A stretch of 64,000 nucleotides of DNA from Azorinus chamasolen (taxonomy: Eukaryota; Mollusca; Bivalvia; Cardiida; Solecurtidae), in contig OY755240.1 in assembly GCA_963576725.1 (NCBI GenBank), positions 56,792,633 to 56,856,632 on the forward strand. Reading direction: 5' to 3'. Each line of letters starts with the position of its first letter. Position 1 is the first letter of the stretch. The notes beneath the pieces were generated by a model, which saw nothing but the letters and a program-made list of their open reading frames with translations, ran no database searches and was not told where the DNA came from. Below are positions 1 to 64,000 of the stretch, piece by piece. A program made the translations under genes and the position numbers.

Positions 1-300
1 GTAAATCCGCATGAAACACCTGAGTTATATCCCTTGATTCAGTCAAAAAATTATTGTTTTAGCCTTGTCTGCTCTCTAATTCAAACAGTTTTTCATCAGA
101 TCTTCACCAAATCTTTAGAGAATGTCCATACATGTTAACTCTTGGATAAGTTCGATTAACAGATGAATTGCATGACACCTCTGAGTTATAGCCCTTGAAT
201 TAGTAAAAATCTGCTGTTTTAGCCTTGTCGGCTCTTTAACTCGAAACATTTCTCATCTACATCCAATATATATATACACCAGAATGTTTATAGGTAAACA
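1..300 (-). repeat. Tandem-repeat element, two ~165-bp units
   Basis: Two diverged units containing GAGTTATA-CCCTTGA and TTAGCCTTGTC; the reverse complement matches the units at 51040-51540. Confidence 0.7.
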
Positions 301-373
301 GTCTCAGCCAAGTTTTATACCATGTGGGGGCTCTTTCTGACTTGGTCAGCATTCACTTCTGGTTCCTTTCTAG

Positions 374-463
374 TTTGGCTGCCTCCTCTACAGTGACATG
401 TTTGTTCCAGTCAGGACAAGTCAATTGTACCAAGATTGGTTTGACAGAACAGTGAAATTTTGA
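374..463 (+). CDS. Possible terminal exon of an unknown plus-strand gene
   Basis: A strong acceptor (TTCTGGTTCCTTTCTAG, ending at 373) leads into 29 open codons, with segments FGCLLYSDMFVPVRTSQLYQ and DWFDRTVKF, then TGA 461-463 and a variant poly(A) signal ATTAAA at 476-481. The residue mix looks coding, but I do not recognise the protein and the rest would be left of the window. Minus-strand INTS2 should continue through this place, so a plus-strand gene here would be interleaved with it. Could be chance. Confidence 0.3.
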   Translation, partial: FGCLLYSDMFVPVRTSQLYQDWFDRTVKF

Positions 464-690
464 ATATCAAAATGAATTAAATAATGAATTGTGCCAAAAG
501 GGATGGGCGATATCTTGTGCATCAGGACCAACCAATAGCCCCAATATTCCGTGGTTTATCCCAGAGTGGTTCTATGTTGACCACATCAATTTGTCTGAAT
601 TTGGTAATATAGTACAATGTATTACATACAAACTTTCCTCAACCCACAGCCACTAGAATTTGGGGGAAAAATATTTCATATTTTCTGTGG

Positions 691-1655
691 CGGAAATTCT
701 AGTGAAGCTTTGGCCTGCTGAAGGGAGGTAACCCATTATAATAAAGTTCCATAACAATTTCATGCTAATAATAATTTGCCTTTCCTTGATAGAGGGAATA
801 ACAAACCATCTCAAGGAGCTGCACGGCAAATTGGTGATAGCAAAATTTCATGGCTGCATAGTCTGCCTTCCTAGATGGAGGGAATTGCATAACGGTTGCT
901 ACGTATAATGGTTGCATACAATATATACGTTTGGTTGCATGGTTGCAGGTTGCAATTAGGAGGCAGGGTGTTCTTGTCCTTACTTTTAGTGTGCATGCAC
1001 CCGCGTACCCTCCTAATGTTGGTTGCTGAATATGATGCTTGCATAAGTAGATACGTTTGTTTGCAAAATGAAAATCAAGGTAACGGTTGCTAAGTCTGAT
1101 GGTTGCATACAGTATTTACGTTTGGTTGCATGGTTGCAATTAGGAGGCAGGGTGTTCTTGTCCTTACTTTTAGTGTGCAGGCACCTGCGTACCCTCCTAA
1201 TGTTGGTTGCTGAATATGATGGTTGCAAGCAGTTTAAACGTTTGCAAAATGAAAATCAAGGTAACCGTTGCCTAGTCTGATGGTTGCATACAGTATATAT
1301 ACGTTGGTTGAATGGTTGCAATTAGGAGGCAGGGTGTTTGTGTGCAGGCACCTGCGTACCCTCCTAATGTGTGTAAAGTTTACGCATGACTGGTGGTGAA
1401 AGACAAACGTGCTTGCAGCAGTTAATAGTATACCAGTAATACTGTACTGAATAATTGTCTCTTTAGGTAACCTCCTTTCCGTGGCCAAAGCTTTGCTAAA
1501 TATAGTCTGACTTGGACTTAACCAGGCAGACTCTTTCCGTCACGGCCAAAACTTCCCATCCAATATGTTGGTATAATAAGAAGTGTAAAATAAAGAAATA
1601 ATCAATACCTAGTATATAGATGTTTGTGTTTGTATAATGGTCATCTTAAAATAAA
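691..1655 (+). repeat. 965-bp duplicated block, copy 1
   Basis: Runs from CGGAAATTCTAGTGAAGC to TCATCTTAAAATAAA and recurs at 4128-5092. By eye I find one difference (A at 1311, C at 4748). Inside are three tandem subunits of 110-185 bp, each with a foldback pairing ATTAGGAGG with CCTCCTAAT. The short open frames within it on both strands have no protein-like features. Confidence 0.95.
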
Positions 1656-1700
1656 GCAGAATACTGTTTATCAGTATTCCATGTTATTTTAGTGACCATA

Positions 1701-1758
1701 AATCAGTACAAGGGAAGTAAGTCTTGTCAATCAGTACAAGGGAAGTAAGTCTTGTCAA
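1701..1758 (+). repeat. 28-bp perfect tandem duplication
   Basis: AATCAGTACAAGGGAAGTAA plus GTCTTGTC occurs twice back to back, just upstream of the promoter-like cluster. Confidence 0.85.
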
Positions 1759-1800
1759 TAGTAGAAGTCTAAAAATAGATTTAATCTGCATCAGCAGTTG

Positions 1801-1975
1801 TGACGTCATGGAGTCATGTGACCATAAGTACATGTTTTGAATTGTATACAGAGTGATAGAAACAACTATGGGAAAGAACTAATCTAGACTCCTGATTGGT
1901 CCATAGAATAATCTCAAAATGTCATTGGTCAGTTGGTAAGTATATATAGAAGCACATGCTAGCACATGTTCAGTT
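1801..1975 (+). promoter_or_regulatory. Promoter-like cluster: CRE, two CCAAT, TATA, initiator
   Basis: TGACGTCA (CRE consensus) at 1801-1808, inverted CCAAT boxes (ATTGG) at 1895 and 1924, TATATATA at 1941-1948, and an initiator-like TCAGTT at 1970 placing a start about 31 bp downstream of the TATA box. No coding exon is obvious downstream; a noncoding transcript or transposon promoter is possible. Confidence 0.4.
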
Positions 1976-2103
1976 TGCCCTTGAAGCTTCTGAAGAGACT
2001 TAGAGATTTTTAAGCATCCCACCCACCACACCCTCCTTTATCACATTCATAGTCATAATTGGTTCTTTCAGAGTGAATGTAGATATCAATTAATAACACT
2101 CTT

Positions 2104-3395
2104 GTTCACACACAAGATAAACAAGAGCACAGTGTGCTGGTGCTGGTACTCGTCTGTCGAGATATCTTAAAATTTTATTTATTACGTCCATTAAGGGGCA
2201 ATCTTAAAATTTTATTTATTACGTCCATTAAGGGGCATAATTTTGATAACAAATTCTGAGCTTAGGAGATATAGTAAGTTTACAGAGTTACTTAGAAAGT
2301 TTATAAGAGTTGTGGCCCTTTGTCAGTTTGTAGCCTTTGTGATGGTAAGCAGGTGTGAGATTTCATAAGATTTGCTTAAATGTTTTTAAAACAATAGCAA
2401 ATGTAAATATTTTTGTTCATCTTTTTTTTAAAATTCAGTTAAAAGTTCAGAGGTCAAGTTCAAACGTTCAAAAATCTAACATTGATGGAAAGGCCTAGCA
2501 ACAAAGGATTCAAAGTTGAAATATGAGAGCCTAGTTGGTTAGTTTCAAAATGACAAACATCAAAAATATAAAAAAAAGAAAAAAGTTTCCCCAAGTCCGT
2601 AAAGGGGCATAATTAAAAAAAGAGCTGACACAGGACAGCGCATCCAACTATTCTCCATATTGTTAGAGTAAAAATGCGTGATGGTAGACTGGAATGGTGT
2701 CCAAAAATACTAGAAAGAAGTAATCAAAGCCTTAGCAAAAAATGTCTTTGATGTTATTCAAGATGTAGGACCTCTTTACAATCTTTAGAGAAAAGAAAAA
2801 CCCAAGTTAAAAAGGCCAATAATTCTGTTAAAAATTCTGTTATGGGTTATTTTCCCAGTTTCAGGGCTTTATGTCCAGGGGTTGTATAAATAAGTGGACC
2901 TTGTGAGGGGCTTTAACCAACAATTCTAAGTTAAAAAGGGCCATAAAACCTTAACCAACAAGATGTGTTTGTGAAACACTATGCCCCCTCATATATTTGA
3001 CCTCTGACCTTGACCTCTGACCTTGACCTTGACATGTCACCCCTCAAAATGTGCAGCCTCATGAGATACACAAGCATGCCAAATATCAAGTCTCTATCTC
3101 TACTGGTCCAAAAGTTATGGCCAATGTTAAAGTCGGCGATTTGACCCATATATTTGACCTCTGACCTTGAAGGATGACCTTGACCTTGACACGTCACCCC
3201 TCAAAATGTGCGGCTTCATGAGATACATATGTATGCCAAATATCAAGTCTCTATCTATACTGGCTCAAAAGTTATGACCAATGTTAAAGTTGCTGACAAA
3301 CAAACAGACAAACAGACAAACAGACAAACAGACAGACAGACAGACAGGGCAAAAACAATATGCCCCCCGACTATCGTCTATGGGGGCATAAAAAT
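2104..3395 (+). mobile_element. Tandem-repeat transposable element with hairpin tail
   Basis: Contains a 37-bp duplication (2164-2236), two ~175-bp units starting at GACCTCTGACCTTGA (3000-3290), an ACAGACAA simple repeat (3297-3348), and ends in a hairpin of GCCCCC with GGGGGC. This layout (internal tandem units, simple repeat, terminal hairpin) resembles the non-autonomous Helitron-like or pearl-type elements known from bivalves. Classification is inference. Confidence 0.6.
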
Positions 3396-3765
3396 TTTGA
3401 TTTAAGAAGGGCCATACTTCTGTCAAAATGCTTGACAGAACTATGTACTCTCGCATACAGAGTACAGATGAAACCTGTGATGCTGAATAGGTGTTCCAAG
3501 GCTCTAAGCTTTATCTCAAAGGAATATGTAAATAAGTGGACTTTAACAAAAACTTTAACCAGGGGTTCTGAGTTGAATTGGGCTATGGTTCTGTCGGAGT
3601 GCTTGACAGAGCTATGTGCTATTGCCTACAGATGAAGCTTGTGATGCTGAACAGATGTTTCAAGTTTCAAAGCTTTGTCTCAAAAGGTTATGTAAAAAGT
3701 TTGACCTTACTCTTTGCTTAAGAAGTTCTTACATTTTGTAAACAGATTTAACATTGAGGAACTAA
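3396..3765 (+). repeat. Two ~180-bp diverged tandem units
   Basis: Units share GGGCCATACTTCTGTC, GCTTGACAGA-CTATGT, TGTGATGCTGAA and GTTTCAAGTTTCAAAGC; a third degenerate unit lies at 2820-2960. Confidence 0.65.
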
Positions 3766-3798
3766 AGATTCTGCCAGGATTTTGTATATAATTTCAGA

Positions 3799-3921
3799 AT
3801 GTACCGTGGAGGTCTGATGGACAGTATTTCTACCAAGCTCGGGCATCACTTCCTTTCCAAGGCCAGCGCTGACAATGCAATTCCATGGATTAGGACCATA
3901 CAGAAAACAGAATTATTCTAA
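3799..3921 (+). CDS. Possible second terminal exon, unknown plus-strand transcript
   Basis: Acceptor AATTTCAG ends at 3797 with a weak pyrimidine tract. From ATG 3799 there are 40 open codons (start MYRGGLMDSISTKLGHHFLS, end IPWIRTIQKTELF) to TAA 3919-3921, with AATAAA at 4089-4094. Read in the acceptor's zero phase it is also open for 24 codons. No family recognised. The 965-bp duplicated block begins 34 bp after the poly(A) signal. Confidence 0.22.
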   Translation: MYRGGLMDSISTKLGHHFLSKASADNAIPWIRTIQKTELF

Positions 3922-4127
3922 CATTGACTGATCTGAGCTTTTTAAGTATTTGTTCGTGGAAAGCAGAGAAATAGTTTATTTAGCTGCCTAAGACATAAAG
4001 AACTTATAAACATTCATACTTGGCTGAAGTTTTCAAGAACAAGAAGTGACTTTATACTATAGATGCATTACCTACAAGGCTGAACTCGAATAAATAGTCT
4101 AATATTTAATTTTTCATATTGTCGTGT

Positions 4128-5092
4128 CGGAAATTCTAGTGAAGCTTTGGCCTGCTGAAGGGAGGTAACCCATTATAATAAAGTTCCATAACAATTTCAT
4201 GCTAATAATAATTTGCCTTTCCTTGATAGAGGGAATAACAAACCATCTCAAGGAGCTGCACGGCAAATTGGTGATAGCAAAATTTCATGGCTGCATAGTC
4301 TGCCTTCCTAGATGGAGGGAATTGCATAACGGTTGCTACGTATAATGGTTGCATACAATATATACGTTTGGTTGCATGGTTGCAGGTTGCAATTAGGAGG
4401 CAGGGTGTTCTTGTCCTTACTTTTAGTGTGCATGCACCCGCGTACCCTCCTAATGTTGGTTGCTGAATATGATGCTTGCATAAGTAGATACGTTTGTTTG
4501 CAAAATGAAAATCAAGGTAACGGTTGCTAAGTCTGATGGTTGCATACAGTATTTACGTTTGGTTGCATGGTTGCAATTAGGAGGCAGGGTGTTCTTGTCC
4601 TTACTTTTAGTGTGCAGGCACCTGCGTACCCTCCTAATGTTGGTTGCTGAATATGATGGTTGCAAGCAGTTTAAACGTTTGCAAAATGAAAATCAAGGTA
4701 ACCGTTGCCTAGTCTGATGGTTGCATACAGTATATATACGTTGGTTGCATGGTTGCAATTAGGAGGCAGGGTGTTTGTGTGCAGGCACCTGCGTACCCTC
4801 CTAATGTGTGTAAAGTTTACGCATGACTGGTGGTGAAAGACAAACGTGCTTGCAGCAGTTAATAGTATACCAGTAATACTGTACTGAATAATTGTCTCTT
4901 TAGGTAACCTCCTTTCCGTGGCCAAAGCTTTGCTAAATATAGTCTGACTTGGACTTAACCAGGCAGACTCTTTCCGTCACGGCCAAAACTTCCCATCCAA
5001 TATGTTGGTATAATAAGAAGTGTAAAATAAAGAAATAATCAATACCTAGTATATAGATGTTTGTGTTTGTATAATGGTCATCTTAAAATAAA
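4128..5092 (+). repeat. 965-bp duplicated block, copy 2
   Basis: Second copy in direct orientation, offset 3437 bp from the first. Flanks differ completely on both sides and no target-site duplication or terminal inverted repeat is visible. Confidence 0.95.
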
Positions 5093-5159
5093 TAATAAAG
5101 GTATATTAGTAAAACATTTGTTTTTAAAAACCTGTATGCCTGGGCTAAAAAAATACAGA

Positions 5160-5235
5160 AAACAGTGAAGTCCCAGGTCAGATGCCGCCTTGGAAAGGGG
5201 GCATCTGACCTGGGACTGCACTGTTTTCAATGGTG
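5160..5235. repeat. Foldback element, arms ~28 bp
   Basis: AAAACAGTGAAGTCCCAGGT pairs with CCTGGGACTGCACTGTTTT around a short centre. A similar one follows at 5340-5395 (GAGATGCCAAG / CTTGGCATCTC). Confidence 0.7.
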
Positions 5236-5469
5236 CCAAAAGGCACTAAAAGAGTTAAGCATTTACAAAATAATTGTTTTCCTAAAATTATCAGCAGATC
5301 TTATTTCTGCTAAAATATTCAATCAGCGTGTCAAACAGTATGAATCCAGATGAGATGCCAAGTCACTTGGCATCTCATCTGGAGCCAGACTGTTTGCAGT
5401 CATCATCATGACATTGACCCATAGATTGTAGCTACAAAGTTTCGCACCAAGCCCTCAATATGCAAGCTA

Positions 5470-5673
5470 CAGTAAAATCCCTCTATAACAGCCACTAAAT
5501 TACATCACTTATTTTGTGTTAAAGGCAGGTGGCTGCTTAAAGCAAGGTGAAAGTAAAACAGAACGCTCCTATAGGAGCGTTCTATTTTACTTTCACCTTG
5601 CTTTAAGTAGCCACCTGCCAAAAATGCCAACTAATTAACACAATTTAGTGGCCGTTATAGAGAGGTTTTACTG
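5470..5673. mobile_element. Family B foldback MITE with TA target sites
   Basis: Ends CAGTAAAATCC and GGTTTTACTG, each flanked by TA, as in Tc1/mariner/pogo elements. Inner arms GGCTGCTTAAAGCAAGG / CCTTGCTTTAAG surround CGCTCCTATAGGAGCG. Ends six bases past an INTS2 splice donor. Confidence 0.8.
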
Positions 5674-5685
5674 TATTTCACTTAC

Positions 5686-5855
5686 TTGAGTGCTGCAATT
5701 CCCTTCAGAGCACAGTAAAGACGTATAAAGGAGCTGGCCTGGATGACTTTGGACTCTGCTATGGTTTCCTGAAGGCCTGGCAGGATGGAAACCAACTGTC
5801 TGAGCAACTCTTGCCTCATGGCATGTAGCATACATGTGGCTGATTCCCTGCCTCG
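5686..5855 (-). CDS. INTS2: INTS2 exon, residues 329-385 (last found here)
   Basis: Contains QELLRQLVSILPGLQ and ASSFIRLYCALKGIAAL. Acceptor GTACTTGCAG, donor GTAAGT. A family B transposon ends only 12 bp beyond the exon, six bases past the donor hexamer. Confidence 0.92.
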
Positions 5856-8800
5856 CTGCAAGTACAAACACAATCGGAATACATTAAAAACCCTCTATAG
5901 CAGATACTTAATGAATAAGCATGGGAGTCTATAAGAGCAGTTGGCTGCTTAATGCAAATGAAAATAATGCAGAAGGCAAGGAACTTATGTGTAATGTAAT
6001 TTTCTACCAACATAAACCTATCTCATGGCCTAAAAAATATTGTAACTGCTTTTTTAAACCTTTATGCCATAAATATGCCTGTCTTTGCAAACAGATTTGA
6101 CCTAGATCAGATGGCTCCTATTGGAGCTGTCTGATCAGGGTCTGCTCTGTTTGTTAATGTAATAACAAAAGATATGATTCTATAGTTTCTGCAATGGTAA
6201 AAAATCCATAAGTCAAAATGCCATTATAAAAATTAATCTAATTAATATTTATGATGTCATCATTTCTTTCATGAATATTCATGGAGTACAGGGTTAAATG
6301 GATAAAAACTCCATGCAACAGATTTTTAATATCAACCAGAAGAAGTTGATTACACTTACATTCTGCTAAGGTTAAATATTTCAAGTTTTTAACTCATTAG
6401 CATTCTTATCAACATTTTATTATCAGTAACTATATACACTCTGATGAGACCATGCATTTCCAACAAATCAGCTGACTTGATATATTATATACTGCTTACT
6501 AAGCAGTAGACACAAGTTTATATGATGTTAGTTTCACTGCAAACTTTAATATTGCCATAGCTTACTCACTATCGAACTATATCACAAGAATCTGTATCAC
6601 AAGAATATTTTCTTCATTTGAATAAAAGGCAAATTTCTTCAATTGAATAAAAGACAAAGAAATATCAGACCAAATGCAGACAGAAAACTTGACTGGTAAC
6701 CTAGCTATTGACATATTCAACCACTTATCAAATTGACTGCATACACAAGTTACAATGGCAACACTGTCCATTAACCCTTTCCCAGTTCAATGTTTATTAC
6801 AAATTTCAATACCTACTGATTATTCATGGTCAAAATAGTTATAATCAAATATTGAAGGTAGAACATTGCAGCCATTTTAGACAGTAAAGAAACATATCTA
6901 TCAAATTTCATAAGCAAACAGAGCAGACCCTGATCAGATGGCTCCTATAGGAGCCATCTGATCTGGGTCTACTCTGTTTGCAAATGCGTGAAAAAGCTTT
7001 TACATGAGGGAAAGGGTTACCCTTTCCTTCATATAAATGTGTTTCACAAATTTGCAAACAGAGTAGACACAGATCAGACAGTTCCAATCTCCTAGATCCA
7101 TCTTCTTATGCCTTTGCAAACAGAGTAGAACAAGATCAGATGGCTCCTGTAGGAACCATCTGATTAGGGTCTGCTCTGTTTGCTAATGATATAATATAGA
7201 TATGATTCTACAGTTCTTGCCATGATAAAAAATTCCTGTGTCAAAGTTCTATTAATACATGTATATAAACAGGAGTGTTCTGTTTTACTTTCGCCTTGCT
7301 TTAAGCAGCCACCTTCCTTAAACAGAACATACTTGATATAATTTAGTGGCCATTATACAGAGGTTTTACTGTATGCACTTTTGTGCAGAGAGATCTGATT
7401 TGATCAAGCTCTTTCTCCTTTGCTAAAATAATAGTACAGGTATAGATGCAATTCTACAATGTACGGCAAGTTGGCAAAAAATGAGCAGACAAAAATGGCC
7501 ATATATTCTGAAACAAGGAGTAAATCTCACCCTCTGACCACACTTAATGAATTGTGAGAACCAGATTTTCACATCAATGTTGTTTCCCAGCAACAAACCA
7601 CAAACAAAAGGAACAAGATCATTGGTCTGTTCATTCTCAGCTCCTGAATGGTCCATTTCAGTCTTTACTGCCTGTGATTGGCTGCCAAGATGTAGATTCA
7701 TTGTCAGTGCCACTGCTAAACCCGGCATTGTGCAATTCTGGATCTGAAAGTAGACAAGAAAAGGCATTGATAGAACTGTTTCCTAACCAAATATTGGCAA
7801 ATGACTTTTCCTTACAGCATTTCGAGGGCTTGGTGCAAAACTATTGAAAAGGAGTTACAATAGTTTTGCACCAAGCCCTCGATTTATTTTGTCACATTTA
7901 TGGCTTAGCCCTTTCCTTCATATAAACAACTTTTCACACAAACAGAGTAGACCCAGACCAGACAGCTTCTATACAATCCCTCTGATCAGGGTCTGCTCTG
8001 ATTGCTTATAGTATAATACAGATCTGATTCTGAAAAAAAAGTTTCAGCCTTTGCTAAAATATGCTGTATACATATGCCATCATAAAAATTCAGCTAATGA
8101 ATATTCATGCTGTCATTGTTCTTTGCATGAATATCAAACAGGGAAAGGGTTACATCAAAAAGAGGTCTAATTATGGGTCTGTAAGGCAGGTGGTAGCTTA
8201 ATGCAGGTCAAAAGTAATGCAGAAAGCTCCTATAGGAGCTTACTGTATTACTTTTGCCCTGCAATTATGTAACAACCTGCTTTTTAAGACTCCTATGTTT
8301 AATAAATGAATGGCTGCTTAAGACAGGTTCAACTGTTCATTGCTTAACCCTTTCTTTCATATAAACGTATTTTCAATGCATTTGCAAACAGAGAAGACCC
8401 AGATCAGACAGCTCCTATAGGAGCCATCTGATCAGGGTCTGCTCTGTTTGCCACCTGAAATTAATAGATGTTTCATTACCTTCTAAAATGGCAACAATGT
8501 TCAACCTTCCATATTTCATTATAATTATTTTGTCAGTATCAGAATCAGAATACACTTTATTTTGGATTTAAACATATACAGTTTATCATCCCTATACATT
8601 GTACGATACAAGATATAATCAAATTTGTCCATGAATATTCAGTAGGTACTGAAATTTGGAATAAACATAAAACAAGGAAAGGGTTAAGACAGGTTCAACT
8701 GTACGCTACGTTGTTCAAATGTATTGCAATAGCCTGCAATATTGGCTGTCATTGAAAAACAGCAACATCTTCTAAGTAAATACAATTTTAGCATACTATG

Positions 8801-11800
8801 AAACTTGTTAACCCTTTCCTTCATATGAATGCCTTTTCATGCCTTTGTAAACAGAGAAGACCCACATCAGATGACTTCTATAGGAGCTATCAGATCAGTC
8901 TGCTCAGTTTGCCTATGAAATTATAAACGAAAAGGTAGATTCGATTGTGTATAAGGTAGTCTCACCAATGAGCTGTTAAGACGACGTGCTAATTTTGTGA
9001 CGATTACCGTCTTACAGCCCAATACAGGGGGATATCGTCCAAACCGAAAGTAGCTCTAGTACACACGGTGACATACGTGTGAACTGTGTGTAATGATCAA
9101 ATGTAACTTGCGTCACGGGATAACTGCTTAATTATCAGTGTCAATGTTCTTAAACAATTTTAGACACCATTCATAAATATTTCCATGACTGAAATCGGTA
9201 CCGCCGAGTAGTAAATCCTGTGAGAAATAAACGTTTCAATGGGAAATATTACACGGTGAATATGCAGTCACGCCCGCTACTGCGACATTACGTACATTGC
9301 TATGGATCTACGTCAGTTGTGTAGAGAAGTTACGAATTTTGTACCTGCGAAGATCGTAAGACACTTTCGTAGGAACGTTTTAGTGAAACGCTCGTAGCTT
9401 TAAATCGCACGAACTTCGTAAAACAATTTCTTTAGCCTACAAACATCGGAAATTACAAAGTTTAGTTAAACGGCCGCCATATGCGTACGCATGAAAGTTC
9501 CTACTTCCGTTGCTATTTTTGGAACAGGGAAAACCTGATTCACTTGACAACCGGATAAGAAAATTCTTAAGAATTTTTTTAAGTTTAAGAATTTTCTTAG
9601 CTAAGATATTCTTAAGAAGCTTTTGGAATACAAACCTAACTTTAAGAATTTTTTTATCTTAGCTAAGGGAAAAATAATAAGATTTTTCTTATCTTAAGTG
9701 AGAACTTAAGATGCTACTGGAATACGGCCCCAGATCCAGCAGTTTTTGTCCAAGCCAACAATTTCCTTTTAAATGTTTACCTTATAAAAATTAAAAGTTA
9801 ATGAATATTCATTAAAGTGATCAATTCATGCATAAATGTTCATTACAGAAAGGGTTAAAAGCAAAAAAAATGTTTTCTAAATTTTGAGAAAATGAAGAAA
9901 ATATTCCAAAATAGGGAATTAATATAATACATAAATACTTGAATTGCTCTTTGAATTGCAACTCAAGTATTTATGTTTTGAGCTTTAGAAAAATTGAGCT
10001 TAGAAAGAAATCAAGATGATTAGCTTACTGACTGGCCTTACTTCTACTGTAAAATTAAATACCTATATTTGACAAATAGTAAACTTTGGCATGCTACAGG
10101 CAAATCTATCATTACCTCTGGATTCCAGAGGTAATGATAGATTTGCCTGTAGCATGCCAAAGTTTCTTATGCCGCAAACAGTTCTAATTGTTTATGCAGT
10201 AATTGGCATTGATGTCGTAAGTACCTACCTTTTACCTGGTAACAAACGGTCCTTAGTAAATTAATGAAATGTCGCCTAATTATGTTTGTTTATTTAATTA
10301 CTGTAACAGTCCGTATATTTAAGCTACTCTATTTTTTTGTATTTAAAACGAACGGCGAAGGATATGTTTATCTAAAGAAATAGATCTGTAATCAAGGCTG
10401 AAATGTCACTGACACATAAAATTTTTGTATCAGGTTTTTATGAGCAAATACTCACTTGATATCCATCAGCAACACAATTTACTTTGAAGAATCATAACAA
10501 AAAGTCAACAAAATGTCCGGATGATTCCACGGGAGACCGCCACAATGAAGATGAACCTGGGCAGAAAAAAATGTATGATCACGAGATATATAGACTATAA
10601 TTATATCTAGTGTTCATACATTTTTTTCTGTCCAGGTTCATACTTCATAGGGACGGTCTCCTGTGCTTGTTTCAAGTTAAAGGTTGACCTATTTTCGAGC
10701 CTCCACATTTAAAGAGCTCCATTTATTGTACTGAAGTCAGTGAAGAGAAAAACAATTCTGAGTAGTGGCTTTCGTTTATCTGATGAGAAATACGTATGCA
10801 TCATAAGCTAAATGATAATTACCAATTATGTAAGCTAGTTTCCTTGCTTCTCTTTCAAAGCCTTCAAAACTGCCACGTATGCCGACTTGAAATGTCATTA
10901 GTTTTCGCGAATGTCAACTGTCATTAGTTTTCACAAATTTCGATATTTAATGCTGTCATATTATTACAAACAAACTATAAGGGGACAAATGGCACATAAT
11001 CAAACATACTACCAGTGGACATATAATGAGGGGCTAATGTCCGCTCATCGAAAATTGGTGGGGCAAATGTCCGGGTGGCTAATGTCCGTTTCTCGGCTGG
11101 ACCGGTTGGGATTTGAAAATTTCTAGAGCCCTGCTCTGGAAGCAATTTGAATCCAGATGATACCCTAACTCGACATCCCATCATGATCAAAACTCATTAA
11201 CTTATGTTTCAAGACAAAGACAGTGGAGTTTAACCCATTCCCTCATACAGAAACCTTTTGACGTCTCTGTAAAAGTCACTGTTTGAAACCATTGTGATAA
11301 ATAGAACATTTGCTCCATGGGAGCAAATGCTCTATTTATCACAATGGTTTCAAAACAACGCAATTCTAAAATTCTCCTTTTCTGTAGTTAATGCTCCTTT
11401 TAGGTAGATTAATTCAAAGAGATTTGGTCTAAAAATAGTATATGAGGTAATGGGTCAATATTACACAACATGCTAACCATTAACCCTTTATTTGATAGAG
11501 ACACCTTTTGACACTCCTCCAAACAGACTAGACCCAAATGAGATGGTCAAAGTAGGAAGCGTCCAATCAAGGTCTATTCTATCTGCTTATGGAATTACTG
11601 TGAACCCTCATTAAAACGGAGGTGTTTGTTTCCAGACATTATGCTGGTATAACGAGGTTGCTGTTATAACGAGTTTAAATATGAATGGAACCACATGACT
11701 AATTTTTAACTAGTACCAACAGGCGAACGCTTAATGCGGAGCACGAGCAAAAAAGCTCCCTTAGGGAGCTTTTTGTGCTTCTTGTGTTCTGCATTAAGCA

Positions 11801-14800
11801 ATCACCTGTGCTATTGGCATTGCACCTATTTATTCAGTGGATGTTTCAGAGAGTTAACGGTAATTTTGTTTCAGTGCATATTGCCGGTATAACGAGGGTG
11901 TCATTGTAACGAATGCCGCTATAACGAGGGTTTACTGTACATGTATATAAATCTGATTTTACAGTTTTTGCCACGGTCATAATTTCCTGTGTTCATGTCA
12001 TTATAAAATTTCATCTAATGAATATTCATGATGTTATTTCTTTCAAAAATATTTGTCAGATAGAAAATTAAAAGGTTATGGGTGTTCCTACACAGAGGGA
12101 TCTGATGAAAAGGGCCTCGGCTGGTGCCATTTGACAAATAATCTGTAACAGGTCCATCCTCTTCCTGCCAGCCATAGTCTCCTCTTCCTGCTTTTCTCCC
12201 TTGGAAACAAGGCTATGACACACTGAAAACATATAGAAGGCTCCTTGGTAGATATAGGTAGATAGATATATCAGAGCAACAGATACAGGTACCTTTTCAA
12301 ATAATAAAATCTTCATTTCTTCACCAAACTCTATGTTATGACCCCCCTTTAACCCATTACCTTATAGGCTATTTTTAGTTACAACCTCTTTGAATAAATC
12401 TACCGAAAAGGAGCATTAACTAGAGAAAAGGAAATTTTTTAGAATCTTGTAGTTTGAAACCATTGTGATAAATAGAGCATTTTCTCCTATTGGAGCAAAT
12501 GCTTTATTTATCACAATGGTTTCACAAAGTGATTTTTACAGAGTCGTCAATATGAGGGAAAGGGTTAATACATGAACTCGGGATTTTTTCCTTGGCAGAA
12601 ACTGCAGAATCACATCAATATAATTCTATATGTAAATCTATTGTAAATCTTTCATTGTCTGGATAGATAATCATGCGGTTCGTTCCGATTATTGATTTCA
12701 TCCATGTACAGCGCTTTTGAACGCACATATCCCGTGTGAAAAGAGCGCTATATAAATGTGGTATAATAATAATAATAATAATAATAATATGCAAACAGAG
12801 CAGACCCTGATCAGACTGCTACTATAGGAGCTGTCTGATCTGCATCTACTCTGTTTGCAAAGGCATGAAAAAGGGTTTGTATGAAGTGAAAGTGCTACAA
12901 TGCAGTGAATCAAATGATCAGGGCCTGCACTGTTCACAATGTGCAACAGCTGGTTTCCATACTGCAGAACTCAATTACATACTCTAACTTTGGAGATAAA
13001 AGACGTTACCATAGATTTTGTCATAGAACAAGAAGTTACCCCTTTACTCCATATATACCCAGTACACCTTTTTAAACCTTTGCAAACAGGGTAGACCCAG
13101 TCACCCAGATCAGACTGCTCATAACAGCAGTCTGATCAAGGTCTGTTCTGTTGGCTTCTCATATAATAGTGATCTAATTCTACAGTTTATGCCATATTCA
13201 AAACTTTGTGGTCACAATTTCCCTGATTAATATTCATGATGTTATTATTTCTTACATGATTATTCATGGACAAAAGGGTTCACATGCTTAAACCTGTTCC
13301 TTTAAGAATATTTATGTAAACTGGTCACTTCATGAATATTCATAAAATTAATTTTTTTAATAAAAAGGCAATGTTTGGCTTTAAATAGACAAAACCTACA
13401 GGATCAGATTTTTATAATTCCATAAGTAAACAGAATAGGCCTAGATTAGACAGCTCCTGTAGGAGCTACATGATCTGGGTCTACTCTGTTTGCAAATTTG
13501 GTAAAAAGGCATTTCTATAGGGTAATGGATTAAAATCAGTCATGGAAATCATTACTATTACACACCTTCCCTGAAGCTATCTGGGGAGTTGGCCACCAGT
13601 CTACACAACAGCCAGGCACCATTGGGCACAAACATGAGGGCCTCTGCCACCTCCTTTATTGTCAACAAGTTAGGCAACTCTGAAAAGTACATGTATTAAT
13701 CAAAATATTCAAAAGTTACTATGAGAGCTTCAGACAAGAGGTGCTATCTATAAGAAATTTAAAAACAGCATTATGTATTTTTCTTCATAATTAGATGAGG
13801 TTTTAAAAATGGCATAGTAACATAAGAAATGTTTGCCATGGAAGAAACTGTAGAATCAGATTTATATCATCCCCATAAAGCTAACAGAGCAGACTCTGAT
13901 CAGACGGAGCCATCTGATCTTGATCTACTCTGTTTGCATAGGTGTTAAAAGGTTACATATGGAGTAAAGGATTAAATGAACCAGTTGAACAGTAAAGCCT
14001 CTCTACAATGGTCACTCAAACAAATTTTAATTATGGATCCAGAACTAAAGATAAAGGTGCGTACCCAAATACTAAAATCATCATTTCTCCAACAAATCCT
14101 ATACTGTGACCACTCTTTAGAACTGTCTCGAAGAGACAATTCTAAAGAGTGGCCACAGTATAGGGTTTTGTGGAGAAATAAAGTAAGCTATTCTTGAAAA
14201 TGTTTCATGGTAATTTATGCATCTTATCTGGATCTCTGGGATCTTTGAAGCATGCCATAAAGCTCCCAAACAGACCAGACAGGATCCAAATAGTTGAACT
14301 GTTTGATAATTTGACCATGTTGTTGAAAAGAAATGCAAGAGCTTGTATCTGCTGTGACAAGGGTGTAAATAATAAGTTCTTTTAACACTACTAAATTTCT
14401 AACTTATATATAACAGTTTTGACAAACACTATCACCATCTTCTGAGATTCTACTGGATTCAGATATCATCGGCAATTTCTGTCAGTGCACCTGCTGATGA
14501 AAACTGGGTCCCATGACACTCTAACAACACTGATTTTCAAATCTGAATACCGGTATCTGTTATGCAAAGGTCTGTATAACCAAATGCTATTCATTTAGAT
14601 CATAACTAAAAGTGTCTCATCAGGATCTAACTGTTCTAATTCAATGATCAAGTAATTCAGGGTCTCATCCAATCATGTTGGCACTATGAAGATAAAGTCT
14701 ACAGAAACAATTAAAGCAGACCACAGTGACATCTGCTTAACCTTTTCCTTCATATTAATGTAAACACAGTAGACCCAGATCAGATGGCTACCATAGGAGC

Positions 14801-17800
14801 TGTCTGATCAGGGTCTGCTCTGTTTGCTTATGGAATATAATATACATGTAGATCTGATTCAACAGTTTCTACCAATACCAACAAAACCGGTGTACATATG
14901 TCTTTTAAAATCAAAATAATAATAATTTCCCGAATTAATGTTCATGATGTTATCATTTTTTTCATGAATATTAAACAGGGAACAGGTTAATTTATGTGAT
15001 CTGGGATATAGTGTGTCAAAATAACCCTAAATATACAGACACTCAGTCTCCAATCTTCACTGGTTTGCATGGCTGAATAATTAAAGCTGGCATTGTTCTG
15101 ATCATTTTAACCCTTTCCTCCATCGATGCGCTTTTCTATGCCTCTGTAAAAGTCGCTTTTTGAAACTAGTGATAAATAGAGTATTTGCTCCTATAGGAGC
15201 AAATGCTCTATTTATCACAGTGGATTCAAAACTACAAAATTCTAAAATTTTCCTTTCCTCCAGTAAATGCCCCTTTTCAGTAGATTTATTCAAAGGTCTA
15301 AAAATAGCCTATGGAGGATGGGTTAATGAAACTAACAGAGTAACAAGTACTATAGACCCTCCTTCTTCAGGAGCACTTTGAGCTGTGTCTACACTACTTG
15401 CCTAATTTTGTCAACACAGTAAAGCCTGTCTTAATCCTTTCCCTGTTCAATATTCATGTAAGAGATAATGACATGAATATTTATTAACTGGATTTTTATA
15501 CCGTAAACTTTTCAAGGAAATCTTTTACTTTGACAAAAACTGTCGAATCAGATCTATATCATATCAAAAGCAAACAGAGTAGACCCTAACCAGACGGTTC
15601 CTATAGGAGCCATCTGATCTGGATCTACTCTGTTTGCAAATGCATCAAAAGGCATTTAATGTGAGAAAAAGGGTTGAGCGACCATTAACCCTTCTCTTGC
15701 TGAATTTTAAAATACATTTCTCCTTCTTTACCCATGTCCTGTTGTATAATTACACATATCCTCACTGTGTACAAGTATTTCGCCGTGCAATCACTGCTGT
15801 GGAGTGCACTGGTTGCACAATCAACTTGTAAATAGTGCAGACCCTGATGAGAAAGCTCCTGCAGGAGCTGTCTCATCTGGGTCTTCACTATTTACAGGTA
15901 GGTATATTGACGTGAATAGCAAGCGAAGGGTTAAAAATACATGTAAGTCTAATTCTGGATCTGTATGAAAGTAAGCAGATGGCAGCTTAATATAGGTCAA
16001 AAGAAATGCAAAAAGCTCCTATAGGAGGCTTAGGAGCTTTCTGTATTACCTTTGCTCTGCATTAAGCAACCACCTGCTTAGTCTTGTCAATACACACAAA
16101 TGGTAAGAAGATTCATACCAGACTGGGCTATGCACAGAACATCAGCAACTTCTTCCAGGTACACCTCACTCTCAAATAACTCCCACTGTTTCTGAGCAAA
16201 GTCTGTCTTGTTCTCTCTGATCTGAAATGATTAAAAAGTTTATCTTTACAAATAATTTTGCATTTTTGAATTCTTAACTCTTTCAGGTTAAATTTAACAC
16301 AAAAAATATATTCAAATACTGCTTGAAAGTTGATGACAGTAGTGGCAAAGGAAGTCAACAAAGTTTCAAGCTTTTAATTGGTCAGATTTGAGTTCTCAAG
16401 CTTTTGATTGGTCAGATTTGAGCCAAAGGCTCAAATCTGACCAATCAAAAACTTGAGAACAAACTCCGACTCAACTAAAAGTTTTATAAGCATGGACCAT
16501 GGTTTGTGTATTTTCATGCAATATATCAAAGCAGCAGTCTTATACATGTGCCTAGACTACTCCATGTACATGTACAGGGTGATTTAACCCTTTCCCTAAT
16601 GAACATTTAAGAAAATATTCATTAACTTAATTTTTATCATGTAAATTTTTTAAAAGACTTTTTGCTTTGTCAAAATCTGAAGGATCATATCTATATAATC
16701 CTATAAGTAAGCAGAGCAGACCCAGACAAGACAGCTCCTACACGTCTGATCTGGGTCTACTCTGTTTGCAAACATGTGAGAAAGTGTTTATATGAGGAAA
16801 AGCGTTAATATATACAGTGAATATGGTAGATAGTTTACCTGTGACAGAATGAAGAGGATTTCACTGAGGAGAAGCCGTATCCTTCTTGCTGGATCACTGT
16901 GTTCAAACTCCAGGGCCAGTCCATTCTGTAACTGGGAAATCAGGACACTATCTGTGTGTGAACTTCCTATCTTTTGTCTGCAACAGAAAAAAAGGTCTTG
17001 GAAATTCATAAAATAAATGTGAATACTTACTAAGTCATAATACTTACTAAGTCAATGTTATGTTTGTAGAACATCTGCAACTACTTGCTGTGGATATATT
17101 AATCCTTTACCTCAAGGATAATGATGTAAAATATCATGACATCATGAATATTAATTAGCTGAATTTTGTAATGGCATATGGACATAGGAATGTTTGGATC
17201 TGGCAGAAACTGTGGAATCAGATATATATAATTTCACATGCAAGTGGAACAAACCCTGATCAGCAGGTTCTAAAAGGGACTGTCTGATCTGGGTCTACTC
17301 TGCTTGCCCATTACTTCATAGGTTATTTTAGATCTAATATCTTTGAATTAAAAGTCTACTGTCTACTGAAAAGGAGAATTTACTAGAAACAGGAGGGCCA
17401 TCATGGCCCTGATATCCTTCAATAGGCAATCAGAGGAGAATATTCTCAAAGTTTTCACTATATGTTTCTATATATAGAAAACTGGCCACCCCTTGGGTGG
17501 GGTCAATTTAACCCCAAGGGGCATAATTTATATAACTTTTGAAGTAATTCTAAAAGAGGAAAAGTTACTGGCCTCTACCTGGATTCGAACCCTGGACCTC
17601 TGGGATGCTAGTCCGACACTCTAACCATGTCTCTAAAGGGTTAACCCAACAGCAAAGCTGTTGGAGATGCCTGACATAGTCTGATCACTGCACTCCCCTC
17701 CCCCTTAACCTTTAGGAGTCAGGCATATACCCATGCCCTGTAAACCTGCATGCCCCTAAGACTTTACATGCATCCCCGCATACAAACCAAAGTATCCTCG

Positions 17801-18927
17801 TTGCCAATGAAGTAATTCTAAGGGAGGAAAAGTTATTGGCCTCTACCGGGATTCGAATCCCTGAACTCTGGGATACTAGTCCGACACTCTAACCATGTCT
17901 TTAAATGGTTAACCCAACAGCAAGGCTGTTGGAGATGCCTTACATAGGCCAATCACTACACTTTTGTAGAGGATCTGAACATGAAGCTATGTGCCAAATG
18001 TTAAAGCTGAGAACCTTGGAACCAGTTTCAGAAGAAGATTTTCAAAGTTTACACTATATGTTTCTATTGAAAACTGGCCACCCCTGGGATGGGGTCAATT
18101 TTGACCCCAGAGGCATTTTATATATACATAACTTTTGTAAAGGACCTGAATATGATGCTATGTGCCAAAGGATGCTGGAAGATTTTGAATGACAAACAGG
18201 GCAAACCCTGATCAGAGGGCTCATCTAGGAGCATTCTGATCTGGCCAGACTGGGTCTACACTGTAAATGCAAATGACTGCATAAAAGTCCAATGTTGAAA
18301 AGGTTAATAATACCCCACTACCCGTGGGTAATTGAAGCTCAGGCACCTGGGTCCAAAAGTGCTACCTGTCCATGCTCTACTGGAATGATGGCTGTCTCAT
18401 TGCACTCTGCTTAGTCCGAGGACAACCAACCTTATACAGACTTGGACGCAGAACTGATCTTAACTGGAAGAAAGTATTTCTGTAGGTTCAGGACAACTCC
18501 TTCAGTTTTGATTTTTAAACCATGTTTTAAATAATTGATTCTATTCTGGGTCAATTTTATACTATATCTGTTTAAAAATGCAAATGTTTGTTTTTGTGTG
18601 TAATTGGGGAGGGAATGGGAAGGGGAGGGGTGGGGTTCATTACCTCAACTGCTGTTCCTTTTTCACGTCCTGTTCCAAAGCATGGAAGTCTATAGAGAGT
18701 AGCGCAACGATACTATTTACATCATCAATGCCAGCGAGAATCTTTAGAACATCTTTACGTGCTATTGTCCATGATTGGCTTTTGTCTACGGGTGCACATA
18801 AAGCAGTCCGCACAAGGCATGGCAATACAGGGCGAAGTTCTGTGATTTCAAAATCTTCAAGTCGCTTTGTGTCAACATTTTGCATAGCCTGAAAAACTTC
18901 AGGTTTCACTGATATTCCCCTCTTCAT
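5686..18927 (-). CDS. INTS2: Integrator complex subunit 2, N-terminal part (7 coding exons)
   Basis: INTS2 is a large helical-repeat scaffold subunit of the nuclear Integrator complex, which cleaves snRNA 3' ends and attenuates paused RNA polymerase II. Coding exons on the minus strand: 18927-18644, 16977-16839, 16221-16119, 13679-13566, 12222-12092, 7743-7531, 5855-5686. Every junction is AG/GT and the phases join into one frame of 384 codons plus two bases. Landmarks shared with animal INTS2 are ELRPVLPCLVRTALCAP, NSIVALLSIDFHALEQD, LALEFEHSDPARRIRLLLSE, VYLEEVADVLCI, NGAWLLCRLVANSPDSF, FVCGLLLGNN and RLYCALKGIAALK. The family is about 1200 aa, so roughly one third is present. ATG 18927 was chosen because the exon begins at an acceptor 22 bp upstream, implying a leader exon. 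No exon for the remaining part was found in 1-5680, although the other introns are only 0.6-4.3 kb. Identity is secure; the 3' part is unresolved. Confidence 0.95.
6055..6297. mobile_element. Family A MITE (TTAA-type)
   Basis: Left end degenerate, right end GTACAGGGTTAA; core GCAAACAG...CTCTGTTTG at 6090-6155. Confidence 0.65.
6772..7200. mobile_element. Family A MITE plus two partial copies in series
   Basis: Complete copy 6772-7018 (TTAACCCTTTCC to GGAAAGGGTTA), followed directly by a left-end fragment (7019-7095) and a core with right flank (7106-7200). Confidence 0.75.
7531..7743 (-). CDS. INTS2: INTS2 exon, residues 258-328
   Basis: Contains CTMPGLAVALTMNLHLGSQ and DLVPFVCGLLLGNNIDVKIW, matching the conserved PGLGVALTL and VCFVSGLLLGTN segments. 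Acceptor ACTTTCAG, donor GTGAGA; 71 complete codons. Confidence 0.93.
7823..7881. repeat. Perfect hairpin, 23-bp arms, 13-nt loop
   Basis: CGAGGGCTTGGTGCAAAACT plus ATT is repeated inverted with no mismatch. Part of the same arm (CACCAAGCCCTC) also occurs at 5446. Confidence 0.8.
7907..8153. mobile_element. Family A MITE, degenerate left end
   Basis: AGCCCTTTCCTTCATATAAA at the left, AACAGGGAAAGGGTTA at the right, with a decayed core. Confidence 0.7.
8158..8338. mobile_element. Family B-core MITE, different outer ends
   Basis: Core AAAGCTCCTATAGGAGCTT within arms GCAGGTGGTAGCTTAATGCAGG and its inverse; outer part AATTATGGGTCTGTAAG rather than CAGTAAAACC. Confidence 0.65.
8342..8686. mobile_element. 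Family A MITE with ~95-bp insert
   Basis: TTAACCCTTTCTTTCATA to GGAAAGGGTTAA. An extra stretch at about 8535-8630 with ATCAGAATACACTTTATTTT, like a non-LTR 3' tail, interrupts the right arm. Confidence 0.7.
8806..9858. mobile_element. Family A MITE interrupted by ~800-bp CpG-rich insert
   Basis: Left half 8806-8926 stops after TTTGCCTATGAAATTATA; the right half resumes near 9731 at AGATCCAGCAGTTTTT and ends AGAAAGGGTTAA. The insert (8926-9730) is rich in CpG, unlike its surroundings, and ends in an AT-rich stretch of TTAAGAATTTT and TTCTTAAG inverted motifs (9546-9720). No coding potential seen in the insert. Confidence 0.6.
9925..9980. repeat. Foldback, arms ~18 bp
   Basis: CATAAATACTTGAATTGC versus AACTCAAGTATTTATG with a short loop. 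Confidence 0.6.
10081..10165. repeat. Perfect 85-bp palindrome, 42-bp arms
   Basis: Arms 10081-10122 and 10124-10165, one central T, no mismatch by eye. Outer sequence AAACTTTGGCATGCTACAGG. No second copy was noticed in the window. Confidence 0.9.
10526..10664. repeat. Imperfect inverted repeat, ~55-bp arms
   Basis: ATGAACCTGGGCAGAAAAAA and its inverse, with GGAGACCG outer parts, around a ~30-bp AT-rich loop containing TATATAG. Foldback transposon is the likely origin. Confidence 0.7.
11020..11110 (+). repeat. Short repeats of GCTAATGTCCG / CAAATGTCC
   Basis: Four near-copies of (A/T)AATGTCC(G/C) spaced 15-40 bp between 10985 and 11090. The two overlapping short open frames here show no protein-like features. 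Confidence 0.4.
11231..11457. mobile_element. Family C MITE
   Basis: TTAACCCATTCCCTCATA end, palindromic core AACCATTGTGATAAATAG...GCTC-CATG-GGAGC...CTATTTATCACAATGG, and right end TATGAGGTAATGGG. Confidence 0.75.
11484..12068. mobile_element. Family A MITE split by another foldback MITE
   Basis: Left half 11484-11593 and right half 11942-12068 (GATTTTACAGTTTTTGCCA onward) flank a 350-bp element with ends CTGTGAACCCTC and GAGGGTTTACTG (11592-11941). The inner one carries a family-B-like core, AAAAGCTCCCTTAGGGAGCTTTT. Confidence 0.7.
12092..12222 (-). CDS. INTS2: INTS2 exon, residues 214-257
   Basis: Contains VCHSLVSKGEKQEEETMAG and RKRMDLLQIICQMAPAEALF. Acceptor TTTTCAG, donor GTAGGA. The adjacent in-frame GT (GTGTAG) would break the frame with the next exon, so the second GT is used. 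Confidence 0.9.
12350..12571. mobile_element. Family C MITE
   Basis: TTAACCCATTACCTTATA to GAGGGAAAGGGTTAA with the GATAAATAGAGCA core, centre CTCCTATTGGAG. Confidence 0.78.
12572..12912. mobile_element. Family A MITE carrying a non-LTR/SINE tail insertion
   Basis: A-family halves at 12572-12640 and 12790-12905. Between them is a tail with GAGCGCTATATAAATGTGGT followed by (AAT) repeats (12763-12788), the typical 3' end of a metazoan short retroelement. Confidence 0.65.
13035..13533. mobile_element. Two family A MITEs in series
   Basis: 13035-13271 and 13289-13533, opposite orientation of the core asymmetry; the second ends 32 bp before an INTS2 exon. Confidence 0.72.
13566..13679 (-). CDS. 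INTS2: INTS2 exon, residues 176-214
   Basis: Contains ELPNLLTIKEVAEALMF and NGAWLLCRLVANSPDSF, closely matching human INTS2. Acceptor CTTTTCAG, donor GTGTGT. A family A element lies 32 bp past the donor. Confidence 0.92.
13790..13975. mobile_element. Family A MITE, 5' truncated
   Basis: Core near 13890-13940 with a shortened centre (GACGGAGCCATC), right end GGAGTAAAGGATTAA. Confidence 0.6.
14045..14235. mobile_element. Family D foldback MITE
   Basis: Arms CCTATACTGTGACCACTCTT and AAGAGTGGCCACAGTATAGG around GAACTGTCTCGAAGAGAC. Further copies at 25380, 50850 and 55980. Confidence 0.75.
14735..14991. mobile_element. Family A MITE
   Basis: TTAACCTTTTCCTTCATA to ACAGGGAACAGGTTAA. Confidence 0.75.
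15106..15328. mobile_element. Family C MITE with exact shared centre
   Basis: TTAACCCTTTCCTCCATC to ATGGAGGATGGGTTAA; centre GCTCCTATAGGAGC at 15187-15200 inside GATAAATAGAGTATTT arms. Confidence 0.8.
15430..15677. mobile_element. Family A MITE
   Basis: TTAATCCTTTCCCTGTTC to AGAAAAAGGGTTGA, core 15570-15640. Confidence 0.72.
15685..15934. mobile_element. Family G MITE, copy 1
   Basis: TTAACCCTTCTCTTGCT at one end and AGCAAGCGAAGGGTTAA at the other; inner foldback TTGTAAATAGTGCAGACCC with GGGTCTTCACTATTTACA around GCTCCTGCAGGAGC. The second copy is at 62519-62770, almost identical. Confidence 0.85.
15968..16085. mobile_element. Family B-core foldback fragment
   Basis: GCAGCTTAATATAGGTC...AAAAGCTCCTATAGG...GCATTAAGCAACCACCTGC; ends 34 bp before an INTS2 exon donor. 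Confidence 0.6.
16119..16221 (-). CDS. INTS2: INTS2 exon, residues 142-176
   Basis: Contains WELFESEVYLEEVADVLCIA, matching the human LFESPVYLEEAADVLCI segment. Acceptor ATTTCAG, donor GTATGA, one base carried to the next exon. Confidence 0.92.
16366..16497. mobile_element. Family E foldback MITE
   Basis: TTTTGATTGGTCAGATTTGA and its inverse around GCCAAAGGC; further copies at 56448 and 61955. Confidence 0.75.
16583..16807. mobile_element. Family A MITE
   Basis: TTAACCCTTTCCCTAATG to ATGAGGAAAAGCGTTAA; centre partly deleted (CTCCTACAC). Confidence 0.72.
16839..16977 (-). CDS. INTS2: INTS2 exon, residues 95-141
   Basis: Reads QKIGSSHTDSVLISQLQNG then LALEFEHSDPARRIRLLLSE. Acceptor CTGTTGCAG, donor GTAAAC; ends on a full codon. 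A family A foldback element ends about 31 bp beyond the donor. Confidence 0.92.
17100..17390. mobile_element. Family A MITE followed by family C left half
   Basis: A copy at 17100-17313 with decayed centre, then a C-type left half (17310-17390) cut off where a tandem-repeat element begins. Confidence 0.6.
17390..18190 (+). mobile_element. Tandem-repeat element interrupted by tRNA-derived repeat
   Basis: Begins with AGGAGGGCCATCATGGCCCT and contains units with CTATATGTTTCTAT, GGGGTCAATTT and CATAATTTATATAACTTTTG. A 270-bp section carries two minus-strand tRNA-like segments (17570-17645 and 17843-17915) with a good B box (GGTTCGAATCC in the first), probably a duplicated SINE fragment. Confidence 0.6.
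18190..18310. mobile_element. Family A MITE remnant
   Basis: Core ACAAACAGGGCAAACCCTGATCAG and a lengthened right arm; ends AAAAGGTTAA. The rest of this intron (18310-18640) holds nothing recognisable. Confidence 0.5.
18644..18927 (-). CDS. INTS2: INTS2 exon with start codon, residues 1-95
   Basis: Begins MKRGISVKPEVFQAMQ and ends at EQQLR with donor GTAATG; the last codon is split after two bases. The exon itself starts at 18949 after an acceptor reading TTCTTGCAG, so 22 bases of 5' UTR (or in-frame upstream coding sequence) precede the ATG. The open frame continues three codons upstream of the ATG as V-L-T, so an upstream start in a leader exon cannot be excluded. Confidence 0.92.
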
Positions 18928-18949
18928 GGTTAGCACTGCTGGGGATCTC

Positions 18950-19309
18950 CTGCAAGAAATAATGACAAGAAAATCATGTTGATAGACCCATCAATTGAAG
19001 ATCGCCCAGAGTTATCCGTTCTTGAATTGGTTTGCATCAACTAATTTTATTGAGAGAGAAAAAACGCGCACACTTCACTAGTTCACGGCATTTAAAGTTA
19101 AACAGCAACAAATATACACATGCAGTAAAGGTGATTTCAGATAATATATTTACAATTCAGAAAATAGAATGAATGTAATTGTATAAGACAAGACAATACT
19201 CCCCAGCAGTTTACCGACAGGGGAAGTAATCACTCGCAGCGTATACGAAATTAGTCGTCTCTAGCCCGTAGACCATTCTTTTTCTTTCTTGTTTCCCCGA
19301 AAAGTGAAA
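18950..19309. promoter_or_regulatory. Shared head-to-head promoter region of INTS2 and MED31
   Basis: About 0.36 kb separates the first INTS2 coding exon (minus) from the MED31 ATG (plus). On the minus strand a possible INTS2 leader exon ends at a donor GTAAAC near 19213. Just upstream of the MED31 ATG is a pyrimidine-rich run (19280-19296) of the kind found at ribosomal and housekeeping starts. No TATA box is apparent. The region is free of the foldback repeats that fill the surrounding introns. Bidirectional use is inferred from geometry. Confidence 0.6.
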
Positions 19310-19346
19310 ATGGCACAACCGCGTATACCACAAAGTGTGTATACAG
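19310..19346 (+). CDS. MED31: MED31 exon 1, residues 1-13
   Basis: MAQPRIPQSVYT then a split codon; donor GTATGA. Too short to be found as an open reading frame, but required to supply a start codon for exon 2, and its phase fits. Confidence 0.85.
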
Positions 19347-22300
19347 GTATGATAATACATACAATTATTGTAATATATAAAGTATTATATATATCAGTAT
19401 GTGTTATTTAAACCATCCACAGAACCTCATATTAATATGTATCATTTCGGACCCAGGTCTGTTCGACCTTACTAGGTATTTATCTTTCATTTTAATCACG
19501 TTTTGCCGTTTCACTGAAAGCAAGATAGTGATGGACAAAGACTCAGAGTATGGAAAATTGTACATGTAATTAATATTAGGCCCAATGGCCATCATGTTTC
19601 TTAGCTTCTGGTGTTATACTGCATGTAATAAAACCCAATAAAATTTGATGGTTTTTTTTTACCCTTTTCTTCATAATTTAAACGCATTTTCGCGCATTTG
19701 CAAACAGAGTAGACCCCGATCAGACAACTCCTGCCACAGTTAATAATTTTGTTTTGTTAAATGCTGTAAAAAAGTGAAGTGCACATTTTTTTTTCTCTCT
19801 CTCGAAACTGTGTTAATATTATGATAATGCTTTTGTACCAGGCCGGGTACAGGTTCTGGGTGAAAAACAGTAAGCGGTTCAGATAGCTCAGTCGGTAGAG
19901 CACTCACCCAGTAAGTGAGGGGTCCAGGGTTCCAGCCCCGGTCTGGCTACATGTTTTTCAACAGTCCTGTTACAGTTGGCGCCCAACTTGAAAATTGGAC
20001 TGTGTGCATGTCCATGATGATGATTTTTTGTGCAGATTCAGCGAAAATCTCAGGGGGAGAAGGGGGTGTAGTGTAACAGGCCAGGTTACAGGTACTGGGT
20101 GAAAAACAGTAAGCTGTTCAGATAGCTCAGTAGGTAGAGCACTCTTCCTGTAAGTGAGGGGTCCTGTGTTAGAGCCCCAGTCAGGCTGCATGTTTTTCAC
20201 CAGTCCTGTTACACTAAAATATTTTGCTTATTAATATTCATAACAATATTTCTTTAATGAATATAAAACAGAGAAATGGTTAAACTTGATAGAAGGAACA
20301 AACACCCACTTCTTACACTGTACATGCAGAAGCTGACTGTCAACAAGAATATGTTAATTAATTGCTTTTGTGTGATTTTCAGAAACTGATGAGATGGCTA
20401 AGTTGAGATTTCAGACAGAATTGGAGTTTGTACAATGCCTTGCGAACCCAAATTATCTGAACTGTAAGTATTGTTCATCATACTTGGGGTTTTTTTCTGC
20501 TATATAATACACATACATATATATATATACAGCAGAGCCTGTTATGGGTCTGTATGGCAGGTGGTAGTTTAATGCAGGACAACAGTAAATAGAAAGCTCC
20601 TATATAGGAACTTTCTGCATTACTTTTACTCTGCATTAAGCAACCACCTGCTTTTTATTTTTTTAGACTTCTCTGTTCAATAAATGTATGGCAGTTTAAC
20701 CCTTTCCTTCATATAAACATGTTTTCAAACATTTATTTGCAAACAGAAAAGACCAGGGAAGATGGCTCCTATAGGAATGCTCTGTTTGCTGGTGGAATTT
20801 GATAGTTCTGTTTCTTTAGTTTCAAAAATGGCTACAATGTTCCACCTTTAATATTTCATTAAAACTATTTTGTTGATGACTATTCAGTAGCTGCTGTATT
20901 TAAATTCCTTTACTCTGGACATAATATTCACGCTAATATTGAATATTAATTAGCTGTAATTTGCATTATGAATAAACAATATTTTTTATTATGACAGAAA
21001 CTAGAATCCAATCTATCAAAAGCAAACAGATCAGATCCAAATCAGACCGCTCCTATAGGTGCTGTTTGGTGTATTTATTAATTTGAGTATGATTGTCTGA
21101 ACATTTTACATGATAGGTGAAAGATATTGTATCATTATTGAAAGTCTGCACAAGCTATTGTGAATTCAGATTTATGCATTTCATTATTAACACATGTAGA
21201 TGTTTTAAGATATTTGTACTATATATTTTCCAGTAAATTGGCATAGTCCATTGTAATTGTTTTTAGGCATTGTTCATACAATGTATCTAACAATTCGACA
21301 TTTTGTTTCAAGTTTTAGCGCAGAGAGATTACTTCAAGAAACAGGAATTCATCCACTACCTAAAGTATCTACAATACTGGAAAGAACCGAAATATGCTAG
21401 ATATCTCAAGTGAGTGTCATTTTAGATATGTGCGTGTTGACCCTAATGGATGTTTTAACCCTTTACTCCATGAATATTCATGTAAGGAAAAATGACATCA
21501 TGAAATAATCGCACATGGACACAAGAATTTTTGGCCAGGGCAGAAACTGTAGACTCTTATAATAATCTATCATGGCAGACCCTGATCAAACAACTCTTGC
21601 AGGAGTCATCTGGTTTGGGCCAACTATGTGTGCAAAGGCTTAGAATAGCGTATTTATGGAGTAAAGGGTTAAAGCAGACTAGTTCTGGAATACTAAATCT
21701 ATGCAGTCTTGTAGTGTCTCTGATCAGGGTTTAAACCTTCCCTGTTGAATTTCATGTCAGAACTTATGACATTATAAATACTTACTAGCTGATTTTTTAC
21801 AATGACACATGGACACATGATTGTTTGGTATTGGTAGAAATTGTACAGTCAGATTTTTTATAATTTCATAAGCAAACAGAGCAGACTCTAATCAGACAGG
21901 TCCAACAGGAGCCATCTAATCTGTGAAAGGCGAGTTTGGAATTCTGGTACATGTATAGCCAAATAATCATGGCCAAACGTTAATGTACTCAAACACCGTT
22001 ATAAAACTTCAGATAATAAATATTCATGATGTTGTTATTTCCTCCATGAATATTCATGAGGTAAAGGTTTAAATATTCATGTACAAAATATGAATATTTA
22101 TTAGCTGAATAATGTACACATTGTATTTTGTTCTGCCTCTATCTCTCTTTCTTGGTACATTATATATTGGTACTGGTGGAAACTGTGGAGTCAGATCTAT
22201 GTATAATATGAGCTAACAGAGCAGATCCTGATCAGATGGCTCCTACAGGATCTGTCTGATCTGGGTCCACTCTGATTGCAAAGGCATGAAAATACATTTA

Positions 22301-22784
22301 TATATGAAGGAAAGGATTAAGAGATTCTACTTCAGGATAAAATGATGGAGATTCTACAAGTGCATTTATGGTAGCTTTACTTCTTAAAACAACTACAAAA
22401 ACATCATCACTAACGGCAGAACCAAACACATACCCAAACATGCCTATGAACAATGAAGTTTCAATTCTATATCAATTACTCAGTTGCAAAAAACTAAAGA
22501 ATATTCTCACACATGTTTGAGACATTGATTCTCAAACCTAAGAATCAATGCCTTGAGTGTTTTGGCTTCTGTTCCGTAGGTACCCACAGGCCCTCCATTT
22601 CTTGGACCTACTACAGTATGAGCACTTCAGAAAGGAGTTGGTGAATCTGCAGTGTGCCAAGTTCATAGATGACCAGCAGCTCTTGCACTGGCAACATTAC
22701 CAACGAAAACGTGTCCAGCTTCTCACAGCCCAGGCGGGGGAGACCCAACAGCAACAACAAATGAATAACGCAAAGCCGTCTTGA
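19310..22784 (+). CDS. MED31: Mediator complex subunit 31 (MED31/SOH1), complete
   Basis: MED31 is a small, highly conserved subunit of the middle module of Mediator, the nuclear co-activator linking transcription factors to RNA polymerase II. Exons: 19310-19346, 20383-20463, 21313-21409, 22580-22784, all GT-AG, joining into 139 codons and a TGA. The SOH1 core is intact: FQTELEFVQCLANPNYLNFL, then YFKKQEFIHYLKYLQYW, KEPKYARYLKYPQALHFLDL, and LQYEHFRKELVNLQCAKFID, ending in LHWQHYQRKR. The short N-terminus (MAQPRIPQSVYTETDEMAK) and the Gln-rich tail (ETQQQQQMNN) are typical variable ends. Length is close to the human protein (131 aa). Nearest clear AATAAA downstream is near 24206, so polyadenylation is uncertain. 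Confidence 0.97.
19660..20283. mobile_element. Family A MITE split by a tRNA-bearing LTR retroelement
   Basis: Left half 19660-19735 stops in the core at CAACTCCTGCC; right half 20216-20283 ends AGAGAAATGGTTAA. Between them are ~100 bp of unassigned sequence and the 380-bp LTR element. Confidence 0.6.
19834..20213 (+). mobile_element. Miniature LTR retrotransposon (TRIM-like) with tRNA-like LTRs
   Basis: LTRs 19834-19974 and 20072-20213 (141 and 142 bp) begin TGTAMCAGG and end CCTGTTACA. Two bases after LTR1 is TGGCGCCCAAC (19977-19987), complementary to a tRNA 3' end as a primer-binding site; a purine run AGGGGGAGAAGGGGG (20052-20066) precedes LTR2. Each LTR carries a tRNA-like segment: A box TAGCTCAGTCGG (19884-19895) and B box GGTTCCAGCCC (19928-19938) in LTR1, with a perfect anticodon stem CTCAC/GTGAG. 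The internal part is under 100 bp with no coding capacity. Established parallel: Cassandra TRIMs of plants carry a 5S rRNA promoter in the LTR. Alternative: two SINEs in tandem, but the primer site and purine tract argue against that. Confidence 0.75.
20383..20463 (+). CDS. MED31: MED31 exon 2, residues 13-40
   Basis: Encodes the start of the SOH1 domain (LRFQTELEFVQCLANPNYLN). Acceptor GATTTTCAG, donor GTAAGT. Confidence 0.96.
20531..21071. mobile_element. Family B-core MITE and two family A copies in series
   Basis: B-core element 20531-20696, then A copies 20696-20900 (TTAACCCTTTCCTTCATA) and 20902-21071 (right end lost, centre GCTCCTATAGGTGC). Confidence 0.65.
21313..21409 (+). CDS. MED31: MED31 exon 3, residues 40-72
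   Basis: Encodes FLAQRDYFKKQEFIHYLKYL and QYWKEPKYARYL. Acceptor TTGTTTCAAG, donor GTGAGT. Confidence 0.96.
21455..21673. mobile_element. Family A MITE
   Basis: TTAACCCTTTACTCCATG to GGAGTAAAGGGTTAA, 45 bp after MED31 exon 3; the core has lost several palindrome bases. Confidence 0.75.
21730..22321. mobile_element. Two or three family A MITEs in series
   Basis: A composite at 21730-22073 with an A-type end sequence on each side, then a copy at 22070-22321 ending AAGGAAAGGATTAA. Confidence 0.6.
22580..22784 (+). CDS. MED31: MED31 exon 4, residues 72-139 and stop
   Basis: Encodes YPQALHFLDLLQYEHFRKEL through LHWQHYQRKR and the Gln-rich tail, ending TGA 22782-22784. The acceptor is TTCCGTAG. 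A 10-bp-arm hairpin (CATTGATTCT / AGAATCAATG, 22522-22549) sits just upstream in the branch-point region. Confidence 0.97.
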
Positions 22785-22975
22785 AACACTGGCTATTCAA
22801 ACTTATGTAATATGCAAATGAGTCTTCATGGCCAAGAACTGTTGAACAACAGGGAGGCGGAGAATATACAGATACCAAGTCTGTAGTTTGATTGGTCAGA
22901 ATGATTGCTGCTCAGAGAAACATGACAAAACGATATTTTGTTTCTTACAGTGAAGTGCTATTGGGCAAATGTTGT

Positions 22976-23553
22976 TTTAACCCATTCCCTGTTCAATATT
23001 TATTCCTAATTTCAAATACCTACTGAATATTCATGGACATAATAGTTATGATGAAATATGGAGTTGGAATATTGTAGCCATTTTAAAATGCTAAACAAAC
23101 AGATCTATCAAATTCCATTAGCAAACAGAAGAGACCCTGATCAGACTGCTCCTATAGGAACCATCTGATCTGGGTTTACTCTGTTTGCAGAGGCATAGAA
23201 AGGCGTATTCGTGGAGTAAAGGGTTTACTATGAGCATGCTAAGTAAGCGTCACAAAAGAATTGTCATCTGCTCAGATCGTCAAAAGTAGAACTTGCATTA
23301 AACCCTCCCCCTGTTCAATATTCCTGTAAGAAATACTGATATCATTCATGAATATTTATTAGCCGAAATTTTACAATGTAAAGTTTTCAAGGGATGTTGT
23401 TGCATTGACAAGAAATATAGAATCAGATTTATATTATGTCAAATGCAAACAGAGCATACCTTGATGTGACAACTCCTGTAGGAGCTGTCTGATCTGGGTC
23501 TACTCTGTTTGCAAATGCATGAAAATATGTTTATATTCATGAGGGAAAGGGTT
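22976..23553. mobile_element. Two family A MITEs
   Basis: 22976-23227 (TTAACCCATTCCCTGTTC to GGAGTAAAGGGTTTA) and 23299-23553 (TAAACCCTCCCCCTGTTC to GAGGGAAAGGGTTA). Confidence 0.72.
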
Positions 23554-23799
23554 ATTTTTTGTTAGCTCAATTCAATCTGGATAAGATACAAACTTAAATA
23601 GCATATCATCTTGGTCCAAAATCATTTGCTATGGTTGTCAGAAATTCACTAAAGGATTATAACTACATGTATATGAACATTATATCTATGTATGGTTTAT
23701 GTTTTTCTTTCGTGTAGGCTTTATGGATGTACAATGGAAAATGATGCTTGAAATAAGGACTTTATGATGGTTGAACTCTTTCCCTATCATCAATATTTA

Positions 23800-23970
23800 T
23801 TAACCCTTCCTCCATAAGCTATTTTTAGACCCAACCTCTTTGAAAGAATTTACCCAAAAGGAGCATTTACTAGAGAAAAGGAAAATTTTAGAATTTTGTA
23901 GTTTGAAACCATTGTGATAAATAGAGCATTCGCTCCTATAGGAGCAAATGCTCTATTTATCACAATGGAA
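23800..23970. mobile_element. Family C MITE, right end truncated
   Basis: TTAACCCTTCCTCCATAAGC then a perfect ~60-bp palindrome, ACCATTGTGATAAATAGAGC with its inverse, centred on GCTCCTATAGGAGC (23932-23945). Confidence 0.78.
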
Positions 23971-24314
23971 TCAAGACGTGGTTATCACAACAAAGCCCTT
24001 AAAAACGAAGCCTGCAACCCACATATTTCTTTTTGATTTCATGTTAAGGGTACTATAAAGCACAAAATGTGAAATTTTGAAAAAGAATTCTTGGATAAGT
24101 TTTTTAGAAATTTACAAAAATATCACCGATGTCATGCTTTTTGTACTGTCCTTTATGTAAAAGGCAGGAATCACACTGATGTTTATTTCATTGTAATTAC
24201 TCAAAAATAAAGTCTGTAACCCCCTCTTTTTTTTTTATTTGAAATCAGCATACTTTAAACAACAAAATATAAAAAAATAAAAAAAAATTCTTGGAAGGAA
24301 ACAAACTGTAGAAA

Positions 24315-24462
24315 TCATCTTTAAAGCAAGGTGATAGTAAAACAGAACGCTCCTATAGGAGTGTTCTGTATTACTTTCACCTTGCTTTAAGCAGCCACCT
24401 GCATTTAACACAAAATACTTGATGTAATTTAGTGGCTGTTATAGAGAGGTTTTACTGTAATT
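24315..24462. mobile_element. Family B MITE, left end lost
   Basis: AAAGCAAGGTGATAGTAAAAC...GCTCCTATAGGAG core and right end TTATAGAGAGGTTTTACTG. Confidence 0.7.
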
Positions 24463-24524
24463 CAAAACTAGGTGTATGTATTGTAAAATGTTACAACTAA
24501 CATATACATGTATGTCTGTAAGCG

Positions 24525-24764
24525 TTAACCCTTTACTCCATAGAGATGCCTTTTTTGGCACCTTTGCAGACAGAGTAGACTCAGATCAGATAACTCCAGT
24601 AGGAGCTGTCTGAGCAGCGTCTGTCGTTTGTGTAATAACTTTGAGCAGCGTCTGTCGTTTGTGTAATAACATAGTAATATCTTGTTCATTCTTTGGAAAA
24701 ATTCACCTAACTGATATTTGTAGTCATTATTTCTGGCATGAATATTCATGGAGTAAAGAGTTAA
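24525..24764. mobile_element. Family A MITE with 30-bp internal tandem duplication
   Basis: TTAACCCTTTACTCCATA to GGAGTAAAGAGTTAA; CAGCGTCTGTCGTTTGTGTA is duplicated in the right arm (24611-24670). Confidence 0.72.
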
Positions 24765-24954
24765 TATTAAAAACAAAAGGGAATAAAGATAAAGAGTAAT
24801 CATTATATATGCTTGGTTTTATGGTTTTCTTTGCTTAAAATTTCCTTCTGCTGAATGGTACATGTTATATCTTTGATAACGGCTGAAAAGTACAAACGAA
24901 ATTTGTACAAAAATGCTTTCCAACCATTTTCACCACACCCTCAAGATTGAATGT

Positions 24955-25206
24955 TTTAACCCTTTACTCCATGAATATTCATGTAAGAAGTAATGACATC
25001 ATGCGTAATAACATGAACACAGGAATATTTAACCAAGGCAGTGGGTGTAGAATCAGATCTATATGATGTCATAAGCAGACAGAGTAGACCCTCTACATTT
25101 TCTGCCATGGCCAAAACTACATGTGCTCAAGCGATATTATACAAAATAATTTAATATTAATGACGTCATTGTTTCTTACATGAATATTCATGGAGTAAAG
25201 GGTTAA
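24955..25206. mobile_element. Family A MITE lacking the core
   Basis: TTAACCCTTTACTCCATG to GGAGTAAAGGGTTAA, but the right half of the palindromic core is missing. Confidence 0.7.
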
Positions 25207-25236
25207 CAAAGTGACTGAGGTGATTTAACTTCTTAT

Positions 25237-25535
25237 TTAACCCTTTCCCTCATATAAACATGTTTTCACACATTTGCAAACAGAGAAGACCCAGATCAGA
25301 CCGCTCCTATAGGAGCCGTCTGATCAGGGTCTGTTCTGTTTGCTTGTGGTATAATATATTTAACTTGACTACAGTATTTATTCAGAGCTACAGATAAAGG
25401 TGCATACTCATAATAAAATGATCATTTCTCCACCAAACCCTATGTTGTGACCACTAAAGGGTCGTCACAATATAGGATTTGGTGGAGAAATAAAGAAGTT
25501 ATTCTTGAAAATATTTTTAATTTATGCATCTATTC
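25237..25535. mobile_element. Family A MITE left half joined to family D MITE
   Basis: A-type left half and full core (25237-25360, centre GCTCCTATAGGAGC) run directly into a family D element (25380-25535) with CTATGTTGTGACCAC arms. Confidence 0.65.
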
Positions 25536-25732
25536 TGGACCTCTGTATTATGCCCATAGATCGTATATCCAAGTTTGGTGAAGATTGGTCAATGCTTCTC
25601 AAGCTAGAGAGCAAACAACTTTACAGGCCACTGCATGTGTGCAGACAAGCACACCATATATAACACATACCATCTGAACATGGGCTATATTATAAACAGT
25701 GTAATACGCTGTATTTCTGGGATGTCGGTTAT

Positions 25733-25985
25733 CAACCCTTTCCCTGTTCAGTATTCATGTAAGAAATAATGACAACATGAATATTTATTAGTTCAAATTT
25801 TATAATGTAAACTTTTCAAGGATTTTTTTTGCTTTAATGAAACTGCAAACAGCAGTTAAAAGCAAACAGAGCAGACCCTGATCAGACGGCTACTATAGGA
25901 GCCATCTGATCTGGGTCTACTCTGCAAATGCGGGGCTGCCTAAATAAAGTGGGGAGGAGTGTAGTGGCTGAGGGAAAGGGTTAAA
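25733..25985. mobile_element. Family A MITE
   Basis: TCAACCCTTTCCCTGTTC to GAGGGAAAGGGTTAA, core 25861-25927. From 25986 to 26650 I see only a degenerate foldback (26385-26430) and nothing coding. Confidence 0.72.
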
Positions 25986-26649
25986 TCGGACCAACAATGC
26001 TGAGTATTGCAGAGGCAATACATGTCCTCTACTGGCTCAAACAATGTTTTAGTAAGTCAACCATGACCAATGTAAAACATGATCTGTAACTGCCACTAGT
26101 AAGCTTTTTATCAAATTTCAGTTTGAGATATGAAAGCATTGTGGTGAAAAAAAATCTGGAGAACTGATTTTCAACTAAGGGCAATCACTTGTAAAGTTGA
26201 TAAACCTAGCCAAACTCAAACCTGATTTATAGGTATCCATAAGAAAGCTCCACTGCAGCTTTTATTTCAATATCAGAATGTACTACTAAAACAATATTTA
26301 ATTTTGAGGAAAGTATATAACTCCTGCAGAAGTGGATTAACTCTTTGCAAGCTAGCGGCGAAACTGTGATTACCTATGCAAACAGTTTGGATCCAGATGA
26401 GACGCCGCATAATGCTGTTTGTCACTTTGACCATATTTTTGCAAAGAAATGAGAGAAAGTTTATTTTTAGAATTGAAGCAGAGGACAATTGTTGCAGACG
26501 AAAAATTACTTAGCATGCAAAGAGTTAACTGCAACAAGTCGGCTTGATCTGTAGTTACCAACAAGAAAAGTTTCAGCTCAATATATGAAAGGAAAATGAA
26601 AAACAAATTGTCTGGAAAACTAATTTTGAATAGGCACAATGTTTTAGTT

Positions 26650-28175
26650 AACAAGAGGGCCAGATTGGCCCTGACATCACTCACCAGACAATCAGAGGAA
26701 AATATTTTCAAAGTTTTCACTATATGTTTCTATTGAAAACTGACCACCCTGGGGTGGTGCCAATTTGACCCCAGGGGCATAATTTATATAACTTTTGTAG
26801 AGGACCTGAACATGATGCTATGTGCCAAATATGAAATATAAGAACATTCCAGCTTCAGGAGTAGATTTTCAAAGTTTTCACTATATGTTTCTATTGAAAA
26901 CTGACCACCCTTGGGGCGGGGCCAATTTTGACTCCAGGGGCATAATTTATATAACTTTTGTAGAGGACAGAAACATGGCGCTATGTGCCAAATATGAAAG
27001 CTGAGAACCCTGTAGATTCAGAGAAGATTTTCAAAGTTTTCACTTTATTATTTCACTGAGATGACAGAATCTCAGTGTTATAACCCTATCTGTGACTGCT
27101 GAGCAAGACTTGACTGAATTTAGCACCAAGTTTGGATTCTGATCTGACACATTATATGTAACTTCATATGTGGTTTGTACAAGAGAGTTAATTGTATGAT
27201 TGATATGTATTAAAAACAGTGTGAACAAACTTAAACAAGCAGACAACAATTCTGAAGCAGATAACATCACTGAGTACTGAAAGAATGGGTAGTGCATAGA
27301 ATACTGGAACTTGTATTAAGCTAACTTCACAACAGATACACTGCTAGGCGCTATATTGATAGCTGGCAGCTTAATGCAAGGCATAGGTATGAAAAAAGCT
27401 TTAAGAGCTATGAAAAAAGCTTTAAGAGCTTTCTGCATTTTGAGAATTATCCAAATAGTTTTCTCAATCTAAAATGAGTGTGTGTTATTTGTCTAAACAC
27501 AATTTCTACTCTACTGATCAAGCTAAGGGTGATTACATCAGCACTCACACTGGCTAGTCTCAGTCTGGTTTAAGGGGGAACTTTTAAACTTATTTCTGAT
27601 GTGAAGAAGTCTATATACACGGGGCAGGGCCAATTTTAACCTCAGAACTATGATATTAACAAAACTCATAATGGTATGCTAAGTAAATCTATACAACAAA
27701 TATCTAAACTCTGGGACATTTAGTTTTTGACAAGAAGGTTTTTAAAGTTTTTCCTATGCATAGCTAGTGATCCCATGGGTTGTTTAAGCAGTCCGCTACA
27801 AAAAACTGGCAATCCCTGGGGTGGGACCAATTTTGACCCTAGGGGCATAATTTATATAACTTATGTAGAAGACCTGAAGTTGAAGCTATGTGCCAAATAA
27901 GAAAGCTGAGAACCTTCTAGTTTCAGTTTTCACTATATGTTTCTATTGAAAACTGAACACACCTGGGGCGGGCCAATTTTGACCCCAGGGGCATAATTTA
28001 TATAACTTTTGTAGAGGACCTACAGATGATGCTATGTACCAAAGATGAAAACTGAGAACCTTGTAGATTCAGAGGAGAAGATTTTTAAAGGTTGAAATTG
28101 TTGACGCCTGACGACGACGGACATCAGGCGATCACAAAAGCTCACCCTGAGCACAAAAGTGCTCTGGTGAGCTAA
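26650..28175 (+). mobile_element. Tandem-repeat element, interrupted
   Basis: Starts AACAAGAGGGCCAGATTGGC and ends at the hairpin GAGCACAAAAGTGCTC followed by TGGTGAGCTA. Units of ~185 bp (26700-27050 and 27740-28090) share TATATGTTTCTATTGAAAAC and GGGGCATAATTTATATAACT. The section 27053-27730 is unrelated or strongly decayed. Confidence 0.65.
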
Positions 28176-28397
28176 AAAGTCTGTCAACAGCAACAAGTCA
28201 AATTTGGCTAAAGTTGCTTTGCAGCAAGTTTCAGTTTCACATCTAAAGGAAACCTTAGAAGTTTGGAAAACTAATGTGATGGACAGACTGACAGAGGAAC
28301 AGACAGTGAAAATTTATATTTCCTTCTTGTTTTCACCAGTAAACAGGAAGGGAATGCAAACTATATTAAAGTGCATTGCTTGATCAAATTTTTATTA

Positions 28398-28820
28398 TTA
28401 ACCCATTCCCTCATATGCTATCTTCAGACCCAAGATCTTTAAATATACTGGAAAGGAGCATTTAAGAAAAGGAAACTTTTCAAATTTGTGTAGTTTTGAA
28501 ACCATTGTGGTAAATAGAGCATTTGCTCCAATCGAGCAAAATTAATGCTCTATTAGAATGGTTTCAAAAAGTGACTTTTACAGAGGTGTCAATATGAAGG
28601 AATGTGTTAATTTATATTGTTTCTTCATTAACCCTTTCCTCCATAAATACGCCTTTCTATGCCTCTGTAATAGTCACTTCTTGAAACCATTATGATAAAT
28701 AGAGCATTTGCTCCATACTACACAATTATAACATTTTCCTTTTCTCTAGTAAATGCCCCTTTTTGGTAGATTCATTCAAAGAGGTTGGGTCTAAAAATAG
28801 CCTATGGAGGAAAGGGTTAA
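28398..28820. mobile_element. Two family C MITEs
   Basis: 28398-28614 (TTAACCCATTCCCTCATA to TGAAGGAATGTGTTAA) and 28627-28820 (TTAACCCTTTCCTCCATA to GGAGGAAAGGGTTAA), both with part of the palindromic core deleted. Confidence 0.7.
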
Positions 28821-29000
28821 TTACTTTTATCTAATACAGTAAATCCCCTCTAAACCTGACATAAACATTAGATAGAGTATCAGTGCTGGTTTTTCAGACA
28901 GCTGGCAACTTAACCCATTCCCTCATTTGCTATTTTTAGATTCAACCCCTTTGAATAAATCTACCAAAAAGGAGCATTAACTAGAGAAAAGGAAATTTTT

Positions 29001-30152
29001 AGCTCACCAGAGCACTTTGTGCTCAGTGTGAGCTTTTGTGATCGCCCGTTGTCCGTCGGCGTGCGTCATTCGTCGTTTGTCGTCCGTCGTCAACAATTTG
29101 AACCTTTAAAAATCTTCTCCTCTGAATCTACAGGTTTCTCATCTTTCATCTTTGGCACATAGTATCATCTTTAGGTCCTCTACAAAAGTTATATAAATTA
29201 TGCCCCTGGGGTCAAAATTGGCCCGCCCCAGGGGTGCCTTGTTTTCAATAGAAACATATAGTAAAACTTTGAAAATCTTCTCCTCTTAAACCAGAAGGTT
29301 CTCAGCTTTCATATTTGGCACATAGCATCATGTTCAGGTCCTCTACAAAAGTTATATAAACTATGCCCCTGGGGTCAAAATTGGCCCCGCCCCAGGGTTA
29401 GGTAGTTTTCAATAGAAACAAATAGTGAAATCTTTGAAAATCTTCTTCTCTGAAACTGGAAGTCTCTCAGCTTTCATATTTGGCACAGAGTATCATATTC
29501 AGGTCCTCTTCAAAATTTATATAAATTATAGCCCTGGGGTCAAAATTGGCCCCGCCCCAGGAGTGCCTTGTTTTCAATAGAAACAAATAGTGAAATCTTT
29601 GAAAATCTTCTTCTCTGAAACTGGAATGCTCTCGACTTTCATATTTGACACATAGCATCATGTTCAGGTCCTCTACAAAAGTTATATAAATTATTGCCCC
29701 TGGGGTCAAAATTGGCCCCGCCCCAGGGGTGGGCAGTTTTAAATAGAAACAAATAGTAAAATCTTTGAATATCTTCTTCTCTGAAACTGGAAGGTTCTTA
29801 GCTTTCATATTTTGCACATAGCATCATGTTCAGGTCTTCTACAAAAGTTATATAAATTATGGCCCTGGGGTGAAAATTGGCCCGCCCCAGGGGTAGCCAG
29901 TTTTCAATAGAAACATATAGTGAAAACTTTAAAAATCTTCTCGTCTGAAACTGGAAGCTTCTCAGCTTTCATATTTGGCACATAGTATCATGTTCAGGTC
30001 CTCTACAAAAGTTATATAAATTGTGCCTCTTCGGTCAAAATTAGCACCGCCCCAGGGCAGGCTAGTTTTCTATAGAAACATAGTGAAAACTTTGAAAATC
30101 TTCTCCTCTGATTGTCTGGTGAGCGCTTCAGGGCCATTCTGGCCCTCTTGTT
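29001..30152 (-). mobile_element. Tandem-repeat element, minus orientation
   Basis: Bounded by the family C MITE. On the minus strand it runs from AACAAGAGGGCCAGAATGGC to a GAGCACAAAGTGCTC hairpin and TGGTGAGCTA. It has about six ~185-bp units with CATAATTTATATAACTTTTG. No target-site duplication is seen at the boundaries (AAATTTTT on both sides is part of the host). Helitron-like is the best guess. Confidence 0.7.
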
Positions 30153-30351
30153 TAAATTTTTGTAGTTTAAAACCATTGTTATAAATGGAGCATTTGCTCC
30201 TATAAGAGCAAATGCCCTATTTATCACAATGGTTTCAACAGGATACTTTTGCAGAGGCGTCAAAAGGCGTTAATATGAGGGAATGGGTTAATGCAGGTTG
30301 AAAGGAGCTGTCTGCATGACTTTCAACCTGCATTAAGCTGCAACTTGCCAA

Positions 30352-31439
30352 ACAAGAGGGCCAGAATGGCCCTGAAGCTCTCACCAGACAATCAGAGGAG
30401 AAGATTTTCAAAGTTTTCACAATATGTTTCTATAGAAAACTAGCCGGCCCTGGGGCGGGGCCAATTTTGACCCAAAGGGCACAATTTATATAACTTTTGT
30501 AGAGGACCTGAACATGATGCTATGTGCCAAATATGAAAGCTGAAAACTTTCCAGTTTCAGAAGAGAAGATTTTCAAAGTTTTCACTATATGTTTCTATAC
30601 AAAACTGACCACCCCTGGGGTGGGGCCAATTTTAACCCCAGGGCCATAATTTATATAATTTTTGTAGAGGACCTGAACATGATGCTATGTGCCAAATATG
30701 AAAGCTGAGAAGCCTGTAGATTCAGGAGAAGATTTTCAACATTTTCACTGTTTCTATTGAAAACTGGCTACCCCTGGGGCGAGGACAATAGACCCCAGGG
30801 GCATAATTTATATAACTTTTGTAGAGGACCTGAACATGATGTCATGTGCCAAATATGAAAGCTGAGAACCTTCAAGTTTCAGAGAAGAAGATATTCAAAG
30901 TTTTACTATATGTTTCTATTGAAAACTGACCACCCCTTGGGCGGGGCCAATTTTGACCCAAGAGGCATAATTTATATAACTTTTGTAGAGGACCTGAACA
31001 TGATGCTATGTGCCAAATATGAAAGCTGAGAACCTTTCAGTTTCAGAGGAGAAGATTTTCAAAGTTTTCCATATATGTTTCTATTGAAAACTGTCCACCC
31101 CTGGGGCGGGGCCAATTTTGACCCAAGGGGCATAATTTATATAACTTTTGTAGAGGACCTGAACATGATGCTATGTGCCAAAGTTTTCACTATATGTTTC
31201 TTTAGAAAACAATGTACCCCTAGGGCGGGGGCCACTTTTGACCCCAAGGACATAATTTATATAACTTTTGTAGAGGACCTACAGATGATGCTATGTGCCA
31301 AAGATGAAAGCTGAGAACCCTGTAGATTCAGAGGAGAAGATTTTTAAAGGTTCAAATTGTTGACAACTGATGACGCACGCTGAAGGAAATCAGGCGATCA
31401 CAAAAGCTCACCCTGAGCACTTTGTGCTCTGGTAAGCTA
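30352..31439 (+). mobile_element. Tandem-repeat element, plus orientation
   Basis: Same family as 29001-30152, with about five units; begins AACAAGAGGGCCAGAATGGC and ends GAGCACTTTGTGCTC then TGGTAAGCTA. Confidence 0.7.
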
Positions 31440-31696
31440 AAAAGACCTAAATTGTTTTTTATTAAAGTTCTGGTTTAGAGGGATACTATATTAGGTTTTG
31501 ATAAAAACAAAGACCAAGTTTGTATAATTTCATTATTTTATTGATTTTTAGCATCATATTCATGAAATGTCTACACAACCTGGTTACAGTATCAATCTTA
31601 AATACCAAAATGGACACTGGTACACTTGCATGCATGGAAATCTGTGAAGTTATGAAGCCAAAGGAATGTCAATATAATGTGGTCATTTTAATTCTT

Positions 31697-31938
31697 CAAC
31701 CCTTTCCCTGTTCTATATTTACATGTATTCCAAATTGTAATACTTACTGAATATTTATGGGCAAAATAGTTATAATGAAATATGGAAGGTGGGGATATTG
31801 TAGCCATTTTAGTAAGTAAAGATCTATCAAATTCCATTAGCAAATAGAGCAGACCTTGATCAGACGACTCCTGTAGGATCTGGGTCTACTCTGTTTGCGA
31901 ATGTGTGAAAAGGTGTCTACATGAGGGAAAGGGTTAAG
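31697..31938. mobile_element. Family A MITE
   Basis: CAACCCTTTCCCTGTTC to GAGGGAAAGGGTTAA; part of the right core arm is deleted. A family D right-half remnant follows at 31955-32030. Confidence 0.7.
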
Positions 31939-32119
31939 CCATGATTCTGAAGATTCACAAGATAGGGATTAGTGGAGAAATAAAGAAGTTATTCTTGAAA
32001 ATGTTTATGGATCTTCTCTGGACCTCTGTTATGTGGTCCCATCAGAGACATTCTACAATGTAATGGACACATGTACATGTAATTTCGTACTGTATACTCT
32101 AGGTTTCTTTCATTTTGTT

Positions 32120-32340
32120 AAGTTCATTACCCCATGATTTTTTATGTAAAAAGAAGTAAATGACATCTGTAGCTTAATTCTTACAATGACATATGAACAC
32201 TAACTTTTGGCCATGGCAGAAACCAGAATCGCTCTATATTATTTCATAAGCAAACAGAGCAGACCCTGATCAGACGGCTCATACTAAAGCCATCAGATCT
32301 GGGTCTACTCTGTTTTGAAAAGGCATCAAAAAGCATATAC
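32120..32340. mobile_element. Family A MITE, ends degenerate
   Basis: Core 32250-32315 (GCAAACAGAGCAGACCCTGA) with typical left flank GGCCATGGCAGAAAC. Confidence 0.6.
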
Positions 32341-32622
32341 AGTTGAACTTCGATATCTTGAACCTCGGAAAACTAGAAAAAGTTCAGTGCAATGCAGAAC
32401 TGCTCTTAAATGTATCGCTACAGATATCTAAAGACACATGTGACAGCTTAATACAGGTCTAAAGTAATGCTGGAAGCTCCTGCAGGAACTATCAGCATTA
32501 CTTTAGGCCTGTATTAAGCTGTGAACTCAAGAAATTGTTCAGATTAGAAACTTCTAATAACTTCTGTTATCTCGAACTAATTTGTACAGTCCCTTGAAGT
32601 TTGAGATATCAAAGTTCAACTT
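32341..32622. mobile_element. Foldback MITE, third shell around B-like core
   Basis: Ends AGTTGAACTTCGATATCTTG and TTGAGATATCAAAGTTCAACT; core CAGCTTAATACAGGTCTAAA and its inverse around GAAGCTCCTGCAGGAACT. Confidence 0.75.
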
Positions 32623-32904
32623 ATCATACTTGGGCCATTAGCATTCTGTATATTTGTAACTTAAGTCTCTGCCAACCCAACCTATAAATGTTTCTCTAAA
32701 TATTTCAACCAGGACCTAGGCATTTAGTTAATTAACATTGTATATAAATATTTGATTTCTGTAGCACTTTTATACTTACACAATCTATTAATGTCTTTTG
32801 ATAAATCAATAAATACACTTTTTTGCTGTAATTTCTGAGGTAAATTTCAAACCTGATGCATAAGAAAATTAAATTCCAATTGAAAGGTGACTTTTATACC
32901 CTAA

Positions 32905-33115
32905 TACAGTAAAGTCTCCATAATACAACAACTTAAAGGAAGAATAATTCTGGACTTAAAAGCAGGTGGTAGCTTAATACAGGACACAAGTTAAGCAGAA
33001 AGCTCCTATAGGAGCATTCTGCATTACTTCTGCCCTGCATTAAGCAACCATCTGTTTTTACAGACTCCTCTATGTTAATAAATTATGTGGTTGTATTAGT
33101 GAGGCTTTATTGTTA
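32905..33115. mobile_element. Family B MITE, diverged
   Basis: TACAGTAAAGTCTCCATAAT to TAGTGAGGCTTTATTGT, core AAAGCTCCTATAGGAGCATT. Confidence 0.68.
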
Positions 33116-33189
33116 TTCCAATTTGATCCTGTTTCAAGTTCAACCCCCATAACACCAAATCTGATCACCAGTATTTCAAAGTTAATTAG

Positions 33190-33418
33190 ATCCTTATCCC
33201 ATTCCCTCATATTGACGCCTTTTGACGCCTCTGCAAAATTAACTTGTTGAAACCATTGTGATAAATAGAGCATTTGCCCTTATCGGAGCAAATGCTTTAT
33301 CACAATGGTTTCAAACTACAAAATTCTAAAATTTTCCTTTTCTCTAGTTCATGCTACTTTTTGGTAGATTTATTCAAATAGGTTGGATCTAAAAATTGCC
33401 TATGAGGTAATGGGTTAT
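33190..33418. mobile_element. Family C MITE
   Basis: TTATCCCATTCCCTCATA to TATGAGGTAATGGGTTA with GATAAATAGAGCATTT core. Confidence 0.72.
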
Positions 33419-33449
33419 TGGTGCCGGTTTTGATAAAGAAAAGTACATT

Positions 33450-34035
33450 CATAGTAAACCCTATCTACAACAACCATTAAAATTTAGTCAATTTCTGGGG
33501 TTTTAGGACAGGTAGGTGCTTTATCCCTTTCCCTGTTCTATGTTTATTACAAATTTCAATACCTACTGGATATTCATACACAAATTAGTTATAATGATAT
33601 ATGGACGATGGAACATTGTAGCCATTTTAGAAAGTATAGAAACAGATCTCTCAAATTCCATTAGCAAACAGAGCAGACCCTGATCAGATCTGGGTCTACT
33701 CTGTTTGAAGATGCATGAAAACACGTTTATATGAGGGAAAGGGTTAAGCATTAATTTTATCCTGTATTAACCCTAAAACAGTTTGAATGAAATATAGAAG
33801 GTGATACATTATAGCCATTTTAGAAAGCAAAGAAACAGATCTATCAAATTATATTAGCAAACAGAGCAGACCCTGATCAGACGGCTCCTCTAGGAGCCAT
33901 CTGATCTGGGTCTACTCTGTTTGCAAATGCGTGAAAACACGTTTACATGAGGGAAAGGGTTAAGCAACCACCTGCTGTTATCGACCTTCATATTTATTCA
34001 CTGTATGGTTGCTATAGACAGATTCTTCTATATTT
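33450..34035. mobile_element. Family B MITE with two family A MITEs inserted
   Basis: B left part 33450-33520, A copy 33522-33748, a short B piece (AGCATTAATTTTATCCTGTA), A copy 33767-33963, then B right part to 34035. It lies just downstream of the ACOX3 stop and holds the candidate AATAAA. Confidence 0.62.
33993..33998 (-). terminator. ACOX3 polyadenylation signal candidate
   Basis: AATAAA on the minus strand about 114 bp after the ACOX3 stop. It lies inside the right half of an interrupted family B foldback element, so the transposon would supply the signal. Confidence 0.5.
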
Positions 34036-34111
34036 CAAAAAGTATCACACCCTTGTCCTGAGGTCACTTGTGTGTTACATCACTGACTAGTCCCAGAGTG
34101 CTCTCTCTTTA

Positions 34112-34231
34112 TCACAGTTTGGACTTTTTGAGGGCACCAACAACAGGCTTGTCAACAAACTCCCTCCACCAGTCTGCTCTCTCCAGGGCCTTGTTTCCCT
34201 GCAGCATGGCCCCATACAGGTTCTTGTAAAT
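34112..34231 (-). CDS. ACOX3: ACOX3 exon 15, residues 695-733, PTS1 and stop
   Basis: [20 protein letters not shown] then [19 protein letters not shown] and TGA. The terminal S-K-L is the canonical type 1 peroxisomal import signal read by PEX5. Acceptor CTGGATAG. Confidence 0.96.
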
Positions 34232-37200
34232 CTATCCAGAAAAAATATTCATGTCAATCACATATCATTAGCATGCTCAAACACTTTCAAGGGCTCATAT
34301 TTTTCAGGTATTTACACTTAATGGTGATGGTGTCTGATTGAGCTAGTTATCTTCATACTTAAAAAATCTAGTCCTTTAAACTTGAACAACAATTAACTTG
34401 GATGCATGTGACAATGAACAAGAGTAATGATTGGAAACAATTTGGTGCAGAGACTGCCGGACAACCTGTACAACATATGGACGAGATGTCATGTGAAAAG
34501 CAATATACTCCCATTTTTTTAATAAACTAGAAAATTGTGTCTGTAAGACAGCGATGCCCCCGTGGTGGTGCTTGCCTGGCTGCACATAAAATTCCTAAGT
34601 CATTTGACCTTGACCTTGGGCTTGCGGGCACCATGGGCTGGGTGCGAAATAAAGTATGGATGGTGTTTAATGTATATATGCAATTCCATGTCAATAGCTA
34701 AAGTGGTTAGTGAGATATATAAGACAATGAAAAAACTGTGATAACCAACTGCATGTAAAAAGTGTGACATACAGACCGACGGACAGACTGACTGACGGAC
34801 AGGTGCAAAACATAATGCCCCTGACTATCATCAACAGGGGCATAACAATTGGAGTGGGTATATATGTGTTAATTAACCCTTTCCCTGTTGAGTATCCATG
34901 TAAGAAATAATGGCAACATGAATATTTATTAGTTAAGTTTTTATAATGTAAACTCTTCAAGGGAATTTTTTGCTTTAACAAAAACTGTAGAAAACTGATC
35001 CATATCATATCAAAAGCAAACAGCAGACCTTGATCAGATGGCTCCTATGCAAATGCATGAAAGTACGTTTTTATGAAGGAAAGGGTTAAATTTAAAAAAA
35101 ACCCAGCTTTTGAAGGAATGCATGTGTCACCTCCCAGGAGAAGTGTGATGCAAAAAGCTTGATGGACACCCAGATGGACGCTGAGAAAAGATCTCAAAGT
35201 GTCACCCTGTCGAAGAATGTGACAGTAAAACCTGTAAAGTTGTATAAACGCTTTCCATTTCTATATTCATACAAAATTACAATACTTACCGAATATTCAT
35301 GGACAAAATAGTTATAATGAAATATGAATGGTGGTACATTGTAGCCATTTTCGAAACAACACAGCAGATCCCTATAGGAGCCATCTGACCAGGGTCTACT
35401 CTTCTATGAAGGAAAGGGTTAAAAGTTTCCATTTTGCTTCTAAATTTCATTCAATCTAAATATAATCTGAATTGCACAAAACATTTTCTGTTTGCAGTGC
35501 AGACTATAGAACAGACTTCTGACTTAATTTTTAGAGGAGATTTATCTCCATCTCTTTCAAGACCAATCTATCATACAGCTTAGATCCGAATGAAATGTCA
35601 AGCTAACTGGATTCTCATCAGGATCAAAACTGATCACAAGGATTATAATTATTTTGCCAATGGTCTGCTTAACCCTTTCCCTTTTCTATGTTTATTCCGA
35701 ATTTCAGTGCCTACCAAATATTCATGGACAAAATAGATATAATGGAAGGTGGAACACTGTAGCCATTTTAGAAACTAAAGAAACAGATCTATCAAATTTC
35801 ATTAGCAAACAGAGCAGACCCTGATGCAACCAAAGTAGACCCATATCAGACGGCTCCAATAGGAGCCGTCTGATATGGGTTTACTTTGTTTGCAGATGCA
35901 TGAAAAGGCGTTCATATAAGGAGCGGGTTAAGATTAACCCTTTACCTGATGAATATTCATATTGAACCCCACACATTTAAATATCAATATTTAGTTCAAT
36001 TCTTGTAGTACAAAATTTACTGACATGTCAAACAGTAGAGAATCAGATTTGTACCATATAAGCAAACAAAGCTGATCCTTATCAGACATTTCCTATAGAA
36101 GCCGTCAGATCTGGATCTATTCTGTTTGCAAAGGAGGAAAAAAAGTCAGATTATCAGGTACAGCCTTAAACTATATACCTGTCCATCAGACATTCCGATT
36201 GGTGAGTTGAGGATGAAGTCAGGTGGGGCAATAGCATCGGCCAAAGAGACTGCATCATCCTTCAGCTGACCACACAACGTCAGTATAGCCTCCTGAATGA
36301 GTGTAGGTGGCTGGGATCCAGTCACATACCCACCTAGAATAAAAATCAACGAAGTTTACAACAGTTATCATTCTACAGATAGAGAACTATTATCATTACA
36401 AGCCATATTCAATACTTTTCATATCCTTCTCTATCCTATCATTTCTGCAAATGCTTCAGAATGCAGTAAAACAATGTGTAATTAACCCATTTGATCCAAC
36501 GATCCCATATATGGGACATAGGCAAACAGTGTTGACTCTGATCAGACGCCGCATAATATGGCGTCTGATCAGAGTCAACACTGTTTGCTGATAGGAATTT
36601 CAATATAAAACAAAACGAAATTGAAAATTTAGGCCAGGCATCCCTTAGATAAAAAATGGACTAATCCAATATATAAGCATGGAAGAATCCACTGAGAGCA
36701 AATGGGTTAAGGAACTGGCATCAAGAGCAGGGGTAAATACGAATTCGGATAAGCAAGGTTTTATTGTACAATATAACAGAGCAGACACTTACCTTGGTAC
36801 ATAGTAGTGAGGTGTTTTTCTAATCTCCACAGACCGAAGAGTGAACACAGTTTTGTAAGGACAATTTTGATTGGCTGAGATGCCTCAACACCATCTTTTC
36901 CTTCAATTATCATCCTCCAGAATCGATCAATAACTGTATGCTGTGAGAAGAAAGAAGCAACATAAGTTGTTTTAACTGTTACATAACAATATATATTTTA
37001 CTTAACCTTTTCCCTCATATAAACACATTTTCATGCATTTGCAAACAGAGTAGACCCAGATCAGACGGCTCCTATAGGAGCCATCTGGTCAGGGTCTGCT
37101 CTGTTTGCTAATGGAATTTGAAAGATGGCTACAATATTCCACCTCCCATTTTTCGTTGTAACTATTTTTTCCAAGAACATTCAGTTGTAAATGAAATTTG

Positions 37201-40200
37201 GAATAAACTTAGAGAAAGGGTTAAAATATTGTGACACCAAAACTACCCTCTCTACCAGTATGTAATGCTGAATAAGTAAATACAGACTTTTTTAATAACT
37301 TTTTATAATGAAGTAGCCTGTAGTATAGATCCTGACACCCCTGCAACCCACACCACACCCACACACCCCTGTGAGTCTCGGGGCAAAGCCCTGGTGGGGT
37401 CACATGAAGATTTAGAAGATTTTGAATATTTGAAATTGCATGGGCTAATAATCGGTTCATGTTAAGTAATTCTTGTAGTTCATTTCACTGTCAACATTCT
37501 CTACCAGTATTCACATTATCTGTCTTAACCCTTTACTTCATGAATACGTATGTGAGAAATAATGAATATCAATTTATTGAATTTAGCAATTGTGTATTAT
37601 TACATCAGAACACATGAATTTTTAGCCATGGCATAAACCGTACAATCAGATCTATATAACATCATATAATAAGCAAACAGAGCAGACCCAGATCAGACTG
37701 CTCCTACTCTGTGGGCAAAGGCATCAAAAGGCATATGGAGTAAAGGGTTAAACTGAACCATAAGAGCAAACTATTGCATGATAGCTCTTCTAGCTCAAAC
37801 TGTAACAGCTTCATGAGATTAGATATTTTTCAGCTGTGTATTTTATGTTAATGCTGAATAAGGTCAGGTAAAGATTCTTGTTCCAAATAGATGCTCACCT
37901 CGATGTAAGCAAGGGCAAGAGACCTGGAGTAGTACACCTGACTGTTGTTCCTGGCAGAAAAACTGTCATTGCCCTTGCTCAGTTCTGACTGTAGACGGGC
38001 TGCACTATCAACCAGTAGGCGGGCAACTATCCATTTATATGCTGCCAAGATCACTAGAAAATAGAAAAGTCTTTATCCCTTGATTCCATGAAAATTCATA
38101 TAAGAAATAATGACATCATGAATATTATTTAGACTCACTGTTACAGTAGCATATGGATACAGAATTGTTTTTTGGCCATTGCTGTAGAAACATATCCATG
38201 GATACAGAATTGATTTTTGGCCATTGCTGTAGAATCTATATTATATCATAAGCAAACAGAGCAGACCCTAATCAGACGGCTCCTACATGAGCTATCTGAC
38301 CTTAGTCTACTAAGTTTGCAAAGGTGTAGAAAGGTGTATTTATGGAGTAAAGGGTAACTAACTGTTCGAAATTAAATAAAAGAAAATGTGTCCATGGGAC
38401 AGGATGCCCCCCACTGAACGAAAGATCTGAAAAGGAGAGGCACACTACAACTCACTATGATTATGCTTCAGACCAAATATCATTTGCATACACAACCCAA
38501 GAAATCTTTGACGAAAAGTTTACAGGACAGACGTACAGATAGACTTACTGACAAGGGTAAAACTTAATGCCCCCTTTGCCTAAAGGCCGAGGCATAAAAA
38601 ATGCAATAATTCTCCACCCCTCTCTTTTCTAGCCATGCCTTTTCAGAAATTTGGCATAAGATCACTGATGAAATATTCCAAAAAATTATATCAAATCCAG
38701 CCTTTGGGTTCAAAGATGACTCTTTGTTTTCTTTCCACATAGAGTTGGAAATTTGACCCTAACCTAGCAGCCATTTTTTTGGTACGAATCATATTAAAAT
38801 CCAGTCAGTATTTCAGAGCTTATTTTCTAAACTTTCAGTTCAACCATGTAAGAACAATAAGTCCTCCTAATTTATATATAATACAAGCAGCTGAAATAAG
38901 AATTATGTACTCTAAGGACTGATAGAAAGCCATATCCATTCTAGTACAATCTCTATCCATCTTTAATGGCATTGCAAGTAAACTTTATAATAAAAATTGT
39001 CTAAATTTACTCTCAATCAACATATATAATTGTTTAACCATATCCCTCCAATAAATGTTTTTTCAAGCCTTTGCATAGAGAATAAACCCAGATCAGATGG
39101 CTCATGTAGGAGCTGTTTGATCAGGGTCTACTCTCTTTACTTATGAAATTCTAATATATCTGACTCTACAAGTTTTACCAATACCCAAATCTCCTGTGTC
39201 CATATGCCATTATAAAAATTCAGCTAATAAATATTCATGATGTCATTATTTCTTGCATGGAGGTCAAATGTGTTCAATCCTATCTTATTTCACACAAAAT
39301 GTGTTTATGTGGCCTCTTAGTTATGTGGCCTCTTAGTTATCTTCCCTGGTGTCAAGCAAAGCAAGTGGTAGCTTAATACAGTAACCCTTTCCTTGATATA
39401 CATTTGCAAACAGAGAAGACCCAGATCAGATGGCTCCTATAGGAACCATTTAATCAGGGTCTACTTTGTTTGCTAATGGAATTTGAAAAATCTGTTTCTT
39501 TACTTTCAAAAATGGCTACACTGTTCCATCTTCCAGATTTCATTATAACCATTTAGTCCCGGAATATTCAGTAGGTACTGAAATTTGGAATAATTTATAG
39601 AACAGGGAAAGGGTTAAGCTATCACCTGTCAGAAATAAAGACTGAAAATTGGGACTTCGTTTGTATGGCTGGTTCAGCTTTTACTGTAAGGCATACCAAA
39701 CTGCTGATATGACAATACAGTAAAACCTCTCTGAACCGGACGTTAAATTTAGTAGAAATATCGGTCTTGGAGACAGGTGACAGCTTAATACAGAGTGAAA
39801 GTAATGCAGAAAGCTCTTCTAGGAGCTCTTTGCATGACTTTTACCCTGCATTAAGCAGTCACCTGCCTTAAAGTGTCTAACTTCTTCTCTACTAAAATTC
39901 CAGTTTAGAGGGGTTTTCCTGTATTCTTCAGACTATTTCTACCTGTTGGTTGCAGGCATTCCTGGACTGTTGTGGCAGTAAACTTAGTCTTCAGGATGTT
40001 GTCCATGTCATCCAAGAAATTCACACTCTCAAGGGGCGCCTCTATCTTCCCACCTGCAACAGAAGTAATACTGAAGTGTGTACCTAGGGCTCTACACATT
40101 TCAAAGTATATGTTTCAAACTTACTACCATAAGAATTGGTCTGTTTTTTTATTGGAGTATTATTATACCACATTTATATTATCATTTATATTGCATAAAT

Positions 40201-43200
40201 CTCTTTTTATTTAAATGTTAACCCTTTCAGTGTGGGACATGATGATCACCAATGTCCTTTGCATACAGTGTAGACCTAGATGAGAGGACTCCTCAAGGAA
40301 CGTCACATTTGGATCCAAGCCGTTTGGAAATGCCAGTCTGGTTGTGGTTAAGGGTAAGTAAGAAACAAAAACAAACTGTAACATTCTTTTGATTTCTGGG
40401 CAACTAGAGGAATATACAGTAGAACTAAGAACTTGTCTTAAGCGGCATCAAAAATGTCTAATTATGGGTCTGTAAGGCAGGTGGTAGCTTAATGCAGGTC
40501 AAAAGTAATGCAGAAAGCTCCTACAGGAGCTTTCTGCTTTACTTTTGCCCTGCATTAAGCATCCATCTGGTTTTTAAGACTCCTATGTTCCATAAAAGAA
40601 TGGCCACTTAAGCAACAAGTTGTATAAAAACAATTCAATGAAGAAAATGATTTGTATGACAAACGGTGCAGACCCTGATCAAAGGGCTCCTTCCAGTTTT
40701 CACACATTAAGGACTAACCCTTTACACTATTCAATGTTTATTTCAAATTTCAATACCTACTGAATATTCATGGACAAATTAGTTATCATGAAATATGGGA
40801 GGTGGAACATTATAGCCATTTTAGAAACTTAAAAAACAGATCAAATTCCATTAGCAAACAGAGCAGACCCTGATCAGACGGCTCCAATAGGAGACATCTG
40901 AACTTGGTCTACTCTGTTTACAAATGCGTGAAAAGGCAATTATATGCAAGAAAGGGTTAAGGAAGAAAACACTTAAGTGTGTATACAAAATAAATGTTAC
41001 CATTTCTCTTGCTTTCCAGTAGAGATAACAGATAGTTACTGGTCTGTTGTAGAATCACATTGTTGTCGCCTTCATATGTACAATTGGGGTCATTGTCATC
41101 ACGCAGTTCTCCAAACCTGTTCACTGTGGTATAGAAGAAATAATGTTACAGTAAAACCCCTCTAAACCGCAATTCTAGTCGAGAACAAGTTAGATATTTC
41201 AAGGCAGGTGGCTGCTTATTGCAGGGTGAAAGTCATGCAGAAAGCTCCAAGAGGAGCTCTCTGCATAACTTTTACCCTTCATTAAGCTTCCATCAGTCTC
41301 CAAGACCGGAATTTACACTAAATTTAATGTCAAAGGGGTTTACTATATAAGGATAACACACTTTTTATTCCGGCATTAACATCTGCTGAGTCTAATGGAA
41401 CTGTGTTCCCAAGCCCAAATGGTGAGTGCAACGATAAATATCAATTGGGTGAAGTTTTATAATGTCATAAGAACAATGAATTTTTGATCATGACAGAGAC
41501 TTTAGAATAAGAGCTGTAATTTTCTGTGATCTTGATCCGACAGTTCCTACGGAAGCTCTCTGATCTTGGTCTATTCTGTTTGCAAATGTGTAAATATGTG
41601 TCTTTATCAAAAAGAGTTATTCTTGCAGTACACAATTTTCACAAGTATAATTCATTTAAAATAAATCTTATAACAGGCAAGTACATGTATTGTCAAGCAA
41701 TCCATTGTCCCCAACTGGAGACTGCTCTTAGCAATTCTACAGCCATCATCTTGAGTTGGATGTAGACTCATAGGGAATATTTATTGATATCTCAAGTAAA
41801 CATGAGTGATGCTGTGTAACCTCTGACTAGTCAGAGGTCTGTAGTCATATTAGTTCATTCATTTTCAAGGTGGCTGCTGATCTGAGTGGACACATGTTTT
41901 AACATTTTAATTCCCTGTTCAGTGGGAGAGTCGAGGTCGCAGAGTCATCAAATCACTGACACTGAAATTTGGAAACCATAACCCAAGTGGTTGAGAAGAT
42001 ATTCAGACACAATTTGCAGACTTTTACTTCAATTGAGGTCAAGGTATAGGTCGCAGTCAAGGAGACACCAAAGTAGTATTTGACACTCCACCTTCCAAAG
42101 ATGCACCCACACATGAAAATGATATTTAACTCTCTGCCATAATAAGCCATTATAAAAATTCAGCTAATTAATATTGATGAAATCATCATTTCTTACATGA
42201 ATATTCATTAGGTAAAGGGATAAACTAAGTCTTCAATAGACTACAGTAGAAACTGTCTTATGCGGCATTTCATTTATTGAACCTATGAGTCTTAAACAAG
42301 CAGGTGGTTGCTTAATGCAGGGCAAAAAGTAATGCAGAAAGCTCCTATAGGAGCTTTCTGCATTACTTTTTGCCCTGCATTATGCAACCACCTACTTTAC
42401 ATACCCATAAGTAGACCTCTTTTTGATGGTCGCTTAGGACAGGTTCTATGGTACTGTATTGCATTAGAAAGAGAAATACCATCATAGCCATCATCATGCA
42501 TCTAACCTTTAAAGTAGCCATGACCTCCACAGGCTTCTCTACACTCCTGTATGGCATCTCTGGCCAGCCAACCAGCTAGTGGCTTACTGGCACAAGACAG
42601 GGCATGGACCTCACGGCCAAGCAGAGCCTGAAACAAAAGTAGAAAAATTACTAGAGCAATAAGCGTGATGACAACTTTAACTACTTTGGTCATGGTGATA
42701 TACATGTACATAAAACATCAGACAGACCCTATTTTGTTTTGCAAATGGGCAGAGATACAAGATATCTAGACATTTAATTGTACAAACAAACAGGTTTCAA
42801 ATGTAGGGGCTGTTTGCATTGACTGTTTCCTCAAATGCCCCTACAAGACATCTAAAAATCAACATCCGCACACCAATATATCTCAATTTAACATCTTCTC
42901 TAAAACAGGAGAATCCATGATAACCTTTGGAAACAGTTTGGATCCAGCCGGGTAATTCAGTGTCTCATCAGGATCTTAACTGTTTAACACTTAAATTACG
43001 TTTTTGGCAAAGAAATTTAAGAAAATTCCGCTTTGAACCCTGAAGTAGATGATAATCTTAGCAGAAGAAACTTAAATGGAAGCAAATAGCAAATTACCTG
43101 TCAGACAAATATTCACTGCAGACTCCACCCATTATGTATACATGTATTAATTAATTAATTTTCAAATATTGTTATATACAATAAGTCAATACATTGCTGT

Positions 43201-46200
43201 GACAAATAGTATAGAACCAGATCTATGATATCTACAAACAAACAGCAAACCCTGATCAGTTAGATCCTTTTGCACTCTGCAAGGAGATTTCCACATTACT
43301 TTTATCATGTACTTTTGTTAGGCAACCACCTGCTTTTTAACCCTTTCCCTCATATAAGTGTGTTTTCACGCATTTGCAAACAGAGAAGACCCAGATCAGA
43401 CAGATCCTATAGGAGCCATCTGATCAGGGTCTGCTCAGTTTGCTAACGAAATTTGATAGATCTGTTTCTTTAGTTTCTAAAATGGTTATAATGTTCGACC
43501 TACCATATTTCATTATAACTATTTTGTTTATGAATATTCATTAAGTATTGAAATTTGGAATAAACATAGAACAGGGAAAGGGTTAAGAAACCTATGCAAC
43601 CTTCACCCCATGGATATTTAGTAAGAAATAATAACTGTATGAACATTACTTAACTGAAGTTTATAACACTTTTTATTATACCTCAATTTCCTTTACAATG
43701 TTAATTTCCCATAGGCCACCTTGACATAGAAATACTGTCAGGCTCAGTGGAAAAAAATTACTGTCGGAAAAATACTGTCTCCCACTACCATAGGCACGGA
43801 ACATCTAGATCAATGAGCGCTTATCAAATTGTGTGCGTGACATCATCCAATGGCGTCATCGACTGACGTCTTCTGACGCTTTCAATTTGATCAACAAACG
43901 TCATTATGATGATTGATTTATTTTCTATATATTTGAGAAAGGTCACGTTATGAGACTATTTCTGAGGAGGCCCTATCAAGATTGGACAGTGAAAAGGGCT
44001 CCGCTAGTAATTATAACGTGTAATGAATAGAATTGTGAAGCTGTTCCGAGATTTTAAGCACCAAGTAGAACTTTTGTTTAAAACTGTTTATTGCTGTCAT
44101 TGAATAAATATTTTTGCTGACGAAATTGACTGTGCTGTTCGGTATAATAAAATAAATATCACATCCTATGGAGAGCGAAAGCACGTATTGTCAACCATCG
44201 GTATGGTAATGTCATAATGACATAACCAACCTCGGGTTGACAGTACGTGCTGTCTCTCTCCATAGGATGTGATATTTATATAATGAACAGCACAAACTGT
44301 AAAAGCATATCCATTCTAGTACTACAGTACAACCTCTGTAAACTGGATATCCAATTTAGTATAAATATCGGTCTTTGAGACAAGTGGCAGCTTAATGCAG
44401 GGTGAAAGTAATGCAGAAAGCTCCTCTAGGAGCTTTCTGCCTGACTTTCACCCTGCATTAAGCAGCCACCTGCCTAAAAGTATCTAAATTCTTCTCTACT
44501 AGAATTCCGGTTTAGAGGGGTTTTACTATATTTCATAAGCATTTTTACTATACAAATGTATTTAATAAGCAAACAGAGCAGACCCTGATCAGGTGACTCC
44601 TACATCTGGGTCTTCTCTGTTTGCAAAGGCATGAAAAGGCATTTCTTTGAGGTAAAGGATTTATTAAGAAAGTTTATATAATAGGTTTCACAGTAGTTAT
44701 GCCAGTTTGGCACTGCACTTTCTACCTGGAATTCACTCTTGTCCCCCATCATGTTGCCCACTCTGATGGCAACATAATCCATAAAACAGGCCACATGGTA
44801 GTGCTCCATCACATAAGTTGCTGCCAGAAACGGCAACAAACGCCATTGCTACAATAGAGAATTGTATCAAATTACTAACGATACAAGTAAACATACAATG
44901 CATTGAGCTTGACATGGCTGACTAGACTTACAACCATCTGTCGATAAGAAACCTTTAATCTTTTCCCTTATGAATATTCATGTAAAAAATATTCACATCA
45001 TGAATAATAATGAGTATTTTTTTATAATGGCAATGTGAACACAAGAAATTTTGGCCATGGCAAAACTGTAGAATTAGACCTATATTACTTCATGCAAATA
45101 GAGGAGACCCTGATCAAATGGCTCCCATCTAAACGGGGTCTACTCTATTTGCAAAGGTGCCAGAGCTTGTCAATATGAGGAAAAGGGTAAAAATTCACAA
45201 AACCAGATATCATTGCAAGCTATGTAAATGTAAAATGGACTGGCATCCATCAAGGAAAACGTCAGACTTTGTAGACCAAGATAACCTATCAAAGTTGGAA
45301 TGTAGTGTTGAATCAAAATCTGCACAGTTTCATGACGCTAGATTTTAGATTTATTCATGACACAAAAAGTGTGACTGATAGACAGATGATGGTTAATCTA
45401 AATGCATCTCTACAGGAGCCGTCTAATCTGGTTCTACTCTGTTTGAAAGGTGTGAAAATGCGCTTGTATGAGGGAAAGGGTTAAGGGCATTAACCCTTTG
45501 AATGTGTGTAACCAGTTAGATGCCATTTGCAAACAGTGTATACCCAGATCAGATGGTTCTCAGACGAGCCCTATGATCACTATCTGCACTGTTTATCATA
45601 CAAAACCATCTAGCAAAGTCAAACCTTTCATACTGAATGATGGGACAATCCACCTTGAATACTCCGCATTAAAAGCATTAATAATAAATTTAATCCTTTA
45701 CTCCATGAATATTAATGTAAGAAATAATGACATCATGAATATTAATTAGATTAAGTTTTCAAAATGGCATATTACCTAAACTCATGAAATTTTTGCTATT
45801 AAAAGGAAAAATTATAAAATCAGATCTAAATTATTCCATAAGCAAAGCAGACCCTGATCAGACTGATCTGGGTCTACTCTGTTTGCAAAAGCATAGAAAG
45901 GCATATCGGTATTTATAGAGGAAAGGGTTAAGAAAATATTAATTTTGAAAAGTCTGTCTAGGTGCATGTAAGATGTTATACCTGCAGCTGGTACTCCAAC
46001 ACTGGTATTTCCTCCCCGTCTGTGGGTCCAAACTGTCTCCTTGCTGCTGAGTACCTTACAGCTATAGGCATGCACAATTTTAGGTTACAGGTGCACATTC
46101 CTGTGATCCCTACTCGTCCTCCTGACAGCGCCCCAAGGGAGGCCCCGAACCTCTTGCTTGGGTCCTGTTAAAAGTAAAACTATTTCAGAGAAACTAACAC

Positions 46201-49200
46201 CAGAGTCTTAAACCCTTTACAGTAAAACCTCTCTAAACCGGATGTTAAATTTAGTAAAAATTTCGGTCTTGGGGACAGGTGGAAGCTTAATGCAGGATGG
46301 AAGTCATGCAGAAAGCTCCTCTAGGAGCTTTCTGCATGACTTTCATCCTGCATTAAGCAGCCACCTGCCTAAAAGTATCTTAATTCTTCTCTGCTACAAT
46401 TCCGGTTTGGAGAGGGTTTACAGTATTTGATGAATATTCATGCAAGACTGGATCTATTAATACTATTAATTTATCTGCTTCTTGTGTTATGAATACAGAA
46501 TACGGAAAGACTATGGTGGAAGTAAAAGCTGGTTTTTTTTCTTTCTACTAACTGATTTTTTTGTGAAACACTATGCACCTAACAGGTGCTTTAACCTAAA
46601 CTTTTGAGCATCAATCTTAAAGTGTGAACTCACCTCAATATAGTGTCATTGAAAAGATGTAGCTTCATAAGATAAATGCACATGCCAAGCATGAAGTCTC
46701 TATCTGTTAAAGTTACGGCCAAGGTCAATAAAAAGACAGACTGGCACACAGCTCATTCATTAGCTGAATTTATATAATGACATATGACCTATGTCAGTCT
46801 ATGCAAATACTTTAGATTCAGTAACTCAGCATCTCATTAGGATCCAAACTGTTTGTTACTATGATCATGTTTATTGAAAGAAAAGAGGGTCTGCACTGTT
46901 TGACATTTAAAATATTAACATTTTACTCTATAAATACATAGAGGATCTTACATGAGTGTTCTTGATTATTGGATTTATTAAATGAGTCTTTTTAAAATAA
47001 TAAAAAACGAGCTTTATGAACATGAATGCAAGATTCTATTTATAACATAACAAACACAAATGTTTTTTTGCAGCCAATAGTTCAGCAGTAACATGGATTG
47101 TTATAAATTCTCCTTACATATAGAAATGATGAATGAAATGTGTTATTAGGTTCGCTAAGTAACTGGGACAAAGTAGGTCCAAAATTTCCAACTGTTTTTT
47201 TGACTTACTGTCACAACAACCAGGATCTAATTTAGACTTCTCTGATATTTAATTTAACCGTGAAAGTTTATGATAACAAAAACCTACAGAAACACGTCAA
47301 AATAATTTTTGAGTTACAGTTTCGACATACAAACACGTCACATTATGACGTCACTGTACACAACATTTGTCTGTGTAAAGTGCACCATTTGCTAATAGTT
47401 TAAATGAAGATGCCTACACGTCTGACACTCACTGTCAATGGGATTTAAAATGCGCCTTCGTTTTGGTATATTAAGCCTTTCATCAGTGTTGTATACACTT
47501 GGACATTTCCGCCGTGAAAAAGTTTATTGAAATGGACAAAAGATTCAGTACGAACTGCTGCATAAAATGTGTTGGAACAGGAGGAAGATTTTCGCCATCA
47601 GCCGATTTGGAGAATAACATATTTGAAATGTGTTTGTGCTGTGCTGGATTCAGATGACTATAGTTGTTGTTTGACGAGATATTTTTATGAGTAGAAATCT
47701 GCCTAAACAAAAGGATATGCGGTGAAGAAAATGTAAGGCTGTGGAGGCAATTTTATTTAGTAGAATGGATGGTTTGGGTCAGAGTAGCTGGTAGGTCTTT
47801 TTTGGCATACATTTTGTAGACATTTACTGACAGCGATTACAATTTGTATTATTTTATCGAAATTAAGGCGCAAGTGTAACATAACTGACAACCAAAAGGG
47901 CTTACTTCTGTATTGTTTAACACATTTGCCATCAGGCCAAAGACAAGATGCTCATTTTGTATGGTGTAACATATTTGCCATCAGGCCAAAGAGATAAGAC
48001 AATGTGCTCACTTTGTATGGTGTAACATATTTGCCATCAGGTGTCACATCACCAGTTTTATTGAGCAGGTTCTCCCTGGGTATTCTGTAGTTGTTGAAAG
48101 ACATAAATCTGGAAATACAAAAAAGTCAAAATGATATCATAGCGTGAAAATATTTAATAGCCCTTTCCTTCATATTAACACATTTGCAAACAGAGTAGAC
48201 CTATAGGAGCCGTCTGATCAGGGTCTGCTCTGTTTTCTTATAACACAATATAGATCTGATTCTACAGTTTCTAGAAGAAAAAAAAACCTTGAACATTTTA
48301 CACTATGAGCTAATTCAGTTAATTAATATTCATGACATCATTAATTCTTACATGAATATTGAACAGGTACTGGGACTTTTTTTTAACTATGGCAGAACCT
48401 GTAGAATCAGATTTATATTAATTTCGTATGCAAACAGAGCAGACCTTATTTCAAGACGGCTCAACCAGGAGCCATTTGACAGGGTCTTTTTGTTAGCAAG
48501 GTTATAAAAGGGCATCTTGATTAGGTAAAGGGCACACTGTACTGGCAGAATATATCAGCACCCTGGTATGGCATTACAAAGCAGGGAAGGTCCACTAGCA
48601 CAGTTTGAAACTGACTTTATGTCAAGTTCAAGAATAACCATGTATATATCTTTATGTTCTTGTTACACCCTTTCAGTGATTTTAGTGTTTGTTCTTATAC
48701 TGATCTAAACTTGCTTAAAACATTTATAAGGTATCAAGAGTGTTGATGCAACCTATGTGTCACTTTCCAGCAGAAAGTGTCTAAAAAGCATGACAGACAC
48801 TCAGACAGCTGATAGAGAAATGATCCTTAAGTGCCAAACCTGCTAAAGCAGGTGACAGAAGAAAAGTTATTGTTTAACCCATTCCTCTTAAGCTATTTTT
48901 AGACCCAACCTCTTTGAATAAATCTACCAAAAAGGAGCATTTACTAGAGAAAGGGATATTTTTTAGAACTGTGTAGTTATGAAACCATTGTGATAAATAG
49001 AGCATTTGCTCCATAGGAGAGACTTTTACAAAGGCGTAGAAAGGTGTATTTATGGAGGAAAGGGTTAACACTTTTCCTTTTCTATATTTATTCCAACTTT
49101 CAAGACCTACTGAATATTCATGGACAAAATAGTTATAATGAAATATGGAAAAGGGATGGACAAAATAGTTATAATGAAATATGGAAAACGGAACGTTGTA

Positions 49201-52200
49201 GCCATTTTACAAACTAAATAAATAGATGTATCAAATTCCATTAGCAAACAGAGCAGACCCTTATCAGAGGCTCCTAGAGGAGCCATCTGATCTGGGTCTA
49301 CTCTGCAGATGTGTGAAAAGGTGTGTATATGAAAGAAGGCATTATATGATTCAAGTAAATAAACTAAATCTGATACCCATTATCTAAACCATTTTGTCCT
49401 AGTTTTTCTCCCATGTCTCCCAGCAGAATTCCTGGCATGGTGCGCAAGTTGCTGTCACGGATCTGGACAACAAACGAGTGTAGTCCATGGCACCGACCGT
49501 CAGCAGTATACAGCTGGGCATACACTATGGCATGGGTGGCCGTCTTTCCCATGTTTCCTGACCAGATTTTACAGGCCTCAAAGTCTGGAGTATTGATCAC
49601 AAACTCCTGAAATAGGTTAATAGCCAATACTGTATTTCCTCCAAATATTCAACAGGCCAAGCTTAGGCCAAAATAGTACCAACACGGATCAAACTGCTAC
49701 TATTGGAACAGTTTGATAAGGGAGCAATATGATCTGGGTCTACAATATTTGTCAAAATGAAGCAAAATTTACTTATTCATATTATAACCCATTCCCTGTT
49801 CTATGTTTATTTCAGTTTTCAGTACCTACTGCATATTCATAGCCAAAATAGTTATACTGAAATATGGAAGGCGGAACATTGTAGATAGTGTAGAGAGTAA
49901 AGACACAGATCTTTCAAATTCTATTAGCAAACAGAATAGACCCTGATCAGACAGCTCCTATAGGAGCCGTCTGATCTGGGTCTACTCTGTTTGCAATTGC
50001 GTGAAAACATGTTTATATGAGGGAAAGGGTTAACCTTGTAAAGAGGGAAGACTTGGTGTGTGAATATTTAAGGTCATCAAGATAGATTTAATTATTAAAG
50101 TAGATGGGCCTATGAATTTTTTGTCTATTAGGATAATAGAAAATGAGACATACCAGTATTAACCTTTTATTCCATTAATATTCATGAAAGAAATAATGAC
50201 ATCATGGATATTAATTAGATTAATTGTTATGATAGCATATAGGGAAAGGATATTTTGACCATGGCAGAAACTGTAGAATCATATCTATATTATACCATTA
50301 GCAAACAGAGCAGACCCTGATTAGACAGCTCCTATAGGAGCAGTCTGATTTGGGTCTACTCTGTTTGCAAAGGCATAGAAAGGCATATTTATGGAATAAA
50401 TGGTTAAGCAGAAAAGAACTGTTTCAAACAGAAGATAAATCTGTACATTCATTGTTTAATTTGCCTCCTTCAGAAATAAATCTACTGAGTAGTGTAATTG
50501 ATCCAGAATCTACAAACATGGTCTCAAAATTAAACGAAAGATAGAAAGAAAGATTTTAAGTCTTTGGTATGACTTGCCTGGGCACTGGTTCCACAATATC
50601 ATGCCCCAAATGGGACTGAGCTAGACGTGCAGATTAAAGTAATTATAATTGCAAACTAGAGATGAATTTATGGTTGTTTGTGGGTTTACCTCTGTGTTTG
50701 AATCATAAGTTGCTGTTGTTCTCATTGCCCTTGTGTTGCTGCCATGGCTGAGCTCTGTCAGTGCAAAACACCCAAACACCTGCCAAAGCATTTGAAATAC
50801 AAGGTAAGCATTTAACCATTTGAATGCTGAAAATTTAAGTCAACAGCCAGGTACCTATCAGAGCAACAGATAACGGTGTGTACTCAAATACTAAAACCGT
50901 CATTTCTCCACCAAACCCTATACTGTGACCACTCTTTAGAATCGTCTTGAAAAGATGACTCTAAAGAGTGGTCACAACATAGGGTTTGGTGGAGAAGTTA
51001 TTTTTGAAAATGTTTTGATTTACACATCTTATCAGGGCCTCTGATCTATTTGAGACGCTCTCAGATATTAGGCTAAAACGGAAATTTTGACTGAATCAAG
51101 GGCCATAACTCAGAGGTGTCTAATGCGATTTGACTGATAATCGAAATTGGTCAAGATTTTGCACCTATTAATATTCTCTGTAAGTTTTGTGAAGATCAGA
51201 TGTAAACTATTTGAGTTAGAGAGCGGACAAGGCTAAAATGGCCAATTTTGACTGAATCAAGGGCCATAACTCAAAGGTGTCTTCTACGATTTAAGTGGTA
51301 ATTGAACTTGGTCAAGATTTTGCACCTATAAACATTCTTCGCAAGTCTGGTGATGATCAGATGAAGACTATTTAAGTAAGAGAGCGGACAAGGCTAAAAC
51401 GGCCAATTTTGACAGAATTCAGAGGTGTCTTATGCTATTTAGGTGGTAATCGAACTTGATCAAGATTTTACACCTATAAACATTCTCTGTAAGTTTGATG
51501 AAGATCAGATGAAAACTATTTGAGTCAGAAAGCAGACCAAAAAAAAGCGTGACAGACTGACTGGCGGACAGGGCAATTACTATAGGGCACCCACACCAAG
51601 GTGTGGGGCCCTAATTAGATCTAGGTCTGCACTATTTGCTTAACGTTTTCCTTCATATAAATGCATTTTCACACATTTGCAAACAGAGTAGATCCAGATC
51701 AGATGGCTACTATAGAGCCGTCTGATCAGGGTGACTGCTCTGTTAGCTAATGGAATTTGATAGTTCTGGGTTTTTTTACTTTCTGAAATGGCTACGATGT
51801 TCAACCTTCTGTATTTCATTATAACTATGATACCCATGAATATTCAGTAGATATTGAAATTTGGAATAAACATAGAACAGGGAAAGGGTTAACCCTTTCC
51901 CTCATATAAACACCTTTTCACACATTTGCAAACTGAGTAGAGTCTGCTATTTATTTATGGTATAGCATCAATCTAATTCTATACTTTCTACCTGAGCAAA
52001 AACATCTTGTGTACATTATGCTACCATAAAATCTCAGCCAATAAATATTCATAATGTCTTTTTTAATGTCATTATTTCTTACATGAATACTGAACAGGGA
52101 AAGTGTTAAGTTTGTCTGTCTGAATACATAGGATAATTAGTACACTAAAAGCTCATTTTCCTTAGTGCTTTGACAAGGGGATGTGTAAATGTGTTGATAC

Positions 52201-55200
52201 TCTACATCAGACAACATTTTAGTATGTATGATTTTCAAAATACGAGTCAAAGTGTTGCCATAGCCTTGGTATGACCTAACCCCTGAGCTAAAGAATCAAT
52301 TCACTGAAGTAGTTGTTAGATACTGCCTTTATTCTAGAAGCTATGTGCATTGAAAATAAGAGAAATGACCTGTAGCAGGCTGCAGTATGAAAAATTGATA
52401 TAGCTTATCTTCATTCGAATAGTCTACAGGAGAATCAATATGTATGCTGACAAATAAGCCAATAGATGTGATCATGATGCACATGATATGTTTACCCTTT
52501 CCCTGTTTAGCGTTTATTCTAGATGTAATCACCGTATTAATATTCATCAAAATAATCAATAAAATGGAACATGGAAAACAAGGGTTTTTTTTCATCATGG
52601 TGGAAACTGTAAAATCAGATCTATAAAATTCCTTAGCAAACAGAGCAGACCCAGATCAGATGGCTCATATGAACCATCTGATCTGGGTCTACTCTGTTTG
52701 CTTCTTTAGCAGATGTCTGATCTGGGTCTACTCTGTTTGCTTCTTAAGCAGATGTCTGATCTGGGTCTTCTATGCTTGCAAAAGTTGTGAAAAGGAGTTT
52801 CTATGAGGGAAAGGGTTTAAACCCTTTACTCCATAAATACTTAAGTAAGAAATTATGACATTATGAATATTAATTAGATTATAATAATAGAACATGGAAA
52901 CAGGAATTGTTGGACATGGCAGAAACTGTAGAATCATATCTACATGTACATGTATATCATTAGCAAACAGAGCAGACGCTGACTAGACGGCTCCTATAGG
53001 AGCCATCCGATCTGGGTCTAGTCTACTCTGTTTGCAAAGGCGTTGAAAGTCGTATTTACGGAGTAAAGGGTTTAAGTATAAAGTGGGTTGTCAGACATAT
53101 ATTTGCCAGTATAATATTGGTATACCATGGCTGATCAGCTAGACACATACCCAAATATTAAAATCATCATTTCTCCACCAAACCCTATACTGTGCCACTC
53201 TTTAGAAGTGTCTCTTCAAGTTATTCTTGAAAGTGTATAAATTTACGCATCTTAATATCTGGACCTCATGTTTCAATGCGTATTCAACTTAATGTAGATA
53301 CAAACCTCAAATTGCTTGTTCTTCTCCACAAAAGGCAGATGGCGCTGGGATCCTGTGGACATAACAGTGCCACCAAACATCTGAAATAGTCATCAAATAT
53401 GCTGTAACACTTCCTTTCTCTCAATTAACACTTTGCTACACTAATTTGCATGTAAGAAATTATGACATTATAAACATTAATTAGATTAATTCATATTATG
53501 GCATATGAAAACAAGTTTTGGCCATGTCAGAAATTGCAGAATCTGATCTTTATTATTACATAAGCAGACAGAGCAGACCCTGATCAGATGGCTCCTGTAA
53601 AAACCATCTGATCTGGGTCTACTCTGTTTGAAAGGGGCGTTAAAAGATGTATTAAAGGAGACCCTGATCAGATGGCTCATACAAGAGCCATATGATCTAG
53701 GTCTATTCTGCTTGCAACGATGTGAAAAGGCAGTTCTGTGAGGTAAAAGGTTAAAGCTTAATTAGTCATCATTGTTTCCTTAACCCTTTCCCTGTTCTAA
53801 CTTCTATGTTTATTTCAAATTTCCATACCTATTGAATATTCATGAAAAGGTATTTATAATGAAATATGGAAGGTGGAACATTGTAGCCATTTTAGAAAGT
53901 AAAGGAACAGATCTTTCAAATTCCATCAGCAAACAGAGCAGACCCTGATCAGACGGCTCCTCTAGGAGCCGTCTGATCTGGGTCTACTCTATTTGCAAAT
54001 GCGTGAAAACATGTCTATATGAGGGAAAGGGTTAATCCTGTTGAATATTCATGTAAGAAGTAATGCCATCATGAATATTTCTTTGCTGAATGTATGTACA
54101 CATGGATGTTGGTATTGGTAAAAACTGTAGAGGCAGATCTTTTCAGATTTCATAAGTAAACATAGCAGGCCTTGATCTGACAGCTACTACAGGAGCCATC
54201 TGATCCGGGACTAGTCTACAAAGGGTTTAAAAGGCATACATTTCTAAAAGGTAAAGGGTTAACCCTTTCCTCAACAAGAGGGTCAAAATGGCCCCTTAAT
54301 CGCTCACCTGATCACCATAGATTTTAAATCAGAGCTGGATAGTCCCAGAATGGGACCAATATTGACCTAAGGGAACAATGATGGTAGTGGATCATGAGCA
54401 GTGGTTCTAGAGAACACAATTTTCAAAGATTCAGAACATTGATTTTTATCAAGACCATTTCAGACAAATAAAGATTTGGCTAAAAATGTGACCTCTAAAG
54501 TGATTTTTATAAGACTCGACCTAGTGACCTACCAGTAAGTTTTTTATCCCACCCCAACCATGATCAAGCTCAACCTTGATATCACCAAGACAAACATTCT
54601 GAGCAAGCTTGAGGAAGATTAGGCTAAACTGTGGCCGCTGGAGTGTAAACAAGATTGTTATAAGATATGACCTACTTTTTGGCCCCACTTAACCTACTTT
54701 CAAACTCTTCCAAGATTTTATCAGGAAAATTATTCATGAAGATTGGGCTAAAATGTAACCTCTAGTGTGTTCACAAGGTTTTCCTACCATTTGACCAGGT
54801 GACCTAGCTATTGAACCCCGATGACCCACTTTCAAACTCAATCGAGATGTTATCAAGACAATCATTTTGACTAAGTTTCATGAAGATTGGACAATAAATG
54901 TGACCTCTAGAGTGTTCGCTAGCTTTTTCTACTATTTGACCTAGTTTTTGACCCCACATGACCCACTTTCAAACTCATCTATGATTCTATCAAGACAATC
55001 ATTCCAAGTTTCATGAAGATTGGACAAAAATGTGACCTCTAGAGTTTTCACAAGGTTTTTCTACTATTTGGCCTGGTGACCTAGTTTTTGACCCCATATG
55101 ACCCACTTTCAAACTTGTCCGAGATTTTATCAGAACAATCATTCTGATAAAGTTTCATGAAGATTGGGCTGAAAATGTGACCTCTAAATTGTTCACAAGG

Positions 55201-58200
55201 TTTTCCTACTAGATGACCTAGTGACCTAGTTTTTGACCCCACATGACCCACTTTCAAACTTGTCGGAGATTTTATCAAGACAATCATTCTGACCATGTTT
55301 CATGATGATTGGATTAAAATTGTGACCACTAGTGTTCACACGCCAATTGTTGACGACGGACGATGCACGCCGGACAATAAAGTCTCCCAAAAGCTCACCC
55401 CAAGCTTTGCTCATATGAGCTAATAAATATGTCTATGCCTTTGCAAACAGAGAAGATCTACATCAGAAGATTCATACAGGAGCCGTCTGATCAGGGTCTG
55501 CTCTGCTTGCTAATGGAATAATATAAAGATGTAGATATATGATTTTACAGTTCTGCCATAGTCAAAATCTCATGTGTTCATGCGCCAATATAAAAAATAA
55601 AACTAATCAATATTCATGATATCATTATAATTATCTTACGTAAATATTCATGGAGTAAAGGTTAATAATTATAAACAACACAGACATGATAGTTATCAAC
55701 AAAATCAGCAGCAAAGCAAACATCAAATAGATAACAAATTACAGTGAAATTGTTACTGACGTTGGTCACGTAAATTTGATACCATAGTCCAGAGTTTATA
55801 TAATTCAATCTTTAATCTGTTGAGCAAATTTTGTCATCTTCGTTTTCAAAATACAAGGTACATGTATATTCAATTTCTCAGCAATAATACAATCATAGAG
55901 TCAAAGATAAAGGAGCCGTCTGATCTGGGTCTACTCTGTTTGCAAATGCGTGAAAACATGTTTATATGAGGGAAAGGGATACTCAAATATTAAAAGAAAT
56001 ATCATTTCTCCACTAAATCCTATATTGTGACCATTCTTTAGAATCGTCTTGAAAAGACGATTCTAAACAGTGGTCATAACACAGGGTTTGGTGGAGAAAT
56101 AAAGAAGTTATTCTGGAAAATGTTTTAATTCATGCATCTTATCAGGGCCTCTGATAGTTAATCCTTTCTTCCATTAATACGCCTTTCTATGCATTTGCAA
56201 ACAGAGTAGACCCAGATCAGATGGCTCCTATAGGAGTCGTCTGATCAGGGTCTGCTCTGTTTGCTTATGAAATAACTATAGATATGATTCTACAGTTTCT
56301 ACTACAGCCAATAACTCCTATGTCTTTATCAAACTTAATCTAATTGAATACTCATCACATCAATATTTCTATTTTAAATAATCATGGAGTAAAGGGTTAA
56401 ACCATAAATTTGGATCTGGATGAGATGATGAATTACTCTGCATGTCATCAGGTCCATGCTTATAAAACTTTTTAGTTGAGTCTGAGTTCGTTTTCAAGCT
56501 TTTGATTGGTTAGATTTGAGTTCTCAAGCTTTTGATTGGTCAGATTTGAGCCAGAGGCTCAAATCTGACCAATCAAAAACTTGAGAACAAACTCAGACTC
56601 AACTAAAAGTTTTATAAGCATGGACCCTGGATCGAAAGTATTTGCATTGGTCATCACAGATTAGATCACAGATTAGATCTAAAGTTTAATAATTGACTGA
56701 TGATAAAATATCTCCTGAAGAAACCCTTAAACTGATGAATTAACCATTTACTCCATGAATATTCATGACAGAAATAATGACATCAAGAATATTAATTAGC
56801 AGAATTTTAATAATGACATAATTATGAGTTCAGGATTTTTTTGCCAATACAAAAAGGTAGGATCACATTCATATATTCTTAAGCAAACAGAGCAGACCCT
56901 GATCAGACGGCTCCTTCTCTGTTTGCAAAGGCGTAGAAAAGAGTATTTATGGGCTTAAGGTTTAAACAGGTTAATAACAGCTATGGAAAATCAATTTCGA
57001 TGATTGTGATAGTGGTTAGATTTTGCTGTTTATCAAAAGTAAACTGTTCAAGGTTCCAACACCCTCGGAAATGTCCCTGTGACAATATCTCTGATTTTTA
57101 ATCTCTATTTTTAGAAGAGAAAGTGATAATGTATAAGAGTGATAATGTACATTATAAAAGGATAAACTTTGCTAAAATGAATTCTAAATGGAAAAAAAAC
57201 CTGCATAAATACTCTTATCCGAGTCTCAACTGTTTACCCTCATTGACACAATGATACAATAAAATATCAAGCCATTTTTGTCTGCCAGCTTTCAATGCTT
57301 AACCCTTTACCTGTTCCATATTAATGAAAAAAAATAATGAAATCATGAATATTTATTAGCTGAAGTTTTATAATGTAGAGTTTTCAAGGAAAGTTTTTGC
57401 TTTGAGAAAAACTGTAGAATCAGATCTATATTATTCCATAAGCAAAAAGAGCAGACCCTGGTCAGATTGCTCCTATAGGAGCCATCTGATCTGGGTCTAC
57501 TCTGTTTGCAAATGCATGGAAAGGTGTCAGGGTCTACTCTGTTTGCTTATGGAATTATATAGATCTGATTATAAAGTTTGTGAAATGGTAAAATTACCCA
57601 TTTTTCAGTGACCAATATACACAAATTCAGGTAATGAATATTCATTCAGTCACAAATTCTTGTACAAATATTCACGAGGGAAAGAGTTAAATATCAGAAG
57701 TTTTGTATCAGACCCTTCAGTTCAGTAAAGTGATTAGAACTTTCATTACCTCTGTATTCAGTTGGTACTTCGCACACAATGCCCAGTCAAACATCCCAAG
57801 GCAATCTGTCATGATCTGGTGTTTTAGAGGATTTTGGAATATGTCATCATCTGTCAGGAAGTCATATTCAAACAAGCGCTTAGCTCTGCGGAAGTTTGTT
57901 TCTCTTTGTTTCTCTACAGATGGAGTTTCAGTTGGTTTCCAGAAGAGAGGATCTTTTTCAAAAGATGTCCATATTTTGTTCTACAGAATAAAAAGTAAAC
58001 AAAACAGATCATTGTGTGAAAATGTTATAGCACCAAATACAGTAAAACCTCTCTATAACAGCCACTAAATTACATCCAATATTTTGTGTTACTGGCAGGT
58101 GGCTGCTTAAAGCAAGGTGAAAGTAAAACAGAACGCTCCTGTTGGAGCGTTCTGTTTTACTTTCACCTAGCTTTAAGCAGCAACCTGCCCTAAATACCAA

Positions 58201-61047
58201 CTAATTAACACAATTTAGTGGCCGTTATAGAGAGGTTTTACAGAACAAATTTTCTCACAAACATTTGAATCATATACATGTAATACAACTGATATATTTC
58301 ACTGAATCTTTCCAGATAAGCCATATTGAAAAGGTGGCAGATACATGTATGGAGGTTGTTCTGTTCTTATTTTTTGTGCCCATTGGCCCTGAATAAAAAC
58401 AAAGGAAAATGTGTATACCAATACCAGATGGCTACTGTAAGGAACTTCTAATCAGGATCTGCACCTACAAAGTTTTACTGAATTTAAGCCAAAGGTTTCA
58501 GACAAGAAGATCATTAAAGTTTTACTTTTATTGCCATGGCACTCTGAATTCTACAATAAATGCAATTCTTTGAACAACTTTGGACTGTTATGTACACCTA
58601 GGTGTTCGATGTGGTCAACTGCCTGTAGCATCTGGCCGAGTCAGTAGGGGAACTCACTAGTTTCCTTCATGTTACATTCCAGAATCCCAAAGGAAGAGTA
58701 CCTTAAGGCTTTCCCTCATATAAACGTGTTTTCACGCATTTGCAAACAGAGTATACCCAGATCAGACGGCTCCTAGAGGAGCCGTCTGATCAGGGTCTGC
58801 TCTGTTTGCTAATAAAATTTGATGGATCTGTTTCTTCACTTCTAAAATGTCTACAATGTTCCACCCTCCATATTTCTTTATAACTATTTTGTTAATGAAT
58901 ATTCAATAGGTATTGGAATTTGGCTTAAACATAGAACAGGGAAAGGGTTAAGGCTTAAGCTGTACCATATCCAGAATGGTTTGATTGACTTCCCAAAGGA
59001 AGGTACCTTAAAGAACAAAACCCGCTCCTTTATTATGGAGCACAACACTAACCCTGCGTGTATGCAAATTCCTTTTTCCAAGGATCATTCTTGACTGGAA
59101 TCAGTTACCTTTCTCAATCACAGACTCTCTTGAAGGTTTCAATGCCCCAGTAAGAGCCTCCATTATGAGGTAATTACCAATTGCCTCTGTTGATAGTTTT
59201 ACCTGGTTGTAAGGGACCCTACTCCAACCACATTTTAGCTTAATTAATGGAAAACAAATACATATTGTAACTGGGTTGAATTTCAACCCAGTTAAGTCGG
59301 GTAGAGGTAACTGGTGAAAAGTCACAGATTGTGTGGCTTGGTAGCTCAGTGATTAGAGTGCTGGCCTGGTAAGTCGGGAGTCCTTGGTTTGAGTCCCAGT
59401 TGGGCCACAACCTTTTCACTAGTTGTCCTGTTACAGTTTGATGCCTAACGAAAATTCAGACTGAGTACAAATAAAAACTACATGCCTGATTTTTTGCAAG
59501 GGGGAGTAGTATAACAGGGTTGATATGAGTCTTGTACAAGTAACTAACTAGTGGAAAATCAATAAGTCCCGGATCATGTGACTTAGTAGTTCAGTACTGT
59601 AGTTTGTGTGTAGGCTGGAAAGCCACAGGCCCTGAATTTGAGTCCTCGTCAGGCCAAGATCGTTTCACCAGTTAATTTGTTAAAAATAATATTATACATT
59701 TTATATGTAACATGGTGAAAAAGTTGTGACTCGACTGGGACTCGAACCCAGGCCTTGGGCTTACCATGCCAACAACCTACCGCCTGAGCTATCAAGCCAC
59801 ACAGTCTAAAACCTACCAACTATTTCACCACAATCTCTACCCAGCTACACACACCCCCTCTGCACAATAATTCGTCCAGAATTCTTACTCAAAGAACACT
59901 CCATGAGTTTCTTATTACGATGCTGTCCGGTCTTCTTGCGCACCTAAGCATTTATCGGTTTATTTATTACAGATCATAGAGATGAAATTTTTTCATCATT
60001 ATTTATCTGTATACAAATACCTACCAGGCATATAATGACATAAACATTTTTTGGAAATAACAGTTTGATCCACTAAGTTCAGCAGTGTAAACATGCTTAC
60101 CCCCCTGTTTTAGCCCAGCATTCAACTGTCCGGTGATCTTGCGCACATGATTTTTAGAAGGGAAAATGAGATTGGATAATATTTTAGCACATGGAATATT
60201 GTTTTAATACGGGTGTTATTAGATCATTCCTTCAGACTGGACGCAAAATTCTGGAATAGTTGTTACAAACCAGCACTCATTAGAAAAAAGTCAGTGGGCG
60301 TGTTTATGCATAAGTAATTAGGATGACAAAATATATAAATATGCGTGTTTGACAGGTACTATTTTTAAATTACATTGCTGGAGTAGTTCAGCTGAGTTTA
60401 TAGTAAGTCCAAATTATTCAGTTTGTTGAAATTTTCACCCATGACCGTAAACTAACGACTAAACGACAATAAATATACGAGTGCGCAAGATGACCGCACG
60501 TGCAAGATTACTGAACACGACAGTATTACAAATCTTTTTCAAATAAATCACCCTTTGGGTTATTTACGTTGGGCGCCAAATGTAACATGAGGAAAAAGTT
60601 GTGACTCAAATGGGACTCAAACCCTGGGCCTTTGGCTTACCATGCCAACACTCTACCAACGGAGCTGCCAATCCACACAGCCTAAGCCCATCAACTGTTT
60701 CACCACAATCTCTACCCGGCTACGTTTCCTTAATAGACCTCCCACTACCCTCCCAGTCGCAGTGTGACTGACCACTGCATGTGTCCTTAAAAGAATATGA
60801 ACATTACCTTAAAACGTAGAATATCCTCGCCATTCAGATACACTTTCATTTCCTTCCAGTCAAAGGAGGCTTTCTTTCTATAGACATCTAATGGACCTGG
60901 AGAAAAGTCCTTCATGATTTCCAAGCTTCCAACATCCTGATCCTGCATCTCTTCTGCTTCTGTCCCCGGGACCACGACAGCGGGGTCAAGGCCAGTCTTC
61001 GTGTTTGAAACTAAGTTAGGACGCACTGATTTTATTTTAGAGCTCAT
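34112..61047 (-). CDS. ACOX3: Peroxisomal acyl-CoA oxidase 3, complete in 15 exons
   Basis: ACOX3 catalyses the first, FAD-dependent step of peroxisomal beta-oxidation (acyl-CoA to trans-2-enoyl-CoA, making H2O2), in mammals mainly on branched chains. Fifteen GT-AG exons join into 733 codons and TGA without any frame break (human 700 aa). In order: an N-terminal extension, [18 protein letters not shown] (residues ~52-69), the oxidase signature [13 protein letters not shown] (~186-198), [72 protein letters not shown], and YEGDN with E481, which aligns with the catalytic glutamate of the family. The protein ends K-S-K-L, a canonical PTS1 peroxisomal signal. The ATG at 61047 is preceded by in-frame non-ATG codons. 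Best match is ACOX3 rather than ACOX1 throughout. A minus-strand AATAAA lies at 33998-33993. Introns are 0.4-4.4 kb and full of repeats. Confidence 0.97.
34545..34850 (+). mobile_element. Tandem-repeat element fragment with hairpin tail
   Basis: Ends with ACAGACCGACGGACAGAC and the hairpin AATGCCCCTG...CAGGGGCATAA, as at 3300-3395. Confidence 0.6.
34872..35092. mobile_element. Family A MITE, centre deleted
   Basis: TTAACCCTTTCCCTGTTG to GAAGGAAAGGGTTAA; only the left core arm remains. Confidence 0.7.
35100..35423. mobile_element. Tandem-element fragment and truncated family A MITE
   Basis: 35100-35215 (GTGTCACCTCCCAGGAG) resembles 48740-48860. 35243-35423 is a family A copy with most of its core lost. 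Confidence 0.5.
35668..36150. mobile_element. Two family A MITEs in series
   Basis: 35668-35932 has a rearranged core (a second AAAGTAGACCC arm after CCCTGATG); 35932-36150 runs to within ~30 bp of ACOX3 exon 14. Confidence 0.68.
36179..36333 (-). CDS. ACOX3: ACOX3 exon 14, residues 643-694
   Basis: [52 protein letters not shown]; near-identical to human QLKDDAVALVDVIAPPDF. Acceptor TTTATTCTAG, donor GTATAT. A family A element ends roughly 30 bp past the donor. Confidence 0.96.
36482..36710. mobile_element. Family F MITE (TTAA-type)
   Basis: TTAACCCATTTGATCCAACG to GAGAGCAAATGGGTTAA, TTAA at both ends; perfect core GGCAAACAGTGTTGACTCTG with its inverse around GACGCCGCATAATATGGCGTC. Confidence 0.8.
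36793..36940 (-). CDS. ACOX3: ACOX3 exon 13, residues 594-643
   Basis: [20 protein letters not shown] then [20 protein letters not shown], the less conserved C-terminal helical region. Acceptor TTCTCACAG, donor GTAAGT. Confidence 0.92.
37002..37224. mobile_element. Family A MITE with exact shared centre
   Basis: TTAACCTTTTCCCTCATA to AGAGAAAGGGTTAA; centre GCTCCTATAGGAGC at 37068-37081. Confidence 0.78.
37524..37752. mobile_element. Family A MITE, right core arm shortened
   Basis: TTAACCCTTTACTTCATG to GGAGTAAAGGGTTAA. Confidence 0.72.
37899..38053 (-). CDS. ACOX3: ACOX3 exon 12, residues 542-593
   Basis: [40 protein letters not shown], matching human VALAAYKWLVCYLL and FEARNKCQVSHGRPLALAF. 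Acceptor ATTTTCTAG, donor GTGAGC. Confidence 0.94.
38071..38357. mobile_element. Family A MITE with 50-bp internal duplication
   Basis: TTTATCCCTTGATTCCATG to GGAGTAAAGGGTAA; ATGGATACAGAATTG and TTTTTGGCCATTGCTGTAGA are repeated in the left flank (38152-38230). A tandem-element tail fragment follows at 38380-38605. Confidence 0.66.
39033..39275. mobile_element. Family A MITE, diverged
   Basis: TTTAACCATATCCCTCCA, core 39070-39140. The preceding 38610-39030 holds nothing recognisable. Confidence 0.62.
39335..39680. mobile_element. Family A MITE inserted in a B-core MITE
   Basis: AAGTGGTAGCTTAATACAG (B-core arm) is cut at 39380 by an A copy (39380-39617, GTAACCCTTTCC to GGGAAAGGGTTAA) and continues as GCTATCACCTGTC. 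A 17-bp tandem repeat (GTGGCCTCTTAGTTAT) lies at 39309-39342. Confidence 0.62.
39718..39922. mobile_element. Family B MITE with TA target sites
   Basis: TA-CAGTAAAACCTCTCTGAA to AGAGGGGTTTTCCTG-TA; core AAAGCTCTTCTAGGAGCTCTT. Ends 20 bp from ACOX3 exon 11. Confidence 0.8.
39943..40053 (-). CDS. ACOX3: ACOX3 exon 11, residues 505-542
   Basis: [19 protein letters not shown] then [18 protein letters not shown], equivalent to human [20 protein letters not shown]. Acceptor TCTGTTGCAG, donor GTAGAA. A family B element ends about 20 bp past the donor. Confidence 0.93.
40218..40352. mobile_element. Short TTAA-type foldback
   Basis: TTAACCCTTTCAGTGTG to GTCTGGTTGTGGTTAA with a weak core; a diverged F/A relative. 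Confidence 0.5.
40425..40615. mobile_element. B-core MITE, alternative shell
   Basis: GTCTTAAGCGGCATC outer part, AATTATGGGTCTGTAAGGC then core AAAGCTCCTACAGGAGCTTT; same shell as 8158 and 42241. Confidence 0.68.
40713..40962. mobile_element. Family A MITE beside ACOX3 exon 10
   Basis: CTAACCCTTTACACTATT to AGAAAGGGTTAA; ends 39 bp before the exon. Confidence 0.72.
41001..41123 (-). CDS. ACOX3: ACOX3 exon 10, residues 464-505, catalytic Glu
   Basis: [20 protein letters not shown] then [16 protein letters not shown]481 in YEGDN is the expected catalytic base. Acceptor ATACCACAG, donor GTAACA. A family A element ends 39 bp on one side and a family B element starts 25 bp on the other. Confidence 0.95.
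41149..41349. mobile_element. Family B MITE beside ACOX3 exon 10
   Basis: CAGTAAAACCCCTCTAAACC to AAAGGGGTTTACTATA; core AAAGCTCCAAGAGGAGCTCT. Starts 25 bp from the exon. Confidence 0.75.
41370..41625. mobile_element. Family A remnant
   Basis: Right core arm (GATCTTGGTCTATTCTGTTT) and ACAGTTCCTACGG centre only. 41626-42120 shows nothing further. Confidence 0.4.
42241..42457. mobile_element. B-core MITE, near-perfect palindrome
   Basis: Ends ACAGTAGAAACTGTCTTATG and ACAGGTTCTATGGTACTGT; inner arms GCAGGTGGTTGCTTAATGCA and its inverse, centre GCTCCTATAGGAGC at 42341-42354. Another A right-end remnant precedes it at 42130-42225. Confidence 0.78.
42507..42627 (-). CDS. ACOX3: ACOX3 exon 9, residues 424-464
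   Basis: [20 protein letters not shown] then [17 protein letters not shown], nearly identical to human at the [10 protein letters not shown] motif. Acceptor TTTGTTTCAG, donor GTTAGA. Confidence 0.96.
43337..43588. mobile_element. Family A MITE, intact ends
   Basis: TTAACCCTTTCCCTCATA to AACAGGGAAAGGGTTAA; the clearest representative of the CCCTCATA/CCTGTTC end pair. Confidence 0.82.
44131..44297. repeat. Long inverted repeat, ~65-bp arms
   Basis: TGTGCTGTTC...ATATCACATCCTATGGAGAG...GCACGT...GTCAACC and its inverse around TAATGTCATAATGACAT. No second copy seen in the window. The preceding 43600-44130 is non-repetitive, with several TGACGTC-like motifs and no exon. Confidence 0.75.
44328..44531. 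mobile_element. Family B MITE
   Basis: TA-CAGTACAACCTCTGTAAA to TTTAGAGGGGTTTTACTA-TA; core AAAGCTCCTCTAGGAGCTTT. A truncated A copy follows at 44535-44665. Confidence 0.78.
44726..44848 (-). CDS. ACOX3: ACOX3 exon 8, residues 383-423
   Basis: [19 protein letters not shown] then [19 protein letters not shown], matching human QWRLLPYLAAVYALDHF. Acceptor CTATTGTAG, donor GTAGAA. Confidence 0.95.
44953..45192. mobile_element. Family A MITE
   Basis: TTAATCTTTTCCCTTATG to ATGAGGAAAAGGGTAA; centre shortened. An A right-end remnant lies at 45405-45483, followed by a short TTAA foldback (45489-45600). Confidence 0.65.
45690..45932. mobile_element. Family A MITE, core shortened
   Basis: TTAATCCTTTACTCCATG to GAGGAAAGGGTTAA; only ATCAGACTGATC remains at the centre. 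Ends 50 bp from ACOX3 exon 7. Confidence 0.7.
45982..46164 (-). CDS. ACOX3: ACOX3 exon 7, residues 322-382
   Basis: Contains [39 protein letters not shown] and EYQLQ. The ARRQFGP motif contacts FAD in this family. Acceptor TTTTAACAG, donor GTATAA. Confidence 0.96.
46219..46423. mobile_element. Family B MITE
   Basis: CAGTAAAACCTCTCTAAACC to GGAGAGGGTTTACAG; core AAAGCTCCTCTAGGAGCTTT. From 46430 to 47890 I see only a tandem-element fragment (46560-46745) and no exon or MITE. Confidence 0.78.
47900..48005 (-). repeat. ACOX3: Two tandem copies of the exon 6 3' end and donor
   Basis: Two partial copies of the 3' end of ACOX3 exon 6 (DGKYVTPYK region plus splice donor) follow the real donor with a period of about 50-56 bp. 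The copy nearer the exon has ATGAGC in place of the donor (47955-47950); the farther copy has GTAAGC (47905-47900). They share the linker GGCCTGATGGCAAAT on the minus strand. Confidence 0.8.
48012..48108 (-). CDS. ACOX3: ACOX3 exon 6, residues 289-321
   Basis: [20 protein letters not shown] then [12 protein letters not shown], donor GTGAGC. The last ~30 coding bases and the donor are repeated twice more in tandem just inside the intron (down to 47900), one copy keeping a usable GTAAGC. Confidence 0.94.
48158..48530. mobile_element. Two family A MITEs, fused and shortened
   Basis: Left copy from AGCCCTTTCCTTCATATT with a shortened core, fused near 48366 to a second core (48429-48495) lacking its left end. 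Confidence 0.6.
48735..48865 (+). repeat. Tandem-element fragment
   Basis: GTGTCACTTTCCAGCAGAAA and ACAGACACTCAGACAG match the fragment at 35100. Confidence 0.45.
48873..49345. mobile_element. Family C MITE followed by family A MITE sharing one TTAA
   Basis: C copy 48873-49069 (core half deleted), then A copy 49066-49345, in which GACAAAATAGTTATAATGAA is duplicated (49121-49197). Confidence 0.68.
49377..49606 (-). CDS. ACOX3: ACOX3 exon 5, residues 213-289
   Basis: Contains [44 protein letters not shown] and [14 protein letters not shown], the beta-domain that binds FAD. Acceptor CTATTTCAG, donor GTATCA, two bases carried over. Confidence 0.96.
49785..50032. mobile_element. Family A MITE
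   Basis: ATAACCCATTCCCTGTTC to GAGGGAAAGGGTTAA; centre GCTCCTATAGGAGC. Confidence 0.76.
50158..50407. mobile_element. Family A MITE
   Basis: TTAACCTTTTATTCCATT to GGAATAAATGGTTAA; centre GCTCCTATAGGAGC. Confidence 0.76.
50690..50779 (-). CDS. ACOX3: ACOX3 exon 4, residues 183-212
   Basis: [20 protein letters not shown]: the acyl-CoA oxidase signature lining the flavin site. Acceptor CTTTGGCAG, donor GTAAAC; 30 full codons. Confidence 0.96.
50850..51035. mobile_element. Family D MITE
   Basis: CCTATACTGTGACCACTCTT...AAGAGTGGTCACAACATAGG around AATCGTCTTGAAAAGATGAC. Confidence 0.75.
51036..51612 (+). mobile_element. Tandem-repeat element, three ~170-bp units
   Basis: Units share TTGACTGAATCAAGGGCCAT, AACTTGGTCAAGATTTTGCA and GTGAAGATCAGATG; ends with the hairpin GGGCACCCACACC/GGTGTGGGGCCC. 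Same family as 1-300. Confidence 0.7.
51638..52109. mobile_element. Two family A MITEs sharing a single TTAA
   Basis: 51638-51891 and 51888-52109 meet at GGGTTAACCC, the TTAA belonging to both. The second has lost most of its core. Confidence 0.75.
52491..53074. mobile_element. Two adjacent family A MITEs; first has tripled core arm
   Basis: 52491-52818 and 52816-53074 meet at GGGTTTAAACCC. In the first, the right arm GATCTGGGTCTACTCTG plus TTTGCTTCTT is present three times (52679-52770). The second has an intact centre GCTCCTATAGGAGC. Confidence 0.75.
53140..53250. mobile_element. Family D remnant
   Basis: CACCAAACCCTATACTGTG left arm without its partner. Confidence 0.5.
53306..53380 (-). 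CDS. ACOX3: ACOX3 exon 3, residues 158-182
   Basis: [20 protein letters not shown], equivalent to the human VFGSAVYSSGSERHL segment. Acceptor ACTATTTCAG, donor GTTTGT; 25 full codons. Confidence 0.93.
53440..53755. mobile_element. Family A MITE with duplicated core
   Basis: Cores at 53560-53630 and 53660-53715; right end GAGGTAAAAGGTTAA; left end degenerate. Confidence 0.6.
53778..55666. mobile_element. Chain of three family A MITEs, third split by tandem element
   Basis: 53778-54034, 54031-54262 and 54258-55666 share TTAA junctions. The third is interrupted after TTAACCCTTTCCTC by a tandem-repeat element (54273-55424) and resumes at TATGTCTATGCCTTTGCAAA. Confidence 0.72.
54273..55424 (+). 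mobile_element. Tandem-repeat element, ~165-bp units
   Basis: Starts AACAAGAGGGTCAAAATGGC, has about six units with GACCCACTTTCAAACT and TTTCATGAAGATTGG, and ends CAAAAGCTCACCCCAAGC...GAGCTAA. Similar ends to 29001 but different units. Confidence 0.7.
55910..56140. mobile_element. Family A right half joined to family D MITE
   Basis: A fragment (55910-55979, GGAGCCGTCTGATC to GAGGGAAAGG) followed at once by a D element (55980-56140). 55667-55905 shows nothing recognisable. Confidence 0.62.
56156..56402. mobile_element. Family A MITE
   Basis: TTAATCCTTTCTTCCATT to GGAGTAAAGGGTTAA; centre GCTCCTATAGGAG. Confidence 0.75.
56448..56628. mobile_element. Family E MITE
   Basis: CATGCTTATAAAACTTTTTA and its inverse outside, TGATTGGTCAGATTTGAGCC/GGCTCAAATCTGACC inside; left arm contains one extra internal copy of the TTTTGATTGG motif. 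Confidence 0.78.
56738..56967. mobile_element. Family A MITE, core shortened
   Basis: TTAACCATTTACTCCATG to GGGCTTAAGGTTTAA. From 56968 to 57295 nothing recognisable. Confidence 0.66.
57298..57692. mobile_element. Recombinant family A MITE
   Basis: TTAACCCTTTACCTGTTC with full core (centre GCTCCTATAGGAGC, 57470-57483) and then a second right flank beginning GGGTCTACTCTGTTTGC, ending GAGGGAAAGAGTTAA. Confidence 0.65.
57750..57980 (-). CDS. ACOX3: ACOX3 exon 2, residues 81-157
   Basis: Contains [40 protein letters not shown] and [20 protein letters not shown], matching the human N-terminal helical domain. Acceptor ATTCTGTAG, donor GTAATG. The opposite strand carries a 121-codon open frame here that is only its shadow. 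Confidence 0.95.
58038..58241. mobile_element. Family B MITE
   Basis: TA-CAGTAAAACCTCTCTATA to TATAGAGAGGTTTTAC; core GAACGCTCCTGTTGGAGCGTTC, near-perfect arms. Confidence 0.8.
58701..58953. mobile_element. Family A MITE
   Basis: TTAAGGCTTTCCCTCATA to ACAGGGAAAGGGTTAA; core 58742-58809 with GGCTCCTAGAGGAGCC. Preceding 58250-58700 shows nothing recognisable. Confidence 0.78.
59266..59684 (+). mobile_element. TRIM-like LTR element with tRNA-like LTRs, decayed
   Basis: LTR1 59266-59435 (TGTAACTGGG to CCTGTTACA); decayed primer site TGATGCCTAAC at 59439-59449, explained by CpG loss from TGGCGCCCAAC; purine tract CAAGGGGGAGTAG; LTR2 from 59510. LTR1 holds a tRNA-like cloverleaf at 59333-59408 with a 7-bp acceptor stem (GTGGCTT/GGGCCAC) and A box TAGCTCAGTGAT. 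Confidence 0.68.
59706..60724 (-). mobile_element. TRIM-like LTR element with tRNA-like LTRs, minus strand
   Basis: LTRs 59706-59849 and 60581-60724, both 144 bp. On the minus strand the primer site TGGCGCCCAAC (60578-60568) lies two bases after the 5' LTR, and a purine tract (GCAGAGGGGGTGTG) precedes the 3' LTR. The 3' LTR has perfect Pol III boxes: A TAGCTCAGGCGG (59791-59780) and B GGTTCGAGTCC (59748-59738). The 718-bp internal part has no open frame of note; CCGGTNNTCTTGCGCAC occurs twice in it. No target-site duplication seen. Confidence 0.72.
60808..61047 (-). CDS. ACOX3: ACOX3 exon 1, residues 1-80
   Basis: Starts [19 protein letters not shown]; a poorly conserved N-terminal stretch of about 50 residues precedes the conserved [14 protein letters not shown]. 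It is longer than the human N-terminus. Donor GTAATG after a full AAG codon. Confidence 0.9.
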
Positions 61048-61389
61048 TGTATAGATGTTTCCAGAAGCCTGGATAGGTTTTTTTCCAACTGTCAAACAAG
61101 CGGCCTGTTACGAACTCATCTGGGCAAAGTCTCTTTACACCGGATGTTGATAAGAATGCGACTGGTTTCCGGCCCGCTTCGTCCTCAGCTCATTTCGTGA
61201 TATAATTACTTCGGATCGCAGTTATAACAGTCTCTGATCCTATTATTCACTTTGGCCACTCATCGTAGTTGTTAAACGGGGTGAAAGAAAATGAGTTTTT
61301 GATAGAGCAATGATTTTAAAAATTGATAGTTGAGTCAATAATTCCAGTCGTAATAATAATATTTCTTGGCACTTTTTTCCTTTTGCCAT

Positions 61390-61475
61390 CAAGGGTCTAT
61401 TTATCTATTTATCTATTTATCTATCTATCATCCATCCATCCATCCATCCATATCCATCCATCCATCCATCCATCC
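61390..61475 (+). repeat. Simple repeats TCTATTTA and CCAT/TCCA
   Basis: ATCTATTTATCTATC followed by (ATCC)n with one interruption. Upstream, 61050-61390 is the ACOX3 5' flank with some CpG and no repeats. From 61476 to 61860 I see nothing coding. Confidence 0.9.
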
Positions 61476-61868
61476 AAAAACCCATCACCCACCAGCCCGC
61501 CCAAAACTCGCCTAGCCGCACTGGCCCAGACCACACACGCACCAACCAACCATCCACCCATAGGTGGTGTTTTTCTTGCTGTTTATTTTCATTATCTAAT
61601 ATGAAGTGCTTGTTGATATTTTTACTGATACCAATGTGTAGGTTTTTTAAAAAACAACCATCGTATATTAAATATGCTTTAGTTGCTGAGCACTTTCCTT
61701 GGCCATTAACGAATGTAAAACGATTTGGCATAAACCCTTACCCCGCTGTAAAAATAATGTTCGCTCAAAGATGGATCTGTTCATTTTTGACTACTTCCGA
61801 TTCCACCAAACACATCAGAGCATATTCACCACATTTCATGACATCTGCTTTTTAAGAACTACTGACCA

Positions 61869-62128
61869 AATGTCAATCAGTTTGGACCCTGGTGAGACGC
61901 CGAGTTACTCGGCGTCTCATCTGGATCCAAGCAGTTTGCACATGTCAATCAGGGTCCCTGCTTATAAAACTTTTAGTCGAGTCTGAGTTCGTTCTCAAGT
62001 TTTTGATTGGTCAGATTTGAGCATCTGGCTCAAATCTGGCCAATCAAAGGGTTGAGAACTCAAATCTGACCAATCAAAAGCTTGAGAACGAACTCAGACT
62101 CAACTAAAAAGCTTTATAAACATGGACC
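61869..62128. mobile_element. Short foldback followed by family E MITE
   Basis: 61869-61945: TCAGTTTGGACCCTGGTGAG/CTCATCTGGATCCAAGCAG around GACGCCGAGTTACTCGGCGTC. 61955-62128: family E with TTTTTGATTGGTCAGATTTG arms. Confidence 0.72.
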
Positions 62129-62322
62129 AGCTGGTAGTGAATGACAGGTTAAAGGTTGGCATACTGCATATCAATCGATCAATACTCTCGATCGCGACCT
62201 GACAGTTTCAAACAGCTTGACCTCAGATGGATCATCTGGTATATATTCGGTAAACAGTTTCCCCAAAACATTGAAACAAATCAGAAGAACGTACCAAAAT
62301 AAAACAGATCGCGTTTTCATCA

Positions 62323-62515
62323 GTTAAACCCTTACCTGATGAATAGTCATGTAGAAAATAACGACAATCATGAATATTAATTAGCTATGTACCGTAGAAC
62401 CTGTCCAAAGTGGTCATTCAGCGGGCATTGAGCACAGTCCTGAGTCATAAAAAGCAGGCGGTTGCTTAATAACAGGGCAAAAGTAATGCAGAAAGCTCCT
62501 ACATACTGTTGACCA
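62323..62515. mobile_element. Family A left end and B-core fragment, both truncated
   Basis: AAACCCTTACCTGATGAATA (A left end) to 62385, then GTAGAACCTGTCCAAAGTGG...GGCGGTTGCTTAATAACAGG and a lone left core arm to 62510. Confidence 0.5.
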
Positions 62516-62518
62516 GCA

Positions 62519-62770
62519 TTAACCCTTCGCTTGCTGAATTTTAAAATACATTTCTCCTTCTTCACCCATATGCTGTTGTATAATTACATATATATCTTCA
62601 CTGTGTGCAAGTATTTTGCTGTGCAATCACTGCTGTGGAGTATACTGGTTGCACAATCAATTTGTAAATAGTGCAGACCCTGATGAGACAGCTCCTGCAG
62701 GATCTGTCTCATCTGGGTCTTCACTATTTACAGGTAGGTATATTGACGCGATTAGCAAGCGAAGGGTTAA
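62519..62770. mobile_element. Family G MITE, copy 2
   Basis: TTAACCCTTCGCTTGCT and AGCAAGCGAAGGGTTAA are exact inverted ends with TTAA at both. Nearly identical to 15685-15934 along its whole length. Confidence 0.88.
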
Positions 62771-62819
62771 GATACATTACAAAGATATATAATACAAAGA
62801 TATAACACAATTGATAACG

Positions 62820-63679
62820 ATGAAGATTCAGCTAAGCTGCAAAATGATATCAATGAGGCATGCAAATGGTAAAAAAAGTGGCAACTTTTATTCAACATTA
62901 ACAAATGTAAAAATTTACACATTGGAAACCGGGGTGATACCAATAAATACTACATAACAACACGAAGTAAATAAATCTGTATTTACTTCGTGATAACAGA
63001 TCGAGATAATAAGCAGCAAGAGATACAGCATGTAACCCAAGAAAAAGACCTTAGAGTGACTTTTGACCCTGCCCTGTCGTTCAGCTTGCACACAAACGAA
63101 AAAATGAAAAAAGCTAACCGAATGATAGGTCTGATTGTTAAATCCTTCAATTATATGTCTAAAGAAATGTTCCTAACACTATATAAAGCTTTAATCAGAC
63201 CTCACTTAGAATATGCGTCAACAATTTGGTCGCCTAGATTAAAAAAAGATAAGAAAACTATCGAAAATGTACAGCGTAGAGCCACCAGAATAGGTAAGGG
63301 CATGTCCTGTCTTAATTACAGTCAACGCATGAGAGAACTAGGGATTCCAAGCCTGGAATACAGGAGAACAAGAGCTGACCTCATACAGACATACAAAATA
63401 AATTAAATAATACATGGAATAGATAATGTTGATAAGGCGAGACTCTTCCCAACTCCCCCTGAATATTCGCAGCACACGCGTGGTAACTCTCTGAGGGTAT
63501 ATACTAAGCGCTCACGCACTAAACTAAGAAGGACCACCTTCAGTCAGAGGGTCATACAATTATGGAATAAACTTCCTAACGATATAGTACTGGCACCCTC
63601 GGTCAACTCCTTTAAACAACGATTAAATTCGAAATGGGTAGGGGGTCCGGACAAGTTCAGTCCAGACTGCTTAAACTGA
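62820..63679 (+). pseudogene. Non-LTR retrotransposon reverse-transcriptase C-terminal remnant
   Basis: Translates as the end of a CR1/jockey-type reverse transcriptase: LQNDINEACKW, NINKCKNLHIGN, EKDLRVTFDPALS, TLYKALIRPHLEYASTIWSP, VQRRATRI, LEYRRTRADLIQTYKI, then FSQRVIQLWNKLPNDIV. It is broken: a stop after EACKW (62872), a 32-bp palindromic insertion at 62961-62992 in the HIGN-to-EKDL stretch, and TAA at 63404-63406 in TYKIN. The final part stays in frame to TGA 63677-63679. The 5' part (endonuclease and palm with catalytic YADD) is absent. Native to genomes, not a host gene. The sequence after it to 64000 is AT-rich, with nothing recognisable. Confidence 0.85.
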
Positions 63680-64000
63680 CAGAGGCACTTAAATGTAAGT
63701 TTTTAATTAGCTTGGGGTTTGGATAAGTTTACTCCAAACTGCTAATGCTGACAGTTGGCTTCTAAAAATTAGTTAATATTAACTACTTTTACTTAGTTTG
63801 GTCGTCACGGATCATGCTTTCCAACAGTATTCTGAGAATAGCATTTTATTGAGGATCAGTGGCGTTAAACATGTATATAAACTATAGTGAACAGCTGTCT
63901 GTATTAATTGATACTTTAACCTAATGTACATACATGTATAAAGATTTTTTAGCCTTAATTATATATATACCAACAACTTTCTCAAACTAATACAGTAAAA

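Follow-up and report, generated by a model that had tools for sequence, protein, structure and literature searches.

How can hairpins of transposable elements that differ in their ends and arms be built around one and the same sequence? A sequence-only reading of the window (i.e., the whole 64-kb stretch of DNA analysed here) raised this question by describing several foldback families centred on a common 14-bp palindrome, GCTCCTATAGGAGC. The centres that it gave, starting at 37068 in family A, at 42341 in B, and at 15187 and 23932 in C, proved exact, and we confirmed both the close variant GCTCCTGCAGGAGC in family G and the use of other centres in families D, E and F. The window holds more copies of the 14-mer than had been named: we found 14 exact ones, of which eight, four and two were assigned by their arms to A, B and C, respectively (Table 1). 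The 14-mer is located at the centre of the palindrome in all 14, and remains so in the A copy at 52990, which carries an insertion in one arm.

Table 1. Hairpins of the families A, B, C, D and G in the window, with the position or nature of the tip.
Hairpin	Tip and arms	Positions	Strand
B (B2)	14-mer 5565-5578	5524..5619	
B (B1)	14-mer 8226-8239	8185..8281	
B (B1)	14-mer 33002-33015	32957..33060	
B (B1)	14-mer 42341-42354, arm pairs 48/50	42298..42397	
B (B3)	tip GCTCCTCTAGGAGC	44381..44473	
B (B3)	tip GCTCCTCTAGGAGC	46276..46368	
A	14-mer 6941-6954	6914..6981	-
A	14-mer 8411-8424	8384..8451	+
A	14-mer 25303-25316	25276..25343	+
A	14-mer 37068-37081	37041..37108	+
A	14-mer 49954-49967	49927..49994	-
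A	14-mer 50328-50341	50301..50368	-
A	14-mer 52990-53003, insertion in one arm	52963..53034	-
A	14-mer 57469-57482	57442..57509	-
A	central CT (+ strand reading)	33857..33924	-
A	central CT (+ strand reading)	53929..53996	-
A	central AG	58742..58809	+
C	14-mer 15187-15200	15168..15223	
C	14-mer 23932-23945	23909..23968	
G	tip GCTCCTGCAGGAGC at 15855-15868, arms homologous to A	15827..15896	-
G	decayed tip	62663..62732	-
D	A-like arms, different tip	36522..36588	+
D (D3)	tip GCCGAGTtACTCGGC	61874..61938	+
D (D4)	tip GCCAAGTcACTTGGC	5332..5397	+

None of 100 dinucleotide-preserving shuffles of the window contained a copy of GCTCCTATAGGAGC. The parent genome of the window (1,723,440,353 bases in 137 contigs) carries 178,273 copies, about one per 10 kb over 1.72 Gb, and the reversed 14-mer, which served as a control, had no copy genome-wide. 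Occurrences of the 14-mer in viral contigs (50 stretches) were taken as background. A string search of an open-licence library of papers found neither GCTCCTATAGGAGC nor any of six arm or end strings.

Family counts were drawn from a sample of 288,112 bases, consisting of the window, 20 fixed 10-kb stretches on 15 large contigs and eight 3-kb loci. The fixed stretches include 9,104 bases read as N, and their 190,896 readable bases carry 19 copies of GCTCCTATAGGAGC; the eight loci (L051-L058) were picked for carrying the 14-mer, and a few copies are counted twice owing to an overlap of L053 with L054. An open frame in L058 (1993-3012, minus strand) resembles a mariner transposase by eye. Across the 288 kb, 92 sites of the form GCTCC-N4-GGAGC were obtained with their flanks. 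Both arms belong to A/G, B or C in 88 of them (59, 19 and 10, respectively), three have one assigned side, and one has none; the 14-mer outside hairpins is accordingly found rarely, if ever, in the sample (one unassigned site among the 92). No site among the 92 unites two of the three families (A/G, B and C). At the threshold used, the window has 55 palindromes, and a profile of A gave 82 matches in it, counting D, G and partial ones. Clustering took 158 of 162 palindromes and divided them into A/D/G (78), B (41), C (19) and others (20). The intact GCTCC..GGAGC tip was seen in 47, 18, 9 and 0 of these, respectively, counts that are low because tips with an odd spacer were classed as 'other'.

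The elements around the hairpins are of two kinds. Those of A and C (about 250 and 230 bp, respectively) run from TTAACCC to GGGTTAA and carry an off-centre hairpin, 39 bp from one end in A (arms of 34 bp, with two fixed mismatches) and 54 bp from one end in C. Those of B1, B2 and B3 (about 210 bp) run from TACAGT to ACTGTA and comprise outer inverted repeats and unpaired non-palindromic spacers on either side of a central hairpin, the arms of which measure about 46 bp. In G and D, A-type arms stand behind other TTAA ends. The hairpins carrying the tip span 60-100 bp. A fold-back element with a palindrome reaching its termini was considered and rejected, since the hairpin is off-centre in A and C and the spacers of B are unpaired. 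In A and C, the consensus shows the TTAA target site duplication at each end, with outer flanks near background; in D and G it was seen on inspection at the near ends only, many of which begin by eye with TTAACCC or TTAACTC. By their TTAA target site and CCC/CCT ends, A, C, D and G would class as piggyBac-type MITEs. Kolobok, another TTAA group, was rejected, as A and C begin with CCC and not with the 5'-RR..YY-3' termini that define it in the part of PMC9587614 used here. The consensus sequences of B1-B3 start with TACAGTA, and thus have the TA target site and CAGT start of pogo/Tigger-type MITEs.

The window is eukaryotic, as it contains pieces resembling exons for acyl-CoA oxidase (a short frame at 42502-42717, minus strand, identified by eye and adjoining a B element) and for integrator complex subunit 2 (an exon-like frame at 18640-18990, minus strand, with relatives carrying PF14750 and a best match 83% identical). 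A frame at 62975-63406 (plus strand) resembles by eye the end of a non-LTR reverse transcriptase. One stretch occurs twice, at 765-1539 and 4202-4976, 3,437 bases apart and with 774 of 775 bases identical, either as a recent duplication or as a repeat pair, and nested long inverted repeats at 29695-30725 (arms up to 219 nt, 89% complementary) are distinct from the small hairpins. Among known RNA families (Rfam, gathering threshold), the window matches only two tRNAs (59335-59407, plus strand; 59727-59798, minus strand), and a homologue search with the reading frame crossing A hairpins found none.

We compared ends, arms and tips separately between the families. The ends of A and C are alike in 33 of 40 bases, with a likeness that extends beyond the first 10 bases (p 0.0005); those of A, G, D and D3 show no likeness beyond that point. 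The ends of B1-B3 are alike among themselves, and 15 comparisons with the ends of A, C, G, D and D3 gave p 0.005 for B1 and D and p 0.14 or more for the rest. The left spacers of the B subfamilies are unlike each other (p 0.23-0.78). As for the arms, those of A, G and D are homologous (20-21 of 27 bases; 20/27 for A and G). The arms of A and B agree in 11-13 of 27 bases (anchored p 0.04-0.10, with 0.04 for A and B2), those of C in 9/29 with B1 (p 0.38) and in 13/29 with B2 (p 0.02), those of G and C with a local p of 0.02, and those of A and C only at background (7/27 against a null mean of 7.2, p 0.63). The arms of A, B and C thus show no clear homology. The tip consensus is the same in A, B1, B2 and C; B3 (CT) and G (GC) deviate at the central pair only, and D has another tip. 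A and B also have in common CAGA, two bases from the tip. Most arm changes between subfamilies are compensated, as in 8/10 changed pairs between B1 and B2, 4/7 between B1 and B3, 6/8 between B2 and B3, and 6/7 between A and G. The three parts are therefore reassorted: A and C share one end and the tip and not the arms, A and D share the arms and not the tip, and B shares the tip with both A and C. The tip thus tracks neither ends nor arms, and ends, arms and tip vary independently. The sequence-only reading had called the families unrelated, which stands for A or C against B (both ends and arms differ) and for the arms of A against C, but fails for the 40-bp end that A and C have in common and for the arms common to A and G.

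Plain common descent would trace the hairpins of A, B and C to one old hairpin, the arms of which diverged past recognition while the tip did not, and which captured new ends. Ends do change, because the common arms of A, D and G stand behind ends unlike after the first 10 bases, and both the CAGA beside the tip and the weak similarities between arms would agree with such an origin. Nevertheless, this reading requires a conserved tip, yet the tip is not conserved within families (see below) and is different in D, and the arms of A and C do not rise above background; we regard it as unlikely. We find it improbable that the tip arose by physical convergence, in which a G+C-rich 5-bp stem with a 4-nt loop would simply make a good hairpin nucleus. 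The predicted single-strand folds are indeed strong (z -11 to -19 in six hairpins), and the variation of the central pair would be in keeping with a merely physical role. However, the exact GCTCC exceeds what stability needs, other sequences serve in D, E and F, and the agreement of three of 13 arm lineages in randomly drawn 6-nt half-tips had a probability of about 1.3e-5 in a simulation.

Variation within families was assessed in alignments that took in 161 of 204 A, 63 of 91 B and 32 of 42 C matches. The change rate of the GCTCC/GGAGC stem was close to that of the arms, being higher in three of five families (A, 0.133 against 0.114; B2, 0.068 against 0.065; C, 0.068 against 0.059) and lower in the other two (B1, 0.104 against 0.118; B3, 0.089 against 0.092). 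Gaps were commoner in the tip stem than in the arms in all five (A, 6.5% and 1.5%; B1, 11.5% and 3.8%; B2, 18.3% and 10.5%; B3, 11.1% and 4.3%; C, 12.2% and 10.7%). The variability of the central pair was high in A (0.32) and B3 (0.375), and lower in B1 (0.16), B2 (0.14) and C (0.10). Selection on resident tips is unsupported by these stem rates and gaps; base loss at the tip together with ordinary tip rates is consistent with hairpins that lose the tip once they have been inserted. Compensated variants common to at least two copies were found at 4 of 24 tip pair positions and 13 of 165 arm positions, and those common to at least three copies at 1/24 and 8/165, in a count that left out five A rows and one C row with a D-like tip. 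The idea of a tip purged of shared variants is thus unsupported as well, and the shared compensated variants speak against strict selection on the tip. The centre proposed to be better conserved than the arms is so between A, B and C, but neither within the families nor in D, where A-like arms carry a different tip.

Two further patterns concern the arms. Divergence in the hairpin arms is lower than in the rest of the element in B1 (0.118 against 0.273), B2 (0.065 against 0.104), B3 (0.092 against 0.192) and C (0.059 against 0.125), which would agree either with a constraint acting on the hairpins of source copies or with spacers that align less well. The corresponding figure for A takes in flanking DNA and was left out of this comparison. 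Compensated changes in resident copies numbered 95 in A (24.8 expected), mostly common to several copies, 10 in B1 (6.04 expected), 7 in B2 (1.18 expected), all within one copy, and 11 in B3 (3.61 expected), six of them shared. Ongoing arm-to-arm conversion was rejected for resident C copies, in which two compensated changes against 1.46 expected make no excess. In the consensus of the A hairpin, the most variable positions of both arms are the CpG of GACGGC, often TG or CA; this variability is likely a sign of cytosine methylation of A elements, to judge from the substitutions.

The genome has 110 matches to the piggyBac-type domain DDE_Tnp_1_7 and at least 151 to a pogo-type domain, many of either with open frames. 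We scanned the two flanks, and these alone, of 10 piggyBac and six pogo loci, and left out of the count the six piggyBac and two pogo loci without clear paired ends. This left four delimited piggyBac-like elements (C5, C11, C2 and C7) and four pogo-like ones (two on C3, C14 and C1). In the fetched flanks, an A-, B- or C-like hairpin lies between the ends of none of the eight (0/4 piggyBac-like, 0/4 pogo-like), and the A, B, C or D matches near them are outside the ends taken. The end pair is ambiguous at the C2 piggyBac locus (56.6 Mb), where a perfect 20-base TTAA pair is present outside the inner (CCC) pair and a B hairpin match falls between the two; the inner pair was taken as the end. The C2 element itself contains a short palindrome with 15-base arms. 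None of the four delimited piggyBac-like elements matches the ends of A or C, and none of the four pogo-like elements, from six loci examined out of 151 matches, matches the end of B beyond CAGT; no parent of A, B or C was thus found among the examined autonomous loci. All four pogo-like elements have TACAGT ends, in a search that itself required TACA. A D-type end beside L061 8330 agrees in 17 of 18 bases with TTAACCCTTTCGGCGCCA of the C5 element. The latter (about 94,221,201-94,224,291) has identical 14-base ends, and a short imperfect palindrome, GGCGAGATTWCTCG, occurs twice in its left end, which recalls the way palindromes are repeated in piggyBat.

These elements bear on the proposal that the 14-mer is a site for a shared enzyme. 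By analogy with piggyBac and piggyBat, where, in the portion of PMC11707139 used here, the cysteine-rich domain of either transposase binds to a short palindrome in the subterminal region, the palindrome described here might be a transposase binding site, and in A, D, D3 and G the distance from one TTAA to the start of the hairpin is indeed 38-41 bp. However, the hairpin was seen in none of the four piggyBac-like and four pogo-like delimited elements, a single tip would need to serve two transposase types (the ends of A and C differ from those of B), and the arms measure 34-46 bp, as against 14-19 bp for the piggyBat and piggyBac palindromes. We consider a transposase site very improbable, and in this form the shared-enzyme proposal is unsupported.

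The main rival to an exchange of tips is a shared amplification signal, which predicts much of the same anatomy. A host factor would bind GCTCCTNNAGGAGC, or a hairpin capped by it, and help MITEs of any transposase type to multiply, with source copies keeping the tip while their arms drift in compensated pairs. Such a signal is possible. It would account for a tip common to A, B and C although their arms and ends differ, for the varying central pair, for the paired arm changes between subfamilies and for the lower divergence of the hairpin arms in B1-B3 and C, and a function at the MITE level would predict hairpins unseen in 8/8 delimited autonomous elements. On the other hand, the tip stem is no better conserved than the arms within families, compensated tip variants are not clearly purged, and D manages without this tip (D3 alone has 51 matches, weak and partial ones counted). 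In a bolder version, GCTCCTNNAGGAGC would be a sequence-specific hairpin cap acting as an amplification device across transposon superfamilies, so that MITEs of the piggyBac and pogo types in one genome rely on a common host factor or fold-back priming event, which turned ordinary deletion derivatives into very-high-copy hairpin MITEs; we doubt this version.

Our tentative preference, held at less than even confidence, is that the GCTCCTATAGGAGC tip was passed between A, B and C as a ready-made hairpin tip, from which copying of the arm proper to each element was primed. While an element undergoes faulty repair or replication, the new strand would switch to one of the hugely abundant resident hairpins as its template and copy GCTCCTATAGGAGC; as GGAGC pairs with GCTCC, it could then fold back and go on to copy the element's own flank. 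Such priming would place the tip at the exact centre between matching arms and leave the arms free to differ between families, and the paired arm changes would also follow if, in the source lineage, either arm served as template for re-copying its partner. The exact centre (14/14), the unrelated arms, hairpins seen in MITEs alone (0/8 autonomous elements) and the lack of special conservation in resident tips make reuse of the tip the simplest account. It also agrees with (i) a tip consensus common to A, B1, B2 and C with arms not clearly alike, (ii) the likeness of the A and C ends, and the arms common to A, G and D with a different tip in D, and (iii) compensated arm differences, unlike left spacers in B, no compensated excess in resident C copies and no sign of selection on resident tips. 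Against the passing of tips stand the missing half-converted intermediate (0/92 tip sites unite two families), the parents of A, B and C, which were not found and leave a single-sided origin of the arms a supposition, the divergence of B1-B3 and C, which is lower in the hairpin arms than elsewhere in the element, and the weak arm similarities (A and B2, B2 and C, G and C), which leave room for an old common ancestry. Of the meanings first offered for the 14-mer, core exchange thus gains from the reassortment of ends, arms and tip and lacks an intermediate, and a preferred hairpin tip in replication is compatible with it.

How MITEs originate from autonomous transposons, and how a few families reach huge copy numbers, is an old open question. 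A tip common to two types of ends and unseen in the examined autonomous elements would distinguish what the transposase recognises from a component that matters at the MITE level, and makes two readings directly testable, namely fold-back priming at the birth of a MITE and a common amplification signal. It also calls for caution, as short common cores can give unrelated MITE families a related look.

Fold-back or palindromic MITEs, such as Angel of zebrafish, form near-perfect hairpins with a suggested role in amplification. In Angel-type MITEs the palindrome spans the element, whereas the hairpin described here forms an internal module flanked by unpaired sequence, and several families have its tip in common. 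Quasipalindrome correction by template switching uses one arm of a hairpin as the template for re-copying the other. That process is known for small changes, and is proposed here for the birth and upkeep of entire MITE hairpins.

The palindromes of piggyBac and piggyBat resemble those of the present families in lying near one end of TTAA elements; as far as the part of PMC11707139 used here goes, they are short duplex sites for the element's own transposase, in contrast to the long hairpins here, unseen in the examined autonomous elements. For bivalves, the main text of a transposon survey (PMC10294476) has the string 'mite' and neither 'palindrom' nor 'hairpin', and neither 'mite' nor 'palindrom' occurs in the part consulted of the Mercenaria genome paper (PMC8905726). 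The closest published precedent that we found is the CMITEs of the coral Acropora, which, in the portion of PMC2872659 used here, have TTAA target sites, CCC piggyBac-type ends, a core of unknown origin and a related autonomous element with almost no match to the core. A and C are like them in their TTAA sites, CCC ends and hairpin unseen in autonomous elements. An inner region more conserved between families than the ends, as in CMITEs, was found here for the tip (A, B and C) and not for the arms. In the same portion of PMC2872659, the whole 75-bp core of CMITEs is conserved, the 60 bases of it that are printed being without GCTCC by eye, and all families are of the TTAA type, whereas here the hairpin tip alone is in common and crosses to TA-CAGT elements too. 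Sharing of the tip alone, and its crossing between TTAA and TA-CAGT elements, is what is new relative to the coral CMITEs.
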